A stretch of DNA of 64,000 nt from Yimella lutea (GTDB taxonomy: Bacteria > Actinomycetota > Actinomycetes > Actinomycetales > Dermatophilaceae). This document shows, in pieces, positions 1 through 64,000 of the stretch. Below the pieces are notes generated by a model. It was not told where the DNA came from. It saw only the letters and a list, made by a program, of their open reading frames with translations, and searched no databases. Each line of letters starts with the position of its first letter. The first letter of the stretch is position 1. The DNA lies in the NCBI RefSeq assembly GCF_006715095.1, contig NZ_VFMO01000001.1, positions 1,054,001 to 1,118,000 on the forward strand. Direction: 5' to 3'. The position numbers and the translations under genes were made by a program.

Positions 1-930
1 GTGTGCTGCGATTTCGGCGCCGACCCAGCCGATGCGGCGGACGTTGGTGTCGCGGTCCTCGGGGGAGAAGCCGAGTCCCGCGGAGAGTTCGCGGCGCACC
101 TGGTCGCCGTCGAGCAGCGTGACCGACCGGCCGCGGATGATGAGTTCTTCGCGAAGTGCGCGGGCGATGGTCGACTTGCCCGAGCCGGAAAGTCCTGTGA
201 GCAGGATGAATACGCCTGCAGCGGAGGAGGCTTCGTGGTCGCTGATGGTCGACGACGAGTCGGCGTCGAGCGCGCGTTCGAGGAGTTCGCGCCGTTCGGG
301 GTGAGCGTCGAGGTCGACCGGGACGGCGAGGACGCGCAGGTCTTCGCGTTCGCGCGCAGCGGCAATCGCTGATCGGAGAGCGGCGAGCGCGCGGTGTCCC
401 GGCTGGTGGCTCGGCGACATGGGCACGACGAGGAGCGCGCCCGGTTCGGCGAGTTCAGCGATCCGCTCCGAGGCCCCGTCGATCCACCACACGCTGGTCA
501 AGCCCCGCACCGCACCGCTGGTTGAGCCCCGCACCGCACCGCCGGTTGGGCCCTGCGCCGCACCGCTGGTTGAGCCCTGCGAATGAGGAACGAATTCGCA
601 GGTGCCGAAACCAACGGGAGAGTCGACGAGATCCCGACCACCCGTGCTTGCGTTTGCGGCGGGCGTCACCTGGTCTCGATCGCGCTCGGTCGCTAGCGCT
701 CCCTCACTACTCGACCGGCGTTGACCGTACAGCCACGCGAACGGCCGCGAGTCCCCGTCCGCGAACTCGAACTCGCCCTCGACGAACCGAGCAACCACGG
801 CTCCTTCGAGATCGACGACCTCGTCGTCCTGAGCAAAGGAGGGCAACGACACCTCGGACACCGAGCAGAAGCCGTCCCGCACCAACATCAGCTCATCGAG
901 TTCCTCGGCACTCAACCGAACAGCGGTCAC
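1..930 (-). CDS. cysC: Adenylylsulfate (APS) kinase, C-terminus cut off by window edge
   Basis: Phosphorylates APS to PAPS in sulfate activation. Read on the minus strand from GTG at 930, with AAAGGA upstream; 310 codons are in the window and the frame is still open at base 1. Residues 246-253 form the P-loop GLSGSGKS, followed by DGD at about 274-276 and the [10 protein letters not shown] family motif at 285-293. The first ~70 residues resemble the degenerate sulfurylase-like N-domain of some actinobacterial CysC proteins (from memory). Between the two domains, residues ~70-145 are low complexity and encoded by two kinds of repeat DNA, including a four-fold octapeptide like GSTSGAVR. Divergent from cysD, which supports the assignment. 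The kinase domain is certain; the function of the N-domain is not. Confidence 0.9.
492..613 (+). repeat. 24-bp tandem repeat ending in a REP-like hairpin, inside cysC
   Basis: Four successive units begin at 492, 516, 540 and 564 with the core CGCTGGTTGAGCCC. The last unit runs into a complete REP-like element (565-613) with hairpin arms CTGCGAAT/ATTCGCAG and the terminal GCCGAAACCA. The period is a multiple of three, so cysC stays open and gains an octapeptide repeat. Confidence 0.85.
671..720 (+). repeat. Second REP-like palindrome inside cysC
   Basis: The segment begins TGGTCTCGATCGCGCTCGG and ends CTACTCGACCGGCG, with GAGCG/CGCTC-type arms around CGCTAGCG. It matches in style the short 'GGTCTCGA...TCGACC' repeats common between genes in Nocardioides and Micrococcales genomes (recalled, not searched). 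Here it is translated as part of the CysC linker. Confidence 0.6.
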
Positions 931-1044
931 GTGGGAAGTCCTTTCGCGGCGGGTCTGCGATGTGGACGCCCCGAGCATCCATCAAAGTTACCGATAACAT
1001 AACGCGAAGTTTTGGAAGCAAAGTCCAGCACCGAGGAGTGAGAC

Positions 1045-1983
1045 GTGACCGTCGATGCCGAGGCCGCCCGCGCCGCCACCGGTTCGCCAAACCGGCTGAC
1101 CGAGCTCGACCTGCTCGAGGCGGAGTCGATCCACATCATCCGAGAGGTCGCTGCGGAGTTCGAGAAGCCGGTGTTGTTGTTCTCCGGTGGCAAGGACTCG
1201 ATCGTCATGCTGCGTTTGGCGGAGAAGGCTTTCTATCCGGCGAAGATCCCGTTCCCGGTGATGCAGGTCGACACCGGTTACGACTTCCCCGAGGTGCTGG
1301 CCACCCGCGACCATTGGGTCGACCGCCTCGGCGTCCGGCTGATCGTCGCCTCGGTCGAGCAGGCGATCGCCGACGGCGTCGTGGTCGACGACGGCAAGAC
1401 CAGTCGCAACCGCCTGCAGATCGGCACGCTGCTCAACGCGATCGAGGAGAACGGCTTCACCGCGGCCTTCGGTGGCGGACGCCGCGACGAGGAGAAGGCC
1501 CGTGCGAAGGAACGCATCTACTCCCACCGTGACGACTTCGGCCAGTGGGACCCCAAGAACCAGCGTCCGGAACTCTGGTCGCTCTACAACGGCCGCATCC
1601 AGCCGGGGGAGCACATGCGCATCTTCCCGCTGTCCAACTGGACCGAACTCGACATCTGGCACTACATCGCCCGCGAGCAGATCGAGATCCCGTCGATCTA
1701 CTTCAGCCACCGGCGCCGCGTGTTCGAGCGCGACGGGATGTTGCTGAGCGAGTCGGAGTTCAACCCGTGCAGTGACGGCGAGACGGCGGCCGAGCGCACC
1801 GTCCGCTTCCGCACCGTCGGCGACCTGACACTGACCGGGTGTGTCGAGAGCGCGGCGTCCACGCTGGACGAGGTGATCGAGGAGGTCGCGATCGCGCGCG
1901 TCACCGAGCGTGGCGCCACCCGGGGAGACGACCGCTTCTCCGAGGCTGCGATGGAAGACCGCAAGAAAGAGGGCTACTTCTGA
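1045..1983 (+). CDS. cysD: Sulfate adenylyltransferase subunit 2
   Basis: Catalytic subunit of ATP sulfurylase (sulfate + ATP to APS), cytoplasmic, working with the CysN GTPase. The 312 residues match the family length. The PP-loop SGGKDS lies at 47-52, followed by family motifs QVDTGYDFPEV, GGGRRDEEKARAKER and the C-terminal DRKKEGYF. GTG start at 1045. The gene is divergent from cysC and overlaps cysN by one base (TGATG), so the pair is probably translationally coupled. Confidence 0.97.
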   Translation: MTVDAEAARAATGSPNRLTELDLLEAESIHIIREVAAEFEKPVLLFSGGKDSIVMLRLAEKAFYPAKIPFPVMQVDTGYDFPEVLATRDHWVDRLGVRLIVASVEQAIADGVVVDDGKTSRNRLQIGTLLNAIEENGFTAAFGGGRRDEEKARAKERIYSHRDDFGQWDPKNQRPELWSLYNGRIQPGEHMRIFPLSNWTELDIWHYIAREQIEIPSIYFSHRRRVFERDGMLLSESEFNPCSDGETAAERTVRFRTVGDLTLTGCVESAASTLDEVIEEVAIARVTERGATRGDDRFSEAAMEDRKKEGYF

Positions 1984-3221
1984 TGGATCTGCTTCGTTTC
2001 GCGACGGCCGGCTCGGTGGACGACGGCAAGTCGACGCTCATCGGACGCCTGCTGCTCGACTCCAAGGCGATCTTCGAGGATCAGCTCGAAGCGGTCGAAC
2101 ACACTTCTCGCACCAAGGGATACGACTACACCGATCTCGCGCTCCTGACCGACGGACTGCGGTCGGAACGTGAGCAGGGCATCACGATCGACGTGGCCTA
2201 CCGCTATTTCGCGACGCCGAAGCGCAAGTTCATCATCGCCGACACCCCGGGGCACGTGGAGTACACGCGCAACATGGTGACCGGTGCGTCGACGGCCGAC
2301 CTCGGCCTCGTGCTGGTCGACGCGCGGCAGGGGTTGACCGAACAGTCGCGCCGGCACGCGGTGCTGCTGTCGCTGCTGCGGGTGCCGCATGTCGTGCTGG
2401 CGGTCAACAAGATGGACCTCGTCGACTTCGACCAGGCCACTTTCGACCGCATCGACGAGGAGTTCACGGCCTTCGCGGCCAAGCTCGACGTGCCGGGCAT
2501 CCGGGTGATTCCGGTGTCGGCGTTGCAGGGCGACAACGTCGTCGACCGTTCGGCGAACATGCCCTGGTACGAGGGTCCGGCGCTGCTGGAGTACCTCGAG
2601 TCGGTCGAGGTGCTGCACGAATCTCGTGACGCCGCAAGGCTACCCGTGCAATACGTGATCCGTCCGAAGTCCGACGAACACCACGACTACCGGGGCTACG
2701 CCGGACGCGTCACGGGCGGCACCTTCCGGGTGGGCGACGAGGTCGTGGTGCTGCCGAGCGGGCAGCGCAGCACCGTCGAGGCGATCGACCTGTTCGACAA
2801 GTCGCTGGCCGAAGCACCCGACCGACTGTCGGTCACGCTCCGTCTGGCCGACGACGTCGACGTCTCCCGCGGTGACGTGATCGCGCCCGTCGGCGACGCG
2901 CCTCAGGTGGTCAAGGACGTGTCCGCGACCGTCTGTTGGATGGCCCCGGAGCCGCTGCGGGTGGGTCAGAAGCTGGCTTTCAAGCACACGACGCGCACCG
3001 GGCGGGCCATCGTCCGAGGCCTTGCCCACCAGCTCGACGTCAACACGCTCGAGCCGGTTGGCTCTCCGGAGGCGTTGCAGCTCAACGAGATCGGCGAGGT
3101 GTCGCTGCGGCTGTCGCAGCAACTGGTCACCGATACGTATATCGACAACCGCACCACCGGGTCGTTCATCCTGATCGACCAAGCCAGTGGTGTGACGGTG
3201 GGCGCCGGCCTCATCGGGTGA
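1983..3221 (+). CDS. cysN: Sulfate adenylyltransferase subunit 1 (GTPase)
   Basis: EF-Tu-like GTPase that drives APS synthesis by CysD. ATG at 1983 overlaps the cysD stop; 412 residues. G1 GSVDDGKS at 10-17, G3 DTPGH at 87-91 and G4 NKMD at 142-145 are intact, followed by translation-factor beta-barrel domains. Unlike the CysNC fusions of some bacteria there is no C-terminal kinase; that activity is the separate divergent cysC. A longer in-frame upstream reading inside cysD is possible but lacks a rationale. Confidence 0.96.
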   Translation: MDLLRFATAGSVDDGKSTLIGRLLLDSKAIFEDQLEAVEHTSRTKGYDYTDLALLTDGLRSEREQGITIDVAYRYFATPKRKFIIADTPGHVEYTRNMVTGASTADLGLVLVDARQGLTEQSRRHAVLLSLLRVPHVVLAVNKMDLVDFDQATFDRIDEEFTAFAAKLDVPGIRVIPVSALQGDNVVDRSANMPWYEGPALLEYLESVEVLHESRDAARLPVQYVIRPKSDEHHDYRGYAGRVTGGTFRVGDEVVVLPSGQRSTVEAIDLFDKSLAEAPDRLSVTLRLADDVDVSRGDVIAPVGDAPQVVKDVSATVCWMAPEPLRVGQKLAFKHTTRTGRAIVRGLAHQLDVNTLEPVGSPEALQLNEIGEVSLRLSQQLVTDTYIDNRTTGSFILIDQASGVTVGAGLIG

Positions 3222-3339
3222 GGTTGCGTACGCGGCCGGGCAGGACGGGGCCGGCGGCAGGTCGCTCGCCGGAAGGCGTCTCGGCCGACCTGGTCTTGAG
3301 CCGCGTGGCTTTGCGCGATGGATTGTGGCGCTAGCAGGC

Positions 3340-4019
3340 GTCTCGTATTGAATACGACGGCGGCGGGCACGTTAATCTACTGGCCGGTACGAATGCGCTC
3401 GAGTCCTTCGGTCCGGCGCGCTGGGCATGCCCGCCTCAAGCCTCTACCGCTTTTCGCCGACCATGCCGCGCTGATGACAGAGTTGCGCGTCAACGCCTAT
3501 GCCGGGCTGTGCGAGCAGTTGGTGGGCGGAGGCGACGCCGCCAATCCACGCGACCGTCGGTCCCAGTTCCGTTCGATGGCACGGTCTTTCCGGCGATGGT
3601 CATTGAGTAAGCCGGACGAGTTCGGCCTGCTCTACAACTCGCCCGCACCCGGTGAGGACAACTGGTCGGGACCGGTATTCGTGGAGCGTGCGCGGGCAGG
3701 AACGATCGTCGGCAGCGTGATCGAGAAGGCGCTCGCGACCGGTCAACTCGTGCCGACGACGCGCGGCGTCGAACTCCGCAAGACACCCGATTTGGTCGAC
3801 GCCGACGGTAAAACGCTGACCTCGGCGGCGGTGTCGGTCACGATGGTCGGTTGGGCAGCGCTGGTCGGCCAGCTCTGCTTGGAAGCGCGGCGGGCCACGA
3901 TGGTCGAAGACCCTGCGATCCAATTCGAGCAATACCTCGACGCCGTCACTGCCGCATGGGTTTCCTCCCGCCGCCTCGGCTCAGCGTCGCCGGTTGAGCC
4001 GACCTTCCCAGCTGGTTGA
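3340..4019 (+). pseudogene. Broken TetR/AcrR-family regulator (WHG-type C-domain)
   Basis: From about 3462 the frame encodes FADHAALMTELRVNAYAGL and RSMARSFRRWSLSKPDEFGL, typical of the C-terminal ligand domain (WHG group) of TetR regulators, through 4019. The preceding DNA-binding part is scrambled. GMPASSLYR, the expected recognition-helix end, is read in another frame (3424-3453), and ALESFG in a third (3391-3410), with the intervening helix missing. One base lost in the TTTT run near 3452 plus an upstream deletion would explain it. The last codons derive from the GGTTGAGCC repeat. Probably a decayed gene; sequencing error could explain one of the shifts but not all. Confidence 0.6.
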
Positions 4020-4038
4020 GTCGATCGGAAGCTCAACG
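3990..4038 (+). repeat. Degenerate GGTTGAGCC repeat arms
   Basis: Two arms (GGTTGAGCC at 3992-4000 and GCTGGTTGAG at 4011-4020) followed by an inverted CTCAACGG at about 4032-4039. It sits in the junction between the converging TetR remnant and sortase gene and looks like a relic of the REP-like family seen intact at 61.8 kb. Confidence 0.5.
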
Positions 4039-4647
4039 GTGTGACACCGGGCTCGCCCAGGCGACGAAGTTGCCGGCGAGGTGCCCCTCGCGGACCGGGG
4101 AGTCGGGGTCGCAGGTGATCAACGCGAGCACTCGCTCGTCGGTGTCGCCCCACACTGACGGGTCGCTGGTGAGTTCCTGTTTGTCGACCTGCCGGGTGCG
4201 GGTGACCGCGAACTGGGTGACCTCACCCGTCCGCGCCGTGACCGCGACCAGATCGCCAACTCGCAGCGACGGCAGGCGGTGGAAAACATCGGGGCCGGAA
4301 TAGGTGACGTGGCCGGCGATCACGCAGATGCCGGGTCGGCCGGGGGCGACCGACCCGGTGTACCACTGCACGGTGTTCGCCGGCGGCACCATCTGCCCCT
4401 CGGAGTTGAGGCCGAGAGCGGCCACCGGTTCGTCGAGTTGAATCGCTGGAATGACCAGCCGCGCGGGCACTCCAGTGCCGTCCGGCCCGGCTCCGGAGGC
4501 GCCGGACGACGACGCGTCCGGGGTCGACACCGGAGGTGGCGACGCGGCACCGCCGCCGGACTCCGGTGTCCCCCAACGCCATAGTGCGCCGGCCGCGCTC
4601 AGCCCGCAGGCGAGTGCGAGCAGGTCGCGACGGGTGGCCGACGGCAA
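4033..4647 (-). CDS. Class F sortase
   Basis: Membrane-anchored cysteine transpeptidase-like protein, 204 residues. One hydrophobic N-terminal segment (about 8-24) is followed by a Pro/Ser/Gly-rich stalk to about residue 60, then the sortase barrel. Catalytic His113 lies in AGHVTY and Cys179 in ALITCD; Arg186 is a candidate third residue. Class F enzymes are typical of actinobacteria and substrates are usually unknown. It is last in a minus-strand run after the deacetylase (6-bp gap), suggesting attachment or processing of a surface component made by the same locus; that link is inference. Confidence 0.85.
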   Translation of the reverse strand: MPSATRRDLLALACGLSAAGALWRWGTPESGGGAASPPPVSTPDASSSGASGAGPDGTGVPARLVIPAIQLDEPVAALGLNSEGQMVPPANTVQWYTGSVAPGRPGICVIAGHVTYSGPDVFHRLPSLRVGDLVAVTARTGEVTQFAVTRTRQVDKQELTSDPSVWGDTDERVLALITCDPDSPVREGHLAGNFVAWASPVSHR

Positions 4648-4653
4648 GGGCTG

Positions 4654-5439
4654 TTACCTGCGCGTGGCGCGAGTCGGCTCGACGACCTGCACCCACGACT
4701 GGTCGTTGACGGTCGACGGGCCGTCCGCCGGCACGACGACGCCGAACCGGAAACCCCTCGCCTTCAGCTTGGTGACCGCGGCGTCGAGGAAACGCACCTG
4801 CCGCGCACCGCAGTCGAGCACGTCGTTGCCGTCGTGCAACAGGATGAGCGCCTGGTCGACCGCGTTGCCGACGACGTACTCGACAACCCCGCGCCGGCCC
4901 GGGCATTCGAAGTCGCCCGGGTCGGACGTCGCCCAGTGCCACATCACGCCGCCCCACATCTGCTCGCGTCGGATCACGGCGTTGCCGGAGTCGGTTTCGA
5001 CCCCGAACGGGTACCGGAACAGCACCGGCTTTACCCCGGTAACCGACTGGATCACCGCATTGGTGCTGGTGATTTCGGTGTCGGCTTGCTCGGGCGTGAG
5101 CGAGGTGAAGTTGGGGTGACTGTAGCTGTGGTTGCCGATCGTGTGGCCCTCCCTGGCTACTCGGCGGGCGAGGGCCGGGTTGGCCGCGACGTGCGAACCC
5201 TGCATGAAGAAGGTCGCCTTCACGTTGTGTTTCGCCAGGACCCGCAGCACCTGCGGGGTCAGCGCGCTCGGGCCATCGTCGAAGGTCAGCGCGACGATCG
5301 GTCGGGTGCTGGTCGGAGTGCCACGATGGGCCGGGGTGCCGGCGCGCGACGGGTTGGCTTCGGCGACCGGCGCGCACGCCAGCGCCGACAGCGCGACTGC
5401 GGCGACTGCCGCAGTCGACGCCCGCCGGCGGGTGATCAC
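4654..5439 (-). CDS. Secreted polysaccharide deacetylase (CE4/NodB domain)
   Basis: Removes N-acetyl groups from an extracellular or wall glycan. 261 residues with an N-terminal export signal (positive RRR, then a hydrophobic stretch, residues 1-28). NodB motifs are clear: TFDDGP at 52-57 (catalytic base and metal Asp) and HSYSH at 104-108 (metal His), then FRYPFG and, near the C-terminus, LLHDG. GTG start at 5439 overlaps the stop of the upstream 52-codon gene by four bases. The context recalls the PgaB role in poly-N-acetylglucosamine systems, though the substrate cannot be read from sequence. Confidence 0.93.
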   Translation of the reverse strand: MITRRRASTAAVAAVALSALACAPVAEANPSRAGTPAHRGTPTSTRPIVALTFDDGPSALTPQVLRVLAKHNVKATFFMQGSHVAANPALARRVAREGHTIGNHSYSHPNFTSLTPEQADTEITSTNAVIQSVTGVKPVLFRYPFGVETDSGNAVIRREQMWGGVMWHWATSDPGDFECPGRRGVVEYVVGNAVDQALILLHDGNDVLDCGARQVRFLDAAVTKLKARGFRFGVVVPADGPSTVNDQSWVQVVEPTRATRR

Positions 5440-5594
5440 TTGCTCAAGCCGTTCAAGCCGCGGCGCACGATGCGGGTGAGCACGAACAAGGTGAACAGCA
5501 GGGTGACGACGAGCAGTATGTAGTGGATCGTGGTCATTGCGCTCGCGGCGACCAGGCCGGTGCCGACGACCGGGCCTTTGGGCGGTTGGTACAT
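5436..5594 (-). CDS. Small single- or double-span membrane protein (PgaD-like position)
   Basis: A 52-codon gene. ATG at 5594 follows a purine-rich AAGGAGAT site with good spacing. The product starts MYQPPKGPVVG, has a hydrophobic stretch from about residue 11 to 40 (IHYILLVVTLLFTLFVL core), and ends in a basic tail. It sits between the processive glycosyltransferase and the deacetylase and overlaps the latter by GTGA. Small membrane subunits in this position (PgaD, BcsB-type partners) activate GT2 synthases; by analogy this is probably an accessory subunit. No recognised family. Confidence 0.75.
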   Translation of the reverse strand: MYQPPKGPVVGTGLVAASAMTTIHYILLVVTLLFTLFVLTRIVRRGLNGLSK

Positions 5595-5635
5595 GGAAAT
5601 CTCCTTGAATCAGTTGTGAATTGGGAAAGTGGTGG

Positions 5636-6832
5636 TTACCAAACTTGCTGCGAGGAACGCAGACTCTTGAAGATCGAGACCGAGGTGCAGGTCTCGAGGA
5701 ACATTCCGTACACGTCCTCGACGAGGACGGTGCCGGCGATGGTGAGGTCGACCCAGGTGCGACCGGGCACCCGCCAGGCCGAGCTGACCCGCTCGACCCA
5801 CATCACGGCAAGCGGCACTAGGCCGAGCAGCGAGAAGGCGAACCCGGTCGCGAGCACGAGGATCAGCACGACGTAGAACACCCAGAGCAGTCGCATCGTG
5901 AGACCGAACCCGAACAGCATGTAGGCCAATAGGTCGCGTCGGGTGGCCGGCGTCCAGCCGCGCTTGCGGCATTCGTCGACCCCGCCGCGTCCCCAACGCT
6001 GTCGTTGTTGCCATAACTCCTTGAAGGTGTCGGGGGTGTCGGTCAGCACGGTCGCGCCCGGCGCGGCCCGCACCTCGTACCCGAGGGTCTTCAGGTCGAG
6101 AGTGAGCCCGTAGTCCTCGATGAGGCTATGCTCGTCCCACGGCCCGGGCCGGTCGAATTCGGCTACAACGTAACGCAATACGCTTCCGCGGTACAGCGAA
6201 GCGGCGCCGGATGCCACCTGCACGCGCCAGCCGCGCAACTCGCGGGTGTCGTCGTAGCGGGCGTATTCCAGCCGCTGCAACCGCCACGCGAGCCCTGTGC
6301 TGTCCTTGGCCCAGTAGCGGGCGCAGACGGCGGCGCGGCGGCGTCCGTCGAGCAGCCCGACGAGCAGGTGTTCGAGAGTGTCGTTTGCCAGCGTGGTGTC
6401 GGCGTCCATCGTCAGCACGAAGTCTGCGTCCTGCCCGTGTGCGAGCCACGCCTGGTTCATCGCGCCCGACTTGCGGGCGCGGTTGTCGACGGTCTCCATG
6501 ACGGTTACGGGGTAGCGCGCGGCGATCGCCGCGGTGTCGTCGGTGCAGTTGTCGCAGGCGACGACGACCTGGGTGGGGGGCAGGCTCTGCTGGAGCACCG
6601 ACTCGATGGTGTCGGCGATCTGCTCGGACTCGTTGTGCGCGGGCACAATCACCAGCACGCGCAGCCCCGACAACTCCTGCGGCGACGCAGGCGAGGAATG
6701 GCTCGCCAGCGGTACCGCTCGCCCCGCGGCCAGGTGTCGTGGACGGCGCAGGTGCCTGGGCCCGCACGGGTTCGTTGGTGACCGCGACGCACCGTTTCCG
6801 CTGGTCACGGCGGTGTCGTAAGTGTGGTTCAT
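5636..6832 (-). CDS. Membrane GT2 glycosyltransferase, processive-synthase type
   Basis: Likely polymerises a surface polysaccharide from a nucleotide sugar at the inner face of the membrane. 398 residues from ATG at 6832. It has a GT-A domain opening VIVPAHNE, the metal-binding DADTTL motif, the acceptor-site ED in LIEDYG and QQRQRW (the QxxRW signature of processive GT2 enzymes), then about three C-terminal membrane segments. The frame is open further upstream to 7117, but that region forms perfect hairpins and a promoter lies at ~7190, so I read it as untranslated leader. Together with the small membrane protein and deacetylase it resembles a pgaCD/icaAD-like synthase. Confidence 0.88.
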   Translation of the reverse strand: MNHTYDTAVTSGNGASRSPTNPCGPRHLRRPRHLAAGRAVPLASHSSPASPQELSGLRVLVIVPAHNESEQIADTIESVLQQSLPPTQVVVACDNCTDDTAAIAARYPVTVMETVDNRARKSGAMNQAWLAHGQDADFVLTMDADTTLANDTLEHLLVGLLDGRRRAAVCARYWAKDSTGLAWRLQRLEYARYDDTRELRGWRVQVASGAASLYRGSVLRYVVAEFDRPGPWDEHSLIEDYGLTLDLKTLGYEVRAAPGATVLTDTPDTFKELWQQRQRWGRGGVDECRKRGWTPATRRDLLAYMLFGFGLTMRLLWVFYVVLILVLATGFAFSLLGLVPLAVMWVERVSSAWRVPGRTWVDLTIAGTVLVEDVYGMFLETCTSVSIFKSLRSSQQVW

Positions 6833-7168
6833 GACGTGTCGAAGCCCCCGGCCCGGCGCGGCACCTGGCCGCGGTCGTTCAAGTGCCCGGCCACACCTGT
6901 CGGGTGGCCGGACGCGGAATGTCTGGAAGGTGGCAGCGCATGCCGTCGCAGACCCGTTGCGTGGACGCAACGGGTTGACAGATACGAACAACGATCGGGT
7001 CGAACCCGCGGCGCCCGAAGGGCTCACGATGATCGGCAGCTGACCTAACGCCTCAGGAACGGACGAGCGAGCATTCTCGGCGTACGGTGTTCCGGCCGGG
7101 TGGCTGCCGCAGACCAAGCGGCGGATTCAGCGATAACTGCGGTGCAGTGGCATCGCCGGGGTCTGGTT
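6833..7168 (-). promoter_or_regulatory. Long structured 5' leader of the glycosyltransferase operon
   Basis: About 335 nt between the predicted start of transcription and the GT2 start codon. It contains several strong stems: a perfect 10-bp stem with TGGA/TCCA loop (6952-6961 with 6966-6975), GCCC/GGGC with a TTC loop (~7016-7026), CGGGT/ACCCG with a 3-nt loop (~6996-7008), and CGGCCAC/GTGGCCG (~6891-6912). Unrecognised; candidate cis-regulatory RNA. Confidence 0.45.
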
Positions 7169-7174
7169 GCGTAC

Positions 7175-7204
7175 ACAATACGCACAGACTTCCCAGCGGT
7201 GCAA
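7175..7204 (-). promoter_or_regulatory. Predicted sigma-70-type promoter for the GT2-deacetylase-sortase operon
   Basis: On the minus strand, TTGCAC (7204-7199) and TATTGT (7180-7175) are separated by 18 bp. This would start transcription near 7168, just downstream of the ATP-grasp gene's stop. Confidence 0.45.
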
Positions 7205-7208
7205 ACCT

Positions 7209-8192
7209 CTAGCTCGTCCCTGGACGCTGGGTCGGTTCGGCGGGTGCCCATCCCAGGGCGCGGTCGAGCAATTCGGGCACGGCCTCACTGCTCAGGCCGA
7301 CCCGGGCGCGCACCTTGACGACGTACGCGACGCCGTCCTCGCCGACCCGCACTGTCACTTCGGACGGTCCAATGAGGCCGACAGCGCGGATCGACGCGAC
7401 GGCGACACGGCCGACCTCGGAGGCGTCGGCGCCAGTGACGCGGTGCAGCCGGAAGGTCTGACCGCCGGCGGTGCCGGGCTCGGCGGAGCGTTGGAGGACG
7501 ACGAGCAGCGGGCTGCCGTCGTGCTTGTTGCGCGGACGGTATAGCACCACCCGGTACTCGGTGCCGGGCACGAACCGCTGCAGCATGAAGCCGGACGCGG
7601 GCTCGAGGTCTTCGAGTTCGCTTGGGTCGTGCGCGACCACGAGCGCCCCGCGCGAGCCGTTCTCCTCGCGCGGGCGCACGATCACCGGACCGCCGAGGGC
7701 GTCGAATACGGCTGTGCTGTCGGAGAATTCACTGGCCGCACCAGTGGGTGGGGTCGGCACGCTCCGGGCCTGCAGTTGCCAGGTGGTGAAGAGCTGGTCA
7801 TTGGCGATGGCGGCCGGCCCGGGGCCCGCCACCACGATATCGACGCCGGGGCCGAAGCCGGCTCGAGCGGCGGCCAGGTCGGGCAGTTCGGCGCTGCGGG
7901 TTGGAACCACGACCGTGACGCGTTCCTCCTCGATGATGCGGCGCAGCACGCCGAGTCGCTCCTTGTCGCGGATCTCGGGCACTTGGTGCACGGCGTCGAC
8001 ACCATAGAGCCAGACGGGTTCGGAGTCGACGCCAATGACGGAAACGCCGCGGTGCACGAGCTGCCGCACGACCGACAGGCCAACTGGGCGTGAGACGCCG
8101 GTGACGAGCACACGCAATTGGCCTCGCGCGTCGGCGCTGCCGGTGCCGGCCGCGTGTTCACCCGCCGGCGCGGGATTCTCGGTTGTCGTCAT
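7209..8192 (-). CDS. ATP-grasp domain protein (carbamoyl-phosphate synthase-like)
   Basis: 327 residues from ATG at 8192 with GGGGGAAAG upstream. After a ~25-residue polar tail comes a pre-ATP-grasp Rossmann-type fold (VLVTGVSRPVGLSVVRQL) and then an ATP-grasp core (GGPVIVRPREENGSRG, a lysine-replaced variant of the usual nucleotide loop; MLQRFVPGTEYRV; later GPSEVTVRV). Members ligate a carboxylate to an amine or thiol, but nothing here fixes the substrate. The usual ExN metal pair near the end is unclear, so activity may be altered. Transcribed alone. Confidence 0.7.
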   Translation of the reverse strand: MTTTENPAPAGEHAAGTGSADARGQLRVLVTGVSRPVGLSVVRQLVHRGVSVIGVDSEPVWLYGVDAVHQVPEIRDKERLGVLRRIIEEERVTVVVPTRSAELPDLAAARAGFGPGVDIVVAGPGPAAIANDQLFTTWQLQARSVPTPPTGAASEFSDSTAVFDALGGPVIVRPREENGSRGALVVAHDPSELEDLEPASGFMLQRFVPGTEYRVVLYRPRNKHDGSPLLVVLQRSAEPGTAGGQTFRLHRVTGADASEVGRVAVASIRAVGLIGPSEVTVRVGEDGVAYVVKVRARVGLSSEAVPELLDRALGWAPAEPTQRPGTS

Positions 8193-8759
8193 TGAACTTT
8201 CCCCCATGCGAAAGTGCGACGCCGCGATACGTCGAGTTGTCCGCAAGCCCATCAGTGGGGGGCGGCCTGTGATTTTGTCCGGCACTGAGACGCCACAAAA
8301 CGCAGTCGGGTTGCCACCGATCATAGATATGCCGATGGTGCAGCTACAAGCGAATGCTATGTGCCCGACTCAATTCCGCGATCACTGTACGCACCGTGTG
8401 CGGTACTGCGTAAGAGTCTCAGCCCCTGAGACTATCCAGTGCGGTGAGGTGCGGGGTCTGAAGCGGGTGTTACCGGCGTCACAACCGCTCGCCGTGCTGC
8501 GCGGGGATGTGCTACTGCCTGTCGAGGGAAGTGGCCGCTGCGTTCACTTGAATTCGAGTCGTCCGCAATGTGACCGAGGTCCGCCGGCGTGGAGGTCGGA
8601 CCGGCCATCTCGAGGTGGTGTTGGAGGTTGTGGCGAGTGCGCCGCCGGTCGCGGGCGAGCTAGCGAACGGGGGGTCGAGCGGTGACTTGGTTAGCGTGAG
8701 TCGAGACACGGAAGAAACCGACGCGACCCCAGGGCCGCGTCACCATGAGAGGGCGCCCC
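8193..8759. other. 567-bp divergent intergenic region
   Basis: Lies between the ATP-grasp gene and the TerD gene. Apart from the minus-strand promoter above I see no gene; short frames here lack ribosome sites and protein-like composition. The AT content rises between 8290 and 8420, as expected for promoters. Confidence 0.5.
8320..8349 (-). promoter_or_regulatory. Predicted promoter of the ATP-grasp gene
   Basis: Minus strand TTGTAG (8349-8344) and TATGAT (8325-8320) with an 18-bp spacer; start of transcription would be near 8313, giving a ~120-nt leader. Confidence 0.45.
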
Positions 8760-9467
8760 ATGGCGATCGATTTCACCCGAACCCACCCGTCTGCGAACGG
8801 CCCGTCTGCACAGAGCGGACCGGCCGGCGGCGGCGTGAACCTCAGCAAGATCACCCTGAGCAAGAGCGCACCGACCGTCAGCCTCGCCAAGCGTGGTGAA
8901 AGCCAGGGCGCGATGCGCGTCAACCTGAACTGGTCGCAGGGCGCGGCTGCGCCGGCGAAGAAGGGACTGTTCAGCAAGCTGGCGGCAGCGGCGCAGGCGA
9001 GCGGCGCGGTCGACCTCGACCTCGGCTGCCTGTATGAGCTGTCCAACGGGCAGAAGGGTGTCATTCAGGCGCTCGGCAACAGCTTCGGTGCGTTGCAGGC
9101 CCCGCCGTTCATCCAGCTGGACGGCGACGACCGGTCGGGTGCCGTCACCGGCGGCGAGAACATGCACATCAACCTCGCGCAGCCGGACATGTTCCGGCGC
9201 ATCCTCATCTTCGCGATGATCTACGAAGGCGCACCCAACTGGGCGGCCGTCGACGGCGTCGTGACGCTCTCTCCCACGTCGGGCCCGCAGGTCGAGGTGA
9301 AGCTCGACTCGGCCAACAACTCCGCACGCATCTGCTCGATCGCGCTCATCCAGAACACGCCGCAAGGCATCACAGTCACCCGCGAGGTGGAGTACGTGCA
9401 GGGCAGCCAGCGTGACCTCGACCTGAAGTACGGCTGGGGTTTGCAGTGGCAGGCAGGCCGCAAGTAG
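8760..9467 (+). CDS. TerD-family protein
   Basis: 235 residues from ATG 8760 (GAGAGGG six bases before). The body is a single TerD domain: VNLSKITLSK at about 28-37, then NWSQG, DLDLGCLYEL, PPFIQLDGDDRSGA with the acidic calcium-binding residues, GGENMHIN, RILIFAMIYEGAPNW and the C-terminal YGWGLQWQ. TerD proteins bind Ca2+ and are tied to tellurite, phage and stress tolerance. No other ter genes are adjacent, so it is a stand-alone member and its exact role is open. Confidence 0.93.
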   Translation: MAIDFTRTHPSANGPSAQSGPAGGGVNLSKITLSKSAPTVSLAKRGESQGAMRVNLNWSQGAAAPAKKGLFSKLAAAAQASGAVDLDLGCLYELSNGQKGVIQALGNSFGALQAPPFIQLDGDDRSGAVTGGENMHINLAQPDMFRRILIFAMIYEGAPNWAAVDGVVTLSPTSGPQVEVKLDSANNSARICSIALIQNTPQGITVTREVEYVQGSQRDLDLKYGWGLQWQAGRK

Positions 9468-9562
9468 CCGGCCAGTGCACCTGCAAGATCGACGTTGGCG
9501 TTCGTCTGAACTGCCGTCAATACGTCACATAAGAACGATCTGGCGGCATCGTTCGCCCACGC

Positions 9563-9698
9563 CTTCGCGGCCGGCGACGATGCGCACCATAGGTACAGAT
9601 GCGCAGGTTACGTACAGGTGCCTGGCGCTGCATCCGGGTGCGCACGTCATAACGTGCGCACCCGGAGATAACGTGCTCCCTCGTACGTAACCTGCGCA
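9563..9698. repeat. Nested palindromic element, intact copy
   Basis: Outer arms TGCGCAGGTTACGTA (9600-9614) and its exact complement (9684-9698) enclose inner arms CCGGGTGCGCACGT (9634-9647) and its exact complement (9652-9665) around a CATA loop. The flank 9563-9599 is also shared with the second copy at 46.2 kb. It lies between convergent genes, where it could also act as a two-way terminator. Confidence 0.85.
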
Positions 9699-9740
9699 GC
9701 CACCTGGCCGCGTCCCTCCCATCGTTCGACCAGCGCCGAC

Positions 9741-10550
9741 TTACCGCGCGTTCCAGGACGTCAGCAACGCCCCCTGCGGATAAGACGTGCCGCGCTCCTG
9801 GGTGGGCAGCACGTACTGGCTGTACCAACTTGTGCAGTTGACGACACCGAGGTGCAGGTGGGCGCCGGTCACGCCGCCGGTGGCCCCGGAGTAGCCGATC
9901 ACCTGTCCGCGAATCACGCGCGCACCGACACCGACGCTAAGGGTTGACAGGTGGGCGACCTGGATGCAGTTGTTGGTGCCGGGGCGCTTGACCATCACGA
10001 CGTTCCCGCCGCCCCCGGGATTCCATCCGGAGAAGGCGACGACTCCGGTCTCGGCCGCGCGCAACGGCGTCCCCGAGGGCAGCCCGATGTCCATCGAATG
10101 TTGGTTGTAGACATTCGCGTGGCTGTACGAACCGCCCGGGGTCTGGGTGACCACGTAGCCGCGGCCCTCGGTCCAGGGCAGGTTGGGCGCACAGCGTCCG
10201 ACGACGGGGGCGTTGCTGCCGGTGCTGATGTCGATGTCGGGCACCCACACGCCGCCGTCCCCGCTGGTCTGGTACCAGATGTCGGAGGTGCCGCCCGTGA
10301 CGGACGAGGAGTAGTAACCGCTGACCGCCTGGCCGCGGTCGTAGCAGGCGAGCGTGAGCACCTTGCCCTTGCTGAACGAGCGATTACGGGCGAAGTTGAG
10401 CGACGGGCCGGTCTGGCCCTGGGTGCTGGCGGCCATCACGGTCGCGGTGCGCGGGGCGGCGCTCGCGGTGTCTGCCGTGACGAACGCCCCGGTGGCCGTG
10501 GCGGCGAGTCCGGTGGCGATGGCGGTGGTGCGCAGAATGGACGATTTCAT
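9741..10550 (-). CDS. Secreted M23-family (LytM-type) metallopeptidase
   Basis: Predicted peptidoglycan endopeptidase of 269 residues. ATG at 10550 is preceded by GAAAGG. The signal peptide MKSSILRTTAIATGLAATA... ends near the AASA-type site around residue 30. The C-terminal half has the M23 zinc motifs: HSMDIG (HxxxD) and AHLHLG (HxH), with GxxxxYSGATGG between. The N-terminal half (about 35-120) has no recognised domain and contains two widely spaced Cys. It follows the LuxR response-regulator gene by ~90 bp on the same strand and may be part of its output. Confidence 0.9.
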   Translation of the reverse strand: MKSSILRTTAIATGLAATATGAFVTADTASAAPRTATVMAASTQGQTGPSLNFARNRSFSKGKVLTLACYDRGQAVSGYYSSSVTGGTSDIWYQTSGDGGVWVPDIDISTGSNAPVVGRCAPNLPWTEGRGYVVTQTPGGSYSHANVYNQHSMDIGLPSGTPLRAAETGVVAFSGWNPGGGGNVVMVKRPGTNNCIQVAHLSTLSVGVGARVIRGQVIGYSGATGGVTGAHLHLGVVNCTSWYSQYVLPTQERGTSYPQGALLTSWNAR

Positions 10551-10639
10551 GAAGGTGAGACCTTTCATTCGAACCCGGATCGCGATCGACGATCGCCCGA
10601 TCAGGTTGTCGCTCGCATGTCGGCGGACGCGTCCCCAGT

Positions 10640-11323
10640 TCAGGGGATATTCCACGGTTCGCCCCACTCGCGCGCGTCCCAGTAACCGTCCTCGAGTGCG
10701 GCCCGCAGCGTCTGCTGCCGGTTCACCGGACCGTCGCCGAGCACCGCGCGGTACTTCTCGTGGATGTGTTTGGTGTGGCAGCGCACGGTGTCGACGCTGA
10801 CGCACAACCGTGTGGCGATCTCGGACGCGGACAGCCCGTACGCCAGGCCGCGCAGCACGGTCGCCTCGGTAGGGGTGAGGCGCGCACGCAACGGCGGCAG
10901 GTCGGCGAGCGCGGCGGCCAGCTGACGGGAAGGGCGCAGTTCGCCGTCGCGGATGCTCGCCAACGTGCGCACGAGCGCGTCCAGCCCGTCGTGTTTGAGG
11001 CAGAGCGCGGTGATCCCGGCGGTGACCGCGCTCTGGATCAGGTACGGGCGCTCCTCGGAGGTGTAGAGCACGATCGGCGCGTTCCACTGCACCAGCCGGC
11101 CGATGTCGTCCACGCTGCTGCGGCAGTCGCGGCCGAGCCAGAAGTCCAACACGACGACGTCGGGTTGCGGGGGTGGCCCGTCGTCTAGTTCGTCGACGGA
11201 GGCGGCGACAGTAACGATGCGAACTACCGCGGGGTGGCTGAGTGGCAGCACCTGCAGGGAGCGGTGGAGGTTCTCATCGTTGTCGATGACCACGACGGAC
11301 AGCGGACGCGCGAGGGCCGACAT
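10640..11323 (-). CDS. NarL/LuxR-family response regulator
   Basis: 227 residues. The receiver domain has acidic D14/D16, phospho-acceptor D60 in VVVLDFWLG and K110 in LCLKHDG. The C-terminal LuxR helix-turn-helix (about 149-195) contains LTPTEATVLRGLAYGLSASE and CVSVDTVRCHTKHI. Encoded nine bases downstream of the sensor kinase on the same strand, so the two form a two-component pair. The nearest possible target is the M23 peptidase gene downstream. Confidence 0.92.
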   Translation of the reverse strand: MSALARPLSVVVIDNDENLHRSLQVLPLSHPAVVRIVTVAASVDELDDGPPPQPDVVVLDFWLGRDCRSSVDDIGRLVQWNAPIVLYTSEERPYLIQSAVTAGITALCLKHDGLDALVRTLASIRDGELRPSRQLAAALADLPPLRARLTPTEATVLRGLAYGLSASEIATRLCVSVDTVRCHTKHIHEKYRAVLGDGPVNRQQTLRAALEDGYWDAREWGEPWNIP

Positions 11324-11332
11324 GCGTTCTTC

Positions 11333-13768
11333 CTACCCGACCGTGGTGGACGCGGCCATCCCGTGATCGGGCGAGGGGCCGAGGACGAGGGTGGTTGCGA
11401 ACGCATCCCGGGTCAGGCGGGCAGGAGTCGACCCGGTCAGCGTGGCGAGTGCACGCAGCCGTTGCTCGGCGTCGGGCGCCAACAGCGAGACGGTGCAGGG
11501 TTCACCGGCGCCGCCGAGACGAAGCTCCAACCGGTCGGTGGCGGCTGCGTCGTCCAACAGTCGGTCGAGCACTCGCAGCAGCACGGCGCAGCGGTCGGGG
11601 CAGGGGTCGACGGCCGGGTGGATGGTGATCTCGGCGCCGAGCTCGCGGGCGGTCGCGATGCGGTCGCGCAGGGCGGCGTCGAGCACGCCGGGAAGGTTGA
11701 GTTCGTCGCGCACCTGAGCCGCGAGCCGGCCCGCGGTGATCCGGTCGGCAGCCTGGAGTCCGTCGGTCGAGATGCGGTGCAGGAACGGTCGGACCGTGCG
11801 CTTGGTGAACGATAACAGGTCGCTCACCCGCTCCTCGGACCACACCGCGGTTGCGACGGACAGGCGCTCGCGCACGGCGGCCTCGTCCCGGTCGGCCTTG
11901 GTCTGCACCTGGCGCAGTCCGCGGCCGATGGCGTAGGTGAGCCACGGGCACAGGCCCGTCATCAAGGCGCCGGCCGCGGACATCCAGGTGATCTCCGGGT
12001 GGGTGCCGACGACTGCCAATGCGGGCGCGAGACCGCACACGGTCAGGAACAGTACGCGCCGCGCCGACCCGAAGAATGCGATCACGCACAACGGGACGCC
12101 GGCCATGCCCAGGCCCCAGGACGCGTACGTGTGCAGCGACTGCGGGCCGGCGATCGCGAGCGATGCGGACGCGGACGCCGCGGACGCCGCTGCGACCGCG
12201 GCCATGTTCACCCGAGTGAGACGCCCGGACGCCACGGCGCGGGTCAGCCACCACGTCATCAGCCAGACAGCCGCGACGACCACCGACTGCGCCGCCAACT
12301 GCGGACCAGGCGTGTGCCGCCACGCGATGAAGGTATGCGCGATCAGCGCGGGCCACGCCGCCCAAACCGCCTCTGGTTGGGCCGGTGATGCCGCTGGTCG
12401 AGCCCGCGATCCCGTTCGCCGGTCCGGCGATTCCGCTGGTCGAGGCGACGGCCCCCCTGGTTGGGGCGACGATTCCGCTGGTTGAGCCGGTGGGATGAGC
12501 TTGCGATTCCCACCGCGCCGAAACCAAGGTGCCGTCAACGCCAACGTCACGACGACGTCCGCACCATCGCGCCGCAGCGAAGCGCTACCACCAACTGAAT
12601 TCAACTCGCGCTCAACGCAATTGCGCCAACCCCATCCCGGCCGCAGCGAGCCCGGCGACGCAATCCGATTGCGCACTCGAATCTCGACGCCGTCGCCGCG
12701 CAACGCGAGTTCCACCTGCGCCGGTCCGTTGCCATGCCTGGCTGCATTGCGCAGCGCTTCACCCAGCGCGCGCCGCAATGCATCAGCAACGTGTGTCGGC
12801 ACCGGACGACGAGCACGGGGTGACGGCGTGACACTCACACCCGACGGCACGCACGAGTCGACGAGCGACAACAAATCGACCGCGACATCACCACGCGCCC
12901 GAACGGGCAGATCGAACGCGCCGAGCGTTCGCTGGACGACATCGCACTCCACGCCTCCGGAGTCGGCGATACGGATCAGCGTGAACAGCACCTGGTCGTG
13001 CAGCACCCGACGCGCGGATTCACCGGCCCGCTTCTCGTCGTCCCGCAATCGTTGGGCTAGTTCGAGTTCGAACTCCCGCGAGCGCACCCGATCGAGCCGG
13101 ACGATCCTGTGCACCAGCAGGTGGTGGCAGATGGCGATGGCCATGATGCACCCCAGGCTCAGCACGCCGTGGTCGACGAGCATGGCGGTGTCGGCGGCGT
13201 ACGGCGAGCTCAGGTACGCCGCGACGAAGCACCCGAACCAGGTCGTCAGCACCACCAGAGCCGGGACGATGCGAAGTTGCGAGGCGATCAGGGCGAACGC
13301 GAGTCCGACGAGTTGCGATGCGTTGGCGAAACCCGCGAGCGGCGTCAAGCACAGGCCGAGCAACAGTCCGGCCATCCCGAACACGCGGGTCGCACGACGC
13401 GCCATCACGAGCAACGAACCGAGCAGCACGATGCCCAACGCAACAGTTACGGACGACGGTCGCCCGGACGCTGCGGCCAGCGACAGACAGATCACAGCGC
13501 AGGCGATGAGCAGCGATCGCGTCGTGGCCTCGTAGATGGACACCCGTGGATACGACGACAGTTGCGTCGGCCAGATCCAGAACCGTCCGAGCTCGAGCTG
13601 CAGGTGCGAGCGGACGAAGTGGACGGGATTCTCAGCGTCGGCGGCCCGAACAGTCACCTGCGCTCGACCGGCGACGAAACCTGGATGAGTGATCGGCCCC
13701 TGGGTCACGGTCCATTGCCGCGCACGAACGTTCTGGCGCACAACCAGCAGTCGGTATGGACTTGGCAA
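11333..13768 (-). CDS. Sensor histidine kinase, apparently two kinase-like proteins fused
   Basis: 811 codons. Residues ~85-215 are membrane segments, then a HisKA_3-like box RRVLHDQVL (phospho-acceptor His257) and an HATPase with N-box EALRNAARHGN (Asn341). Residues 418-467 are a Pro/Ser-rich heptad repeat encoded by 21-bp repeat DNA. A second set of membrane segments (~470-610) and a second, degenerate kinase-like half without the catalytic His follow. The C-terminus is nine bases from the response regulator. The start is uncertain: TTG at 13768 lacks a good ribosome site and GTG 13707 is an alternative. Two neighbouring genes joined by repeat insertion is the simplest reading. Confidence 0.75.
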   Translation of the reverse strand: MPSPYRLLVVRQNVRARQWTVTQGPITHPGFVAGRAQVTVRAADAENPVHFVRSHLQLELGRFWIWPTQLSSYPRVSIYEATTRSLLIACAVICLSLAAASGRPSSVTVALGIVLLGSLLVMARRATRVFGMAGLLLGLCLTPLAGFANASQLVGLAFALIASQLRIVPALVVLTTWFGCFVAAYLSSPYAADTAMLVDHGVLSLGCIMAIAICHHLLVHRIVRLDRVRSREFELELAQRLRDDEKRAGESARRVLHDQVLFTLIRIADSGGVECDVVQRTLGAFDLPVRARGDVAVDLLSLVDSCVPSGVSVTPSPRARRPVPTHVADALRRALGEALRNAARHGNGPAQVELALRGDGVEIRVRNRIASPGSLRPGWGWRNCVERELNSVGGSASLRRDGADVVVTLALTAPWFRRGGNRKLIPPAQPAESSPQPGGPSPRPAESPDRRTGSRARPAASPAQPEAVWAAWPALIAHTFIAWRHTPGPQLAAQSVVVAAVWLMTWWLTRAVASGRLTRVNMAAVAAASAASASASLAIAGPQSLHTYASWGLGMAGVPLCVIAFFGSARRVLFLTVCGLAPALAVVGTHPEITWMSAAGALMTGLCPWLTYAIGRGLRQVQTKADRDEAAVRERLSVATAVWSEERVSDLLSFTKRTVRPFLHRISTDGLQAADRITAGRLAAQVRDELNLPGVLDAALRDRIATARELGAEITIHPAVDPCPDRCAVLLRVLDRLLDDAAATDRLELRLGGAGEPCTVSLLAPDAEQRLRALATLTGSTPARLTRDAFATTLVLGPSPDHGMAASTTVG
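12358..12526 (+). repeat. 21-bp tandem arm repeats plus REP-like hairpin inside the sensor kinase gene
   Basis: About six units of the type CGCTGGTYGAGSC...GATTC spaced by 21 bp (12360-12475) end in a full REP-like copy (12476-12526) with GGTGGGA/TCCCACC arms and GCGCCGAAACCA. Read on the minus strand they encode heptads such as PAQPAES and SPRPAES. Confidence 0.8.
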
Positions 13769-13995
13769 AGTTCGAGGCGGTGGGGGGAGGTTCCATGTGC
13801 ATCTCGGAAGGTCCCTAGGTCCCCTACCCTCTCCCGATGGGATTCTGCACCAGCGCGCGCGTCAGGCGCTCGACCGTTTTCACTTCGTACAGCCGCCAGT
13901 TGGTGGATTGATCCACTGCAACCAGTTCGACGAGGTACTTCAGTTGCGAGTCGACATATTTTGCGAGGACTGGTGTAAAGCAACGGATCTCTGGC

Positions 13996-15021
13996 TCAGT
14001 GACGTGGACGATGGCGCCGAGGTCCAGAAACAGATGGCGATGCTGATGAAAATCCTGGATCTTGGCGACGGTGGATTGGTGCTGGAGCCCCAAGGTCCGA
14101 GATGTGTGGCGGTGACCCGGTTCGGTGGTCGAGGCGCACCAGTGCCGCCAGCACGGCAGCTTGCGCGGTGGCCTGCACGAGCACGAGGAACTGGTTGAAG
14201 TAGGCGCTGATGAGGTTAACGCCGCCGAGCAGCAGGATGACCGAACCGACGCCGGAGCGGGTGCCGGATCGGTGTTCGTCGCCGTCCGGGCCCAGCCTGC
14301 GCACGGCGCGCCAGGCGTGGACGCCCGCAGCGAGTCCGATCGCCGCGGTGACCGCGACGGCCGTCCAGGCGACAGGGCCGAAGTCGTCGCCGAGCAGGCT
14401 GTTGTTGCCCTGCAGCGACGGCGGACCGAACAGGTGCCACAGGGCGAGCGCGCACACACCCGGGCCGCCGATGACGCCGACGGTCCCGAGGACGGCAAGC
14501 GCGAACCGGGTCAGGCGGCGGACGCGGTCGGTCGGCAGCAGTCGTTCCTCTAGTGACTGCAGACGGGTGAGTTGGCGTCCGGCCCAGGCGGTGTCGGCGG
14601 CGACGACATGTTGCTTGGCTTCGTCGAGAGCATGGTTCAAACCTTCGATGATCGCTTCGGTTTGGGTGTCGGTGTCGAATTCACTTGCACGACAGAGGTG
14701 TTCGTCGATGAGGTCGATCTGGTGCTGGTTCAGTGGGCCGTCGGGCGCCGGCTGCATGAGTTCGAGTGCGGCGTACAGATGGGCGCGGACGCTGCGCCGA
14801 CGGCGTTGCCCGACGCGGTAGGCGAGGTAAGCCAAGACTGCAAGGACGGCATACGCGATGGGGGCAGCGAGCGGGAAGAAGTAGTCGTTGTCCTGGGTGA
14901 TGAACTTGCCGATCTCGTCGACGAACAGTCCGGCGCCGACGCCGCCGAGGACTGCAGCGAGCGCGCCGGTCCACCGGTTCGACAAGGCCAGTGCGATCGC
15001 GAGACCGATCATGAGCAGCAA
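13996..15021 (-). CDS. Polytopic membrane protein of unknown function (body of a frameshifted gene)
   Basis: 341 residues on the minus strand with about six hydrophobic segments, a conserved-looking VLGGVGAGLFVDEIGKFITQDNDYFF region near the N-terminus (written here in full only as a landmark of residues ~24-50), and a cytoplasmic segment rich in charged residues (~85-180). The frame continues upstream of the first ATG without a start codon, encoding TGFPQVGGK and IIHIAHAVWGG, which look like the same protein; the true start lies in another frame at 15199. The last ~35 residues read atypically and the local base composition drops, so the C-terminus may also be altered. No enzymatic motif seen. 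Confidence 0.6.
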   Translation of the reverse strand: MLLMIGLAIALALSNRWTGALAAVLGGVGAGLFVDEIGKFITQDNDYFFPLAAPIAYAVLAVLAYLAYRVGQRRRRSVRAHLYAALELMQPAPDGPLNQHQIDLIDEHLCRASEFDTDTQTEAIIEGLNHALDEAKQHVVAADTAWAGRQLTRLQSLEERLLPTDRVRRLTRFALAVLGTVGVIGGPGVCALALWHLFGPPSLQGNNSLLGDDFGPVAWTAVAVTAAIGLAAGVHAWRAVRRLGPDGDEHRSGTRSGVGSVILLLGGVNLISAYFNQFLVLVQATAQAAVLAALVRLDHRTGSPPHISDLGAPAPIHRRQDPGFSSASPSVSGPRRHRPRH

Positions 15022-15199
15022 TCCGCCCCATACGGCGTGGGCGATGTGGATGATCTTGCCGCCGACCTGGGGGAAGCCGGTGGCGACGAGGTAGGGCGCG
15101 GGTCGCCAGGATCGTGACGATCGCCGACACCACCACCCAAGCGACGTCAGTGCCCGCCGACGCGTGGGTCACCGGGCGGCGGGTGTGCGATGCGCTCAT
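15022..15199 (-). pseudogene. Frameshifted N-terminus of the preceding membrane protein
   Basis: ATG at 15199 encodes MSASHTRRPVTHASAG followed by a hydrophobic helix (WVVVSAIVTILATR). The continuation PYLVATGFPQVGG is in the next frame, so a one-base change near 15100-15106 (a CCCGCGCCC run) separates the signal-anchor from the rest. Either a real mutation or a sequencing error in GC-rich sequence. Confidence 0.5.
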
Positions 15200-15299
15200 C
15201 CGGCCATTCGAACATCCCGAGGACTCGGGAAGTTGACATGTCCCAACGCAGATGTGAAGTGCATGCCGGCCTCAACGCTGCCTTGTAGCGACCCTGGGT

Positions 15300-15464
15300 T
15301 CATTCAGGCGGCTGACGCTCGACGCGCCACCCGTTGATGTGATCTTGGGGGGCGGGTGGTGCCAGGTGGTCGCTCACTGCCTCGATGAGCTGAACATGCC
15401 GCAGCGGCGACACCTTACGAGTCACTGTCGTGCCGTGATCGCTTAGTTCGACGGCGAGGTCCAT
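15300..15464 (-). CDS. Hypothetical small protein
   Basis: Possible 54-residue product (MDLAVELSDHGTTVTRKVSP...) with balanced, protein-like composition, on the minus strand upstream of no recognised gene. The frame stays open to 15728 but that part lies over the neighbouring glycosyltransferase. No clear ribosome site; could be a remnant. Confidence 0.25.
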   Translation of the reverse strand: MDLAVELSDHGTTVTRKVSPLRHVQLIEAVSDHLAPPAPQDHINGWRVERQPPE

Positions 15465-15571
15465 TAACTCAGCCCGCGACGCAGAGGCGATCTTATGTTC
15501 CAGCGTCCATCGTGTGCGCAACCATTGCGGTGATGACGAACGAACTGAATAAGAGCGCTCTGTCCAGAGCG

Positions 15572-16537
15572 TCAGCGGGCGCGGTCGGCGGCCGAGTCGT
15601 ACGCAACGTAGAACGTGGGACGCGCCTGCTGACCGCTGAACACCCGTCCTACGTACTCGCCGAGGATGCCCAGACACAGCAGCTGGACGGCGGAGAATCC
15701 GACGATCACGGCCATCATCGAGGTCCATCCCGACACGGTATGCCCGGTCATCCAGCTACCGAGCACATATGCCAGTAGCACCGTTGCGAACAGGAAACCG
15801 AGCAGGCTGAACCAGGTCGCGAACCGCAGCGGCGCGACGCTGAATCCGGTGATCGAGTCGGCGGTCAGACGCAGCATCTTGGCGAGCGGATACTTCGACT
15901 CGCCCGCCGCTCGTGCCTCGCGGCGATAGCCGACCTCGGCCGACGGGAAGCCCAGCGAGGGGATCGTCAGGCGGAGCACGCGGTTGTGCTCCGGCAGCGA
16001 CAGTGCCGCCTCAACCGTGGCGCGCGACATCAGTCGGAAATCGCCCGCATCCAAAGGGGCGTCCAGCCCGGACAGCCGACGGATGAGCCGGTAGAACAGC
16101 CCGGCCGTCTGCCGCTTGAACACGGTGTCGGTGCTGCGGTCGGTGCGCACGCCGTAGACGACGTCGGCACCTTCGGCGCGCGCGGTGTCGAGCATCTCGG
16201 CAATGACCTCGGGCGGGTCCTGCAGGTCGGCGTCGATCGTCACCATCCAGTGCCCGGTAGCCAGGCCCAGTCCGGCGGAGATCGCCGCCTGGTGGCCGGA
16301 GTTGGCCCGCAGGCAGATCAGTCGCAACTGGGGCCACTCTCGACGCAGCTTCTGCACCAGCAGCGCGGTGTTGTCCATCGAGCCGTCGTCGACCGCGACG
16401 ACCTCGTAGGTGACGCCCATGCCGTCGAGCACCGGACGCAGCCGGTCGGCGAACAGCGGGAGTACGTCCTCCTCGTTGTACATGGGGACGACGACGGACA
16501 GTTCGGGCGCCGACGGATCGTCGTGCGGGACTGTCAT
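15572..16537 (-). CDS. Polyprenyl-phosphate glycosyltransferase (GT2, DPM1/GtrB-like)
   Basis: Transfers a sugar from a nucleotide donor to a polyprenyl phosphate carrier at the cytoplasmic face. 321 residues from ATG 16537. GT-A domain with VVVPMYNEED, the metal-binding DADLQDPPE motif and the RxxxGES-type acceptor region, followed by two C-terminal membrane helices (about 245-300), as in GtrB and ArnC. The start overlaps the stop of the upstream large membrane protein (ATGA), so the two are translationally coupled: carrier-linked sugar made here would feed a GT-C enzyme outside. Confidence 0.9.
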   Translation of the reverse strand: MTVPHDDPSAPELSVVVPMYNEEDVLPLFADRLRPVLDGMGVTYEVVAVDDGSMDNTALLVQKLRREWPQLRLICLRANSGHQAAISAGLGLATGHWMVTIDADLQDPPEVIAEMLDTARAEGADVVYGVRTDRSTDTVFKRQTAGLFYRLIRRLSGLDAPLDAGDFRLMSRATVEAALSLPEHNRVLRLTIPSLGFPSAEVGYRREARAAGESKYPLAKMLRLTADSITGFSVAPLRFATWFSLLGFLFATVLLAYVLGSWMTGHTVSGWTSMMAVIVGFSAVQLLCLGILGEYVGRVFSGQQARPTFYVAYDSAADRAR

Positions 16538-18753
16538 GTGCGGGGCGAGTTCAGCTTCCATACCTGTGCCTGGTCGTTGTTGAATTGAGGTGTCGCGTAC
16601 GGCGCGAGGGTCTGAGCGAACGGGCGCGACTTGTCGATGTAGATCCAGCGAACACCCTTGTCCCACAGGGCTTTGGCAGCGTCGGCTGTCGGTCGGGCGA
16701 TGAATCCGTCGTTCAGGCGCAGAAGTGCCTGATCGCCGAACGGCGCAGTGATGGATTCACGACCCTTGGGGTACTTGGCGGCGATGGTCGGGGAGTAGCC
16801 CCATCCTTCCACCAACATCCGGCGTCCGCTGATGGCGGACACCATGAAGTAGCGGCTGTCGCAGACCTTGCCGCGCAGTTGGCGACAGTGCCGGTTGGTC
16901 ATCACCATCGCATCGGGGTCGGCGTGCTTGCCGAGGTAGCGAGCGGCTTGGAACTGACCGGCGCCGATGGCTCCGTACGTTTCCTGCCGCACCGGACCCG
17001 GCTCCGGCAGGTCGGAGGTGCGGTTGTGGACGGCGGACGCGACCCCCGTGACAAGCACGGCCATTGCGATCGTTGCCGCCACGGCTGTGTGCCCGGCTCG
17101 GACGACGGCAGCCATGAGCGGCACGACCGCGAGGAGCAGCCCACCGATCGCGAGCACCGTCAACATCTGCACGCCCGACAACTTGCCGGCAGGCACGACC
17201 TGCTTCGGCAGCCACCACGCGAGCAGCCCGAAACCGGCCGCGAGCCAAAGCAGCCTGAGCAGTCGGGCGTCGCGCTCCTCCCACAAGGCCACCAAGCCGA
17301 TGGCGGACGCGGTCGCGGCCAGCGGGATGGCCGACAGGCGGAAGTAGAACTGGCTGCTGCCGGGCTGTACGAACACCAACGGAGCGGCAGCACCGGCGAT
17401 GGTCGCGCCGAGCAGCATCCACAGGACGGGGTCGCGACGTCCGGACTCCTTCGAATCACGGTGCAGGGCAACGAAACCGAACGCGGCGCAGGACAGCCCG
17501 GTGAACAGCATCGTCACTGCGCCGATGAGTAGTACCCAAATGTCGGTACTGCGGGTCGACGACGAGGGCCAGCTCGACTTCAATGCCGCCGCCGGGTCGA
17601 GCACCAGACCGTTGGACGACCCGTGGAACACCACGATCATGCTGATCAGCAGTGCCGCGACGACCACGGCGAGGTCGATGGCGACCACCTTCGCCATCTC
17701 CCGACGCCACAGCAGCATCGCCACGAGCGTGAGCGCACAACCGGCGATGATCAACGGAGTGGTCGAACCCTTCGTGCCGGCCGCGACGAACGCGAACACG
17801 CCCAGCAGGACGAGCGGCAGACGGATGTCCTCGCCGCGCCAGCGCATCGCCATCACCGCCACCATCGCCAACAGTGCCGGTACGGAGATGGCGAGCGTGG
17901 GCGACTCGGGGTTGAGTGGGGCCGACGCGAAACCGAACCAGACGGACGCGGCGCCTCCCATCATCGTCAGCGTGACCCCCAGGGCTGCGACCAGCGCCTT
18001 TCCGGTGAGACGTAGGCACAGGCTCGCGACGCTGAGCACGACCAGGAACGGTGCCACGATCGGCGCGAAACGCAGCAGCACCTCGTCTGCGGACGCGGTG
18101 GAGGTCTGCGCGACATGTGCGATCCAGGCGTGGGTGAACCAGTGGTAGTAGAGGCCCTCGTTGTCCAGCAGTGGCCAGTTCACCGGGCCACGCAGCTGCA
18201 ATTGCTTGCTCATCGCCAGTTGGAAGTACTGGTCGACGTGCGGTGCCCGGTATCCGGACCAGGAGAGCAGGTTCTGCCGGAAGTAGCCGATCACGCTCGG
18301 GACGGCGGAGGCCGTCGAGACTGCGATGACCGCACCCAACCAGGCGGGCACTGGCTCGCGCCGGGCCGAACGGACACGTGCGCGGGTGCGCGGCACGGCG
18401 AGGATCGCTGCGGCTACCAACAGTGGGAGCAGCACACTCAGCAGGCGACTGCCGAGCAGACCCGCGATGCACTGGATGACGACCGACAATGCGAAGCCGC
18501 AGGCGAATCCGAACGCGAGGTCTTCGAACAGCCAACCGCGCTGTGGCCGTACCAGCCGCCAGATGAGCACGCCGGGGAACAATTGGAAGATCCCGACTGC
18601 GAGCGACGCCGTGACGACGCTGAGCAGGGACATGCCCGACGACACCGCGTAGGCGCAGAACAGCAGGTAGGCGAGGGCCAGGAAGGGCCCCCCGTTGCCG
18701 TTCGCTGCACGAAATCGGGAGGAAAACGACGGCGCGGGGTGCGCGACGGTCAC
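16534..18753 (-). CDS. Large polytopic membrane protein, GT-C glycosyltransferase-like
   Basis: 739 residues from GTG 18753 (GGAAGGA upstream). A much longer open frame reaching 19476 overlaps the divergent methyltransferase and is rejected. Some fourteen or more hydrophobic segments; a first outside loop with acidic HVDQYFQ and WFTHAWIAHV, the layout of GT-C enzymes; and a soluble C-terminal domain with VMTNRHCRQL and a nearby Cys that may form a disulfide. It is clearly paralogous to the 743-residue protein at 20.1-22.3 kb (shared RGPV.WP, W..HAW.AHV, VMTNRHC, MLVEGW, RW.Y). Likely uses a polyprenyl-phosphate sugar from the coupled GT2. Confidence 0.8.
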   Translation of the reverse strand: MTVAHPAPSFSSRFRAANGNGGPFLALAYLLFCAYAVSSGMSLLSVVTASLAVGIFQLFPGVLIWRLVRPQRGWLFEDLAFGFACGFALSVVIQCIAGLLGSRLLSVLLPLLVAAAILAVPRTRARVRSARREPVPAWLGAVIAVSTASAVPSVIGYFRQNLLSWSGYRAPHVDQYFQLAMSKQLQLRGPVNWPLLDNEGLYYHWFTHAWIAHVAQTSTASADEVLLRFAPIVAPFLVVLSVASLCLRLTGKALVAALGVTLTMMGGAASVWFGFASAPLNPESPTLAISVPALLAMVAVMAMRWRGEDIRLPLVLLGVFAFVAAGTKGSTTPLIIAGCALTLVAMLLWRREMAKVVAIDLAVVVAALLISMIVVFHGSSNGLVLDPAAALKSSWPSSSTRSTDIWVLLIGAVTMLFTGLSCAAFGFVALHRDSKESGRRDPVLWMLLGATIAGAAAPLVFVQPGSSQFYFRLSAIPLAATASAIGLVALWEERDARLLRLLWLAAGFGLLAWWLPKQVVPAGKLSGVQMLTVLAIGGLLLAVVPLMAAVVRAGHTAVAATIAMAVLVTGVASAVHNRTSDLPEPGPVRQETYGAIGAGQFQAARYLGKHADPDAMVMTNRHCRQLRGKVCDSRYFMVSAISGRRMLVEGWGYSPTIAAKYPKGRESITAPFGDQALLRLNDGFIARPTADAAKALWDKGVRWIYIDKSRPFAQTLAPYATPQFNNDQAQVWKLNSPRT

Positions 18754-18873
18754 GAGATCAGGTGTCCTTCCGGCTGAGGCGGTCGCCAAACGGTAGTGCT
18801 TCGGGGTGGCGACACCGCAACTCGCCATGCGGTTGTGCTGCACGTTTGGCGGCGGGCGGGCACTATTGGCGGC

Positions 18874-19566
18874 GTGGAAGCAACTGAGATCCGGAAACTG
18901 GCCGCCCTCGAGGACAAGCACTGGTGGTACGCCGAGCGGCGCTCGTTGCTCGCCCGTCAGATCAAGGGCATGAAGCCCGGCAAGGTGCTGGATGTCGGCG
19001 CCGCGGGTGGCGGCAACACCCGGGTCCTTCGTGCGAACGGTTGGGAGGCCGTCGCCCTGGAGTACACCGCTGAAGGAGCGGAGGTCGCCGGCGAACGCGG
19101 ACTGCAGGTGCTGCGCGGAGACGCGACCTGCCTGCCCTTCGAGGACGCGTCGCTCGACATGGTCGTTGCGTTCGACGTGCTCGAACACATCCCGCACGAC
19201 GGTCGCGCCGTGTCCGAGGTGTTCCGTGTTCTGCGTCCCGGCGGCACATTCCTGGTCGCCGTGCCGGCCGACCCGAAGCTGTGGTCGGCACACGACGTCG
19301 CGGTCAGCCACGTCCGCCGCTACACGCGTCCGGAACTGGTGAACCTGCTCGACGGTGCCGGCTTCGAGATCGAGTCCGTCGGTTCGTGGAACGTGCTGCT
19401 GCGTCCGATCGCCGCCTGGCGCCGTAAGAAATCGAGTGGCAGCGACCTCGATGACCTGAATCCCGTTGTGAATCAAGGGCTTCGGATGATCGTGGCTAGT
19501 GAGCGCTACCTGCCGGTCGACAAGTTGCCGGGCGTCAGCCTGGTGCTTCGAGCTCGGCGTCCGTGA
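18874..19566 (+). CDS. Class I SAM-dependent methyltransferase
   Basis: 230 residues from GTG 18874, chosen because VEATEIRKLAALEDKHWW is the usual N-terminus of this group; an upstream start at 18796 is possible. Motif I VLDVGAAGGG (about 41-50), acidic LEYTAEGAE, DATCLPF and the post-motif VLRPGGTFLVAVP are present. The HWWY-type N-terminus is common in methyltransferases of surface-glycan clusters, where they modify sugars or lipid carriers. Its 3' end overlaps the converging GtrA gene by 32 bp. Confidence 0.88.
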   Translation: MEATEIRKLAALEDKHWWYAERRSLLARQIKGMKPGKVLDVGAAGGGNTRVLRANGWEAVALEYTAEGAEVAGERGLQVLRGDATCLPFEDASLDMVVAFDVLEHIPHDGRAVSEVFRVLRPGGTFLVAVPADPKLWSAHDVAVSHVRRYTRPELVNLLDGAGFEIESVGSWNVLLRPIAAWRRKKSSGSDLDDLNPVVNQGLRMIVASERYLPVDKLPGVSLVLRARRP

Positions 19567-20113
19567 CCTTCGACCCGGTGGCGGCTTCCGACTCGGCCTG
19601 AGGGGCGCCGCCGGTGGTCACCGGGGTTGGGTCACCCGAGGATCCCGGACGACGGAACGAGAACCGTCCGTGTCCGAACCAGCTCCAGAATGCGTTGAAC
19701 GCCACGATGGCGACCTGCGCGGCCAGCGGACGCCAGTGCAGCAACTCGACGGTCGCGGTCAGCAGCACGACGTTGATTGCCAACCCGGTCAGGTAGACGC
19801 TCTCGAAACGCAGCGCGTCACGCAGCAGGTTGCCGCGCACCCGGAAGACCAGCCGTCGGTACAGCACGAAGGCCACGATCACCGAGACCACGTGCATGCA
19901 CAGCAACGTCAGAAGGTAGTGCTTCGGACCGAAGAGCCGGTCGAAGCCGGCGAACAGCGCTACGCCGAGCACTGTGTTGATCAGGCCGACCACCAGGAAC
20001 GCCGTCTTCGGGTCGCGCACGACGCGAAGCAACGGCCCCCGCTGTGAGGACAGCCGACCGATCAGTGGTGAACGCCGGCGTCCGCTCTTTCTCCTGTCGA
20101 AGTTGGTTGTCAT
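19535..20113 (-). CDS. GtrA-family membrane protein
   Basis: 192 residues from ATG 20113, overlapping the stop of the upstream GT-C-like gene (ATGA). Four hydrophobic helices between about 35 and 155, basic N-terminus and the typical FLVVGLINTVLGVALF and RLVFR motifs. GtrA proteins are proposed flippases for polyprenyl-phosphate-linked sugars. Placement between two GT-C-like proteins and next to a GtrB-like enzyme fits that role. Confidence 0.9.
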   Translation of the reverse strand: MTTNFDRRKSGRRRSPLIGRLSSQRGPLLRVVRDPKTAFLVVGLINTVLGVALFAGFDRLFGPKHYLLTLLCMHVVSVIVAFVLYRRLVFRVRGNLLRDALRFESVYLTGLAINVVLLTATVELLHWRPLAAQVAIVAFNAFWSWFGHGRFSFRRPGSSGDPTPVTTGGAPQAESEAATGSKVTDAELEAPG

Positions 20114-22341
20114 CGCGGCGGACTGAGCTTCCATGCAGCAGCAGTGGGCGTACGGATTCCGAGGGTTGCGTACGGGGCTAGATCGTCGGCGTGCGGTCTC
20201 GTCGTCTCGACATAGACCCACCGCACGCCGAGGTCCCACAACCTGCGCTGTGCGTCCGCCGTGGGCGCCGCGATGAAGGTGTCGTTGAGTTCGAGGATCT
20301 CCGGCTTCCAGTAGTCGACGGTGATCGAGTCCCGGCCGTTCGGAGCAATCTTCGTGGCTCGCGGCGTGGCGGTCCATCCTTCGACGAGCATCTGCCGCTC
20401 GCTGAAAGCGCTGACCAGCCACCGGCGGCTGTCGCACCCCCCGCGCGGCTCACGCACCGTCGTGCAGTGACGGTTGGTCATCACCAGGTCGGTCGGCTCG
20501 GAGTGCTCCCGGATGTATCGCGCGGCACGCAGCATGCCGACCGTCGTCGCGTTCTGCGACGTCAAAGTCGCGGGCCGCTCGTCCGGCACCGGCACCGACG
20601 TGCGATAGGTGTCGATCCACGAACCGGCGCCCGCGAACAGGCCGATCAGCGCGACCGTCGTCAGCGCGCCACGCCACCACTGCCGCCGCACCACCAACGC
20701 GCCGATCACAGCGGCCACGAGGACGACGACCGCGGCGATGGTGGTGATCTGCCAGAACTGGTCGTACTTGCGCGGCACGATGCGTCCGGTCCACATCAGG
20801 ATGCCCTTGAAGAACACGAACGCTGCGACCGCGCTCAAGGCTCCGAGCAAGAGTGCGCGGCGGCGTCCGAGCGCCAGCCACAGGTGACGCGCACCGATGG
20901 CAGAACCGGTGGCAGCCAACGGAATTGCGGTCAGTGTGAAGTAGCTCTGGCTGCGTCCGGGGTGGGAGAACAGACCGAGAGCGGCGGCTCCGGCGATGGC
21001 GGCTCCGATGAGCACCCAGGAGACCGGGTCCAGCCGGCTCTCGCGGCGGAACGGCAACGCGAAGGCGAGCGCAGCCCGGGTCAGGCCCGCGATGATGACG
21101 GCGGCGGAGACGAACAGCACCTGCTCGCGCGACGCCACACCACCGATGACGGACGACAGGCTGGTCTGCTTCGCAGAGTTGGTGACACCGAGCTTCAGAC
21201 CGGCCACCGACCCGTGGAAGACGACGACCATCGTCACGATGAGCGAGACCCCGATGACCACGGCGTCGCGAACCACCGGCCAGAACATCGGCCGGTTCCA
21301 GATCAGCATTGCGGCTGCGGCGAGGCCGAGGCCGGCGATCACCACAGGGGAGGTCGACCCCTTCGTCCCGGTCGCGATCACGGTCAGCCAGGGAATCAAC
21401 CAGAAGGCACCCCGCAGTGCTTCGCCGCGCCATCTGGTGGCAAGCACCAGCACCATCGCGACCAGGGTCGGGATGCCGAGGCCGAGGGTGGGCGACAGGG
21501 GGGTGATCGGCAGTTGCAGGCCGAGCAGGCCCCACGGTTGACCGCTGCCGACCAGCATAGAGAACGCGGCCGACAGCGCGCCGACCCCCGGGCTGCCGCT
21601 GAGGCGCAGGCCCAGGACGGCGATGCTCGCCACTGCGACGATCGGCATGATCGCGGGCAGGAAGCGCATCAGGACGTGATCGAGGGGGACGCCGGACGTT
21701 GCCGTCACGTGCGCCATCCAGGCGTGCGCGAACCACTGATAGCCGAGGTCCTCACCGGCCACCGTCGGCCAGCTCACCGGACCACGGGTCAGGATCTGCG
21801 CGGCCAACGCCTGGTGGAGGTAGGTGTCGATGTACGGCGTCCACGGCTTGTCCGACCACAGCAGGTTCTGCTTGAAGTACCACTCGGTCTGCGGGTAGGC
21901 CGCGAGCGTCATCAACCCGAGGGCCGGTCCCAGCCACCACGGCAGCGGCGACCAGCGCGCTTCCAGCACCCGGCGACGCAGCACGGGGACAGCGGCGAAA
22001 ACCGCCACGAACAGCAGCGGGACGACGTACGCCGGGATGCGCGAGTGCATCAGCCCGGCGATGGTCTGAGCAGGCACGGCGATCGCGAAGCCCATCGCGA
22101 AGCCCATCGCGAGGTCCTCGAGCAGCCAGCCGTTGCGCGGGCGAATCGCACGCCAGACCATCGCACCCGGCAGCACCTGGAACACACCCGTCGCGGCCAC
22201 CGCCTTCACCAGGCTGCCGATCGGCAACTGGTCCATCACCGCCCAGGTCATCCAACCCAGCAGCGCGAGCAACAAGGTCGCGTACGTGATCAGGGAGCCG
22301 AGGCCGGATCCGGTGCGGATTGCCTGCGTTCGGGCAGTCAC
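20110..22341 (-). CDS. Large polytopic membrane protein, GT-C glycosyltransferase-like (paralogue)
   Basis: 743 residues from GTG 22341 with GGAGG upstream. Same architecture as the protein at 16.5-18.8 kb: paired N-terminal helices, a first extracytoplasmic loop with PYIDTYLHQAL and WFAHAWMAHV, many helices, and a C-terminal outside domain with VMTNRHCTTV, RRWLVSAFSERQMLVEGW and RWVYVETTRP. Coupled to GtrA by a four-base overlap. The two paralogues probably add different sugars or act on different acceptors; direction of the divergence is unknown. Confidence 0.8.
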   Translation of the reverse strand: MTARTQAIRTGSGLGSLITYATLLLALLGWMTWAVMDQLPIGSLVKAVAATGVFQVLPGAMVWRAIRPRNGWLLEDLAMGFAMGFAIAVPAQTIAGLMHSRIPAYVVPLLFVAVFAAVPVLRRRVLEARWSPLPWWLGPALGLMTLAAYPQTEWYFKQNLLWSDKPWTPYIDTYLHQALAAQILTRGPVSWPTVAGEDLGYQWFAHAWMAHVTATSGVPLDHVLMRFLPAIMPIVAVASIAVLGLRLSGSPGVGALSAAFSMLVGSGQPWGLLGLQLPITPLSPTLGLGIPTLVAMVLVLATRWRGEALRGAFWLIPWLTVIATGTKGSTSPVVIAGLGLAAAAMLIWNRPMFWPVVRDAVVIGVSLIVTMVVVFHGSVAGLKLGVTNSAKQTSLSSVIGGVASREQVLFVSAAVIIAGLTRAALAFALPFRRESRLDPVSWVLIGAAIAGAAALGLFSHPGRSQSYFTLTAIPLAATGSAIGARHLWLALGRRRALLLGALSAVAAFVFFKGILMWTGRIVPRKYDQFWQITTIAAVVVLVAAVIGALVVRRQWWRGALTTVALIGLFAGAGSWIDTYRTSVPVPDERPATLTSQNATTVGMLRAARYIREHSEPTDLVMTNRHCTTVREPRGGCDSRRWLVSAFSERQMLVEGWTATPRATKIAPNGRDSITVDYWKPEILELNDTFIAAPTADAQRRLWDLGVRWVYVETTRPHADDLAPYATLGIRTPTAAAWKLSPPR

Positions 22342-22423
22342 GTGAAGGTGCCTCCGGCAAGGGGGTGCGATGGGCTGGTGCGGGCAGCGTGGGCCCGCGG
22401 AGAACGCGGCCATCGTACGGTCT

Positions 22424-22483
22424 GTCGGCGCTACATCCCCGCAGGTGCTTGTTGTCGGCGCTGCATTCCCGCAGGTGCTTGTT
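22424..22483 (+). repeat. Two tandem 30-bp repeats upstream of a methyltransferase gene
   Basis: The unit GTCGGCGCTRCATYCCCGCA + GGTGCTTGTT occurs at 22424-22453 and 22454-22483 with two differences. It lies in the 203-bp divergent promoter region between the GT-C-like gene and the methyltransferase. Confidence 0.75.
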
Positions 22484-22544
22484 AGAGTCGCATCGCATTT
22501 CGCGCAGGCCGGCGCGGAAGCACACACCGACAAGGACCTCTGCT

Positions 22545-23219
22545 GTGACCAACGCGCAGGACGCCTCGACGCCCGAAGGCGTCTACGAGAAGGGTTACTT
22601 CGAGACCCGCCTGGCTCAGGACGCCAACCGCGAGAAGGTGTGGGTGCACCTCGCCAAGCACTTCGCCACCTGGGTGCAGCCCGACCACGACGTGCTCGAA
22701 CTCGGAGCCGGCTGGTGCGACTTCTCCAACAAGATCAAGGCCCGCCGCGTGGTCGCCATGGACATCGACGCCGTCGTCGAGCGTGCTGCTGCTGCGCACG
22801 TCGAGACCGCCGTCGGCGACTGCACCGACCTGAGCCGCTTCGAGGACAACTCCTTCGACGTCGTGTTCGCCTCCAACCTCGTTGAACACCTTGAGCGTGA
22901 CCAGTCCAACCGTCTGCTGGACGAGGCCCGCCGCGTGCTGCGTCCCGGTGGTCGACTTATGCTCATGCAGCCGAACTTCCGCCTCAACCCCGGCCGGTAC
23001 TTCGACGACTACACCCACGTCGCGATCTTCACCGACCAGTCGCTGTCGGACTACCTCGTCTCTCGCGGCTACGCCATCGAGGAGATGCACGCCAAGTTCA
23101 TGCCGCTGACGATGAAGTCGTCCGGCGCGAACCTCACCTTCCTTGTGCCGTGGTACCTGCGGTCACCGATCAAGCCGCTCGCCGGGCAGATGCTCGTCGT
23201 GGCCAATCCCGAAGACTGA
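22545..23219 (+). CDS. Class I SAM-dependent methyltransferase
   Basis: 224 residues from GTG 22545 with AAGGA at proper spacing. GVYEKGYFE N-terminus, motif I VLELGAGWCDFSN, MDID acidic motif, NSFDVVFASNLVEHL and RRVLRPGGRLMLMQPNF. Followed after 26 bp by a GT2 gene on the same strand. The type is common in glycan and glycolipid clusters; the acceptor cannot be told from sequence. Confidence 0.88.
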   Translation: MTNAQDASTPEGVYEKGYFETRLAQDANREKVWVHLAKHFATWVQPDHDVLELGAGWCDFSNKIKARRVVAMDIDAVVERAAAAHVETAVGDCTDLSRFEDNSFDVVFASNLVEHLERDQSNRLLDEARRVLRPGGRLMLMQPNFRLNPGRYFDDYTHVAIFTDQSLSDYLVSRGYAIEEMHAKFMPLTMKSSGANLTFLVPWYLRSPIKPLAGQMLVVANPED

Positions 23220-23245
23220 CAACCGAATTCGACAAGGACTTTCGC

Positions 23246-23980
23246 GTGTACAACGGCATGACGCTCTCCGTTGTCCTTCCGACCTACAACGAGAAGGACA
23301 GCATCGCGGAGTGCATCCGCAGGTTCGAGGCGATTCCCGAGGTGGACGAGGTCATCGTCGTCAACAACAACGCCGCCGAGGGCACCTCCGAGGAGGTCGC
23401 CGCCACCGGTGCACGCGAAGTCATCGAGACCACGCAGGGCTACGGCGCCGCGATCCAGCGCGGACTGCGCGAGGCCGACACCGACCTCGTCGCCGTGTGT
23501 GAACCGGACGGCACGTTCGACCCGGACGACATCCGCAAGCTGCTCGCGTTCGTTCCCGAATGCGACCTCGTCGTCGGTTCGCGCACCGTCCAGAGCTTCA
23601 TCTGGGACGGCTCGAACATGGGCTGGTTTCTGCGCTGGGGAAACTGGGCCGTGGCCAAGGGCATCGAGGTGTCGTACAACTCCGCCTACCTCTCGGACGT
23701 CGGATGCACCTTCCGGGTGATGACCCGCCGGCACAAGGAGTACGTGCTCGAGCGCGCCACCCTCGACGGCTCGGCCTTCGGTCTGGAGATGCTGCTCATC
23801 GGTGTGATGAGTGGGCACAAGTACGTGCAGGTGCCGGTCAACTACCTGCCGCGGGTGGGGGAGTCCTCGGTGACCGGCGACTTCCGCAAGACGCTCGATC
23901 TCGGGTTCGAGATGATGGGCCTGGCGGCCAGGATGCGGTTGAAGCGCAACAAGATTCGCGCCGGGCAGGTCGATCGCTGA
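23246..23980 (+). CDS. GT2 glycosyltransferase (soluble, polyprenyl-phosphate type)
   Basis: 244 residues; GTG 23246 has AAGGA seven bases upstream (ATG 23258 is an alternative). GT-A domain with VVLPTYNEKDS, NNNAAEG, TQGYGAAIQRGL and the CEPDGTFDPDD metal/acceptor motif, then VGSRTV and the SDVGCTFR region. It lacks membrane helices, unlike the GtrB-type enzyme at 15.6 kb. Probably charges a lipid carrier or acts in the same glycan pathway as the neighbouring methyltransferase. Confidence 0.87.
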   Translation: MYNGMTLSVVLPTYNEKDSIAECIRRFEAIPEVDEVIVVNNNAAEGTSEEVAATGAREVIETTQGYGAAIQRGLREADTDLVAVCEPDGTFDPDDIRKLLAFVPECDLVVGSRTVQSFIWDGSNMGWFLRWGNWAVAKGIEVSYNSAYLSDVGCTFRVMTRRHKEYVLERATLDGSAFGLEMLLIGVMSGHKYVQVPVNYLPRVGESSVTGDFRKTLDLGFEMMGLAARMRLKRNKIRAGQVDR

Positions 23981-24027
23981 CCGCACCGGGTCTCGCGCGC
24001 GTTGCTTGCTTCGTCGGTCGACGGCGG

Positions 24028-24492
24028 TCAGCGGTTGTTGAACACGTGCTTGCGGTAGGCCCAGAAACGGAAGCCGGACGCGAGCACCAGGCCGACGCCG
24101 TTGGCGGCGATGTTGTCGGCGATCGGTGAGGTGAAGCCCAGCAGGTAGTGGGAGACCCAGAGGCAGCCGAGGGCGATGCCCATGCCGATCAGCGCGACGC
24201 CGCAGAACCAGGCGAACTCGTGGTGCTTCTCTTCCCGGCGAGTCTGACGGAAAGTCCAGTAACGGTTGCCCGTCCAGGCGACGACCGTCGCGGCGAACGA
24301 CGACAACACCTTGGCCAGCAGCACGTATTCGTGCATCACGCCCTCGCCGCCCGGTCCGGCGAAGCGCAGCACGTTGAAGCCGCCGACGTCGACGATGAGC
24401 CCGAGCAGGCCGATGGCCCCGAACCTCATCAGCTGCGGTGCGAGCGCCACCAAGCGAGCCCAGAGCGAGCGCTGCACGGGGGTCTGGTTCAC
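24028..24492 (-). CDS. GtrA-family membrane protein
   Basis: 154 residues from GTG 24492 (GAAGGAAG upstream). Four hydrophobic helices, with LMRFGAIGLLGLIVDVGGFN in helix 1 and the RYWTFR motif after helix 2, typical of GtrA/DPMS-associated proteins. Second GtrA of the cluster, convergent with the GT2 gene. An open frame upstream to 24648 lacks family features and is not included. Confidence 0.9.
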   Translation of the reverse strand: MNQTPVQRSLWARLVALAPQLMRFGAIGLLGLIVDVGGFNVLRFAGPGGEGVMHEYVLLAKVLSSFAATVVAWTGNRYWTFRQTRREEKHHEFAWFCGVALIGMGIALGCLWVSHYLLGFTSPIADNIAANGVGLVLASGFRFWAYRKHVFNNR

Positions 24493-24735
24493 GGTCGCGA
24501 GCTTCCTTCGGGGGCGGATAGGCGCGGCAACCCTAGCAACCGGCCTCGTCCGGATCGGCGGGTCGACTCCCCGGAGCGGCGGTGGCGGGTCCTCGAATGA
24601 AACGGGCTGCCCGAACCGTGATCTGCCGATTGTGCTGAAACGTGGCACACCGGCCGGCCTTTGCCACTAGCGTCCGCCATGCTCAGCGGTTCGTCACGGT
24701 CAGGGATGACGACCGCTCAAGGGAAAGCGAACCTC

Positions 24736-26127
24736 ATGCGTACCAAGAAACTCGCCACCGTCGTCGTCTCGATCATCGCTGCCACGTCCTTCCTCGCCGC
24801 CACCCCGGACGCCGGGGCGACCGCGTCCGACCCCACCGGCAAGTACCACCCGGTGACGCCCTCGCGCATCGCCGACAGTCGCACCGGCTGGGCGCTACCG
24901 ATGGGCGGGGTGCGGCGGGACACGTCCGCTTCGCTGGCGGTGGCCGGCCGCGGCGGGGTCCCGGGTTCCGGGGTGCAGGCGGTCGTCGTCAACATCACCG
25001 CGATCGACCCGACGTCCGGCGGTTGGGTGACCGCGTACGCGGGCGGCGCGACGAAGCCGTGGACCTCCGTTCTCACCTACCCGAAGGGCTGGACCGGCGC
25101 GACGACGGCCACGGTCCCGGTCGGTGCGGACGGGACGATTCGACTCGCCGCCGGAGGCGCATCGGTGCAGTTGGCCGTCGACGTGCTCGGCTGGTTCGCC
25201 GCTTCGTCCTCGACCGTCGCCGCGGGATCGCTCTACACCGTCAACCAGCCCGAGCGTTGGTTCGACAGCCGCTACGAGGTCGGTGGCTCCCGTCTCGCGC
25301 CGGGTGAGGGTATCGGAATCCCGTTGTCGCTCAACGAATCCGGCGGCCGTCGCCTGACCGCCATGCAGTTCAACATGACCGCCACCGGCGGATACGACAG
25401 GGGCTGGTTCACCGCGTGGAGCGGTGCGGGCGAGCCGCCGTCGACCTCGTCGGTGAACTTCGTCGAGGCGGAGACCTCGGCCAATCTGGTCACCGTCCCC
25501 GTCCGCCGTATCGGTGCCGACTCCGCCAGGCCCGGCTACGGCCAATACGCGGTGCACTTCGAGAACACCTCGAACTCCAGCGCGCACCTGATCCTGGACG
25601 CGGTCGGCAGCTTCGTCACCGACCCGGGGAACGTCGGCACCGTGCGGGTGCCGGTCGGGCCGACCCGCATCGGCGACACCCGCACCGGGTTGCGCTTCCC
25701 GCAGGCAAAGGTCGGCGCGCAGCAGACCGTCAGTGCCGCGGTTCCGAGCACGGTCGACTCCGACCGAACGCATTCCTTCGAGGGCGTCCTCACCGCCGCG
25801 AACCCCACCCGGGCGACCTTCCTCACCCTCTTCGGCGCCGGCGAGGCCAGGCCGACGACCAGCACGCTGAACACGAAGGCGGCACACAACCGCTCGAACT
25901 CCTTCGTCTCCATCCCCGGTTGCCTGACCCCGTCCGGCGCGACGACGTGCACGCCAGGGCTGTCGGTCTTCAATCAGAGCGGTTCGGTCGACCTCGTCCT
26001 CGACATCACCGGACGCTTCGAGTTGACCGACGAGGCCATCGCGCAGGTCAAGACCCAGTCACCGGCTCGCAGCGGTGCAGCGCCGTCGCTCGCTCCGGTC
26101 GCCGGCAAACCCCACATCCTCAACTGA
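24736..26127 (+). CDS. Secreted protein with PSRI-DTR-like repeat domains (paralogue 1)
   Basis: 463 residues from ATG 24736, with a signal peptide (MRTKKLATVVVSIIAATSFL..., cleavage near 28-33). Three modules follow, each opening with a motif like TPSRIADSRTG / PTRIGDTRTG and containing GVQAVVVNITA, GWVTAY, TSVLTYPKG-type and VDVLGWF elements. This module type is frequent in actinobacterial extracellular proteins as a wall or polysaccharide-associated domain. No catalytic motif or sortase signal seen. Followed 32 bp later by a paralogue. Confidence 0.75.
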   Translation: MRTKKLATVVVSIIAATSFLAATPDAGATASDPTGKYHPVTPSRIADSRTGWALPMGGVRRDTSASLAVAGRGGVPGSGVQAVVVNITAIDPTSGGWVTAYAGGATKPWTSVLTYPKGWTGATTATVPVGADGTIRLAAGGASVQLAVDVLGWFAASSSTVAAGSLYTVNQPERWFDSRYEVGGSRLAPGEGIGIPLSLNESGGRRLTAMQFNMTATGGYDRGWFTAWSGAGEPPSTSSVNFVEAETSANLVTVPVRRIGADSARPGYGQYAVHFENTSNSSAHLILDAVGSFVTDPGNVGTVRVPVGPTRIGDTRTGLRFPQAKVGAQQTVSAAVPSTVDSDRTHSFEGVLTAANPTRATFLTLFGAGEARPTTSTLNTKAAHNRSNSFVSIPGCLTPSGATTCTPGLSVFNQSGSVDLVLDITGRFELTDEAIAQVKTQSPARSGAAPSLAPVAGKPHILN

Positions 26128-26159
26128 GCAATCAACCCAACCCTCGAGAAGAGATCAAC

Positions 26160-27488
26160 ATGAAGCTCTCCACAGTCGTCTCCGTCTGCACCGCGGCCGT
26201 GCTCACCGGCACCGTCTTGACGGCCGCGCCGGCACAGGCTGCCGGCGCCGAGAACTCCGGTACCTACTACAACGCCACCCCCGGTCGCATCGCTGATTCG
26301 CGGTATGGCACCGGCGGCATGCCGAAGGCGCGGCTGGTGACCGGATCATCGGTCTCGATCCCCGTCCTGGGTCGCTCGGGCGTGCCCGCCACCGGGGTGT
26401 CGGCCGTCGTCGTCAACCTGACCGCGATCAAGACCTCCACCTCCGGCTGGGTGACGGCGTACGCGTCGCGCACCGCCAAGCCGAATACCTCGAGCCTGAA
26501 CTTCGGTGCGAACTGGACCGGAGCGACGACGTCCACCGTCGACGTCGGCGCCGACGGACGGATCAAGCTGGACGTCACCGGATCGCTCGACCTGGCTGTC
26601 GACATCATCGGCTATTACGGCAGCGCGTCCGGAACCGGTGCCGCCGGTGCGTCTTTCGTCCCGATGGACGGCACGAGGATGGTCGACACCCGCGAGACGG
26701 TCGCACTGCGTCCGGGACAGTCGGTGCGGGTGTCCTTGGGGGATTGGGACACGACCGACGCAATGGTGCCGCGCGCCGTCCGTACGAACGTCACCGCCCT
26801 GTCGTCCTCGGCGTCCGGTTGGCTGGCGACCTGGAGCGGCGTGGGGGCGGCTCCCGCGACCTCGACTGTCAACGTCGTGAAGGGAGAGGTCTCGCCCAAC
26901 TCGACGGTCGTCGCGCTGAGCAAGGACAGCGCCGGAGAATACGGGTTCACCGTCAAGAACACCTCGAACACCACGATGCATGCACTCGTCGACATCGAGG
27001 GTCTGTACGTCACGTCGACCGACGGGCCCTTCTCGGTGCGCATCCCCACCGGACCCTCGCGGATCATCGACACCCGGTACGGCGTCGGCGCACCCAAGGC
27101 GAAGGTGGCCGCCGGACGAACCATCCGTCAGGCCGCACCGCAGCTGGACTGGATCTTCCCGCTCGGCTTCGAGGGCACCATCACCGGTGCCGCGCCGCTC
27201 GGTACGACCTGGCTCACCGCGTGGGGCGGTGACCCGTACCGTCCGACGACGTCCAGCCTCAACCTGGTCAAGGGCGTCAACCGGGCCAACGGGATGACGC
27301 TTTCCTACGGCATGCAGACCGAGGACTCCGACCCGGGCTTCGCGATCTACAACGCCGCCGCGGCCACCGACGTCATCGTCGACCGCACCGCGTACTTCGG
27401 CCTCACCATCGACCTGCCCGCGTTCGCGGCCAAGCAGAAGGCGGCCGAGCAGGTCGTCGCTCGAGCGGCAGCCCGCCCGACGCGCTGA
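26160..27488 (+). CDS. Secreted protein with PSRI-DTR-like repeat domains (paralogue 2)
   Basis: 442 residues from ATG 26160 (GAGAAGAG before it). Signal peptide MKLSTVVSVCTAAVLTGTVL... ending at AQAA near 25. Modules start at TPGRIADSRYG (~38), MDGTRMVDTRE (~165) and GPSRIIDTRYG (~300), each with the VVVNLTA, WVTAY/WLTAW, SSLN and VDIIGYY elements. The clear internal and pairwise similarity with the upstream gene indicates tandem duplication. Ends with a Lys/Ala/Glu-rich tail. Function unknown beyond a surface role. Confidence 0.75.
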   Translation: MKLSTVVSVCTAAVLTGTVLTAAPAQAAGAENSGTYYNATPGRIADSRYGTGGMPKARLVTGSSVSIPVLGRSGVPATGVSAVVVNLTAIKTSTSGWVTAYASRTAKPNTSSLNFGANWTGATTSTVDVGADGRIKLDVTGSLDLAVDIIGYYGSASGTGAAGASFVPMDGTRMVDTRETVALRPGQSVRVSLGDWDTTDAMVPRAVRTNVTALSSSASGWLATWSGVGAAPATSTVNVVKGEVSPNSTVVALSKDSAGEYGFTVKNTSNTTMHALVDIEGLYVTSTDGPFSVRIPTGPSRIIDTRYGVGAPKAKVAAGRTIRQAAPQLDWIFPLGFEGTITGAAPLGTTWLTAWGGDPYRPTTSSLNLVKGVNRANGMTLSYGMQTEDSDPGFAIYNAAAATDVIVDRTAYFGLTIDLPAFAAKQKAAEQVVARAAARPTR

Positions 27489-27500
27489 TCGTTCTGCCGC

Positions 27501-27536
27501 GAAGTGGCTGCCCCGGAGCTCCGGGGCAGCCACTTC
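27501..27536 (+). terminator. Strong hairpin terminator after the secreted-protein pair
   Basis: Perfect 16-bp stem GAAGTGGCTGCCCCGG with an AGCT loop and exact complement. It separates the tandem secreted-protein genes from the str operon. Confidence 0.85.
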
Positions 27537-27824
27537 TGCATGATTTGGACGCATTCGGTGTGCCCGGTAGTCTTGACGCTCGTGCGTGGGCTCTGCCCTG
27601 CCTTCGGTATCGGCCCCAGGTCGCGCCGGGTTCACCAGGCCCACCACACGCTCTCGCCGGGCAGTCGCCTGTTCGCATCATTGCAGTGCGAAAGTGCGGG
27701 GGAGAGCGCCGCTTCGACACTCCCGACCTCGGGTTGTGGCGGGCGGTCAATCCAAGGAGTTCGGCCGGTGTGCGTCATGGGCGCGATCGAGCAGACAAGA
27801 CTACGAATCAGTACGGAGAACAGG
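27537..27824 (+). promoter_or_regulatory. Leader/promoter region of the str operon
   Basis: 288 bp with no convincing gene. A TTGACG at about 27572-27577 could be a -35 element but no clear -10 follows. Expected to hold the main promoter for rpsL-rpsG-fusA. Open frames across it are continuations of the rpsL frame without starts. Confidence 0.35.
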
Positions 27825-28199
27825 TTGCCTACTATCAACCAGCTCGTCCGTAAGGGTCGGCAGGACAAGACCACCAAGGTCACCACGCCGGCACTTAAGG
27901 GCAGCCCCCAGCGACGCGGTGTTTGCACCCGCGTCTACACCACCACCCCGAAGAAGCCGAACTCGGCGCTGCGCAAGGTCGCTCGTGTGAAGCTGACCTC
28001 CGGCATCGAGGTCACCGCGTACATCCCGGGTGTGGGCCACAACCTGCAGGAGCACTCGATCGTGCTCGTGCGCGGCGGCCGTGTGAAGGACCTTCCCGGT
28101 GTCCGCTACAAGATCATCCGCGGCGCCCTCGACACGCAGGGCGTGAAGGGCCGCAACCAGGCTCGTTCCCGTTACGGCGCGAAGAAGGAGAAGAAGTAA
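27825..28199 (+). CDS. rpsL: 30S ribosomal protein S12
   Basis: Decoding-centre protein of the 30S subunit. 124 residues, the usual length, starting at TTG 27825 with GGAG upstream. [12 protein letters not shown]-terminus, [11 protein letters not shown] loop and [11 protein letters not shown] are present with the wild-type lysines (PKKPN and VKDLPG) whose changes give streptomycin resistance. First gene of rpsL-rpsG-fusA-tuf; overlaps rpsG by one base. Confidence 0.98.
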
Positions 28200-28669
28200 T
28201 GCCTCGTAAGGGCCCTGCTCCGAAGCGCCCCCTCGTCGTCGACCCGGTCTACGGTTCGCCGGTCGTGACCCAGTTGGTCAACAAGATCCTGCTGGACGGC
28301 AAGAAGTCCATCGCCGAGCGCATCGTCTACGGCGCGCTCGAGGGCTGCCGTGAGAAGACGGGCACCGACCCGGTCGTCACGCTGAAGCGTGCGCTCGACA
28401 ACATCAAGCCGAGCCTCGAGGTGAAGTCCCGCCGCGTCGGTGGTGCCACCTACCAGGTTCCGGTCGAGGTCAAGCCGGGCCGCGCCACCACGCTGTCCAT
28501 GCGTTGGTTGGTCGGCTACAGCCGTCAGCGTCGCGAGAAGACGATGACCGAGCGCCTCATGAACGAGATCCTGGACGCGTCCAACGGTCTCGGTGCCGCC
28601 GTCAAGCGTCGTGAAGACACGCACAAGATGGCCGAGTCGAACCGCGCGTTCGCTCACTACCGCTGGTAA
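28199..28669 (+). CDS. rpsG: 30S ribosomal protein S7
   Basis: Primary assembly protein of the 30S head, binding the 3' major domain of 16S rRNA. 156 residues, family length. [10 protein letters not shown] start, [20 protein letters not shown] and [14 protein letters not shown] motifs. ATG 28199 overlaps the rpsL stop (TAATG), so the two are coupled. Confidence 0.98.
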
Positions 28670-28801
28670 TCCCCGTCGGTGCGTGGGGCAGCTATCCGCC
28701 TCACGCACCAGGGGTGCACCTGATGCACCACCCGCCGGGTCCGCCCGGCACCCCAGAACTCATCTCCTAACTCGGGATACCGAGAGAACGAGGCAGACAC
28801 C

Positions 28802-30916
28802 GTGGCACAGGACGTGCTGACCGACCTGAAGAAGGTCCGCAACATCGGCATCATGGCGCACATCGACGCCGGTAAGACCACGACGACCGAGCGGATCCTG
28901 TTCTACACCGGCGTCAACCACAAGATCGGTGAGACCCACGACGGTGCGTCGACCACCGACTGGATGGAGCAGGAGAAGGAGCGTGGCATCACGATCACCT
29001 CCGCTGCTGTGACCTCTTTCTGGGAGGGCACCCAGATCAACATCATCGACACCCCGGGTCACGTCGACTTCACCGTCGAGGTGGAGCGTTCGCTGCGCGT
29101 CCTGGACGGCGCCGTTGCCGTGTTCGACGGCAAGGAGGGCGTCGAGCCCCAGTCCGAGACCGTCTGGCGCCAGGCCGACAAGTACGACGTCCCGCGCGTC
29201 TGCTTCGTCAACAAGATGGACAAGATGGGTGCCGACTTCTACTTCACCGTGCAGACGGTCATCGACCGCCTCGGCGCGGAGCCGCTCGTGCTCCAGCTGC
29301 CGATCGGTTCGGAGTCCGACTTCATCGGTGTCGTCGACCTGCTCTACATGCGTGCACTCGTGTGGCCGGGCGACGCCAAGGGTGACGTCACCATGGGCGC
29401 GAAGTACGAGGTCCAGGAGATCCCGGCCGACATGCAGGCGAAGGCGGAGGAGTACCGCAACCGCATCGTCGAGCGCGTCGCCGAGGCTGACGACGACCTG
29501 ATGGAGAAGTACCTCGGTGGCGAGGAACTCACCATCGACGAGCTGAAGGCCGGCATCCGTAAGCTGACCGTCAACTCCGAGGTCTACCCGATCCTGTGTG
29601 GCTCGGCCTTCAAGAACCGCGGTGTGCAGCCGATGCTGGACGCCGTCGTCGACTACCTGCCGTCGCCGCTCGACGTGCCGCCGATGATCGGCCACAAGCC
29701 GGGCGACGAGGAGACCGAGATCACCCGCGAGCCGTCCAAGGACGCTCCGTTCTCGGCCCTGGCGTTCAAGGTCGCCGCGCACCCGTTCTTCGGTTCGCTC
29801 ACCTTCATCCGTGTGTACTCCGGACGCATCGCCGCCGGCTCCGCCGTGGTCAACACGACCAAGGGCAAGAAGGAGCGCGTCGGCAAGCTGTTCCAGATGC
29901 ACGCCAACAAGGAGAACCCGGTCGACGAGGCCGTGGCGGGTCACATCTACGCCGCCATCGGTCTGAAGGACACCACCACCGGTGACACGCTGTCCGACCC
30001 GAGCGAGCAGATCGTTCTGGAGTCGATGACGTTCCCGGAGCCGGTCATCCACGTGGCCATCGAGCCCAAGACCAAGGGTGACCAGGAGAAGCTCGGCACC
30101 GCCATCCAGCGCCTCGCGCAGGAGGACCCGACCTTCTCCGTCCACCTCGACGAGGAGACCGGCCAGACCGTCATCGGCGGTATGGGTGAGCTCCACCTCG
30201 ACATCCTGGTCGACCGCATGAAGCGGGAGTTCAAGGTCGAGGCCAACGTCGGTGCTCCGCAGGTCGCCTACCGCGAGACCATCCGCCGGTCGGTCGAGAA
30301 GTTCGACTACACGCACAAGAAGCAGACCGGTGGTTCGGGTCAGTTCGCGAAGGTGCAGATCTCGATCGCGCCGCTCGACACCGCCGAGGGCGAGCTGTAC
30401 GAGTTCGACAACGCCGTCACCGGTGGCCGCGTCCCGCGCGAGTACATCCCGTCGGTCGACCACGGTATCCAGGACGCGATGCAGCTCGGCATCCTCGCCG
30501 GCTACCCGGTCGTGGGTGTCAAGGCCACCCTGGTCGACGGTGCCTACCACGACGTCGACTCCTCGGAGATGGCGTTCAAGATCGCCGGTTCGATGGCATT
30601 CAAGGAAGCCGCCCGCAAGGCGGACCCCTGCTTGCTCGAGCCGATGATGGCCGTCGAAGTGCGTACGCCCGAGGACTACATGGGCGACGTCATCGGCGAC
30701 CTCAACAGCCGCCGTGGCCAGATCCAGGCCATGGAGGACGTCAGTGGTGCGAAGGTCGTTCGCGCCGTCGTGCCGCTGTCCGAGATGTTCGGGTATGTGG
30801 GTGACCTGCGAAGCAAGACCCAGGGTCGCGCCAACTACACGATGCAGTTCGACTCCTACGCCGAGGTTCCCCGGAACGTCGCGGAAGAGATCATCAAGAA
30901 GGTCCGGGGCGAGTGA
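28802..30916 (+). CDS. fusA: Elongation factor G
   Basis: Translocation GTPase, 704 residues from GTG 28802. G1 AHIDAGKTT, the switch EKERGITI, G3 DTPGHVDF and G4 NKMDK are intact; domains II-V follow, including the [12 protein letters not shown] region of domain IV and [10 protein letters not shown] near the end. Third gene of the str operon, 132 bp after rpsG. Confidence 0.98.
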
Positions 30917-31021
30917 TAAGGGATTTGTCCCTTCATCGGTTGACCCGCTAGTTTCCACCAGAATCAAGTAATCACCGACGCCGCCCCGGCGTCAGCAATC
31001 AAGTCCTTAGGAGGACCCGCA

Positions 31022-32218
31022 GTGGCTAAGGCCAAGTTCGAGCGGACCAAGCCGCACGTCAACATCGGCACCATCGGTCACATCGACCACGGTAAGACGA
31101 CGCTGACGGCTGCCATCTCGAAGGTGCTGCACGACAAGTACCCGGACGTCAACCCGGCGTTCGCGTTCGACGAGATCGACAAGGCTCCCGAAGAGAAGCA
31201 GCGCGGTATCACGATCTCCATCGCGCACATCGAGTACCAGACCGAAAAGCGTCACTACGCGCACGTCGACTGCCCGGGTCACGCTGACTACGTCAAGAAC
31301 ATGATCACCGGTGCGGCCCAGATGGACGGCGCGATCCTCGTGGTCGCCGCCACCGACGGCCCGATGCCGCAGACCAAGGAGCACGTCCTGCTGGCTCGCC
31401 AGGTCGGCGTTCCCTACATCGTTGTCGCCCTGAACAAGGCCGACATGGTGGACGACGAGGAAATCCTCGAGCTCGTCGAGATGGAGGTCCGCGAACTGCT
31501 GTCCTCCTACGAGTTCCCGGGCGACGACCTGCCGGTCGTCAAGGTCTCGGCTCTGAAGGCGCTCGAGGGCGACGAGGAGTGGGGCAAGACCGTTCTGGAG
31601 CTCATGGACGCCGTCGACGAGGCGATCCCGGAGCCGGAGCGCGACACCGACAAGCCGTTCCTGATGCCCGTCGAGGACGTCTTCACGATCACTGGTCGTG
31701 GAACCGTCGTCACCGGTCGTATCGAGCGCGGTGTGCTGAACGTCAACGAGGAGGTCGAGATCGTCGGCCTTCGTGAGGGTGCTGCGGTCAAGACCACGGT
31801 CACCTCGATCGAGATGTTCAACAAGATGCTGGACAGCGGCCAGGCCGGCGACAACGCCGCCCTCCTGCTGCGCGGTATCAAGCGCGAGGACGTCGAGCGC
31901 GGTCAGGTCATCGCCAAGCCGGGCACGACCACCCCGCACACCAACTTCGAGGCGTCGGTCTACATCCTGTCCAAGGACGAGGGTGGCCGCCACACGCCGT
32001 TCTACGACAACTACCGTCCCCAGTTCTACTTCCGTACCACGGACGTGACCGGTGTCGTGAAGTTGCCGGAAGGCACCGAAATGGTGATGCCGGGCGACAA
32101 CACCGAAATGTCGGTCGAGCTCATCGCTCCGATCGCCATGGACGAGGGTCTTCGCTTCGCGATCCGTGAGGGTGGCCGCACCGTCGGTGCAGGCCGCGTC
32201 ACCAAGATCACCAAGTGA
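31022..32218 (+). CDS. tuf: Elongation factor Tu
   Basis: Delivers aminoacyl-tRNA to the ribosome. 398 residues from GTG 31022 behind a strong AGGAGGA site. G1 [25 protein letters not shown] and NKADM are intact. The 105-bp gap after fusA contains a small AGGGA/TCCCT hairpin and may hold an extra promoter for high tuf expression. Ends in a strong terminator. Confidence 0.98.
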
Positions 32219-32247
32219 TCCTCGCCCGCAAGGGCACAGCTTGAACC

Positions 32248-32281
32248 GAAGCCCCTCAGCCGTTCGCGGCTGAGGGGCTTC
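32248..32281 (+). terminator. Terminator of the str operon
   Basis: Perfect 15-bp stem GAAGCCCCTCAGCCG with a TTCG tetraloop, 29 bp after tuf. Confidence 0.9.
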
Positions 32282-32300
32282 GTCATGCCCGCGCACGAAG

Positions 32301-32363
32301 GCGCGACAGTCGCTCGTTACGCCGCAGTACGCGTCCGTACTCGGGCGTAAGGCGCGACCATCG
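32301..32363 (+). repeat. 63-bp nested-hairpin direct repeat, copy 1
   Basis: Contains TTACGCC...GGGCGTAA and AGTACG/CGTACT arms around CGTC, bracketed by GCGCGAC on both sides. A copy with 56 of 63 positions identical lies in the same orientation at 33333-33395, on the other side of one gene. Confidence 0.8.
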
Positions 32364-32378
32364 TTCGTCGGTGCTGGC

Positions 32379-33269
32379 TCAGCTCGCGAAGTGCCGGCGC
32401 CAACCGACGTGGTTCACGGACGTCGGGTGACCGCGCCGGTTCAGCGCATCGGCCACGCGACTCACGGCGTCCGCCGGCTGGCGATGGATGTCGCGACTGG
32501 TGAGGACGATGAAGATCCATCCGTCGGCCTCGAGTTCCTCGCGCCGCCGGATGTCGCTGCGCCACTGGCCCTCACGCTCGATGTGATGGCGTCCGTCGTA
32601 CTCGATCGCGATCTTGAACTCCGGGTACGCCAGGTCGATGCGCCGACGGACGTGGCCCGTGTCGTCCCGGATCGGGTGGTTGACGAGCGGCTCGGGAAGT
32701 CCGGCACTCACGAGCAGCAGCCGCGTCCTGCTTTCGTACGGCGACTCGACCCCGGCACGGACGAGGCCTGCCACCGCCCGCGCGGACGACGCACCCGTGC
32801 GATGGTCGAAGCTGGTTTCGGCGAGTTGCTCGATCGTCATCGCCCCGGCCTGCACGAGCGAGTCACCCAGGACGAGCAGGTCGACGAACGGCAGCTCGGT
32901 GGACAGGTCGGCGAATGTCTGTGCTCCGGTGGTGACGTCGATCCCGCCTCGCTCGGTCAGCGTCGGTGGCTTGCGATACCAGTGCAGTTGCACGTCGTCC
33001 CGTTTCGAACTTCGTCGTTCGACGGAACCGAGATGAACAACACTGCTTCGCGGCACGACGGCGCCGAGCAGAACGGCTGCGGTCTGCCGACAGGCGAACT
33101 CCGCGGCCGGCAGTTTGCGGAGCAACGCGGCCACGATCTGTGTCTCGGACGGTGCGGCGTCGGCGCGGCAGTACAGACCACGCGACAACGCCCGGTACCG
33201 GCGGCCGCGCAGTTGCCGCCCCTCGATCCCGGCGGCCAATGCTTCCTTGCGGGTGAACACCTGGTGCAT
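32379..33269 (-). CDS. AbiEi-like N-domain plus DUF559/Vsr-type nuclease-like C-domain
   Basis: 296 residues. The N-terminal winged-helix region (FTRKEALAAGIEGRQLRGRRYRAL at ~5-28, RGLYC) resembles the AbiEi antitoxin group. The C-terminal ~110 residues carry ESRTRLLLVSAGLPEP, RRIDLAYPEFKIAIEYDGRHH and LEADGWIFIVLTSRDI, the E/D/E-x-D layout of DUF559 proteins related to very-short-patch-repair nucleases. Such solitary proteins are numerous in actinobacteria with no proven function. No AbiEii toxin is adjacent. Flanked by 63-bp direct repeats. Confidence 0.8.
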   Translation of the reverse strand: MHQVFTRKEALAAGIEGRQLRGRRYRALSRGLYCRADAAPSETQIVAALLRKLPAAEFACRQTAAVLLGAVVPRSSVVHLGSVERRSSKRDDVQLHWYRKPPTLTERGGIDVTTGAQTFADLSTELPFVDLLVLGDSLVQAGAMTIEQLAETSFDHRTGASSARAVAGLVRAGVESPYESRTRLLLVSAGLPEPLVNHPIRDDTGHVRRRIDLAYPEFKIAIEYDGRHHIEREGQWRSDIRRREELEADGWIFIVLTSRDIHRQPADAVSRVADALNRRGHPTSVNHVGWRRHFAS

Positions 33270-33332
33270 GCGGCAGACCTTGGCACGGACATGGCGGTCG
33301 CTTCGGAGTTCTCCACACCGTCCACCACCAAA

Positions 33333-33395
33333 GCGCGACGGTCACGCGTTACGCCGTAGTACGTGTCCGTACTCGGGCGTAAAGCGCGACCGTCG
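33333..33395 (+). repeat. 63-bp nested-hairpin direct repeat, copy 2
   Basis: Same layout as 32301-32363 with seven substitutions; lies between the AbiEi/DUF559 gene start and the lipoprotein gene end. Confidence 0.8.
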
Positions 33396-33411
33396 CGATT
33401 TGGGTTGCCGA

Positions 33412-34251
33412 TCAGCTACCGACGTAGCACTTGGTCGGCTTGAAGTTGTCGACGGCCATCAGGAACTTCACCTCGTAATCGTTCCAACCGTCCGTGCGCA
33501 ACTGCTTGGTCGGCGAGGTGGCTGCCTGGACAACGCCCTGGTCGTCGGAGCAGATGGCGGTCATCGAGGTGTTGCCGCCCTTGCCGTCGGTCTTGTACCG
33601 GCCCGAGACGATGGCGGTCTTGGTCGCCGGGTCCTGGGCGACCTTCATGTTCGGGTCCACCTCGGTGACGGTCGCGTAGCTGTTCTCGGCATTCTTGGTG
33701 ATCTTCAAACGCACCTTCTTGGCCGACGCCGGCAACTCGCCGCTCGCGCGGGTCACCTTGATGACGTTGGTGCCCTTGTTGACCGAGATGCTGTCCTTCA
33801 CGGTGCCGACCTCGTTGCCGGACGCGTCCAGCAGTACGTACTCGATGTCGACCAGGCCGCGGCCCGAGGAGTCGACGTGCAGCACGGAGTAGAAGTCGCC
33901 GCGGTCGCCGCCGGCGGTGCGGTAGCCACCCAGCTTGACGATCTCGGCCTTGGTCAGCGGACCGGACGGGATGGCGCTCACGCTGGCGTCCAGTGCGGAC
34001 TTGTCGTTCTTGTCCTCACGCTGGGACGTCGGCTTCTCCTCGCCGCCCTGCTCGGAGCCACCCTGCGAGGTCTCCGACGCCGACTCCGACGTCGTGCTCG
34101 AAGAGTCGGACGAGTTCTGCGACTCGGAGGTCGAGGACGTCGAGGACGCCGTGCTGGTGGCGGTCGGTGCGTCTTTGCTGTTGCACGCGGTCAGGCCGAG
34201 TGCGGTGCTCAGTGCGATTGCGGACAGTGCGACGCGCTTTGTGGTGCGCAT
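33412..34251 (-). CDS. Putative secreted lipoprotein
   Basis: 279 residues. Signal peptide with lipobox GLTAC, lipidated Cys at ~23. A Ser/Thr/Glu-rich linker (~25-85) precedes a beta-rich domain (~90-279) with LTKAEIVKLGGYRTAGG and a C-terminal Cys pair (AICSDD, KCYVGS) that may form a disulfide. The fold resembles FxLYD-type lipoproteins but I do not recognise a family. Transcribed alone, divergent from the aminotransferase. Confidence 0.75.
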   Translation of the reverse strand: MRTTKRVALSAIALSTALGLTACNSKDAPTATSTASSTSSTSESQNSSDSSSTTSESASETSQGGSEQGGEEKPTSQREDKNDKSALDASVSAIPSGPLTKAEIVKLGGYRTAGGDRGDFYSVLHVDSSGRGLVDIEYVLLDASGNEVGTVKDSISVNKGTNVIKVTRASGELPASAKKVRLKITKNAENSYATVTEVDPNMKVAQDPATKTAIVSGRYKTDGKGGNTSMTAICSDDQGVVQAATSPTKQLRTDGWNDYEVKFLMAVDNFKPTKCYVGS

Positions 34252-34453
34252 GACGAATCCCCCTCAAGGATCAGCTGTATTGGTGTGAACCGTGGTTGCG
34301 ACGGCGGCACCCGGCAGCGGGTTCCAAGACGGTCGCGCCGACCGGGACATCGGCACCGTCGTTCGCCGTCTCACCGCGCGATCCCGTGCACGGACGGTCC
34401 GGCGAGGCTGGAAGAATGGGCGACCGTCTGGTTACTTCAATCCGGGAGCTGCT

Positions 34454-35725
34454 GTGGCCCTTGTCGACCTGTCCGCCGAAGAACTCGCCGCCTTCATGAC
34501 GGCGCAGAAGTCCGCGTACGACGAACTGAAGTCGCGCGGTCTTAAGCTGGACCTCACCCGGGGCAAACCGTCCGCCCAGCAGCTCGATCTGTCGAACGAA
34601 CTGCTGAAGCTGCCGACCGGCTACGTGGCCGCCGATGGCACCGACACCCGTAACTACGGCGGATTGCACGGGCTCACAGAGCTCCGCGAGATCTTCGCCG
34701 AACTGCTCGGTGTGAACGTGGATCAGCTTGTGGCGCAAGGTAATTCCAGCCTCACGCTGATGCACCAGGTGCTGGTCGACTGCTTGTTGCACGGCGCCGT
34801 CGACAGCGAGCGCCCGTGGAGCGGCGAGGACAAGATCAAGTTCATCTGCCCGGTGCCCGGCTACGACCGCCACTTCTCGCTGCTGAACTCCTTCGGCATC
34901 GAGATGGTCACCGTCCCGATGAACGCCGACGGCCCGGACGCCGACAAGATCGCCGCGCTGGTCAAGGACGACGCGTCCATCAAGGGCATGTGGGTCGTGC
35001 CGACGTACGCCAACCCGACCGGCGACACCGTCAGCCAGGAGGTCGCCGCGAAGCTGCTGGCGATGCCGACCGCCGCCCCTGACTTCAAGATCTTCTGGGA
35101 CAACGCCTACGCGCTGCACCACCTCACGGACGTCGAGACCAAGTCGGTCGACGTGTTGTCGCTCGCCGCGTCGTCCGGCAACCCGAACCGTCCGATCCTG
35201 TTCGCCTCGACCAGCAAGATCACTTTTGCCGGCGCGGGCGTCGCGTTCCTGGCCGCGTCCACCGAGAACATCGGCTGGTTCCTCAAGCACGTGGGTATGA
35301 GTTCGATCGGCCCCGACAAGGTGAACCACCTTCGGCACGCGGAGTTCTTCAAGGACGCCGACGGGGTTCGCGCGCACATGCGCAAGCACGCCGAGATCAT
35401 CGCGCCGAAGTTCGAGGCGGTCGAGCGCATCCTCACCGAACGCCTCGCCGAGCACGACATCGCCGAGTGGACCAAGCCGATCGGGGGCTACTTCGTCAGC
35501 CTCGACGTGCTGCCCGGCACCGCGTCCCGCGTGGTGCAGCTGGCCAAAGAAGCGGGCATCGCCCTGACCCCCGCCGGCTCCAGCTTCCCGCTCGGCACCG
35601 ACCCCGACGACGAGAACATCCGCCTGGCCCCGACCATGCCCCCGTTGGAAGAGGTCGAGGTCGCGATGGACGGCGTGGCCACCTGCGTCCTGCTCGCGGC
35701 GGGGGAGTACCTCTCCAAGAACTGA
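34454..35725 (+). CDS. aspT: Aspartate aminotransferase, PLP-dependent (subgroup like C. glutamicum AspT)
   Basis: Interconverts aspartate/2-oxoglutarate and oxaloacetate/glutamate. 423 residues from GTG 34454 (GGGAG upstream). The run LKLDLTRGKPSAQQLDLSNE, TRNYGGLHGL, CPVPGYDRHFS, WVVPTYANPTGDT, WDNAYA, the PLP lysine region STSKITFAGAGV and LRLAPTMPP-like end match my memory of the corynebacterial enzyme closely. Monocistronic. Confidence 0.9.
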   Translation: MALVDLSAEELAAFMTAQKSAYDELKSRGLKLDLTRGKPSAQQLDLSNELLKLPTGYVAADGTDTRNYGGLHGLTELREIFAELLGVNVDQLVAQGNSSLTLMHQVLVDCLLHGAVDSERPWSGEDKIKFICPVPGYDRHFSLLNSFGIEMVTVPMNADGPDADKIAALVKDDASIKGMWVVPTYANPTGDTVSQEVAAKLLAMPTAAPDFKIFWDNAYALHHLTDVETKSVDVLSLAASSGNPNRPILFASTSKITFAGAGVAFLAASTENIGWFLKHVGMSSIGPDKVNHLRHAEFFKDADGVRAHMRKHAEIIAPKFEAVERILTERLAEHDIAEWTKPIGGYFVSLDVLPGTASRVVQLAKEAGIALTPAGSSFPLGTDPDDENIRLAPTMPPLEEVEVAMDGVATCVLLAAGEYLSKN

Positions 35726-35915
35726 GCTACCCCCAGCACGCTGGACGAGCATGGGCGAGCGCCGCGTTCGGGACCCGGTGACGGTCGCCTACTCAGGCGA
35801 TACGAAACCGCCCGAAACCGACACCACCACGAAAGCAGCGCGTCCGAAATGTCGGGACATTCTGACGATCCGACCCGGTAGGAAATACCACAAAGGGTGT
35901 GGGACAGTGTGTCTT

Positions 35916-36749
35916 GTGAGTGACCAAGGCCACGTGGAGCCGACGCCGGCGTTCTTCCTCGCCGGTGGTACCGGAATCTCCGCCGAGACCCTCGGCAACA
36001 TGATTCTTCGGCAGTTCCCCAACGTCACGTTCGTGCGGCAGAAGATCCCGTTCATCACCTCCGTCGAAGCGGCCGGCGAGGTCGTGCAGATGCTGGACGC
36101 GGCCAAGACCGACACCGTCACTCCGTTGGTGTTCTCCACTGTCGCCGACGAGCAGATCCGCTCCGAACTCATGCGCACCCAGTGCGCGTTCATCGACCTG
36201 TTCGGCTCACAGCTGGACGAGGTCGAGAAGGTGCTGCACGCCGAGGCCGCGCACAAGGGTGGCTCGGCACATGCCGTCCGCGACCAGGCCCGGTACGACT
36301 CGCGCATGAAAGCGGTCGAGTACGCCATCGAGCACGACGACGGCGCCAGCTTCCGGGCGATCGAGAAGGCCGAGGTCATCCTGTTGGCACCGTCGCGGTG
36401 CGGCAAGACGCCCACCACGATGTACCTCGCCCTCCAGCACAGCGTCTTCGTGGCGAACTACCCGCTGGTCGACGAAGACCTCGAGTCAGCCAAGCTGCCG
36501 CGTCCGATCGCGCCGTACGCCGACAAGTGCTTCGGGCTGATCTCGACGGCGGCCCGCCTGTCCGCGGTGCGCAACGAGCGACGTCCGGGCAGCAAGTACG
36601 CCTCCCAGGCCCAGTGCCTGTTCGAACTGCGTCGTGCGGAAGCGATGTTCCGCGCGCACAAGATCCCGTTCATCAACTCCTCGACGATGTCGATCGAGGA
36701 GATGGCGGCCGTGATCATGCAGACCCTCAAACTCAATCGCGTTCACTGA
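35916..36749 (+). CDS. PEP synthase regulatory protein (DUF299 bifunctional kinase/pyrophosphorylase)
   Basis: Controls pyruvate, water dikinase by ADP-dependent threonine phosphorylation and phosphate-dependent dephosphorylation. 277 residues from GTG 35916, the normal size. [16 protein letters not shown]-terminus, P-loop [24 protein letters not shown] and [13 protein letters not shown] motifs. Directly upstream of ppsA (35 bp), the expected partner. Confidence 0.94.
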
Positions 36750-36784
36750 CGACCGTTTACACGGCCCTTCCGGAAGGACCTGCA

Positions 36785-39160
<2,376 letters not shown>

Positions 39161-39166
39161 TAACCG

Positions 39167-39182
39167 ACGCCGGAGCCGGCGT
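39167..39182 (+). terminator. Weak hairpin after ppsA
   Basis: ACGCCG/CGGCGT stem with a GAGC loop, six bases after the stop; lies between convergent genes. Confidence 0.35.
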
Positions 39183-39221
39183 GGTCGGGTGCTCGTGGTC
39201 AAGTCCGGCGTATTGAGCACC

Positions 39222-39941
39222 TCAGACGTCGGAGATCGTGGTGTGTGACAGCTTGCGGCCGGCGATGAGCACACCGCCGATCAGGCACAACACGGCGGCG
39301 ATCAGCCCGAACCGCACCGGCGGGTGCACCTTCTGGCCCACGTCGGCGACGGAGTGCAGGACGCTGGTGCCCCAGGCGCGAGCCGAGAGCCAGGCCGCCG
39401 GCGAGATCAGCGAGGTCAGGCTCGCTTCCCAGACCAGCCAGTACACCAGGCATCCGACGACGCTGCGGTTCAGTAAGGTCGCGAGCGTGGTGAAGATCCC
39501 GGCATACGCGACGGACGCGGTCACGCCGCCGAGCAGCGCACCGAGCCAGAGGTCGTCCTGCACGCCGACCATGATCAACGCGGCGATCATCATCGGCACC
39601 GCCGCGAACACCAGCGTGCACAGCAACACCACGAACGCCTTCGTCGCGATGATCGACAGCCGCGACACCGGTTTGGTCAGCAGGTAGATGATCGAACCGT
39701 CATCGAACTCGGAGTTGATCAACGTCGTGGTCGCCATGAGCGCGACGACGGGCACGACGATGCCGATGCCGAACGTCCGCACGAGCACCAGGGGAGCATC
39801 GCCGGGAGACAGGGTGTCACCGTCGGCGACCCGGATCAGTGTGGCGAGCAGCAACAACAACGCCGGGATGAGGAACAGCAGGATGGCGCGGGCCCGCCCG
39901 AACAACGAGCGGACGGCCAGGCGCAGGATCGGAATGTTCAT
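39222..39941 (-). CDS. ABC transporter permease (ABC-2 type)
   Basis: 239 residues with six hydrophobic helices; the TLINSEFDDGSIIYLLTKPVSR element after helix 2 is characteristic of ABC-2-type export permeases. The gene overlaps the upstream ATPase by four bases and is last in a minus-strand operon of two ATPase/permease pairs. Substrate unknown. Confidence 0.88.
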   Translation of the reverse strand: MNIPILRLAVRSLFGRARAILLFLIPALLLLLATLIRVADGDTLSPGDAPLVLVRTFGIGIVVPVVALMATTTLINSEFDDGSIIYLLTKPVSRLSIIATKAFVVLLCTLVFAAVPMMIAALIMVGVQDDLWLGALLGGVTASVAYAGIFTTLATLLNRSVVGCLVYWLVWEASLTSLISPAAWLSARAWGTSVLHSVADVGQKVHPPVRFGLIAAVLCLIGGVLIAGRKLSHTTISDV

Positions 39942-40852
39942 CGGCCCACCAGGTAACTGAAGACGCTTTCCAGCGATTCGTCGGTCGGGATCAGTTCGAA
40001 GAGTCGGACGTCGGCATCACGGGCGAGTTTCGCGACCACCGTCGCGAAGCGTCCGAAGTCGTCGGCTTCGACCTCGAGGTACTTCTCGCCATTGACCCGG
40101 ACGCCGCGCACGGTGTCTTCGCGCATCAGCAAGGTCGCAAGTAATCGGTTGTCGCTGCTACGGATTCGGTACTGGTTCGGACGATCGGTCATCAACCGTC
40201 GGATGGCCGCGAAGTCTCCGGACGCCGCGTGCCGTCCGGAGACCACTACCTCCACCTGGCGCGCCAATTGCTCGACCTCCTCCAGGATGTGCGAGGAGAA
40301 GACGATCGTGCGCCCTTGTGCCGCATACGAATTCAGCAGACTCATCATCGAGCGCCGCTGGATCGGATCCATGCCGTTGAACGGTTCGTCGAGCAGCAGC
40401 ACCGCGGGATCGTGGACCAGCGCCGCGGCCACCTTGATGCGTTGGCGCATGCCCTTGCTGTAGGTCGAGATCTTGCGATCGGCCGCGTCGGCCAGAGCGA
40501 CCAACCCCACCGCGTGCTTGGTCGCGGCCTCTGCTTGGGGGAGTCGGTGCAGGTCGGCGTTCAGCCGCACGAACTGCTCGCCGGTGAGGAAGTCGTACAT
40601 CGGTTCCTGCACCGGCACGAGTCCGATGTGGCGATACATGCCGACGTCGCCGCGCACCGGACGTCCGTCGAGTGTCACGCTGCCGGCCGACGGAGCAAGG
40701 AGTCCGGCCATCATCGACAGCAACGTCGACTTGCCGGCACCGTTCGGGCCGAGCAGTCCGGTGATGCCGGGACGGATGTCCATGGAGACGTCGTTGACCG
40801 CGACGACGTTGCCGTACCACCGCGAAACCGATTGCAGCACAAGGTCGCTCAC
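39938..40852 (-). CDS. ABC transporter ATP-binding protein
   Basis: 304 residues from GTG 40852, overlapping the upstream permease stop (GTGA). Walker A GPNGAGKST, signature YSKGMRQR, Walker B VLLLDEPFNGMD and the H-loop SSHILEE are present, with a ~75-residue C-terminal extension common in ABC-2 exporters. Energises the permease encoded next. Confidence 0.94.
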   Translation of the reverse strand: MSDLVLQSVSRWYGNVVAVNDVSMDIRPGITGLLGPNGAGKSTLLSMMAGLLAPSAGSVTLDGRPVRGDVGMYRHIGLVPVQEPMYDFLTGEQFVRLNADLHRLPQAEAATKHAVGLVALADAADRKISTYSKGMRQRIKVAAALVHDPAVLLLDEPFNGMDPIQRRSMMSLLNSYAAQGRTIVFSSHILEEVEQLARQVEVVVSGRHAASGDFAAIRRLMTDRPNQYRIRSSDNRLLATLLMREDTVRGVRVNGEKYLEVEADDFGRFATVVAKLARDADVRLFELIPTDESLESVFSYLVGR

Positions 40853-41766
40853 AGCGATGCCGCCTTTCGCATCCGCTGGATCAACAGCAAGGTCGGTGCG
40901 ACCACCCACACCACACAGACCGCAGCGGCCGCAGGCACTCCCACTCCGGTCGGCCTCGGGATGGTCGGGTTGGGCGTCGGTTGGTCGAAGAGCCCGGCGA
41001 CGAGTTCGGCGACCGCGGTGAAGGGATTGAATGACGCCGGGATCTGCCCGCGTGCGGGATGCTCGCTCTGGTAGGTGATGCTCAGCGCGCTGGTGACGAT
41101 GCCCGAGGTCACCATCAGCACGATGATCACCGCGGCGACGGCAAGCCCGGAGCGCGTCGTCAGCGTGCACACCAACCCGGCGATCGCGGCCAGGATCAGC
41201 GCGAGCAAGAGCGCCCCGAACAATGCGGAGAGGTAGTTGCGGGTGTGCACCCCGCGGTCGAGTTCGGAGGTCATCGCGACGCCGTACCAGATGGTCATCG
41301 GCACGGCCACGACCAGGAAGATCGCGGTGGCCAGTGCGGCCAATCGCGTCAGCACGAACATCGTCCGCGACACCGGACGCGCGAAGTACAGCACGATCGT
41401 CCGATACCGCAGGTCGCGCGCGAACAGCACCGGCGCCTGCGTCGCCACGAACACCGTGATCAACAGCTGCGTCCAATACGGGAAGCCGAAGTAGTTGGAC
41501 AGGGGCGCGAACAGCTCGGCCTGGTCGGTCAGCGACATCCGTCCGAGCTGGACGATGATGCCCGCCAGCACGACCGCCGGGATGAGCATGAGGCCGGCGA
41601 TCAGCCAGGGCATCACCTTGGACTTGCCGGAGCGACCGACGCCGAACGCATGCCCGAGCGAGACCGTGAACAGTTCGCGCAGGATCGCACCCGTGCCCAG
41701 GCGGCGTCCCTGGAATCCGCGATATCCCAGGTCGTGAATGACGCCCTGGCGACTCGGCGTGCTCAT
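40849..41766 (-). CDS. ABC transporter permease (ABC-2 type)
   Basis: 305 residues. A cytoplasmic N-terminus (LGYRGFQGRRLG, a motif often seen at the start of these permeases) precedes about six helices; RDLRYRTIVLYFARPVSR follows the second helix. Overlaps both neighbours by four bases. It probably pairs with the upstream ATPase, giving two related exporters or one mixed complex. Confidence 0.88.
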   Translation of the reverse strand: MSTPSRQGVIHDLGYRGFQGRRLGTGAILRELFTVSLGHAFGVGRSGKSKVMPWLIAGLMLIPAVVLAGIIVQLGRMSLTDQAELFAPLSNYFGFPYWTQLLITVFVATQAPVLFARDLRYRTIVLYFARPVSRTMFVLTRLAALATAIFLVVAVPMTIWYGVAMTSELDRGVHTRNYLSALFGALLLALILAAIAGLVCTLTTRSGLAVAAVIIVLMVTSGIVTSALSITYQSEHPARGQIPASFNPFTAVAELVAGLFDQPTPNPTIPRPTGVGVPAAAAVCVVWVVAPTLLLIQRMRKAASL

Positions 41767-42692
41767 GCGTCAGCCCCTTGTTGGAAGACCTCTTCGAGGG
41801 TGTGGTGGATCTCCTGCACCCGCACGAGTCCGAGCCCGAGATCGACGGCGACATCGCGGACGACGTCCAGTGCCTCCGGATGATCGATGCGCACCTGCAC
41901 CTGTTCGCCGGCCGGCCAGGCCTGCAGGCCGTGGTCGACGAGCGCCTGCCCGAACCGGCGGTCACTGCCCGCCGGACCCAGCACCTCGACCAACACCGTG
42001 CCGGTCGTGTGCGTGAGCTCGGACGTGGCGGACGCGCGCAGCAGGCAGCCGGCGTCGATCACCACGATGTGGTCGGCGGTGCGCTCGAGCTCACCGAGCA
42101 GGTGACTGGTCACCGCGACCGAGATGCCGAAGTCGCTGCCCACCCGTGCGATGAGGTCGAGCATGTCGTCGCGGGCGCGCGGGTCGAGTCCGTTGGTCGG
42201 CTCGTCGAGGAAGACCAGGCTCGGGTCGTGCACGATCGCCTGCGCGAGCTTGGCCCGCTGCTTCATGCCGGTGGAGTAGCCGCCCATCGCGCGGTGGCGT
42301 TCCTCGTCCAGCCCCACGTGGCGCAACACCTCGGACGTGCGCTCGCGGGCGGCCGTACGGGGCAGCCCGGACATCAACGCCATGTGCATCACGAAGTCGG
42401 CCGCGCTGACATCGCCTGGCAGACAGTCGTGTTCGGGCATGTAACCGACGCGCGACCGGATCTCTGCACCCTGCGTGGCGGGGTCGAGTCCGAGGACGCG
42501 TGCGGATCCGCTGGTCGCCGGAAGCAGCCCGAGCAGCACCTTGATGAGGGTCGATTTACCGGCACCGTTCACGCCGACGACTCCGGTCACGCCGGCGGGG
42601 ATCCGCAGGCTCAGGTCGTCGAGGGCGCGCACGCCGGGGTACTGCTTGGTCAGTCGGTCCGTCTCGATGACGAACCCCTGCGCGGATTGCAC
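41763..42692 (-). CDS. ABC transporter ATP-binding protein
   Basis: 309 residues from GTG 42692 behind AAGGGGGTG. Walker A GVNGAGKST, signature YSTGMKQR, Walker B LVFLDEPTNGLD and the switch His in TSHLLGELE are present. First of the two ATPases in this operon. Its start lies inside the 3' end of the sirtuin gene (43-bp overlap). Confidence 0.94.
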   Translation of the reverse strand: MQSAQGFVIETDRLTKQYPGVRALDDLSLRIPAGVTGVVGVNGAGKSTLIKVLLGLLPATSGSARVLGLDPATQGAEIRSRVGYMPEHDCLPGDVSAADFVMHMALMSGLPRTAARERTSEVLRHVGLDEERHRAMGGYSTGMKQRAKLAQAIVHDPSLVFLDEPTNGLDPRARDDMLDLIARVGSDFGISVAVTSHLLGELERTADHIVVIDAGCLLRASATSELTHTTGTVLVEVLGPAGSDRRFGQALVDHGLQAWPAGEQVQVRIDHPEALDVVRDVAVDLGLGLVRVQEIHHTLEEVFQQGADA

Positions 42693-43525
42693 CGTCGGCA
42701 CCCCCTTATCAGCCGGAACGATTCGTCCGCAGCGTATGCCCATTCATCGACAGCGTCCGGAAGGCGCGCTCCGGTCGCCCGGATCGCTTGCACCAGCGCG
42801 GGCAGGGCGCTCGCTGCCGGTGCCCGCCAGACGTGGGTCACCTCGTCGCTGTGCTCGGTCGGATTCGGGTTGATCTCGATCACCGGCACGCCCCGAGCCC
42901 CGGCGAACCTCGGGAGCAGCGACGCCGGCGCGACGATGCCGGAGGTGCCGACGGTGAGCACCAGATCGGCACTTTGTACTTCCTCGACCGCCCGGTCGAA
43001 CGCGTCCGGCGGGAGCATCTCGCCGAACCACACGACGCCCGGACGCACCAGCCCGCCGCACGCCGGACAACTCGGGGGAGCGAGCCGTTCGACCGGCTCG
43101 TGCGGCACGTCCACGCGATCGGTGTACGGACGTTCGCAGTCGCTGCACCGGAACGCCGACAGGTTGCCGTGCAGGTGGACGACATCGCTGCTGCCGCCGC
43201 GTTCGTGCAGGTCGTCCACGTTCTGTGTCACCACCAGGACGTCGGCCCCCTCCTCCCAGTCGGCCAGCGCCCGGTGTCCTGCGTTCGGCTCCACCTGATG
43301 GTGCCGCTCGAACCGCCACAGGTACCAGGCCCACACCATCTCCGGGTCCTCGTCCCAGGCATCGATGCTCGCCAACTGCATCGGGTCGTAGCGGTTCCAC
43401 AGCCCGTCCTCGGGGTCGCGAAACGTCGCAAGCCCGCTCTCGGCCGAGATCCCCGCACCGGTGAGCACCACCACCCGCCGCGCGTCCCGGGCCACCTCGA
43501 GTACTTCGTCCAGCACGTTCGTCAT
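42650..43525 (-). CDS. NAD-dependent protein deacylase (sirtuin)
   Basis: 291 residues from ATG 43525. Rossmann motifs LTGAGISAESGLATFRD and TQNVDDLHERGG, catalytic His in VHLHGNL, and a zinc ribbon CSDC...CPAC. GTSGIVAPAS and EINPNP close the NAD site. Class III deacylases remove acetyl or acyl groups from lysine. The last ~40 residues are Arg/Ser-rich and overlap the ABC ATPase gene, so the true C-terminus may differ from relatives. Confidence 0.94.
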   Translation of the reverse strand: MTNVLDEVLEVARDARRVVVLTGAGISAESGLATFRDPEDGLWNRYDPMQLASIDAWDEDPEMVWAWYLWRFERHHQVEPNAGHRALADWEEGADVLVVTQNVDDLHERGGSSDVVHLHGNLSAFRCSDCERPYTDRVDVPHEPVERLAPPSCPACGGLVRPGVVWFGEMLPPDAFDRAVEEVQSADLVLTVGTSGIVAPASLLPRFAGARGVPVIEINPNPTEHSDEVTHVWRAPAASALPALVQAIRATGARLPDAVDEWAYAADESFRLIRGCRRCNPRRGSSSRRTD

Positions 43526-43589
43526 GCGTTCACGGTAGTTGTCCACAGGGCCCTCGGCAGGATCGGCGGATCGGGCGCACCATGTACCG

Positions 43590-44459
43590 ATGGACGTCGT
43601 GTCGTGGGAAGAGGTGCAGTCGCGTGGACTCGGCGCCCGGGACGTGCGCCGACTCGTCGCGACCGGTGAATGGACACGTCTGCGGCGAGGGTGGTTTGCC
43701 ACCCGCGCCGCTGCGGACGACGAGGACGCTCACCGTCTTCGCGCGATCGCGTACAAACGGGAGTACGCCGGCCGAGCGGTCATCAGCCACGTGTCGGCGC
43801 TCGTCCACTGGGAATTGCCGACGATCGATCGGGATCTGTCGGTGGTGCACCTGTCGAGGACGGTCGCGGGGAAGTCACGCCGTCTCGGTGACCTGCACCT
43901 GCACGTAGCCCTCGCTCGAGAGCTGCAACCTCGGGACGGCGTCGAACACCCGGCGATCGCGGCTCTGCAGGTTGCTCAGACCGATCTGCCGGCCGCGCTC
44001 GCCGCTGCGGACGCTGCCTGGCGTCGAGGCCTGCTCCGACCCGACGACCTCGAACTGTGCGCGCCGGCGTTCCTGCGACGCAAGGGCCGGGTCGCGACGG
44101 CCCAGGTGGTCGAGCAGATCGACCGCCGCCACGAATCTCCCGGTGAGACTTTGACCGCTCTGCAACTGCGACTCGCCGGCGTCGCCTATGAGCCGCAGTT
44201 CGACGTGCCTGACTCGGGACAGTGGACGCCCGCCGGCCGTGGGTATCGCGCCGACTTCCGCGTGATCGGTCACAACGTGCTCATCGAGTTCGACGGCAAG
44301 GTGAAGTACGAGAACGGCGACTCGGTGTTCCAGGAGAAGAAGCGCGAAGATCACCTGCGCTCGCTCGGCTGGATCGTCGTCCGCGTTGTGTGGTCCGATC
44401 TGAAGATCCCTGGGCGCGTTGCGACCCTCGTCCGCGAGGCGGTTGCTCGGGCGTCGTGA
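43590..44459 (+). CDS. AbiEi-like N-domain plus PD-(D/E)XK-like C-domain
   Basis: 289 residues from ATG 43590; weak ribosome site. The N-terminal SRGLGARDVRRLVATGEWTR and RRGWFA are of the AbiEi winged-helix type, then ISHVSALVHWELP. The C-terminal half has SPGETLTALQLRLAGV, RADFRVIGHNVLIEFDGKVKY and LRSLGWIVVRVVWSDL, a DUF559-like nuclease core. Second such protein in the window and again without a toxin partner. Divergent from the sirtuin. Confidence 0.78.
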   Translation: MDVVSWEEVQSRGLGARDVRRLVATGEWTRLRRGWFATRAAADDEDAHRLRAIAYKREYAGRAVISHVSALVHWELPTIDRDLSVVHLSRTVAGKSRRLGDLHLHVALARELQPRDGVEHPAIAALQVAQTDLPAALAAADAAWRRGLLRPDDLELCAPAFLRRKGRVATAQVVEQIDRRHESPGETLTALQLRLAGVAYEPQFDVPDSGQWTPAGRGYRADFRVIGHNVLIEFDGKVKYENGDSVFQEKKREDHLRSLGWIVVRVVWSDLKIPGRVATLVREAVARAS

Positions 44460-44492
44460 GTGTGGCCCGGTAGTGCTGTGTTCTCAGGCGGT

Positions 44493-44683
44493 GTCGCATC
44501 GCCTTCCGGCGCCGGGCTTTCCAGGGTGTGGAGTTTTCAAGCCGGCTTTGGACGGACCGGGGTGCGTGGCTCTGCTTGCCCACGTCACCTACCTGGGACG
44601 GGGAGTTCGAAGTTGCGCAGGTTACGTCCATTTGCGCAGGTTACGTACAAAGGCCCGGGTTACGTCCGGATGCGCACGTTATA
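44493..44683 (+). repeat. Left half of the interrupted nested palindrome, with flanking homology
   Basis: TGCGCAGGTTACGT occurs at 44614-44627 and 44633-44646, then the inner arm TCCGGATGCGCACGT (44665-44679) and the target duplication TATA (44680-44683). The 44493-44540 segment is also similar, inverted, to 46335-46385. No gene in this 224-bp gap. Confidence 0.75.
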
Positions 44684-44692
44684 CGGAATGAA

Positions 44693-45679
44693 TCAAGCTG
44701 TTTGGGACAGCTGTGGGTTGGGTGTGTTGGGTTTGTTGATCCAGACGGTGTCTGGGGGCATGTGCGTGATCGGCGGTTTGTGGTGCCGGGCGGTGTGCTT
44801 GGCGGCGTAGGCGGCTTTGGTGGTTGCCCACTGGTCGTGGGTACTGCTCCAGGTGCCGTGGTGGACTCGGGCCGGGGTGTGTCCGGCGAGGCCGGCGTGG
44901 TGGTGGCGGGTGTTATACCGGTCGAAGAACTCGGCACTCCACTGCCGCGCGTGTTCTAAGGAGTCGAACTCTTCGGGGTAGTCCAGGTCGTACTTCACCG
45001 TTTTGAACAACGCCTCGGCGAACGCGTTGTCGTTCGACACCCGAGGGCGTGAGTACGAGGCGTGGACGTGCATCGTGGCCAGCAGTTCTCGCACGGTCCC
45101 GGCTCGCATCACGCCACCGTTGTCGGCATGGATGACCTGCGGTGTGCCCTGCTGGGCGGTGAACGCGTTGTTGAACAGTTCCTGGGTGAACCGGTGGTCC
45201 TCGACGTGCTCGACGCGGTACCCGACCACGTACCTCGAGTACAGATCGATCATCGAGTACAGCTTGAAACTCATCCGTCCTGGACCGGGCAGGTTGGTGA
45301 TGTCCCAGCACCACACTTGTCCCGGGGCGGTGGCGTGCAACCGGGGAGTGGACCGTGCACCGTACCCGCGGTGCGCGGTGTGCCGGCGGCGATCACTGGA
45401 CTGCCCTTCGCGACGCATGATGCGGTGCATCGAGGGCAACGAACACAGGTACACGCCCTGATCCAGTGGTTCGAAGTGTGCCTGCCGGATCGATAACCCT
45501 GCCAACTCGACCGTGTTGAGGGCCTGCACCACGGCCTTCGCCTCGGCAGCGGTGACACGGTTGGGGTACGCCCGTTCCGTGTGGGGCACCACCACCCCGA
45601 TCCGTGGGGGCGGATTGAGATATCGGTAGTAGGACGACCGAGCGATCCCCAGCCAGGCACAACCCTGGACGATGCTCAC
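44693..45679 (-). CDS. IS3-family transposase OrfB (DDE integrase)
   Basis: 328 residues from GTG 45679. rve-type core with the first Asp in WCWDITNL, the second in HADNGG and Glu in DNAFAEALFKTVKYD, in the spacing typical of IS3 OrfB; a helix-turn-helix-like N-terminus precedes it. Overlaps orfA by four bases in the -1 frame, consistent with either coupling or the programmed slip used by this family. All catalytic residues are intact, so it may be active. Confidence 0.95.
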   Translation of the reverse strand: MSIVQGCAWLGIARSSYYRYLNPPPRIGVVVPHTERAYPNRVTAAEAKAVVQALNTVELAGLSIRQAHFEPLDQGVYLCSLPSMHRIMRREGQSSDRRRHTAHRGYGARSTPRLHATAPGQVWCWDITNLPGPGRMSFKLYSMIDLYSRYVVGYRVEHVEDHRFTQELFNNAFTAQQGTPQVIHADNGGVMRAGTVRELLATMHVHASYSRPRVSNDNAFAEALFKTVKYDLDYPEEFDSLEHARQWSAEFFDRYNTRHHHAGLAGHTPARVHHGTWSSTHDQWATTKAAYAAKHTARHHKPPITHMPPDTVWINKPNTPNPQLSQTA

Positions 45680-46164
45680 TCCGGCATGGCCGAGGGCCGT
45701 GACGGTATCGGCGGCAACCTCGAAGTATCGGGGTCTCTCAACCAGTCCGGCATCCCCGGGCGGGGTGGTGGTTCCTCCTGGTTGGGGCCCGCGCTCTTGG
45801 CCAATCCCTCCAAGAGCGCGGCAGCTTTTCCCAGCAGTTCCACCGCGGACTGCGATTGCTCCAGTTCTTGTTGCAACCGCTGGTTCTCACGCCGCAACCG
45901 TTCCAGCTCAACGCGTTCGTCATATTTCAACACGTGCCTCGCTACCGTCGTTGGCTCTTTGGTGGCCGGGTCGACCAACCGGCCAGCGTCCCGCCACATC
46001 GACCACTTCTTGATCGAGAACGGCGTGACACCGACCCTACGCAGGAACGCGGCCTTCGCACCACGCTCGAGGCACTGGTCATGCTCCAGCAGCAGAGCCC
46101 ACCGCTGCTCATCAGTGAAAGCCGCATGACGCGACGGACGAAACGGCACCTCATCAGAAACCAT
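45676..46164 (-). CDS. IS3-family transposase OrfA (DNA-binding subunit)
   Basis: 162 residues from ATG 46164. An N-terminal helix-turn-helix region with a WALLLEHDQCLERGAKAAFL helix is followed by a leucine-zipper coiled coil (ELERLRRENQRLQQELEQ), as in IS3 OrfA proteins that bind the terminal repeats and multimerise. A Pro-rich tail ends at the orfB overlap. Confidence 0.88.
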   Translation of the reverse strand: MVSDEVPFRPSRHAAFTDEQRWALLLEHDQCLERGAKAAFLRRVGVTPFSIKKWSMWRDAGRLVDPATKEPTTVARHVLKYDERVELERLRRENQRLQQELEQSQSAVELLGKAAALLEGLAKSAGPNQEEPPPRPGMPDWLRDPDTSRLPPIPSRPSAMPE

Positions 46165-46216
46165 CAGGGAAATCCTTTCCCCACCCAGCTGTCTCACAAC
46201 AGCCTGACGCACTGGG

Positions 46217-46385
46217 TATAACGTGCGCATCCGGATGCAGCGCGGGCACCTGTACGTAACCAGCGCATCTGTACCTACGGTGCGCATCGTTGCCGGCCGC
46301 GAACGCGAGAAAGCAGCGCAAGCCCCAAACCCGCCTCCTTCAAGGCCTGCTCGAGAACCGGACGCCACGAGAAGCCCGGCGCCGG
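46217..46385 (+). repeat. Right half of the interrupted nested palindrome, with flanking homology
   Basis: TATA (46217-46220), inner arm ACGTGCGCATCCGGA (46221-46235), outer arm TACGTAACCAGCGCA (46253-46267), then GGTGCGCATCGTTGCCGGCC. This is nearly identical, inverted, to 9563-9660. Confidence 0.8.
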
Positions 46386-46815
46386 AGGGCGATACGGAAC
46401 CCGTCTGCGAAGGCGAGTACCGAGAGCCGGACGGGGAAACGAAACTGCCCGAAAACCCGACCACAACGCCCCGAACAACGAAGGTGCCCAGCACCACAAC
46501 GCCTCGATTTGGCGCGTACGCCACTGCATGGCACACTGGACAAGTTGCTTGTTGCGTGATGTCGCATCTGTTCGACCGGTTCAACCCGGGCGAAGTGCGG
46601 AATCTTCGTTGGCGCTGAGGCGAAGTTTGGCCTAGTGACAACGGCACAAGCCCCGGTCTCTACGGACCGGCCCACCCCGCCACTCGGTGAAAACGTGTGC
46701 GCTGTGCTGCGAAGCAGGTGCGACACACCCGACCGCGGGGGTCGGGGCCGGAGCCCGAAAAGGCCGGCCAATTGACAGATGTAATAGAAGTACGGCGAGA
46801 GAGAGACGCGACAAG
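46386..46815 (+). promoter_or_regulatory. Upstream region of the S10 operon
   Basis: 430 bp with no supportable gene; small frames lack ribosome sites. A TTGACA at 46772-46777 and an AT-rich stretch just upstream of rpsJ are promoter candidates, but no -10 element at standard spacing is obvious. Confidence 0.35.
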
Positions 46816-47124
46816 ATGGCGGGACAGAAGATCCGCATCCGGCTGAAGTCGTATGACCACGAAGTCATCGACAGCTCGGCGCGCAAGATTGTCGACACGG
46901 TTACTCGTGCCGGCGCAACGGTGGTCGGCCCTGTGCCGCTCCCGACGGAGAAGAACGTCTTCTGCGTCATCCGTTCGCCGCACAAGTACAAGGACAGCCG
47001 CGAGCACTTCGAGATGCGTACGCACAAGCGGCTCATCGACATTGTTGACCCGACGCCCAAGGCAGTCGACTCGCTCATGCGTCTCGACCTCCCGGCTGAC
47101 GTCAACATCGAGATCAAGCTCTGA
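46816..47124 (+). CDS. rpsJ: 30S ribosomal protein S10
   Basis: 102 residues ([32 protein letters not shown]), family length. Head protein of the 30S and, with NusB, a transcription antitermination factor. First gene of the S10 operon rpsJ-rplC-rplD-rplW-rplB-rpsS-rplV-rpsC-rplP-rpmC-rpsQ. Confidence 0.98.
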
Positions 47125-47139
47125 AAGGGGGAGTGACTC

Positions 47140-47808
47140 ATGACTCACACCACTGAGCGCTCCGTCAAGGGCGTTCTCGGCGAGAAGCTCGGCATGACCC
47201 AGGTGTGGGACGAGAACAACCTTCTCGTTCCGGTCACCGTGATCCAGGCCGGCCCCTGTGTCGTCACGCAGGTGCGCGGCGAAGAGGCCGACGGCTACCA
47301 CGCGGTCCAGATCGCCTTCGGTGCGATCGACCCGCGCAAGGTCACCAAGCCGTTGACCGGTCACTTCGAGAAGGCCGGCGTGACGCCGCGCCGCCACGTC
47401 GTCGAGATCCGCACCGCTGACGCTGCCGAGTACACGCTCGGCCAGGAGATCACGGTCGACACCTTCGAGACCGGCCAGGAGATCGACGTCGTCGGTCGCA
47501 CCAAGGGCAAGGGTTTCGCCGGTGTCATGAAGCGTCACGGCTTCCACGGCGTGAGCTCCTCGCACGGTGCGCACAAGAACCACCGCAAGCCCGGCTCGAT
47601 CGGTGGCTGCGCCACCCCGGGCCGTGTCTTCAAGGGGATGCGCATGGCCGGCCGTATGGGCGGCGTGCGACAGACCACCCAGAACCTCACGATCCACGCC
47701 GTGGACGCCGACAAGGGCCTGCTGCTCGTCAAGGGTGCCGTTCCCGGTCCCCGCGGCGGCGTCGTCCTGGTGCGCACGGCTGCTAAGTCGATTCAGAAGG
47801 ACGCCTGA
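47140..47808 (+). CDS. rplC: 50S ribosomal protein L3
   Basis: 222 residues. [15 protein letters not shown] start, the [14 protein letters not shown] tip loop that reaches towards the peptidyl transferase centre, and [19 protein letters not shown] with the methylatable Gln position replaced by the usual actinobacterial sequence. 15 bp after rpsJ. Confidence 0.98.
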
Positions 47809-47813
47809 TTTCG

Positions 47814-48806
47814 ATGACTTCCGTTGACATCCTGAACCCGTCGGGTTCGAAGTCGGGCTCCGTCGAGCTGCCGGCCGAGATCTTCGACGTGACCACGAAC
47901 GTCCCGCTGATCCACCAGGTTGTTGTGGCTCAGCTGGCCGCTGCCCGTCAGGGCACTCACTCCACCAAGACGCGCGCCGAGGTGCGCGGCGGTGGACGCA
48001 AGCCGTATCGCCAGAAGGGCACCGGCCGCGCCCGCCAGGGTTCGACCCGTGCGCCGCAGTTCGCCGGTGGTGGCATCGTCCACGGCCCGCAGCCGCGTGA
48101 CTACAGCCAGCGCACCCCGAAGAAGATGAAGGCCGCCGCCCTGCGCGGAGCCCTCTCGGACCGGGCGCGTCACGGCCGCATCCACGTGCTGACCGCGATC
48201 GTCGAGGGTGACAAGCCGTCGACCAAGTCGGCCGCGAACCTGCTCGGTGGTTTGTCGGACCGCAAGAACCTGCTCGTCGTGCTTGCACGCAACGAGGAGA
48301 TCTCGACGCTCTCGGTGCGCAACCTGGCCGACGTCCACGTGCTGTGGGCCGACCAGCTGAACACCTACGACGTCCTGTGCGCCGACGATGTCGTGTTCAC
48401 CCAGGCCGCTCTGGAGAGCTTCCTGGCCGGCCCGACGCAGGCCGCGAAGCTGGACAAGGGTGCCGCCAAGGCGTCCGCTCCCGCCGCGCTGGTCGACACC
48501 GACACCGCCGACAACACTGACGAGACCGCCACGACCGAGGCTTCGGCCGAGGCCGGCGGCGAGGTGACCGAGGGTGGCTTCGGCTCCGACTCGGCCGCAC
48601 CACTGGCCGGTGGCGCATCGCCCGACCCGGTGAAGTTCACCGTCAAGGGCAACAAGGACTCGATGAAGTACCACGTCGCCGGTTCGCGTTGGTATGACGC
48701 GACCACCGCCGAGGTGTGGTTCACGACCGCCGAGGCCGCGGCTGCCGCAGGCTTCGAGCCGGCCGGTGGAGCCAAGGCTCAGCAGGTCAAGGAGGACGAC
48801 AAGTGA
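47814..48806 (+). CDS. rplD: 50S ribosomal protein L4 with a C-terminal sunset-type domain
   Basis: Residues 1-207 are a normal L4 ([20 protein letters not shown] exit-tunnel loop at 58-77; [10 protein letters not shown]). It then has an extra ~120 residues: an Ala/Glu/Asp/Thr-rich linker (208-270) and a compact module at ~274-316 with [18 protein letters not shown] and [17 protein letters not shown] recognise that module as the 'sunset' domain found fused to several actinobacterial ribosomal proteins (memory). Length 330 against ~205-220 for ordinary L4. Overlaps rplW by four bases. Confidence 0.95.
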
Positions 48807-49111
48807 GCACGCAGTTCAACGTCGGCAAGGACCCGCGCGACATCCTCGTCGCGCCGGTGCTGACCGAGAAGTCGTACAGCCTGCTGGACGAGGGTAAGTA
48901 CACGTTCGTCGTGGACCCCCGCGCCAACAAGACCGAGATCAAGATTGCCGTCGAGCAGATCTTCGACGTCAAGGTCGACTCGGTCCACACGCTGAACCGT
49001 AAGGGCAAGACGCGCCGTACCCGTTTCGGGATGGGCAAGCGCAAGGACACCAAGCGCGCGATCGTCTCCCTGAAGGAAGGCTCCATCGACATCTTCGGCT
49101 CCGCGAGCTGA
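48803..49111 (+). CDS. rplW: 50S ribosomal protein L23
   Basis: 102 residues from GTG 48803 (GTGA overlap with rplD). [27 protein letters not shown] and the [14 protein letters not shown] loop. Sits at the tunnel exit and docks trigger factor and SRP. Confidence 0.97.
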
Positions 49112-49136
49112 ACGACGGCGAGGACAAGGACTAACA

Positions 49137-49973
<837 letters not shown>

Positions 49974-49976
49974 GAG

Positions 49977-50258
49977 ATGCCTCGTAGCCTGAAGAAGGGT
50001 CCCTTCGTCGACGACCACCTCGCCAAGAAGGTCGAGGTCCAGAACGAAGCCGGCACCAAGAACGTCATCAAGACCTGGTCGCGTCGCTCGATGATCACCC
50101 CGGAGATGCTCGGCCACACGCTGGCCGTGCACGACGGCCGCAAGCACGTCCCGGTCTTCGTGACCGAGTCGATGGTCGGCCACAAGCTGGGCGAGTTCGC
50201 CCCCACTCGTACCTTCAAGGGTCACGAGAAGGACGACAAGAAGGGCCGCCGCCGCTGA
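49977..50258 (+). CDS. rpsS: 30S ribosomal protein S19
   Basis: 93 residues: [46 protein letters not shown]. Forms the S13-S19 contact in the 30S head. Three bases after rplB. Confidence 0.98.
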
Positions 50259-50320
50259 CGCGGGGGCGAGACCTGGTGACTACCAGCATGACTGCAACTA
50301 CCGAAAGCAAAGGACAGGCG

Positions 50321-50689
50321 ATGGAAGCCAAGGCGCAGGCGCGGTTCGTCCGTGTGACGCCGATGAAGGCCCGCCGCGTCGTGGACCTCATCCGGGGCAA
50401 GAACGCCCAGGAAGCGATCGCCGTGCTCACCTTCGCGCCGCAGAGCGCGAGCGAGCCGGTGCTGAAGGTGCTCAACAGCGCCATCGCCAACGCACGCGTG
50501 CAGGCCGACAAGCACTCTGTTGCGTTCGACGAGCGCACCCTCGTGGTGACCTCGGCGTTCGTGGACGAGGGCCCGACCATGAAGCGGTTCCGCCCCCGTG
50601 CCCAGGGCCGCGCGAGCCGCATCAACAAGCGCACGAGCCACATCACCGTGTTCGTCGCACAGCCCGAGAAGAAGGACGGAGGCCGCTGA
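50321..50689 (+). CDS. rplV: 50S ribosomal protein L22
   Basis: 122 residues from ATG 50321, which has AAAGGA at good spacing; starts at GTG 50276 or ATG 50288 would add 11-15 non-conserved residues. [40 protein letters not shown] tunnel hairpin. Lines the exit tunnel; mutations there affect macrolides. Confidence 0.95.
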
Positions 50690-50692
50690 GAC

Positions 50693-51565
50693 ATGGGTCA
50701 GAAAATCCACCCGAACGGTTTCCGCCTCGGCATCACGACCGAGCACAACAGCCGTTGGTTCGCTGACAGCACCAAAGAGGGTCAGCGCTACAGCGACTAC
50801 GTGAAGGAAGACGTCGCGATCCGCAAGCTCATGTCCAAGGGCATGGAACGCGCCGGAATCTCCCACGTGGAGATCGAGCGCACCCGCGACCGCGTCCGCG
50901 TCGACATCCACACCGCTCGCCCGGGCATCGTCATCGGACGCCGCGGCGCCGAAGCCGACCGCCTGCGCACGTCGCTGGAGAAGCTCACCGGCAAGCAGGT
51001 TCAGCTGAACATCCTCGAGGTCAAGAACCCTGAGGCCAACGCTCAGCTGGTCGCCCAGGGTGTCGCCGAGCAGCTCGCTGCTCGTGTGAACTTCCGTCGC
51101 GCCACGCGCAAGAGCATCCAGTCCGCTCAGCGGGCCGGCGTCAAGGGCATCAAGGTGATGGTCTCCGGTCGTCTGAACGGCGCCGAGATGAGCCGCACCG
51201 AGTTCTACCGCGAGGGCCGTGTTCCGCTGCACACCCTGCGCGCCAACATCGACTACGGCTTCTACGAGGCCCGTACGACGTTCGGCCGCATCGGTGTGAA
51301 GGTCTGGATCTACAACGGTGACCTCACCGCCAAGGAACTGGCTCGCGAGCAGGCTGCCGCTCCGTCGCGTCCGCAGCGTCGCCGGGACGACCGTCCGGCA
51401 CGTGGCGGCGACCGCGGTGGACGTGGTGGCGAGCGCGGAGGCGACCGTGGTCGTCGCGACCAGGCTCCTGCCGAGTCCACCGAGGCTGCGGTGGAGGCAA
51501 CCGTCGAGGCTGCCGCGACCATCGAGACCCCGAGCACGAGTACCTCTGAGGGAGGCGACGCCTGA
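50693..51565 (+). CDS. rpsC: 30S ribosomal protein S3 with an RG-rich C-terminal tail
   Basis: 290 residues. KH domain and core ([48 protein letters not shown]) to about 220, then a ~70-residue tail: [20 protein letters not shown] followed by an Ala/Glu/Thr-rich end. The tail sits at the mRNA entry channel next to S5, which in this genome also has an RG-rich extension. Extended S3 tails are known in actinobacteria. Confidence 0.97.
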
Positions 51566-51984
51566 TGTTGATTCCGCGTCGTGTGAAGCACCGTAAGCAG
51601 CACCACCCCAAGCGGACCGGTGCAGCCAAGGGCGGCACCACCGTGGCGTTCGGCGACTACGGCATCCAGGCTCTCGAGCCGGCCTACGTCACCAACCGTC
51701 AGATCGAGTCCGCTCGTATCGCGATGACCCGCTACATCAAGCGTGGCGGAAAGGTCTGGATCAACATCTACCCGGACCGCCCGCTGACCAAGAAGCCGGC
51801 CGAGACCCGCATGGGTTCCGGTAAGGGTTCGCCGGAGTGGTGGGTCGCCAACGTCAAGCCGGGCCGCGTCATGTTCGAGCTGTCCGGTGTGTCCGAAGAA
51901 GTTGCTCGCGAGGCCCTGCGCCTGGCGATGCACAAGCTGCCGATGAAGTGCCGCTTCGTCGCACGTGAAGGTGGTGACTTCTGA
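51565..51984 (+). CDS. rplP: 50S ribosomal protein L16
   Basis: 139 residues: [19 protein letters not shown], the [18 protein letters not shown] loop and [21 protein letters not shown] overlaps at both ends couple it to rpsC and rpmC. Confidence 0.98.
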
Positions 51985-52244
51985 TGGCTCTTGGTTCCAA
52001 GGACCTCGCGCCGGCGAAGCTGCGCGAGCTCGGTGACGAGGAACTCGTTTCCCAGCTCAAGGAAGCCAAGCAGGAACTGTTCAACCTGCGTTTCCAGTCG
52101 GCCACCGGTCAGCTGGAGAACAACTCGCGACTGCGCGCCGTCCGCAAGGACATCGCGCGGCTGTACACCGAGATGCGCGAGCGCGAGCTCGGCATCGGCC
52201 GGGACGCGAAGACCGAGTCCGACTCCGACGAGAAGGTGAGCTGA
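51984..52244 (+). CDS. rpmC: 50S ribosomal protein L29
   Basis: 86 residues: [37 protein letters not shown], then a short acidic tail. Tunnel-exit protein. Coupled to rplP by TGATG. Confidence 0.97.
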
Positions 52245-52246
52245 AC

Positions 52247-52552
52247 ATGGCTGAGAAGACGGAGCAGGAAACGGTGACCGACAACCTCGGACACGGTGGA
52301 GACCGTAACTACCGCAAGACCCGTCAGGGTTTCGTGGTGAGCGACAAGATGGACAAGACCGTCGTTGTCGAGGTCGAGGACCGCGTCAAGCACGCGCTCT
52401 ACGGCAAGGTCATGCGCAAGACGCACCGCCTGAAGGCGCACGACGAGGACAACTCGTGTGGCGTCGGTGACCGCGTCCTGATCATGGAAACTCGTCCGCT
52501 GTCGGCGCAGAAGCGCTGGCGCGTGGTCGAGATCCTCGAAAAGGCGAAGTGA
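52247..52552 (+). CDS. rpsQ: 30S ribosomal protein S17
   Basis: 101 residues. An acidic ~18-residue N-terminal extension precedes [20 protein letters not shown] and [17 protein letters not shown]. Last gene of the S10 operon; a hairpin follows. Confidence 0.97.
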
Positions 52553-52556
52553 TCTT

Positions 52557-52596
52557 CGTCGTCGTGGTGGGTGTTCAGCACCTGGCTGCGACGACG
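52557..52596 (+). terminator. Hairpin between the S10 and spc operons
   Basis: CGTCGTCG (52557-52564) pairs exactly with CGACGACG (52589-52596), with GGTG/CACC pairing possible inside the loop. It sits just before the predicted rplN promoter. No U-tract is visible. Confidence 0.45.
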
Positions 52597-52600
52597 TGAT

Positions 52601-52630
52601 TTGGAGCCGTACGGCGACAGACCGTAGACT
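52601..52630 (+). promoter_or_regulatory. Predicted promoter of the spc operon
   Basis: TTGGAG (52601-52606) and TAGACT (52625-52630), 18-bp spacer, about 170 bp before rplN. The ~165-nt leader has no gene and could host autogenous control. Confidence 0.55.
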
Positions 52631-52803
52631 GGACTGTCGCTGTACGGCGCCCAAACCCTCAGCGTTCACGCACATGCTTCCGCTCCGTGGATCCCACGGA
52701 GCGTCGACATGAGAGCGCCGAACCTGAGATGTACATGTATCCGTTCCGCAAGGCTCGGACCCGATCGGGTCTCGAGAACCGGTGAGACGACAGGAGAAGA
52801 ACT

Positions 52804-53172
52804 GTGATCCAGCAGGAGTCGCGACTGAAGGTCGCCGACAACACCGGTGCCAAGGAAATCCTTTGCATCCGTGTGCTCGGTGGCTCTGGTCGTCGCTACG
52901 CCAGCGTCGGTGACACCATCGTGGCGACCGTCAAGGACGCCATCCCGGGTGGCAACGTCAAGAAGGGCGATGTGGTCAAGGCCGTCATCGTCCGCACCCG
53001 CAAGGAGCGCCGTCGTCCGGACGGCAGCTACATCCGCTTCGACGAGAACGCCGCGGTGATCCTCAAGAACGACGGTGACCCCCGTGGCACCCGCATCTTC
53101 GGCCCGGTGGGCCGCGAGTTGCGCGACAAGAAGTTCATGAAGATCATCTCGCTCGCACCGGAGGTGCTCTGA
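52804..53172 (+). CDS. rplN: 50S ribosomal protein L14
   Basis: 122 residues from GTG 52804 (AGGAG upstream): [47 protein letters not shown]. First gene of the spc operon (rplN-rplX-rplE-rpsN-rpsH-rplF-rplR-rpsE-rpmD-rplO-secY). Confidence 0.98.
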
Positions 53173-53175
53173 CTC

Positions 53176-53517
53176 ATGGCGAAGATGAAGATCAAGAAGA
53201 ACGACCTGGTTCAGGTCATCAGCGGGCCCGACAAGGGCAAGCAGGGCAAGGTCATCTCGGTGAACTCCGAGACCGAGCGTGTGGTCGTCGAAGGCGTCAA
53301 CCGCGTCACCAAGCACCTGCGCGCCGGCCAGCCGGGCCAGGCCAGCGGTGGCATCCAGGTCGTCGAGGCGCCGATCCACGTGTCGAACGTGATGATCGTC
53401 GACCCCGAGACCGGCAAGCCGACCCGCATCAAGACCCGTGTCGAGACCGTCGATCGCGACGGTCGCAACAAGACCGTCCGGACCCGCGTGTCCGTTCGCT
53501 CGGGTAAGGACCTGTGA
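53176..53517 (+). CDS. rplX: 50S ribosomal protein L24
   Basis: 113 residues with the KOW motif [16 protein letters not shown] at 12-27 and [12 protein letters not shown]. Assembly initiator of the 50S. One-base overlap with rplE. Confidence 0.97.
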
Positions 53518-54089
53518 TGACTGAAACCGCAACCACCACCCAATCGATGCCGCGCCTCAAGCAGCGCTACAACGACGAGATCAAGCAGGCCCTGCAGAGC
53601 GAGTTCAACTTCGCGAACGTCATGCAGGTGCCCGGCGTGGTCAAGGTCGTCGTGAACATGGGTGTCGGTGACGCCGCCCGTGACAGCAAGCTGATCGAGG
53701 GTGCCATCAAGGACCTGGCCGCCATCACCGGTCAGCAGCCGGCCGTGACCAAGGCCCGCAAGTCGATCGCGCAGTTCAAGCTGCGCGAGGGTATGCCGAT
53801 CGGTGCGCACACCACGCTGCGCGGCGACCGCATGTGGGAGTTCCTGGACCGCCTGGTCTCGGTTGCTCTCCCGCGTATCCGCGACTTCCGTGGCCTGTCG
53901 CCGAAGCAGTTCGACGGCAACGGCAACTACACCTTCGGTCTGAACGAGCAGTCGATGTTCCACGAGATCGACCAGGACAAGATCGACCGCGTGCGTGGCA
54001 TGGACATCACCGTCGTCACCACTGCTGCCAACGACGACGAGGGTCGCGCGCTGCTGCGTCAGCTCGGCTTCCCTTTCAAGGAGAAGTGA
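53517..54089 (+). CDS. rplE: 50S ribosomal protein L5
   Basis: 190 residues from ATG 53517 (AAGGA at -8; GTG 53514 would be too close). [54 protein letters not shown]. Binds 5S rRNA. Confidence 0.97.
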
Positions 54090-54090
54090 C

Positions 54091-54276
54091 ATGGCGAAGA
54101 AGGCCCTGATCAACAAGGCGAACGCCAAGCCGAAGTTCGCGGTTCGCGCGTACACGCGCTGCAACCGGTGCGGTCGCCCGCACTCGGTGTACCGCAAGTT
54201 CGGCCTGTGCCGTATCTGCCTGCGCGAGATGGCTCACCGCGGCGAACTGCCCGGCGTCACCAAGTCCAGCTGGTGA
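54091..54276 (+). CDS. rpsN: 30S ribosomal protein S14, type Z
   Basis: 61 residues with a zinc ribbon of two CxxC pairs (CNRCG and CRICL), the short zinc-binding form. [20 protein letters not shown] in the middle. A zinc-free paralogue, if any, is outside the window. Confidence 0.98.
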
Positions 54277-54394
54277 TCCGTCGCTACGGCGACGGAACGA
54301 CAGCACACTCATTCATCAGTTTCAGATCTACACCGAAGGTCGGCCGCGAACAATCGCGAGCTGAAACCGCGGTGAGGGAGGGCGGGACAGCCCA

Positions 54395-54793
54395 ATGACC
54401 ATGACAGATCCGATTGCGGACATGCTGACCCGAGTCCGGAACGCCAACTCGGCGCACCACGACTCGACGTCGATGCCGTTTTCGAAGCTCAAGTCTCACA
54501 TCGCCGAGATCCTCAAGTCCGAGGGATACATTGCGGACTTCCGGGTCGAAGAAGCGACCGTGGGCAAGACCTTGATCATCGACCTCAAGTACGGCCCCAA
54601 CCGGGAGCGCTCCATCGCCGGCGTCCGCCGCGTGAGCAAGCCCGGTCTGCGCGTGTACGCAAAGTCCACCAACCTGCCGAAGGTTCTCGGTGGACTGGGT
54701 GTCGCGATCATTTCGACGTCGTCCGGCCTGTTGACCGACAGGCAGGCCGCTTCCAAGGGTGTAGGCGGGGAAGTCCTCGCTTACGTCTGGTAA
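54395..54793 (+). CDS. rpsH: 30S ribosomal protein S8
   Basis: 132 residues: [35 protein letters not shown], and [20 protein letters not shown] at the end. The 118-bp gap before it is the largest inside the spc operon. ATG 54395 or 54401. Confidence 0.97.
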
Positions 54794-54818
54794 TCCGGGA
54801 ACGAAGGAGGAATAAGAC

Positions 54819-55358
54819 ATGTCTCGTATTGGACGTCTTCCGGTTCCCGTGCCGAGCGGTGTCGACGTGACCATCGACGGTCAGGACGTCGCGGTGAAGG
54901 GCCCCAAGGGCTCGCTCGCCCTGACCGTTCCGTCGCCGATCACCGTCGCCAAGGGCGAGGACGGCACCGTCGAGGTGTCGCGCCCGAACGACGAGCGTGA
55001 ATCGCGTTCGCGCCACGGACTGACCCGCAGCCTGATCAACAACATGGTTGTCGGCGTCACCGAGGGTTACACCAAGAAGCTCGAGATCCACGGCACCGGT
55101 TACCGCGTGACCGCGAAGGGCTCCGACCTGGAGTTCGCTCTGGGCTACAGCCACCCGATCACGGTCAAGGCTCCCGAGGGCATCACGTTCGCCGTCGAGA
55201 ACCCGACCCGTTTCTCGGTCACTGGCATCGACAAGCAGCTGGTCGGCGAGGTTGCTGCGAACATCCGCAAGCTGCGCAAGCCCGACCCGTACAAGGCCAA
55301 GGGCGTGCGCTACGAGGGTGAGCACATCCGCCGCAAGGTCGGAAAGGCCGGTAAGTAA
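54819..55358 (+). CDS. rplF: 50S ribosomal protein L6
   Basis: 179 residues: [29 protein letters not shown], and the C-terminal [16 protein letters not shown]. Strong GAAGGAGGA ribosome site. Near the GTPase centre of the 50S. Confidence 0.98.
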
Positions 55359-55361
55359 GCC

Positions 55362-55742
55362 ATGGCAAACGCACGTATCGTCAAGCGTTCGAACAGCAAG
55401 GCTGCTGCTCGTAACCGTCGTCACTTCCGTCTGCGCAAGCGCGTCTCGGGTACGACCGCTCGTCCCCGTATGGTCGTGAACCGCAGTTCGCGTCACGTCT
55501 TCGTGCAGATCGTCGACGACACCGAGAGCAAGACCCTCGTGTCGGCGTCGACCATGGAGGCCGACCTGCGCTCGTTCGACGGTGACAAGACCGCCAAGGC
55601 GAAGAAGGTCGGCGAACTGCTGGCTGCTCGCGCCAAGGACGCCGGTATCGAGGCTGTCGTCTTCGACCGCGGCGGTAACCGGTACGCCGGTCGTGTCGCC
55701 GCCATCGCCGACGGCGCCCGCGAGGGTGGTCTGACGCTGTGA
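55362..55742 (+). CDS. rplR: 50S ribosomal protein L18
   Basis: 126 residues: [36 protein letters not shown]. Binds 5S rRNA with L5. Confidence 0.98.
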
Positions 55743-55779
55743 TGCACATGACCAACACTGCTGAGAAGAGGAACCACTG

Positions 55780-56478
55780 ATGGCTGGACCCCAGCGTCGA
55801 GGTGCCGCTGGCTCCGCCCAGGGCGGCCCCGAGAACAGCGACAACAACAACAACGCCAACGACCGCGGCGGCCGTGGTGGCCGTGGTGGACGTGACGGCG
55901 GTCGCGACAACCGTCGTGGCAACCAGAACGACGACCGCAACCAGTACCTGGAGCGCGTCGTCGCGATCAACCGCGTGGCCAAGGTCGTGCAGGGTGGTCG
56001 CCGGTTCAGCTTCACCGCGCTCGTCGTGGTGGGCGACGGCCAGGGCACCGTGGGTGTCGGCTACGGCAAGGCCAAGGAAGTTCCGGCCGCCATCGCCAAG
56101 GCTGTCGAGGAGGCGAAGAAGAACTTCTTCCGCGTCCCGATGATCGGTGGCACCGTGCCGCACCCGGTCCAGGGTGAGGCTGCTGCAGGCGTCGTCCTGC
56201 TGCGTCCGGCTGCTCCCGGTACCGGTGTCATCGCCGGTGGTCCGGTGCGCGCCGTCCTGGAGTGCGCCGGTGTTCACGACGTGCTGTCCAAGTCGCTCGG
56301 CTCGGACAACGCGATCAACATCGTCGGCGCCACCGTCGCGGCCCTCAAGGGCCTCGAGCGTCCCGAGGCTGTCGCGGCTCGCCGCGGTATGCCGCTGGAC
56401 CACGTCGCCCCGGTCGCGCTGCAGCGCGCCATGGCCGCTGCTGCTGCGGAGAAGTCCGCTGAGAAGGCAGGTGCGTGA
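55780..56478 (+). CDS. rpsE: 30S ribosomal protein S5 with an RG-rich N-terminal extension
   Basis: 232 residues against ~165 in E. coli. Residues ~1-55 are a low-complexity extension (Asn run, then [13 protein letters not shown] and [10 protein letters not shown]). The S5 core starts at [20 protein letters not shown] and has [20 protein letters not shown] and [15 protein letters not shown]. The extension lies near the mRNA entry site. Overlaps rpmD by one base. Confidence 0.97.
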
Positions 56479-56660
56479 TGGCAACGCTGAAGGTGACCCA
56501 GATCCGTTCGGATATCGGTAACAAGCCGAAGGCGCGCGAGACCCTGCGGACGTTGGGCCTCAAGCGCATCGGCCACACCGTCGAGCAGGAGGACCGCCCG
56601 GAGATCCGTGGCATGGTCCGCGCGGTGCGCCACCTGGTGACCGTTGAGGAGATTGACTGA
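56478..56660 (+). CDS. rpmD: 50S ribosomal protein L30
   Basis: 60 residues, family length: [45 protein letters not shown] overlaps couple it to rpsE and rplO. Confidence 0.98.
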
Positions 56661-57124
56661 TGGCTGACAACGAGCAGAAAACGCACGCACTGAAGGTGCA
56701 CCACCTGCGTCCTGCCCCCGGTGCCAAGACCGCCAAGACCCGTGTCGGTCGTGGTGAGGGCTCCAAGGGTAAGACCGCCGGACGCGGTACCAAGGGCACC
56801 GGCGCTCGGTACCAGGTGCCGGAGCGTTTCGAGGGTGGCCAGACGCCGCTGCACATGCGTCTGCCGAAGATGCGGGGCTTCAAGAACCCGTTCAAGGTGA
56901 CCTATCAGGTCGTGAACCTCGACAAGATCTCGGCGCTGTTCCCCGAGGGCGGCACCGTGACGATCGACGATCTCGTGGCCAAGGGCGCGGTCCGCAAGGG
57001 CCAGCCGGTCAAGGTGCTCGGCACCGGCGAGATCTCCGTCAAGGTCGACCTGACCGTGACCAAGTTCTCGGCTTCGGCCAAGGACAAGATCGAGGCCGCC
57101 GGCGGTTCGATCACCGCAGCGTGA
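56660..57124 (+). CDS. rplO: 50S ribosomal protein L15
   Basis: 154 residues: [55 protein letters not shown]. Late assembly protein of the 50S. Confidence 0.98.
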
Positions 57125-57142
57125 TCGGTCGGCAGACCCGAT

Positions 57143-57197
57143 GACTGTCGCCCCAGGCGGCGGGCCCGCAACGGCCCGATCGTCCTGGGGCACAGTC
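57143..57197 (+). terminator. Hairpin between rplO and secY
   Basis: GACTGTCGCCCCAGG (57143-57157) pairs with CCTGGGGCACAGTC (57184-57197) apart from one bulged base. Could attenuate readthrough into secY, lowering SecY relative to ribosomal proteins. Confidence 0.45.
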
Positions 57198-57325
57198 GTC
57201 TGCGGATATTCGTTACAAGTAGAGTTCCGCTAGTTTTCCCAGGCTGCGCGCACCGGCGCGGCACATTCGACTTCGGCCGGGATCGGCCGGCTGCCGCCGC
57301 GGCGGCGCTTGCTCAGGAGGATCCT

Positions 57326-58633
57326 TTGCTTTCTGCCTTCGGACGGGCGTTCACAACGCCCGACCTGCGCAAGAAGATCCTGTTCACGCTGGCGATCATG
57401 GCGTTGTTCCGACTCGGCTCGCACGTGCCGACCCCGGGCATCTCCTACCAGTTGCTGCAGGCCTGTCAGTCCGCGGCGAGCGGTCAGCAGAGCCTGCTGG
57501 GCCTGGCCAACCTGTTCAGCGGTGGCGCCCTGTTGCAGTTCTCGGTGTTCGCGCTCGGCATCATGCCGTACATCACCGCGAGCATCATCGTGCAGCTGTT
57601 GACGGTGGTCATCCCGCGTTTCGAGGAACTGAAGAAGGAAGGCCAGTCCGGTCAGACCAAGATGACGCAGTACACGCGTTATCTGACCATCGGCCTGGCC
57701 CTGCTGCAGTCCTCGACGCTGGTCACCGGCGCGGCGAACGCCCCCTATCGACTCATCGGCGGAACGGCCGACACCTGTTCCACCATCACCACCGACAAGA
57801 GTCTGCCGACGCTGATCATCATGGTGCTCGTGCTGACCGCCGGTACCGGTCTGGTCATGTGGCTGGGTGAGCAGGTCACCGAGCGCGGTGTCGGAAACGG
57901 TATGTCGCTGCTGATCCTGGTGGCTGTCGCTGCCGCCGTCCCCGGCTCCGTCTGGGCTATCAAGGACCAGGGCTGGGGCAAGTTCATCCTCGTCTGCCTG
58001 CTGGGTATGGCGATCACCGTGGCCGTCGTGTTCGTGGAGAACTGTCAGCGCCGTATCCCGGTGCAGTACGCCAAGCGGATGATCGGACGCCGTTCGTACG
58101 GTGGCACATCCACCTACATCCCGCTCAAGGTCAACATGGCCAACGTGATCCCGATCATCTTCTCCAGCTCGTTGCTGTCGTTGCCGGTCATGCTCGCGAC
58201 CTTCGCCGACCAGACCAAAGGCTGGGGGCTGTGGGTCAACGAACACCTGGCCCGCGGTGACCACTGGTTGTACATGGCGATCTACACGCTGTTGAACATC
58301 TTCTTCACGTTCTTCTACGTCTCGATCACCTATCAGCCCGACGACGTCGCCAACAACCTCAAGCAGGGTGGCTCGTTCATCCCGGGCATCCGCGCCGGCT
58401 CGGCGACCGCGAAGTACATCGGCTACGTGCTGAACCGCATCACCGCGGTCGGTGCGCTCTACATCGCCGTCCTCGCGCTGATCCCGCTGGTCGCGCTGGC
58501 GCTGGTCAACGCCAACCAGAACTTCCCGTTCGGTGGCGCCTCGATCATCATCCTCGTGGGTGTCGGTCTGGAGACGGTCAAGCAGATCGACTCCAAGCTG
58601 CAGCAGCATCACTACGAAGGTTTCCTGCGATAG
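57326..58633 (+). CDS. secY: Protein translocase subunit SecY
   Basis: Channel subunit of the Sec translocon. 435 residues, ten membrane helices, from TTG 57326 behind AGGAGG. LFRLGSHVPTPGI at the start, MPYITASIIVQLLTVVIP plug/helix-2 region, KRMIGRRSYGGTSTYIPLKV loop and ITYQPDDVANNLKQGGSFIPG. Last gene of the spc operon; the 200-bp gap from rplO holds a hairpin. Confidence 0.97.
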   Translation: MLSAFGRAFTTPDLRKKILFTLAIMALFRLGSHVPTPGISYQLLQACQSAASGQQSLLGLANLFSGGALLQFSVFALGIMPYITASIIVQLLTVVIPRFEELKKEGQSGQTKMTQYTRYLTIGLALLQSSTLVTGAANAPYRLIGGTADTCSTITTDKSLPTLIIMVLVLTAGTGLVMWLGEQVTERGVGNGMSLLILVAVAAAVPGSVWAIKDQGWGKFILVCLLGMAITVAVVFVENCQRRIPVQYAKRMIGRRSYGGTSTYIPLKVNMANVIPIIFSSSLLSLPVMLATFADQTKGWGLWVNEHLARGDHWLYMAIYTLLNIFFTFFYVSITYQPDDVANNLKQGGSFIPGIRAGSATAKYIGYVLNRITAVGALYIAVLALIPLVALALVNANQNFPFGGASIIILVGVGLETVKQIDSKLQQHHYEGFLR

Positions 58634-58740
58634 GTCGTCTCACGCGGGCCGACCGTCCCGCATCGCGACAGCGCGGCGAGGTGCGTAGATCACATCCCTG
58701 GAACGCTGGGTAGCCGATCGGATCCGCCTAGGCTTAGGGC

Positions 58741-60120
58741 ATGGGTGAGCACACTGGTCGTAAGCCGCGCGTCGTCGTCCTCGGTGGTGGGTTCGGAGGT
58801 CTGTCGACCGTCCGGGCACTGCGCAAGGTGGATGTCGATGTCATCCTCATTGACCGGCACACGTACAACACCTTTCAGCCGTTGCTGTACCAGGTGGCCA
58901 CCGCCACCCTGAACCCCGGCGATGTCACGTGGTTCCTGCGTGCGGTGCGCGAGCACAATCCGCGGGTCCGGTTCATCAACGGCGACGTCGAGACGATCGA
59001 CCACGGCGCCCGACAGGTCAAGCTTGAGGGCGGGGAGTCCGTCGACTTCGACCACCTGGTGATCGCCACCGGCGTGACCGCGAACTTCTTCGGCATCCCC
59101 GGCGCCGACGAGCACGCACTGCCGCTCTACACCCGCGCGCAGGCGCTCGAGGTGCGTGATCGTCTGTTCACCGGGCTGGAGTACGCCGCCGCGCACCGCA
59201 AGGGCGAGGACGTCCGGGTCGTGGTGGTCGGTGGGGGAGCGACCGGTGTGGAGACCGCCGGCGCGTTGGCCGAACTGCGCAACAACGACATGCCGGTGAC
59301 CTACCCCGAGCTCGAACGCAGCCGCACGCACGTGACGCTGATCGAGATGGCGCCGCACCTACTGGCTGCGTTCGGCGAGAAGAGCCGCGACTACGCGCGC
59401 CGTTCGCTGGAGAAGCGTGACGTCGACCTGCGCCTCAACACCACGGTGAAGCAGGTGCGCAGCGACGGCGTCGTCGTGAACGACGGCGAGTTCATCCCGG
59501 CCGGTGTGGTCATCTGGGCCAGCGGGATCAAGGCGCCGGACGAGGTGGCGAACTGGGGCGTGCCGCAGGGGCGGGGCGGACGCATCGAGGTCGACGACCA
59601 CCTGCGGGTCAAGGGACTGAAGAACGTGTTCGCGGTCGGAGACATCTCGGTCGAGGACGGCGACCGCGCGTTGCCGCAGCTCGCGCAGCCCGCGCTCCAG
59701 GGCGGCGCGTACGTCGCCAAACTGATCCGCAACGAGATGAACGGTGAGCAGACCGCCCCGTTCGAGTACAAGGACAAGGGCATCCTGGCCACCATCGGAC
59801 GCAGTTCCGCAGTGGCCGAAGCGACGAATCTGCCTCGGATGCAAGGCTTTCCGGCGTGGGTGGTGTGGACCGGAGTGCACGTGTTCACGCTCCTCGGGGT
59901 CCGCAACCGCGCTGCCGCGATGGTCAACCTCGGCGCGCGCTACCTGTTCTGGCACCGCAGCCACAACGCGATCGTCGGCGACACCCCGACCGCGCAGACG
60001 CTGCGTCCGGAGCAGATGCAGCACCTCATGGCAGAGGGTGACGCCTCGCCGGTGGCCATCGAGGGCGACGGTACGCCGGCTGCACTGGCCGATCGCGGCG
60101 AAACAGGGCCGCACTCCTGA
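58741..60120 (+). CDS. ndh: Type II NADH:quinone oxidoreductase (NAD(P)/FAD-dependent)
   Basis: Membrane-associated single-subunit NADH dehydrogenase. 459 residues from ATG 58741. FAD fold VVVLGGGFGGLSTV (10-23), NTFQPLLYQVATATL quinone-site motif, LVIATG, second Rossmann VVVVGGGATGVETAG, VFAVGDIS and LPQLAQPALQGG. C-terminal amphipathic region with LFWHRSHN. Unusual location between secY and adk, where no gene normally sits. Confidence 0.92.
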   Translation: MGEHTGRKPRVVVLGGGFGGLSTVRALRKVDVDVILIDRHTYNTFQPLLYQVATATLNPGDVTWFLRAVREHNPRVRFINGDVETIDHGARQVKLEGGESVDFDHLVIATGVTANFFGIPGADEHALPLYTRAQALEVRDRLFTGLEYAAAHRKGEDVRVVVVGGGATGVETAGALAELRNNDMPVTYPELERSRTHVTLIEMAPHLLAAFGEKSRDYARRSLEKRDVDLRLNTTVKQVRSDGVVVNDGEFIPAGVVIWASGIKAPDEVANWGVPQGRGGRIEVDDHLRVKGLKNVFAVGDISVEDGDRALPQLAQPALQGGAYVAKLIRNEMNGEQTAPFEYKDKGILATIGRSSAVAEATNLPRMQGFPAWVVWTGVHVFTLLGVRNRAAAMVNLGARYLFWHRSHNAIVGDTPTAQTLRPEQMQHLMAEGDASPVAIEGDGTPAALADRGETGPHS

Positions 60121-60249
60121 GTCGTGCCGCAGTGTCCGGCACCTGACCTGCGAGGCAGCGGGGCCGTGCCGCTCGGTAGGCTGCGCCCAGTGTTTCCATG
60201 TGTTTCCCATGGTCGAGGCAACTCGACCCTGAACTCGGAGGTTCGCTAG

Positions 60250-60822
60250 ATGCGACTGATCATCATCGGCCCGCCCGGCGCCGGCAAAGGCACGCAGGCC
60301 GAGCGCATCACGCAGCGCCACGAGATCCCGCACATCTCGACCGGTGACATCTTCCGCGCCAACATCAAGAACGAGACCGAACTCGGCAAGCAGGTGAAGT
60401 CGATCCTGGACGCCGGTGGTTACGTATCCGACGACCTCACCAACGCCATCGTGGCCGACCGCCTGAAGCAGGACGACGCGCAGAACGGCTTTCTGCTCGA
60501 CGGTTACCCGCGCACGCCGGCCCAGGTCCAGGCGCTGGACGAGATGCTCGCCGCCGAGGGCAAGAAGATCGACGCCGTGCTCGAGCTCGAGGTCGACGAC
60601 GAGGAACTCATCGCCCGTCTGCTCAAGCGTGCCCAGACCTCCGGCCGCACCGACGACACCGAGGACGTCATCCGCGACCGTCAGGCGATCTACGTCCGGG
60701 AGACGCAGCCGCTGACCACGCTCTACCGCGAGCGCGACCTGCTGGTCGCCGTCGACGGCGAGGGTGAGATGGACGAGGTCACCGAGCGCATCGAAGGCGC
60801 GTTGGCGAAGGTGGCGCAGTAA
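60250..60822 (+). CDS. adk: Adenylate kinase
   Basis: AMP + ATP to 2 ADP. 190 residues: P-loop [10 protein letters not shown] at 7-16, [18 protein letters not shown], and a short lid ([18 protein letters not shown]) typical of the short form. Starts 129 bp after ndh with GGAGG upstream; followed by map. Confidence 0.97.
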
Positions 60823-60829
60823 GCACGTG

Positions 60830-61696
60830 ATGTTCGGACTCGGCAAGGAGAAGCTGCCGGTCAAGACGCCGGAGCAGCTGCGGCTCATGCGCAAGGCCGG
60901 CCTCGTGGTGGGGCAGTGCCTGCAGGAGGTGCGGGCCGCGGCGGTCGACGGCATCAGCACCGGCGACCTCGACGCGCTCGCCGAAGCGTTCATCCGTGCG
61001 CAGGGTGCGACGCCGTCCTTCCTGGGATACCAGGGCTTCCCGGGTTCGCTGTGCATCTCGGTGAACGAGGAAGTCGTGCACGGCATCCCGGGTGAGCGGC
61101 TGTTGAACAACGGCGACCTGGTCTCCATCGATTGCGGCGCGATCGTCGAGGGTTGGCACGGCGACTCGGCGATCTCCTTGATCGTCGGCGGTGACCTGCA
61201 CGCCCGGCCGCAGGACGTCGCGCTCTCGAAGGCGACGCACGACTCGATGTGGGCGGGCATCGGCGGGTTGCGTTCCGGCCGCGGCATCTACGAACTCGGC
61301 GGCGACATCCAGGACTCCATCGAAGCCTCGCAGCAGGCGATGAACGCCGACGGGCTCGAGGTCGCGTTCGAGATCGTCGACGGTTACACCGGCCACGGCA
61401 TCGGCCGTGAGATGCACATGGAGCCGACGGTCTACAACGAGCGCGTGAAGGCCAAGGGCCCGCAGATCCGCGCCGGCGCGACAGTCGCGATCGAGCCGAT
61501 GGTGACGCTCGGCACCTACGAGACCCACGAGTTGGGCGACGACTGGACGGTCGTCACCGAGGACGGATCGCGGGCGGCGCACTGGGAGCACACGGTAGCG
61601 CTGACCGACGACGGTCTGTGGGTGCTGACTTCTCTGGACGGTGGACGAGCCGAACTGGAAGCCCGCGGCCTGCCCTTCGGCCCGCTCGCCGACTGA
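60830..61696 (+). CDS. map: Methionine aminopeptidase (type I)
   Basis: Removes the initiator Met from nascent proteins. 288 residues from ATG 60830 (no strong ribosome site; GTG 60827 possible). Metal ligands are in SIDCGAIVEGWHGDSA, TGHGIGREMH, IEPMV and the final HWEHTVA. KTPEQLRLMRKAGLVVGQCL N-terminus. Eight bases after adk, the usual spc-alpha junction order. Confidence 0.97.
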   Translation: MFGLGKEKLPVKTPEQLRLMRKAGLVVGQCLQEVRAAAVDGISTGDLDALAEAFIRAQGATPSFLGYQGFPGSLCISVNEEVVHGIPGERLLNNGDLVSIDCGAIVEGWHGDSAISLIVGGDLHARPQDVALSKATHDSMWAGIGGLRSGRGIYELGGDIQDSIEASQQAMNADGLEVAFEIVDGYTGHGIGREMHMEPTVYNERVKAKGPQIRAGATVAIEPMVTLGTYETHELGDDWTVVTEDGSRAAHWEHTVALTDDGLWVLTSLDGGRAELEARGLPFGPLAD

Positions 61697-61760
61697 CCTC
61701 GCGCCGGGACCGCTGATTTTCTCGGAAGCTTCTGTGGTCGCCTACCAGCGCATCTCACCG

Positions 61761-61810
61761 TGGTTTCGGCGCATACGCCCTCCTTCGTCGGGCGTATGGC
61801 TCAACCAGCG
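61761..61810 (-). repeat. REP-like element, inverted orientation
   Basis: Minus-strand copy of the family: GGTTTCGGCGC (61762-61772), hairpin CATACGCCC/GGGCGTATG, then GGCTCAACCAGCG. Forms an inverted pair with the next copy. Confidence 0.85.
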
Positions 61811-61833
61811 GGGACGGGTGAGCCGAACCTTTT

Positions 61834-61882
61834 CGCTGGTTGAGCCGGGCGCCTGAGGGACGAAGGGGCACGCGCCGAAACC
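61834..61882 (+). repeat. REP-like element
   Basis: CGCTGGTTGAGCC, variable centre with GGGACGAA, then GCGCCGAAACC. With 61761-61810 it fills the 248-bp gap between map and the molybdate regulator gene. Confidence 0.85.
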
Positions 61883-61944
61883 GCTGGCATGCTCGAAGCG
61901 ACTCATGCACAGATCTCCGCAAATGAGACCTGTAGCATTCGACA

Positions 61945-62352
61945 ATGCCGCAGATACGGATCAAGGACGCCGCTGCGTTCCTCGGGGTCAGTGATGACAC
62001 GGTCCGCCGGCTGGTCGACAACGGCAGCCTCCCGGCAACGACGGACGCCAGCAATCGCAAGGTGATCGACGGACGCGTCCTCGCACAGTTCGCCAAGGAG
62101 CACCCGTCCGGCGCCATGGCCGACCCGTCGTCCGTCGGACGTTCGGCGCGCAACAGGTTCGTCGGCATCGTGACCGAGGTCATGATGGACAAGGTGATGG
62201 CGCAGGTCGAACTGCAGTGCGGACCCTTCCGCGTCGTGTCGCTCATGTCGAGCGAGGCCGCCCGCGAACTCGGCCTCGAACCCGGTTCGGTCGCGGTCGC
62301 CGTCGTGAAGTCGACCAATGTCATCGTCGAGACCGCCGGGGGCATCTCGTGA
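61945..62352 (+). CDS. HTH-TOBE (molybdate-binding) regulator, ModE/excisionase-like
   Basis: 135 residues. An N-terminal MerR/excisionase-type helix-turn-helix (RIKDAAAFLGVSDDTVRRLV, residues 5-24) is followed by one TOBE/Mop domain (RNRFVGIVTEVMMDKVMAQVE; LGLEPGSVAVAVVKSTNVIV). Probably senses molybdate and controls the modABC genes it overlaps (GTGA with modA). Single Mop domains of this type usually oligomerise to bind oxyanion. Confidence 0.9.
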   Translation: MPQIRIKDAAAFLGVSDDTVRRLVDNGSLPATTDASNRKVIDGRVLAQFAKEHPSGAMADPSSVGRSARNRFVGIVTEVMMDKVMAQVELQCGPFRVVSLMSSEAARELGLEPGSVAVAVVKSTNVIVETAGGIS

Positions 62353-63113
62353 AGATATTCTCGGCGGTCGTTGTGTGCGTGGCAGTGGCCGCTGGTACCA
62401 CCGGCTGCTCCGGCGACGAACCGGACGCGAAGGTCCTGCGGGTCTACGCGGCGGCCTCGCTGAAACAGGCCTTCACCGAGATCGGCGCGACCTTCGAGGA
62501 GAAGAACCCCGGCGTGACGGTGGAGTTCAACTTCGCCGGGTCCTCCGACCTCGCCACTCAGTTGAAACAGGGCGCGCCGGCCGACGTCTTCGCATCGGCA
62601 GATCCAGCGAACATGAAGAAGGTCGCGGACGACGGACTGCTGGCCGGCGGCTCCACGGTGTTCGCCTCGAACATCCTGCAGATCGCGGTGCCGCCGAGGA
62701 ACCCGAGGAAGATCAACTCACTCGCCGACCTCACCGGGAGCGGCATCAAGGTCGTGGTCTGCGCGCCGCAGGTGCCGTGTGGTTCAGCGACCCTGAAGGT
62801 GCTGCGTGCCGCGAGCCTCACCCTGAAACCGGTGAGCGAGGAGTCGTCGGTCACCGACGTGCTGAACAAGGTCGTCACCGGCGAGGCGGACGCCGGCCTC
62901 GTCTACCACTCCGATGTCAGGGGCGCGGCGGGCAAGGTCGAGGGCATCGACTTCGAGCAGTCGACGGCGGCGCGTAACAAGTACCCGATCGCCGTCCTCC
63001 GCGCGAGCGAGCAGTCCGATCTGGCGAAGGCATTCATCGGTGCGGTTGCCGCGCCGAAGGGGCAGAGTGTCCTGGGGCACGCCGGCTTCCAGCAAGCGTT
63101 CCGGGTCGAGTGA
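62349..63113 (+). CDS. modA: Molybdate ABC transporter substrate-binding lipoprotein
   Basis: 254 residues from GTG 62349. Signal peptide with lipobox TTGC (Cys ~19), then a ModA fold: [54 protein letters not shown] and [13 protein letters not shown]. Ser and Tyr positions of the oxyanion site are in place. Overlaps modB by GTGA. Confidence 0.94.
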
Positions 63114-63919
63114 GGCGCGAACCCGTGCGCACAACGCGGCGATCGGACTACACCGGCCTGCCGCGGTGGGTCTACGCACCCGCGGCCCTGGGGGCGGTGT
63201 TCGTGCTGCTGCCGCTGGTCGCGATGATTGCGAAGGTCGACTGGGCGCGTTTCCCCGGACTGGTCACCTCGGATGCGTCGCGGGACGCTCTCGTCCTCAG
63301 CCTGAGGACCTCGAGCGCCTCCACCGTCCTTTGTCTGATTCTCGGCGCCCCCATGGCAATGGTGTTGGCGCGCAACAGTTTTCCCGGACAACGTGTCGTT
63401 CGATCGCTGGTGCTCCTACCCCTCGTACTGCCGCCGGTGGTCGGCGGTATCGCGCTGCTCTACACGTTCGGGCGACGCGGTCTGCTGGGCAGCACGCTCG
63501 ACGTCCTGGGCGTACAGATCGCGTTCTCGACGACCGCAGTCGTCCTCGCCCAGACCTTCGTGGCGCTGCCCTTCCTCGTGCTCAGCCTCGAAGGCACGTT
63601 GCGCAGCGTCGGTCAGCGTTACGAACAGGTGGCTTCCACACTCGGCGGCACGCCGACCTTCGTGCTCATCCGGGTGACGCTGCCGCTGGTGCTGCCCGGG
63701 GTGTTGTCCGCAGCGGTGCTCGCGTTCGCCCGCTCGCTCGGTGAGTTCGGGGCAACCCTGACCTTCGCCGGCAGCCTGCAGGGAGTCACCCGCACCCTGC
63801 CATTGGAGATCTACCTGCAACGTGAGTCGGACGCCGACGCCGCGGTCGCGCTCTCCCTCGTCCTGGTCGTGGTCGCGGTGCTCGTCGTCGCACTGGCGCA
63901 GGGCAGGCGGGACCGATGA
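63110..63919 (+). CDS. modB: Molybdate ABC transporter permease
   Basis: 269 residues from GTG 63110. Five to six membrane helices and the EAA-type loop ([20 protein letters not shown]), followed by [15 protein letters not shown] and the LPLEIYLQ motif typical of ModB/CysT permeases. Coupled to modA and modC by four-base overlaps. Confidence 0.94.
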
Positions 63920-64000
63920 CCGGGGCTCTGTCGCTGCGGGCATCCCACGAAACCAGAGGGCTCGACGTCGCGCTCGAGGTGAAGCCGGGGGAGCACGTCG
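63916..64000 (+). CDS. modC: Molybdate ABC transporter ATP-binding protein, 5' end only
   Basis: ATG 63916 overlaps the modB stop; 28 codons remain ([18 protein letters not shown], then KPGEHV just before the expected Walker A). Assigned mainly by operon position. Confidence 0.75.

Follow-up and report, generated by a model that had tools for sequence, protein, structure and literature searches.

In the DNA window analysed here, a stretch of 64,000 nucleotides from Yimella lutea, an IS3-family insertion sequence (IS) occupies, after transposition, the dyad axis of a dispersed palindrome specific to this species, and its OrfAB transposase probably reads a two-fold symmetric duplex sequence there. 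The sequence shows the ends of the IS, its 4-bp target-site duplications and its position on the axis, and the insertion sites of relatives are enriched in axis insertions. The palindromes and the IS comprise the following features:

44481..46411, no strand: dispersed palindromic element, about 394 bp without the IS and one TATA (97-490 of the joined-flank self-alignment; end points approximate)
44614..44679, plus strand: left inner arm, composed of 19-bp phased units that run towards the axis
44680..44683, no strand: left target-site duplication TATA
44684..46216, minus strand: IS3-family insertion sequence of 1,533 bp, the span common to three copies
46217..46220, no strand: right target-site duplication TATA
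46221..46289, minus strand: right inner arm, 19-bp phased units mirroring the left arm
9560..9701, no strand: core-only uninterrupted palindrome copy of about 140 bp, with CATA at 9648-9651
9633..9666, no strand: inner perfect inverted repeat with 15-nt arms (9633-9647/9652-9666, 100%) enclosing CATA

The earlier note had described a palindrome at 44.6-46.3 kb that is split by an IS between two TATA copies, and this is borne out. To the left of the IS lies TCCGGATGCGCACGT-TATA, ending at 44683, and to its right TATA-ACGTGCGCATCCGGA, starting at 46217; removal of the IS and one TATA joins perfect 15-nt arms, which confirms the 4-bp duplication and the insertion at the axis for this site. As RNA, 80 nt of the joined site fold with an energy of -57.9 kcal/mol. 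Its constrained hairpin energy beat 400 of 400 sampled flank positions and the palindrome is therefore unlikely to have arisen by chance. The IS splits at its axis an element of about 394 bp, the arms of which consist of 19-bp phased units, e.g. TGCGCAGGTTACGTCCATT. Uninterrupted counterparts of this repeat are located at about C1:1129526-1129897 and C1:932158-932519. The family thereby exceeds what the note had described: near-full copies are inverted repeats of about 360-395 bp with an inner portion of about 140 bp made of the 19-bp units. It comprises three near-full copies, three partial or core copies and, at the C1:1496398 site, a related core. The nested palindrome reported at 9.5 kb is real as well, each arm being one base longer than had been claimed (outer arms 9600-9615/9683-9698, 16 nt, 100%; inner arms 15 nt), and its CATA-centred inner repeat corresponds to the position of IS insertion. 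We suspected that the 19-bp array might be an attachment site of tyrosine recombinases, an idea that drew no support from the analysis.

Among 58 genomes, including that of Y. lutea (G000), a 401-bp query of the element detected genuine copies in G000 alone. A 33-bp match in G019 (E 9.7e-4) was inspected and dismissed. The core pattern TGCGCA-NN-TTATAA-NN-TGCGCA was present in one of 396 genomes of the phylum and the 19-bp tandem pattern in one of 248 genomes of the order, in both cases G000 itself; these patterns are strict, each recovering a single one of G000's own copies. Plasmids yielded zero matches to L155:2015-2165, the left part of the element outside its core, and searches of five sources against Rfam returned nothing at the palindromes and two tRNAs in L156. 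At its rpsJ locus, the sister genome G001 has neither the IS nor this palindrome and is therefore mute on the IS alone; uninterrupted palindrome copies of the same genome served as proxies for the empty site. The region upstream of rpsJ carries different dispersed palindromes in two species of one genus, which is a small puzzle of its own.

The IS encodes two overlapping reading frames:

44693..45679, minus strand: OrfB transposase of the IS3 family, 328 aa (NF033516, rve, rve_3, alignment A1)
45676..46164, minus strand: OrfA, 162 aa, which matches the IS3 model weakly
45826..45832, minus strand: heptamer G_GGA_AAA, read in the OrfA frame, a candidate site of -1 frameshifting identified by its motif alone

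OrfB scored 178 bits with the IS3 transposase model NF033516, above the cut-off of 160, and 94 bits with the IS481 model, below the cut-off of 224, and it matched the rve and rve_3 domains. The residues D126, D186 and E222 of its DD(35)E triad, the latter two separated by 35 residues, were invariant in 35 of 35 rows of alignment A1, own OrfB among them. OrfA includes a leucine-rich stretch that reads by eye as heptad-like. The heptamer sits where OrfA overlaps the OrfB frame, which is -1 relative to OrfA and open across it, and a -1 frameshift at this position may, judged from the sequence, join the two frames. Model score, DD(35)E triad, two ORFs with a slippery site and a short duplication place the element in the IS3 family.

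Three copies of the IS are present in G000, the other two differing from the 44.7-kb copy by 1 and 2 substitutions. In a distant-mode search of plasmids, 18 records showed partial matches and none reached 80% coverage. The orfB-side end at 44684 is CGGAATGAATC and the orfA-side end at 46216 reads CCCAGTGCGTCAGG as reverse complement. IS3-family elements duplicate 3-5 bp of target and usually, though not universally, terminate in 5'-TG...CA-3'. The duplications of the three copies, TATA, CATA (TATG in the other orientation) and CGGG/CCCG, are all of 4 bp and lie within this range, and the ends that they set, CCCAGTGCG and CGGAATGAATC, carry the TG 5 nt internal to each. The insertion sites are TGCGCACGT-TATA-ACGTGCGCA, TGCGCACGC-TATG-ACCTGCGCG (orfA end with one extra base) and TGCGAGCCA-CGGG-TACGGCGCA. 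In two of the three copies, the IS occupies the axis of such a palindrome. The remaining copy, at C1:2681506, lies away from the family, at a weak dyad TGCG-N5-CGGG-N5-CGCA in which the inner stem is mostly mismatched and the outer TGCG/CGCA is conserved. TGCG-N14-CGCA occurred 4 times in 102,505 sampled bases of the genome, so the chance of landing centred on one is about 4e-5, a figure for a motif picked after the sites had been seen and from which the second own site deviates by one base. The palindrome family, proposed previously as the natural landing site with further copies expected at its axis, is thus a favoured, non-exclusive landing site: the TATG/CATA copy agrees with the proposal, the CGGG copy does not.

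Own copies and relatives together gave 145 loci, which comprised 47 distinct scored sites, 9 duplicates and 89 loci without a matching 4-bp duplication and recognisable ends; one search contributed 30 of the loci, out of 47 matches listed. Tested against their own flanks, 15 of the 47 sites reached p ≤ 0.01 (0.5 expected) for a hairpin that encloses the duplication, and 21 reached p ≤ 0.05; with the three own copies left out, the counts were 13/44 and 18/44. The 15 include L052 (p = 0.0025), the end assignment of which is doubtful. An earlier count under a stricter end rule had 41 rows, one of them (the second L047 row) a spurious end pair, and found 15 rows at p ≤ 0.01 with a fixed 10-pair count and 9 when the centre was free to shift. 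Furthermore, the strongest hairpin within 30 bp was centred exactly on the duplication at 14 of 46 sites (L170 missing) versus 0.75 expected, with a binomial probability of 1.5e-14 in which the sites of one IS are non-independent. Relatives supplied 12 of these 14 sites, which supports a repeated use of palindromes by them. Examples are Tessaracoccus oleiagri (L142), Arthrobacter YD4 (L136/L043), Arthrobacter NtRootA1 (L047/L148) and Cryobacterium (L095). The arm sequences differ from host to host and recur inside several hosts. Of the 24 sites from relatives whose IS ends are most similar, 11 had p > 0.05 and no clear palindrome (11 of 27 including the own three), e.g. L042, L163 and L069, which are without a dyad; L163 and L170, from one genome, lie in direct repeats, not palindromes. 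L188 (G792) resembles an IS in a hairpin loop and was left out of the count in the absence of a clean duplication.

Ten sites in G452, G754 and G725, of the NtRootA1 genus, were inspected by eye. GGA adjoined the duplication on the orfA side in nine (exception L172) and TCC on the other side in five, and GGA was retained even when its partner was broken. This difference points to the reading of an oriented sequence.

Transposition into the dyad axis duplicated the central 4 bp, and we favour the explanation that OrfAB forms a symmetric complex. The complex would read a two-fold symmetric duplex sequence, for this IS roughly TGCG-N5-[N4]-N5-CGCA, and would join both ends of the IS across the axis with a 4-bp spacing. 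The symmetric sequences read by related ISs may be different ones, several of them recurring as palindromes of the respective host, and repeated palindromes would provide a renewable, mostly harmless landing place. The earlier note had instead suggested recognition of cruciform or hairpin DNA. In this reading, the transposase would attack the 4-nt tip of an extruded cruciform, or of a hairpin in single-stranded form, regardless of sequence. Arms unrelated between several hosts despite exact centring on the duplication, and the long, near perfect palindromes of L095 and L142, speak for such recognition. Nevertheless, we consider it doubtful: a symmetric duplex sequence accounts for the sites equally well, and better at C1:2681506, where the mismatched inner stem favours it over an extruded hairpin, and both the GGA on the orfA side and the lack of a clear hairpin at 11 of the 27 sites with the most similar IS ends argue against hairpin recognition. 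It appears unlikely that a widespread IS3-family group, mostly seen in Actinobacteria, targets hairpin tips by shape and not by sequence; if it did, any host's palindrome family, however it turns over, would be a landing pad.

Survival bias, i.e. insertions tolerated in intergenic palindromes with a coincidental axis position, would agree with the numerous non-palindromic sites of relatives. However, tolerance would leave the position along the palindrome free, which the excess of exact centring contradicts, and we regard this account as improbable. That the arms are long terminal inverted repeats carried by the IS, as their symmetry about the IS at several loci scored by one copy each could suggest, is hardly credible, since flanks differ among copies of one IS (three in G000, five in NtRootA1) and IS-free palindromes exist at 9.5 kb, C1:1129627 and C1:932286. 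For this IS, uninterrupted copies and divergent flanks refute it.

Insertion of an IS3-family element at a palindrome axis has already been published, and what is new here is the member, not the behaviour: according to PMC1525189, ISPsy8 of Pseudomonas syringae inserts at the axis of REP sequences in 5/5 copies. The present IS shares with ISPsy8 the family, the two ORFs and the choice of target, a repeated palindrome that is entered at its axis of symmetry. It differs in its 4-bp instead of 3-bp duplication, in having two of three copies in the palindrome family, in its host group and in a palindrome of about 140-395 bp with 19-bp phased units. The same source names IS1397 and ISKpn1, IS3-family elements specific for palindromic units of enterobacteria, and a title cited there assigns this type of specificity to the transposases; the specificity for interspersed palindromes is common to them and our element, whereas hosts and palindromes are others. 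ISRm22 likewise inserts exactly at the axis of palindromy, in REPs of Sinorhizobium meliloti, but duplicates 6 bp (PMC1525189). REPs resemble the present palindrome as dispersed IS targets; they measure 21-65 bases (PMC1525189), whereas its core spans about 140 bp and its near-full form about 360-395 bp, in few copies and with 19-bp phasing. All copies of a type 1 REP-recognising IS occupy the same point of the palindrome (PMC1525189); with two of three own copies there, our IS works like this type, short of the full 100%. Altogether, these data extend palindrome-axis targeting by IS3 elements to the actinobacterial hosts Tessaracoccus, Arthrobacter and Cryobacterium and to several unrelated palindromes, a natural series in which reading of symmetric sequence can be told apart from reading of DNA shape.

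The three copies of the IS in the genome that carries the window (a 3.53-Mb single contig with a GC content of 66% in the sampled stretches) are nearly identical. This GC content, together with the hosts in which the nearest named IS relatives occur, suggests that the genome is actinobacterial. Over the 1,533 bp of the IS, one of the other two copies has a single substitution relative to the window copy and the other has two, so the element has probably moved recently. Its features in the window are as follows:

44684-46216, the IS, 1,533 bp
45676-46164, minus strand, OrfA
44693-45679, minus strand, OrfB
45826-45832, candidate frameshift heptamer G_GGA_AAA in the OrfA frame, OrfA/OrfB overlap

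OrfB passes the cut-off of the curated IS3 model (178 bits against 160), and its residues D126, D186 and E222 are invariant across 35 aligned sequences, its own included. It lies in the -1 frame relative to OrfA without a stop across the overlap, and would be made via frameshifting at the G_GGA_AAA heptamer.

TATA is found on either side of the window IS, and joining the flanks without the IS restores TCCGGATGCGCACGT-TATA-ACGTGCGCATCCGGA, which upholds the earlier proposal of an insertion into the palindrome centre with a 4-bp TATA duplication. This palindrome forms the middle of a larger dispersed element whose three near-full copies, of about 360-395 bp, are self-inverted repeats over most of their length, with 67-75% identity between halves. 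The inner ~140 bp consist of 19-bp units (e.g. TGCGCAGGTTACGTCCATT), in phase on each side and directed at the axis. Copies were located as follows (C1, contig of this genome):

about C1:932158-932519, near-full
about C1:1129526-1129897, near-full
in the window, near-full, split by the IS
window 9.5 kb, partial or core
C1:1690041, partial or core
C1:3183124, terminus only

Rfam returned nothing at the palindromes of this genome (five sources searched), and in 57 relatives the element gave a single short match, which was dismissed. An extra partial copy of the right side adjoins the palindrome at C1:932 kb (fetched locus L154:2036-2111), and a 14-nt unit (GGCCCGGCCCCGAA, by eye) is repeated in tandem immediately after the element at ~C1:1129.9 kb (L155).

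The earlier note had also regarded this palindrome family as the natural landing site of the IS, which holds only in part. The copy at C1:1496398 is inside another 19-bp-phased palindrome, immediately downstream of a tRNA gene, and has TATG duplications (CATA in the other orientation) and one additional base at the orfA end, but the copy at C1:2681506 lies outside the family, with a CGGG duplication (CCCG in the other orientation) and the flanks TGCGAGCCA-CGGG-TACGGCGCA. At the latter site outer TGCG/CGCA are spaced as at the window site, while most inner stem positions are unpaired; the hairpin energy closed across the duplication, compared with 400 flank positions of the same locus, gave p=0.03. 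TGCG-N14-CGCA occurs 4 times in 102,505 sampled bases of this genome, and the resulting chance of ~4e-5 is only a guide because the motif was noticed post hoc.

The window locus was aligned with that of a sister species, G001, with 77% identity over 230 bp within the gene that precedes the palindrome and 92% in the rpsJ block. From the stop of this gene to the conserved rpsJ block the distance is about 130-140 bp in G001 versus about 2,070 bp in the window. Neither the window palindrome nor, at E<=1e-60, the IS transposase was matched in G001. Its interval before rpsJ (L192:1395-1500) contains a different, unrelated palindrome of about 60 bp, which is dispersed over four sites in G001. It was matched neither in our genome nor in a second sister genome, G002, which has yet another hairpin-like sequence (by eye) at this locus. 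Dispersed palindromes at one locus thus vary between species of one genus. The gene before the window palindrome (43539-44459) encodes a protein whose Pfam matches all stay below cut-off: a borderline one to an AbiEi-like antitoxin at the N-terminus and one to endonucleases (DUF559/MTES_1575) at the C-terminus.

IS loci of relatives were taken from a scan of genome contigs (80 of 583 loci retained), from copies in 13 of the genomes concerned (30 loci), and from samples of 101 genomes of the genus of Arthrobacter NtRootA1 and 97 Tessaracoccus-family genomes. Among the matches listed these total 145 loci, including our three copies and two additional loci; 56 have both ends and a matching 4-bp duplication, 47 of them distinct. 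The hairpin at the duplication scored p<=0.01 in 15/47 and p<=0.05 in 21/47 of these listed sites (13/44 and 18/44 with our own copies removed). Where the orfA-side IS end was more similar, 14 of 31 listed sites reached p<=0.01, against 1/16 in the remainder, the doubtful L052. The best hairpin centre of 61 offsets fell exactly on the duplication in 14/46 listed sites (binomial 1.5e-14), although such binomials overstate certainty because sites of one IS are non-independent draws. Axis insertion recurs in Tessaracoccus, several NtRootA1-genus genomes, Arthrobacter YD4, Cryobacterium and G813, a genome of the Tessaracoccus-family sample in which two IS3-type elements (OrfB 69% identical) sit in one dispersed palindrome family, CACTGCGCAC...GTGCGCAGT (L177, L183, L185).

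Palindrome axes are preferred by these ISs but not obligatory, since p>0.05 was obtained at 11 of the 27 listed sites whose IS ends are most similar (three of these sites are our own), and some have no dyad. The dyad is absent at the duplication in L042, L069, L163 and L170; the latter two are the copies of a related IS that were scored in G730, and they lie between direct repeats like ACATTAAGTGAGAGAGCGT and not in a palindrome. L045 and L167 share a mutually similar site whose hairpin is not clear. The non-palindromic insertion site of L042 does have a highly stable palindrome nearby (-41.5 kcal/mol over 48 nt), centred 28 bp to the left of the duplication.

Palindrome arms of several hosts are mutually unrelated, which would suit a transposase that reads the DNA shape of the palindrome rather than its sequence. 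However, the copy at C1:2681506 retained the outer bases without the inner stem, and at ten sites in three NtRootA1-genus genomes, G452, G754 and G725 (L046, L047, L126, L144, L148, L160, L161, L169, L172, L173), an orfA-side GGA stands beside the duplication in all but L172 (9/10), while its partner TCC is present in 5/10. Because these bases are retained despite a missing stem or partner, we favour a symmetric transposase complex that would read symmetric sequence in duplex DNA over shape reading.

Insertion at a palindrome axis is a behaviour of known kind, since PMC1525189 reports all five copies of ISPsy8, also of the IS3 family, at the symmetry axis of a REP hairpin, gives the palindromy axis as the insertion point of ISRm22, and cites IS1397 and ISKpn1. 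The ISPsy8 duplications are 3 bp long, whereas that of the window IS is 4 bp. As far as a limited literature survey goes, four things are new: the actinobacterial hosts, the duplication of 4 bp, a target palindrome that changes host by host, and a large 19-bp-phased palindrome as target.
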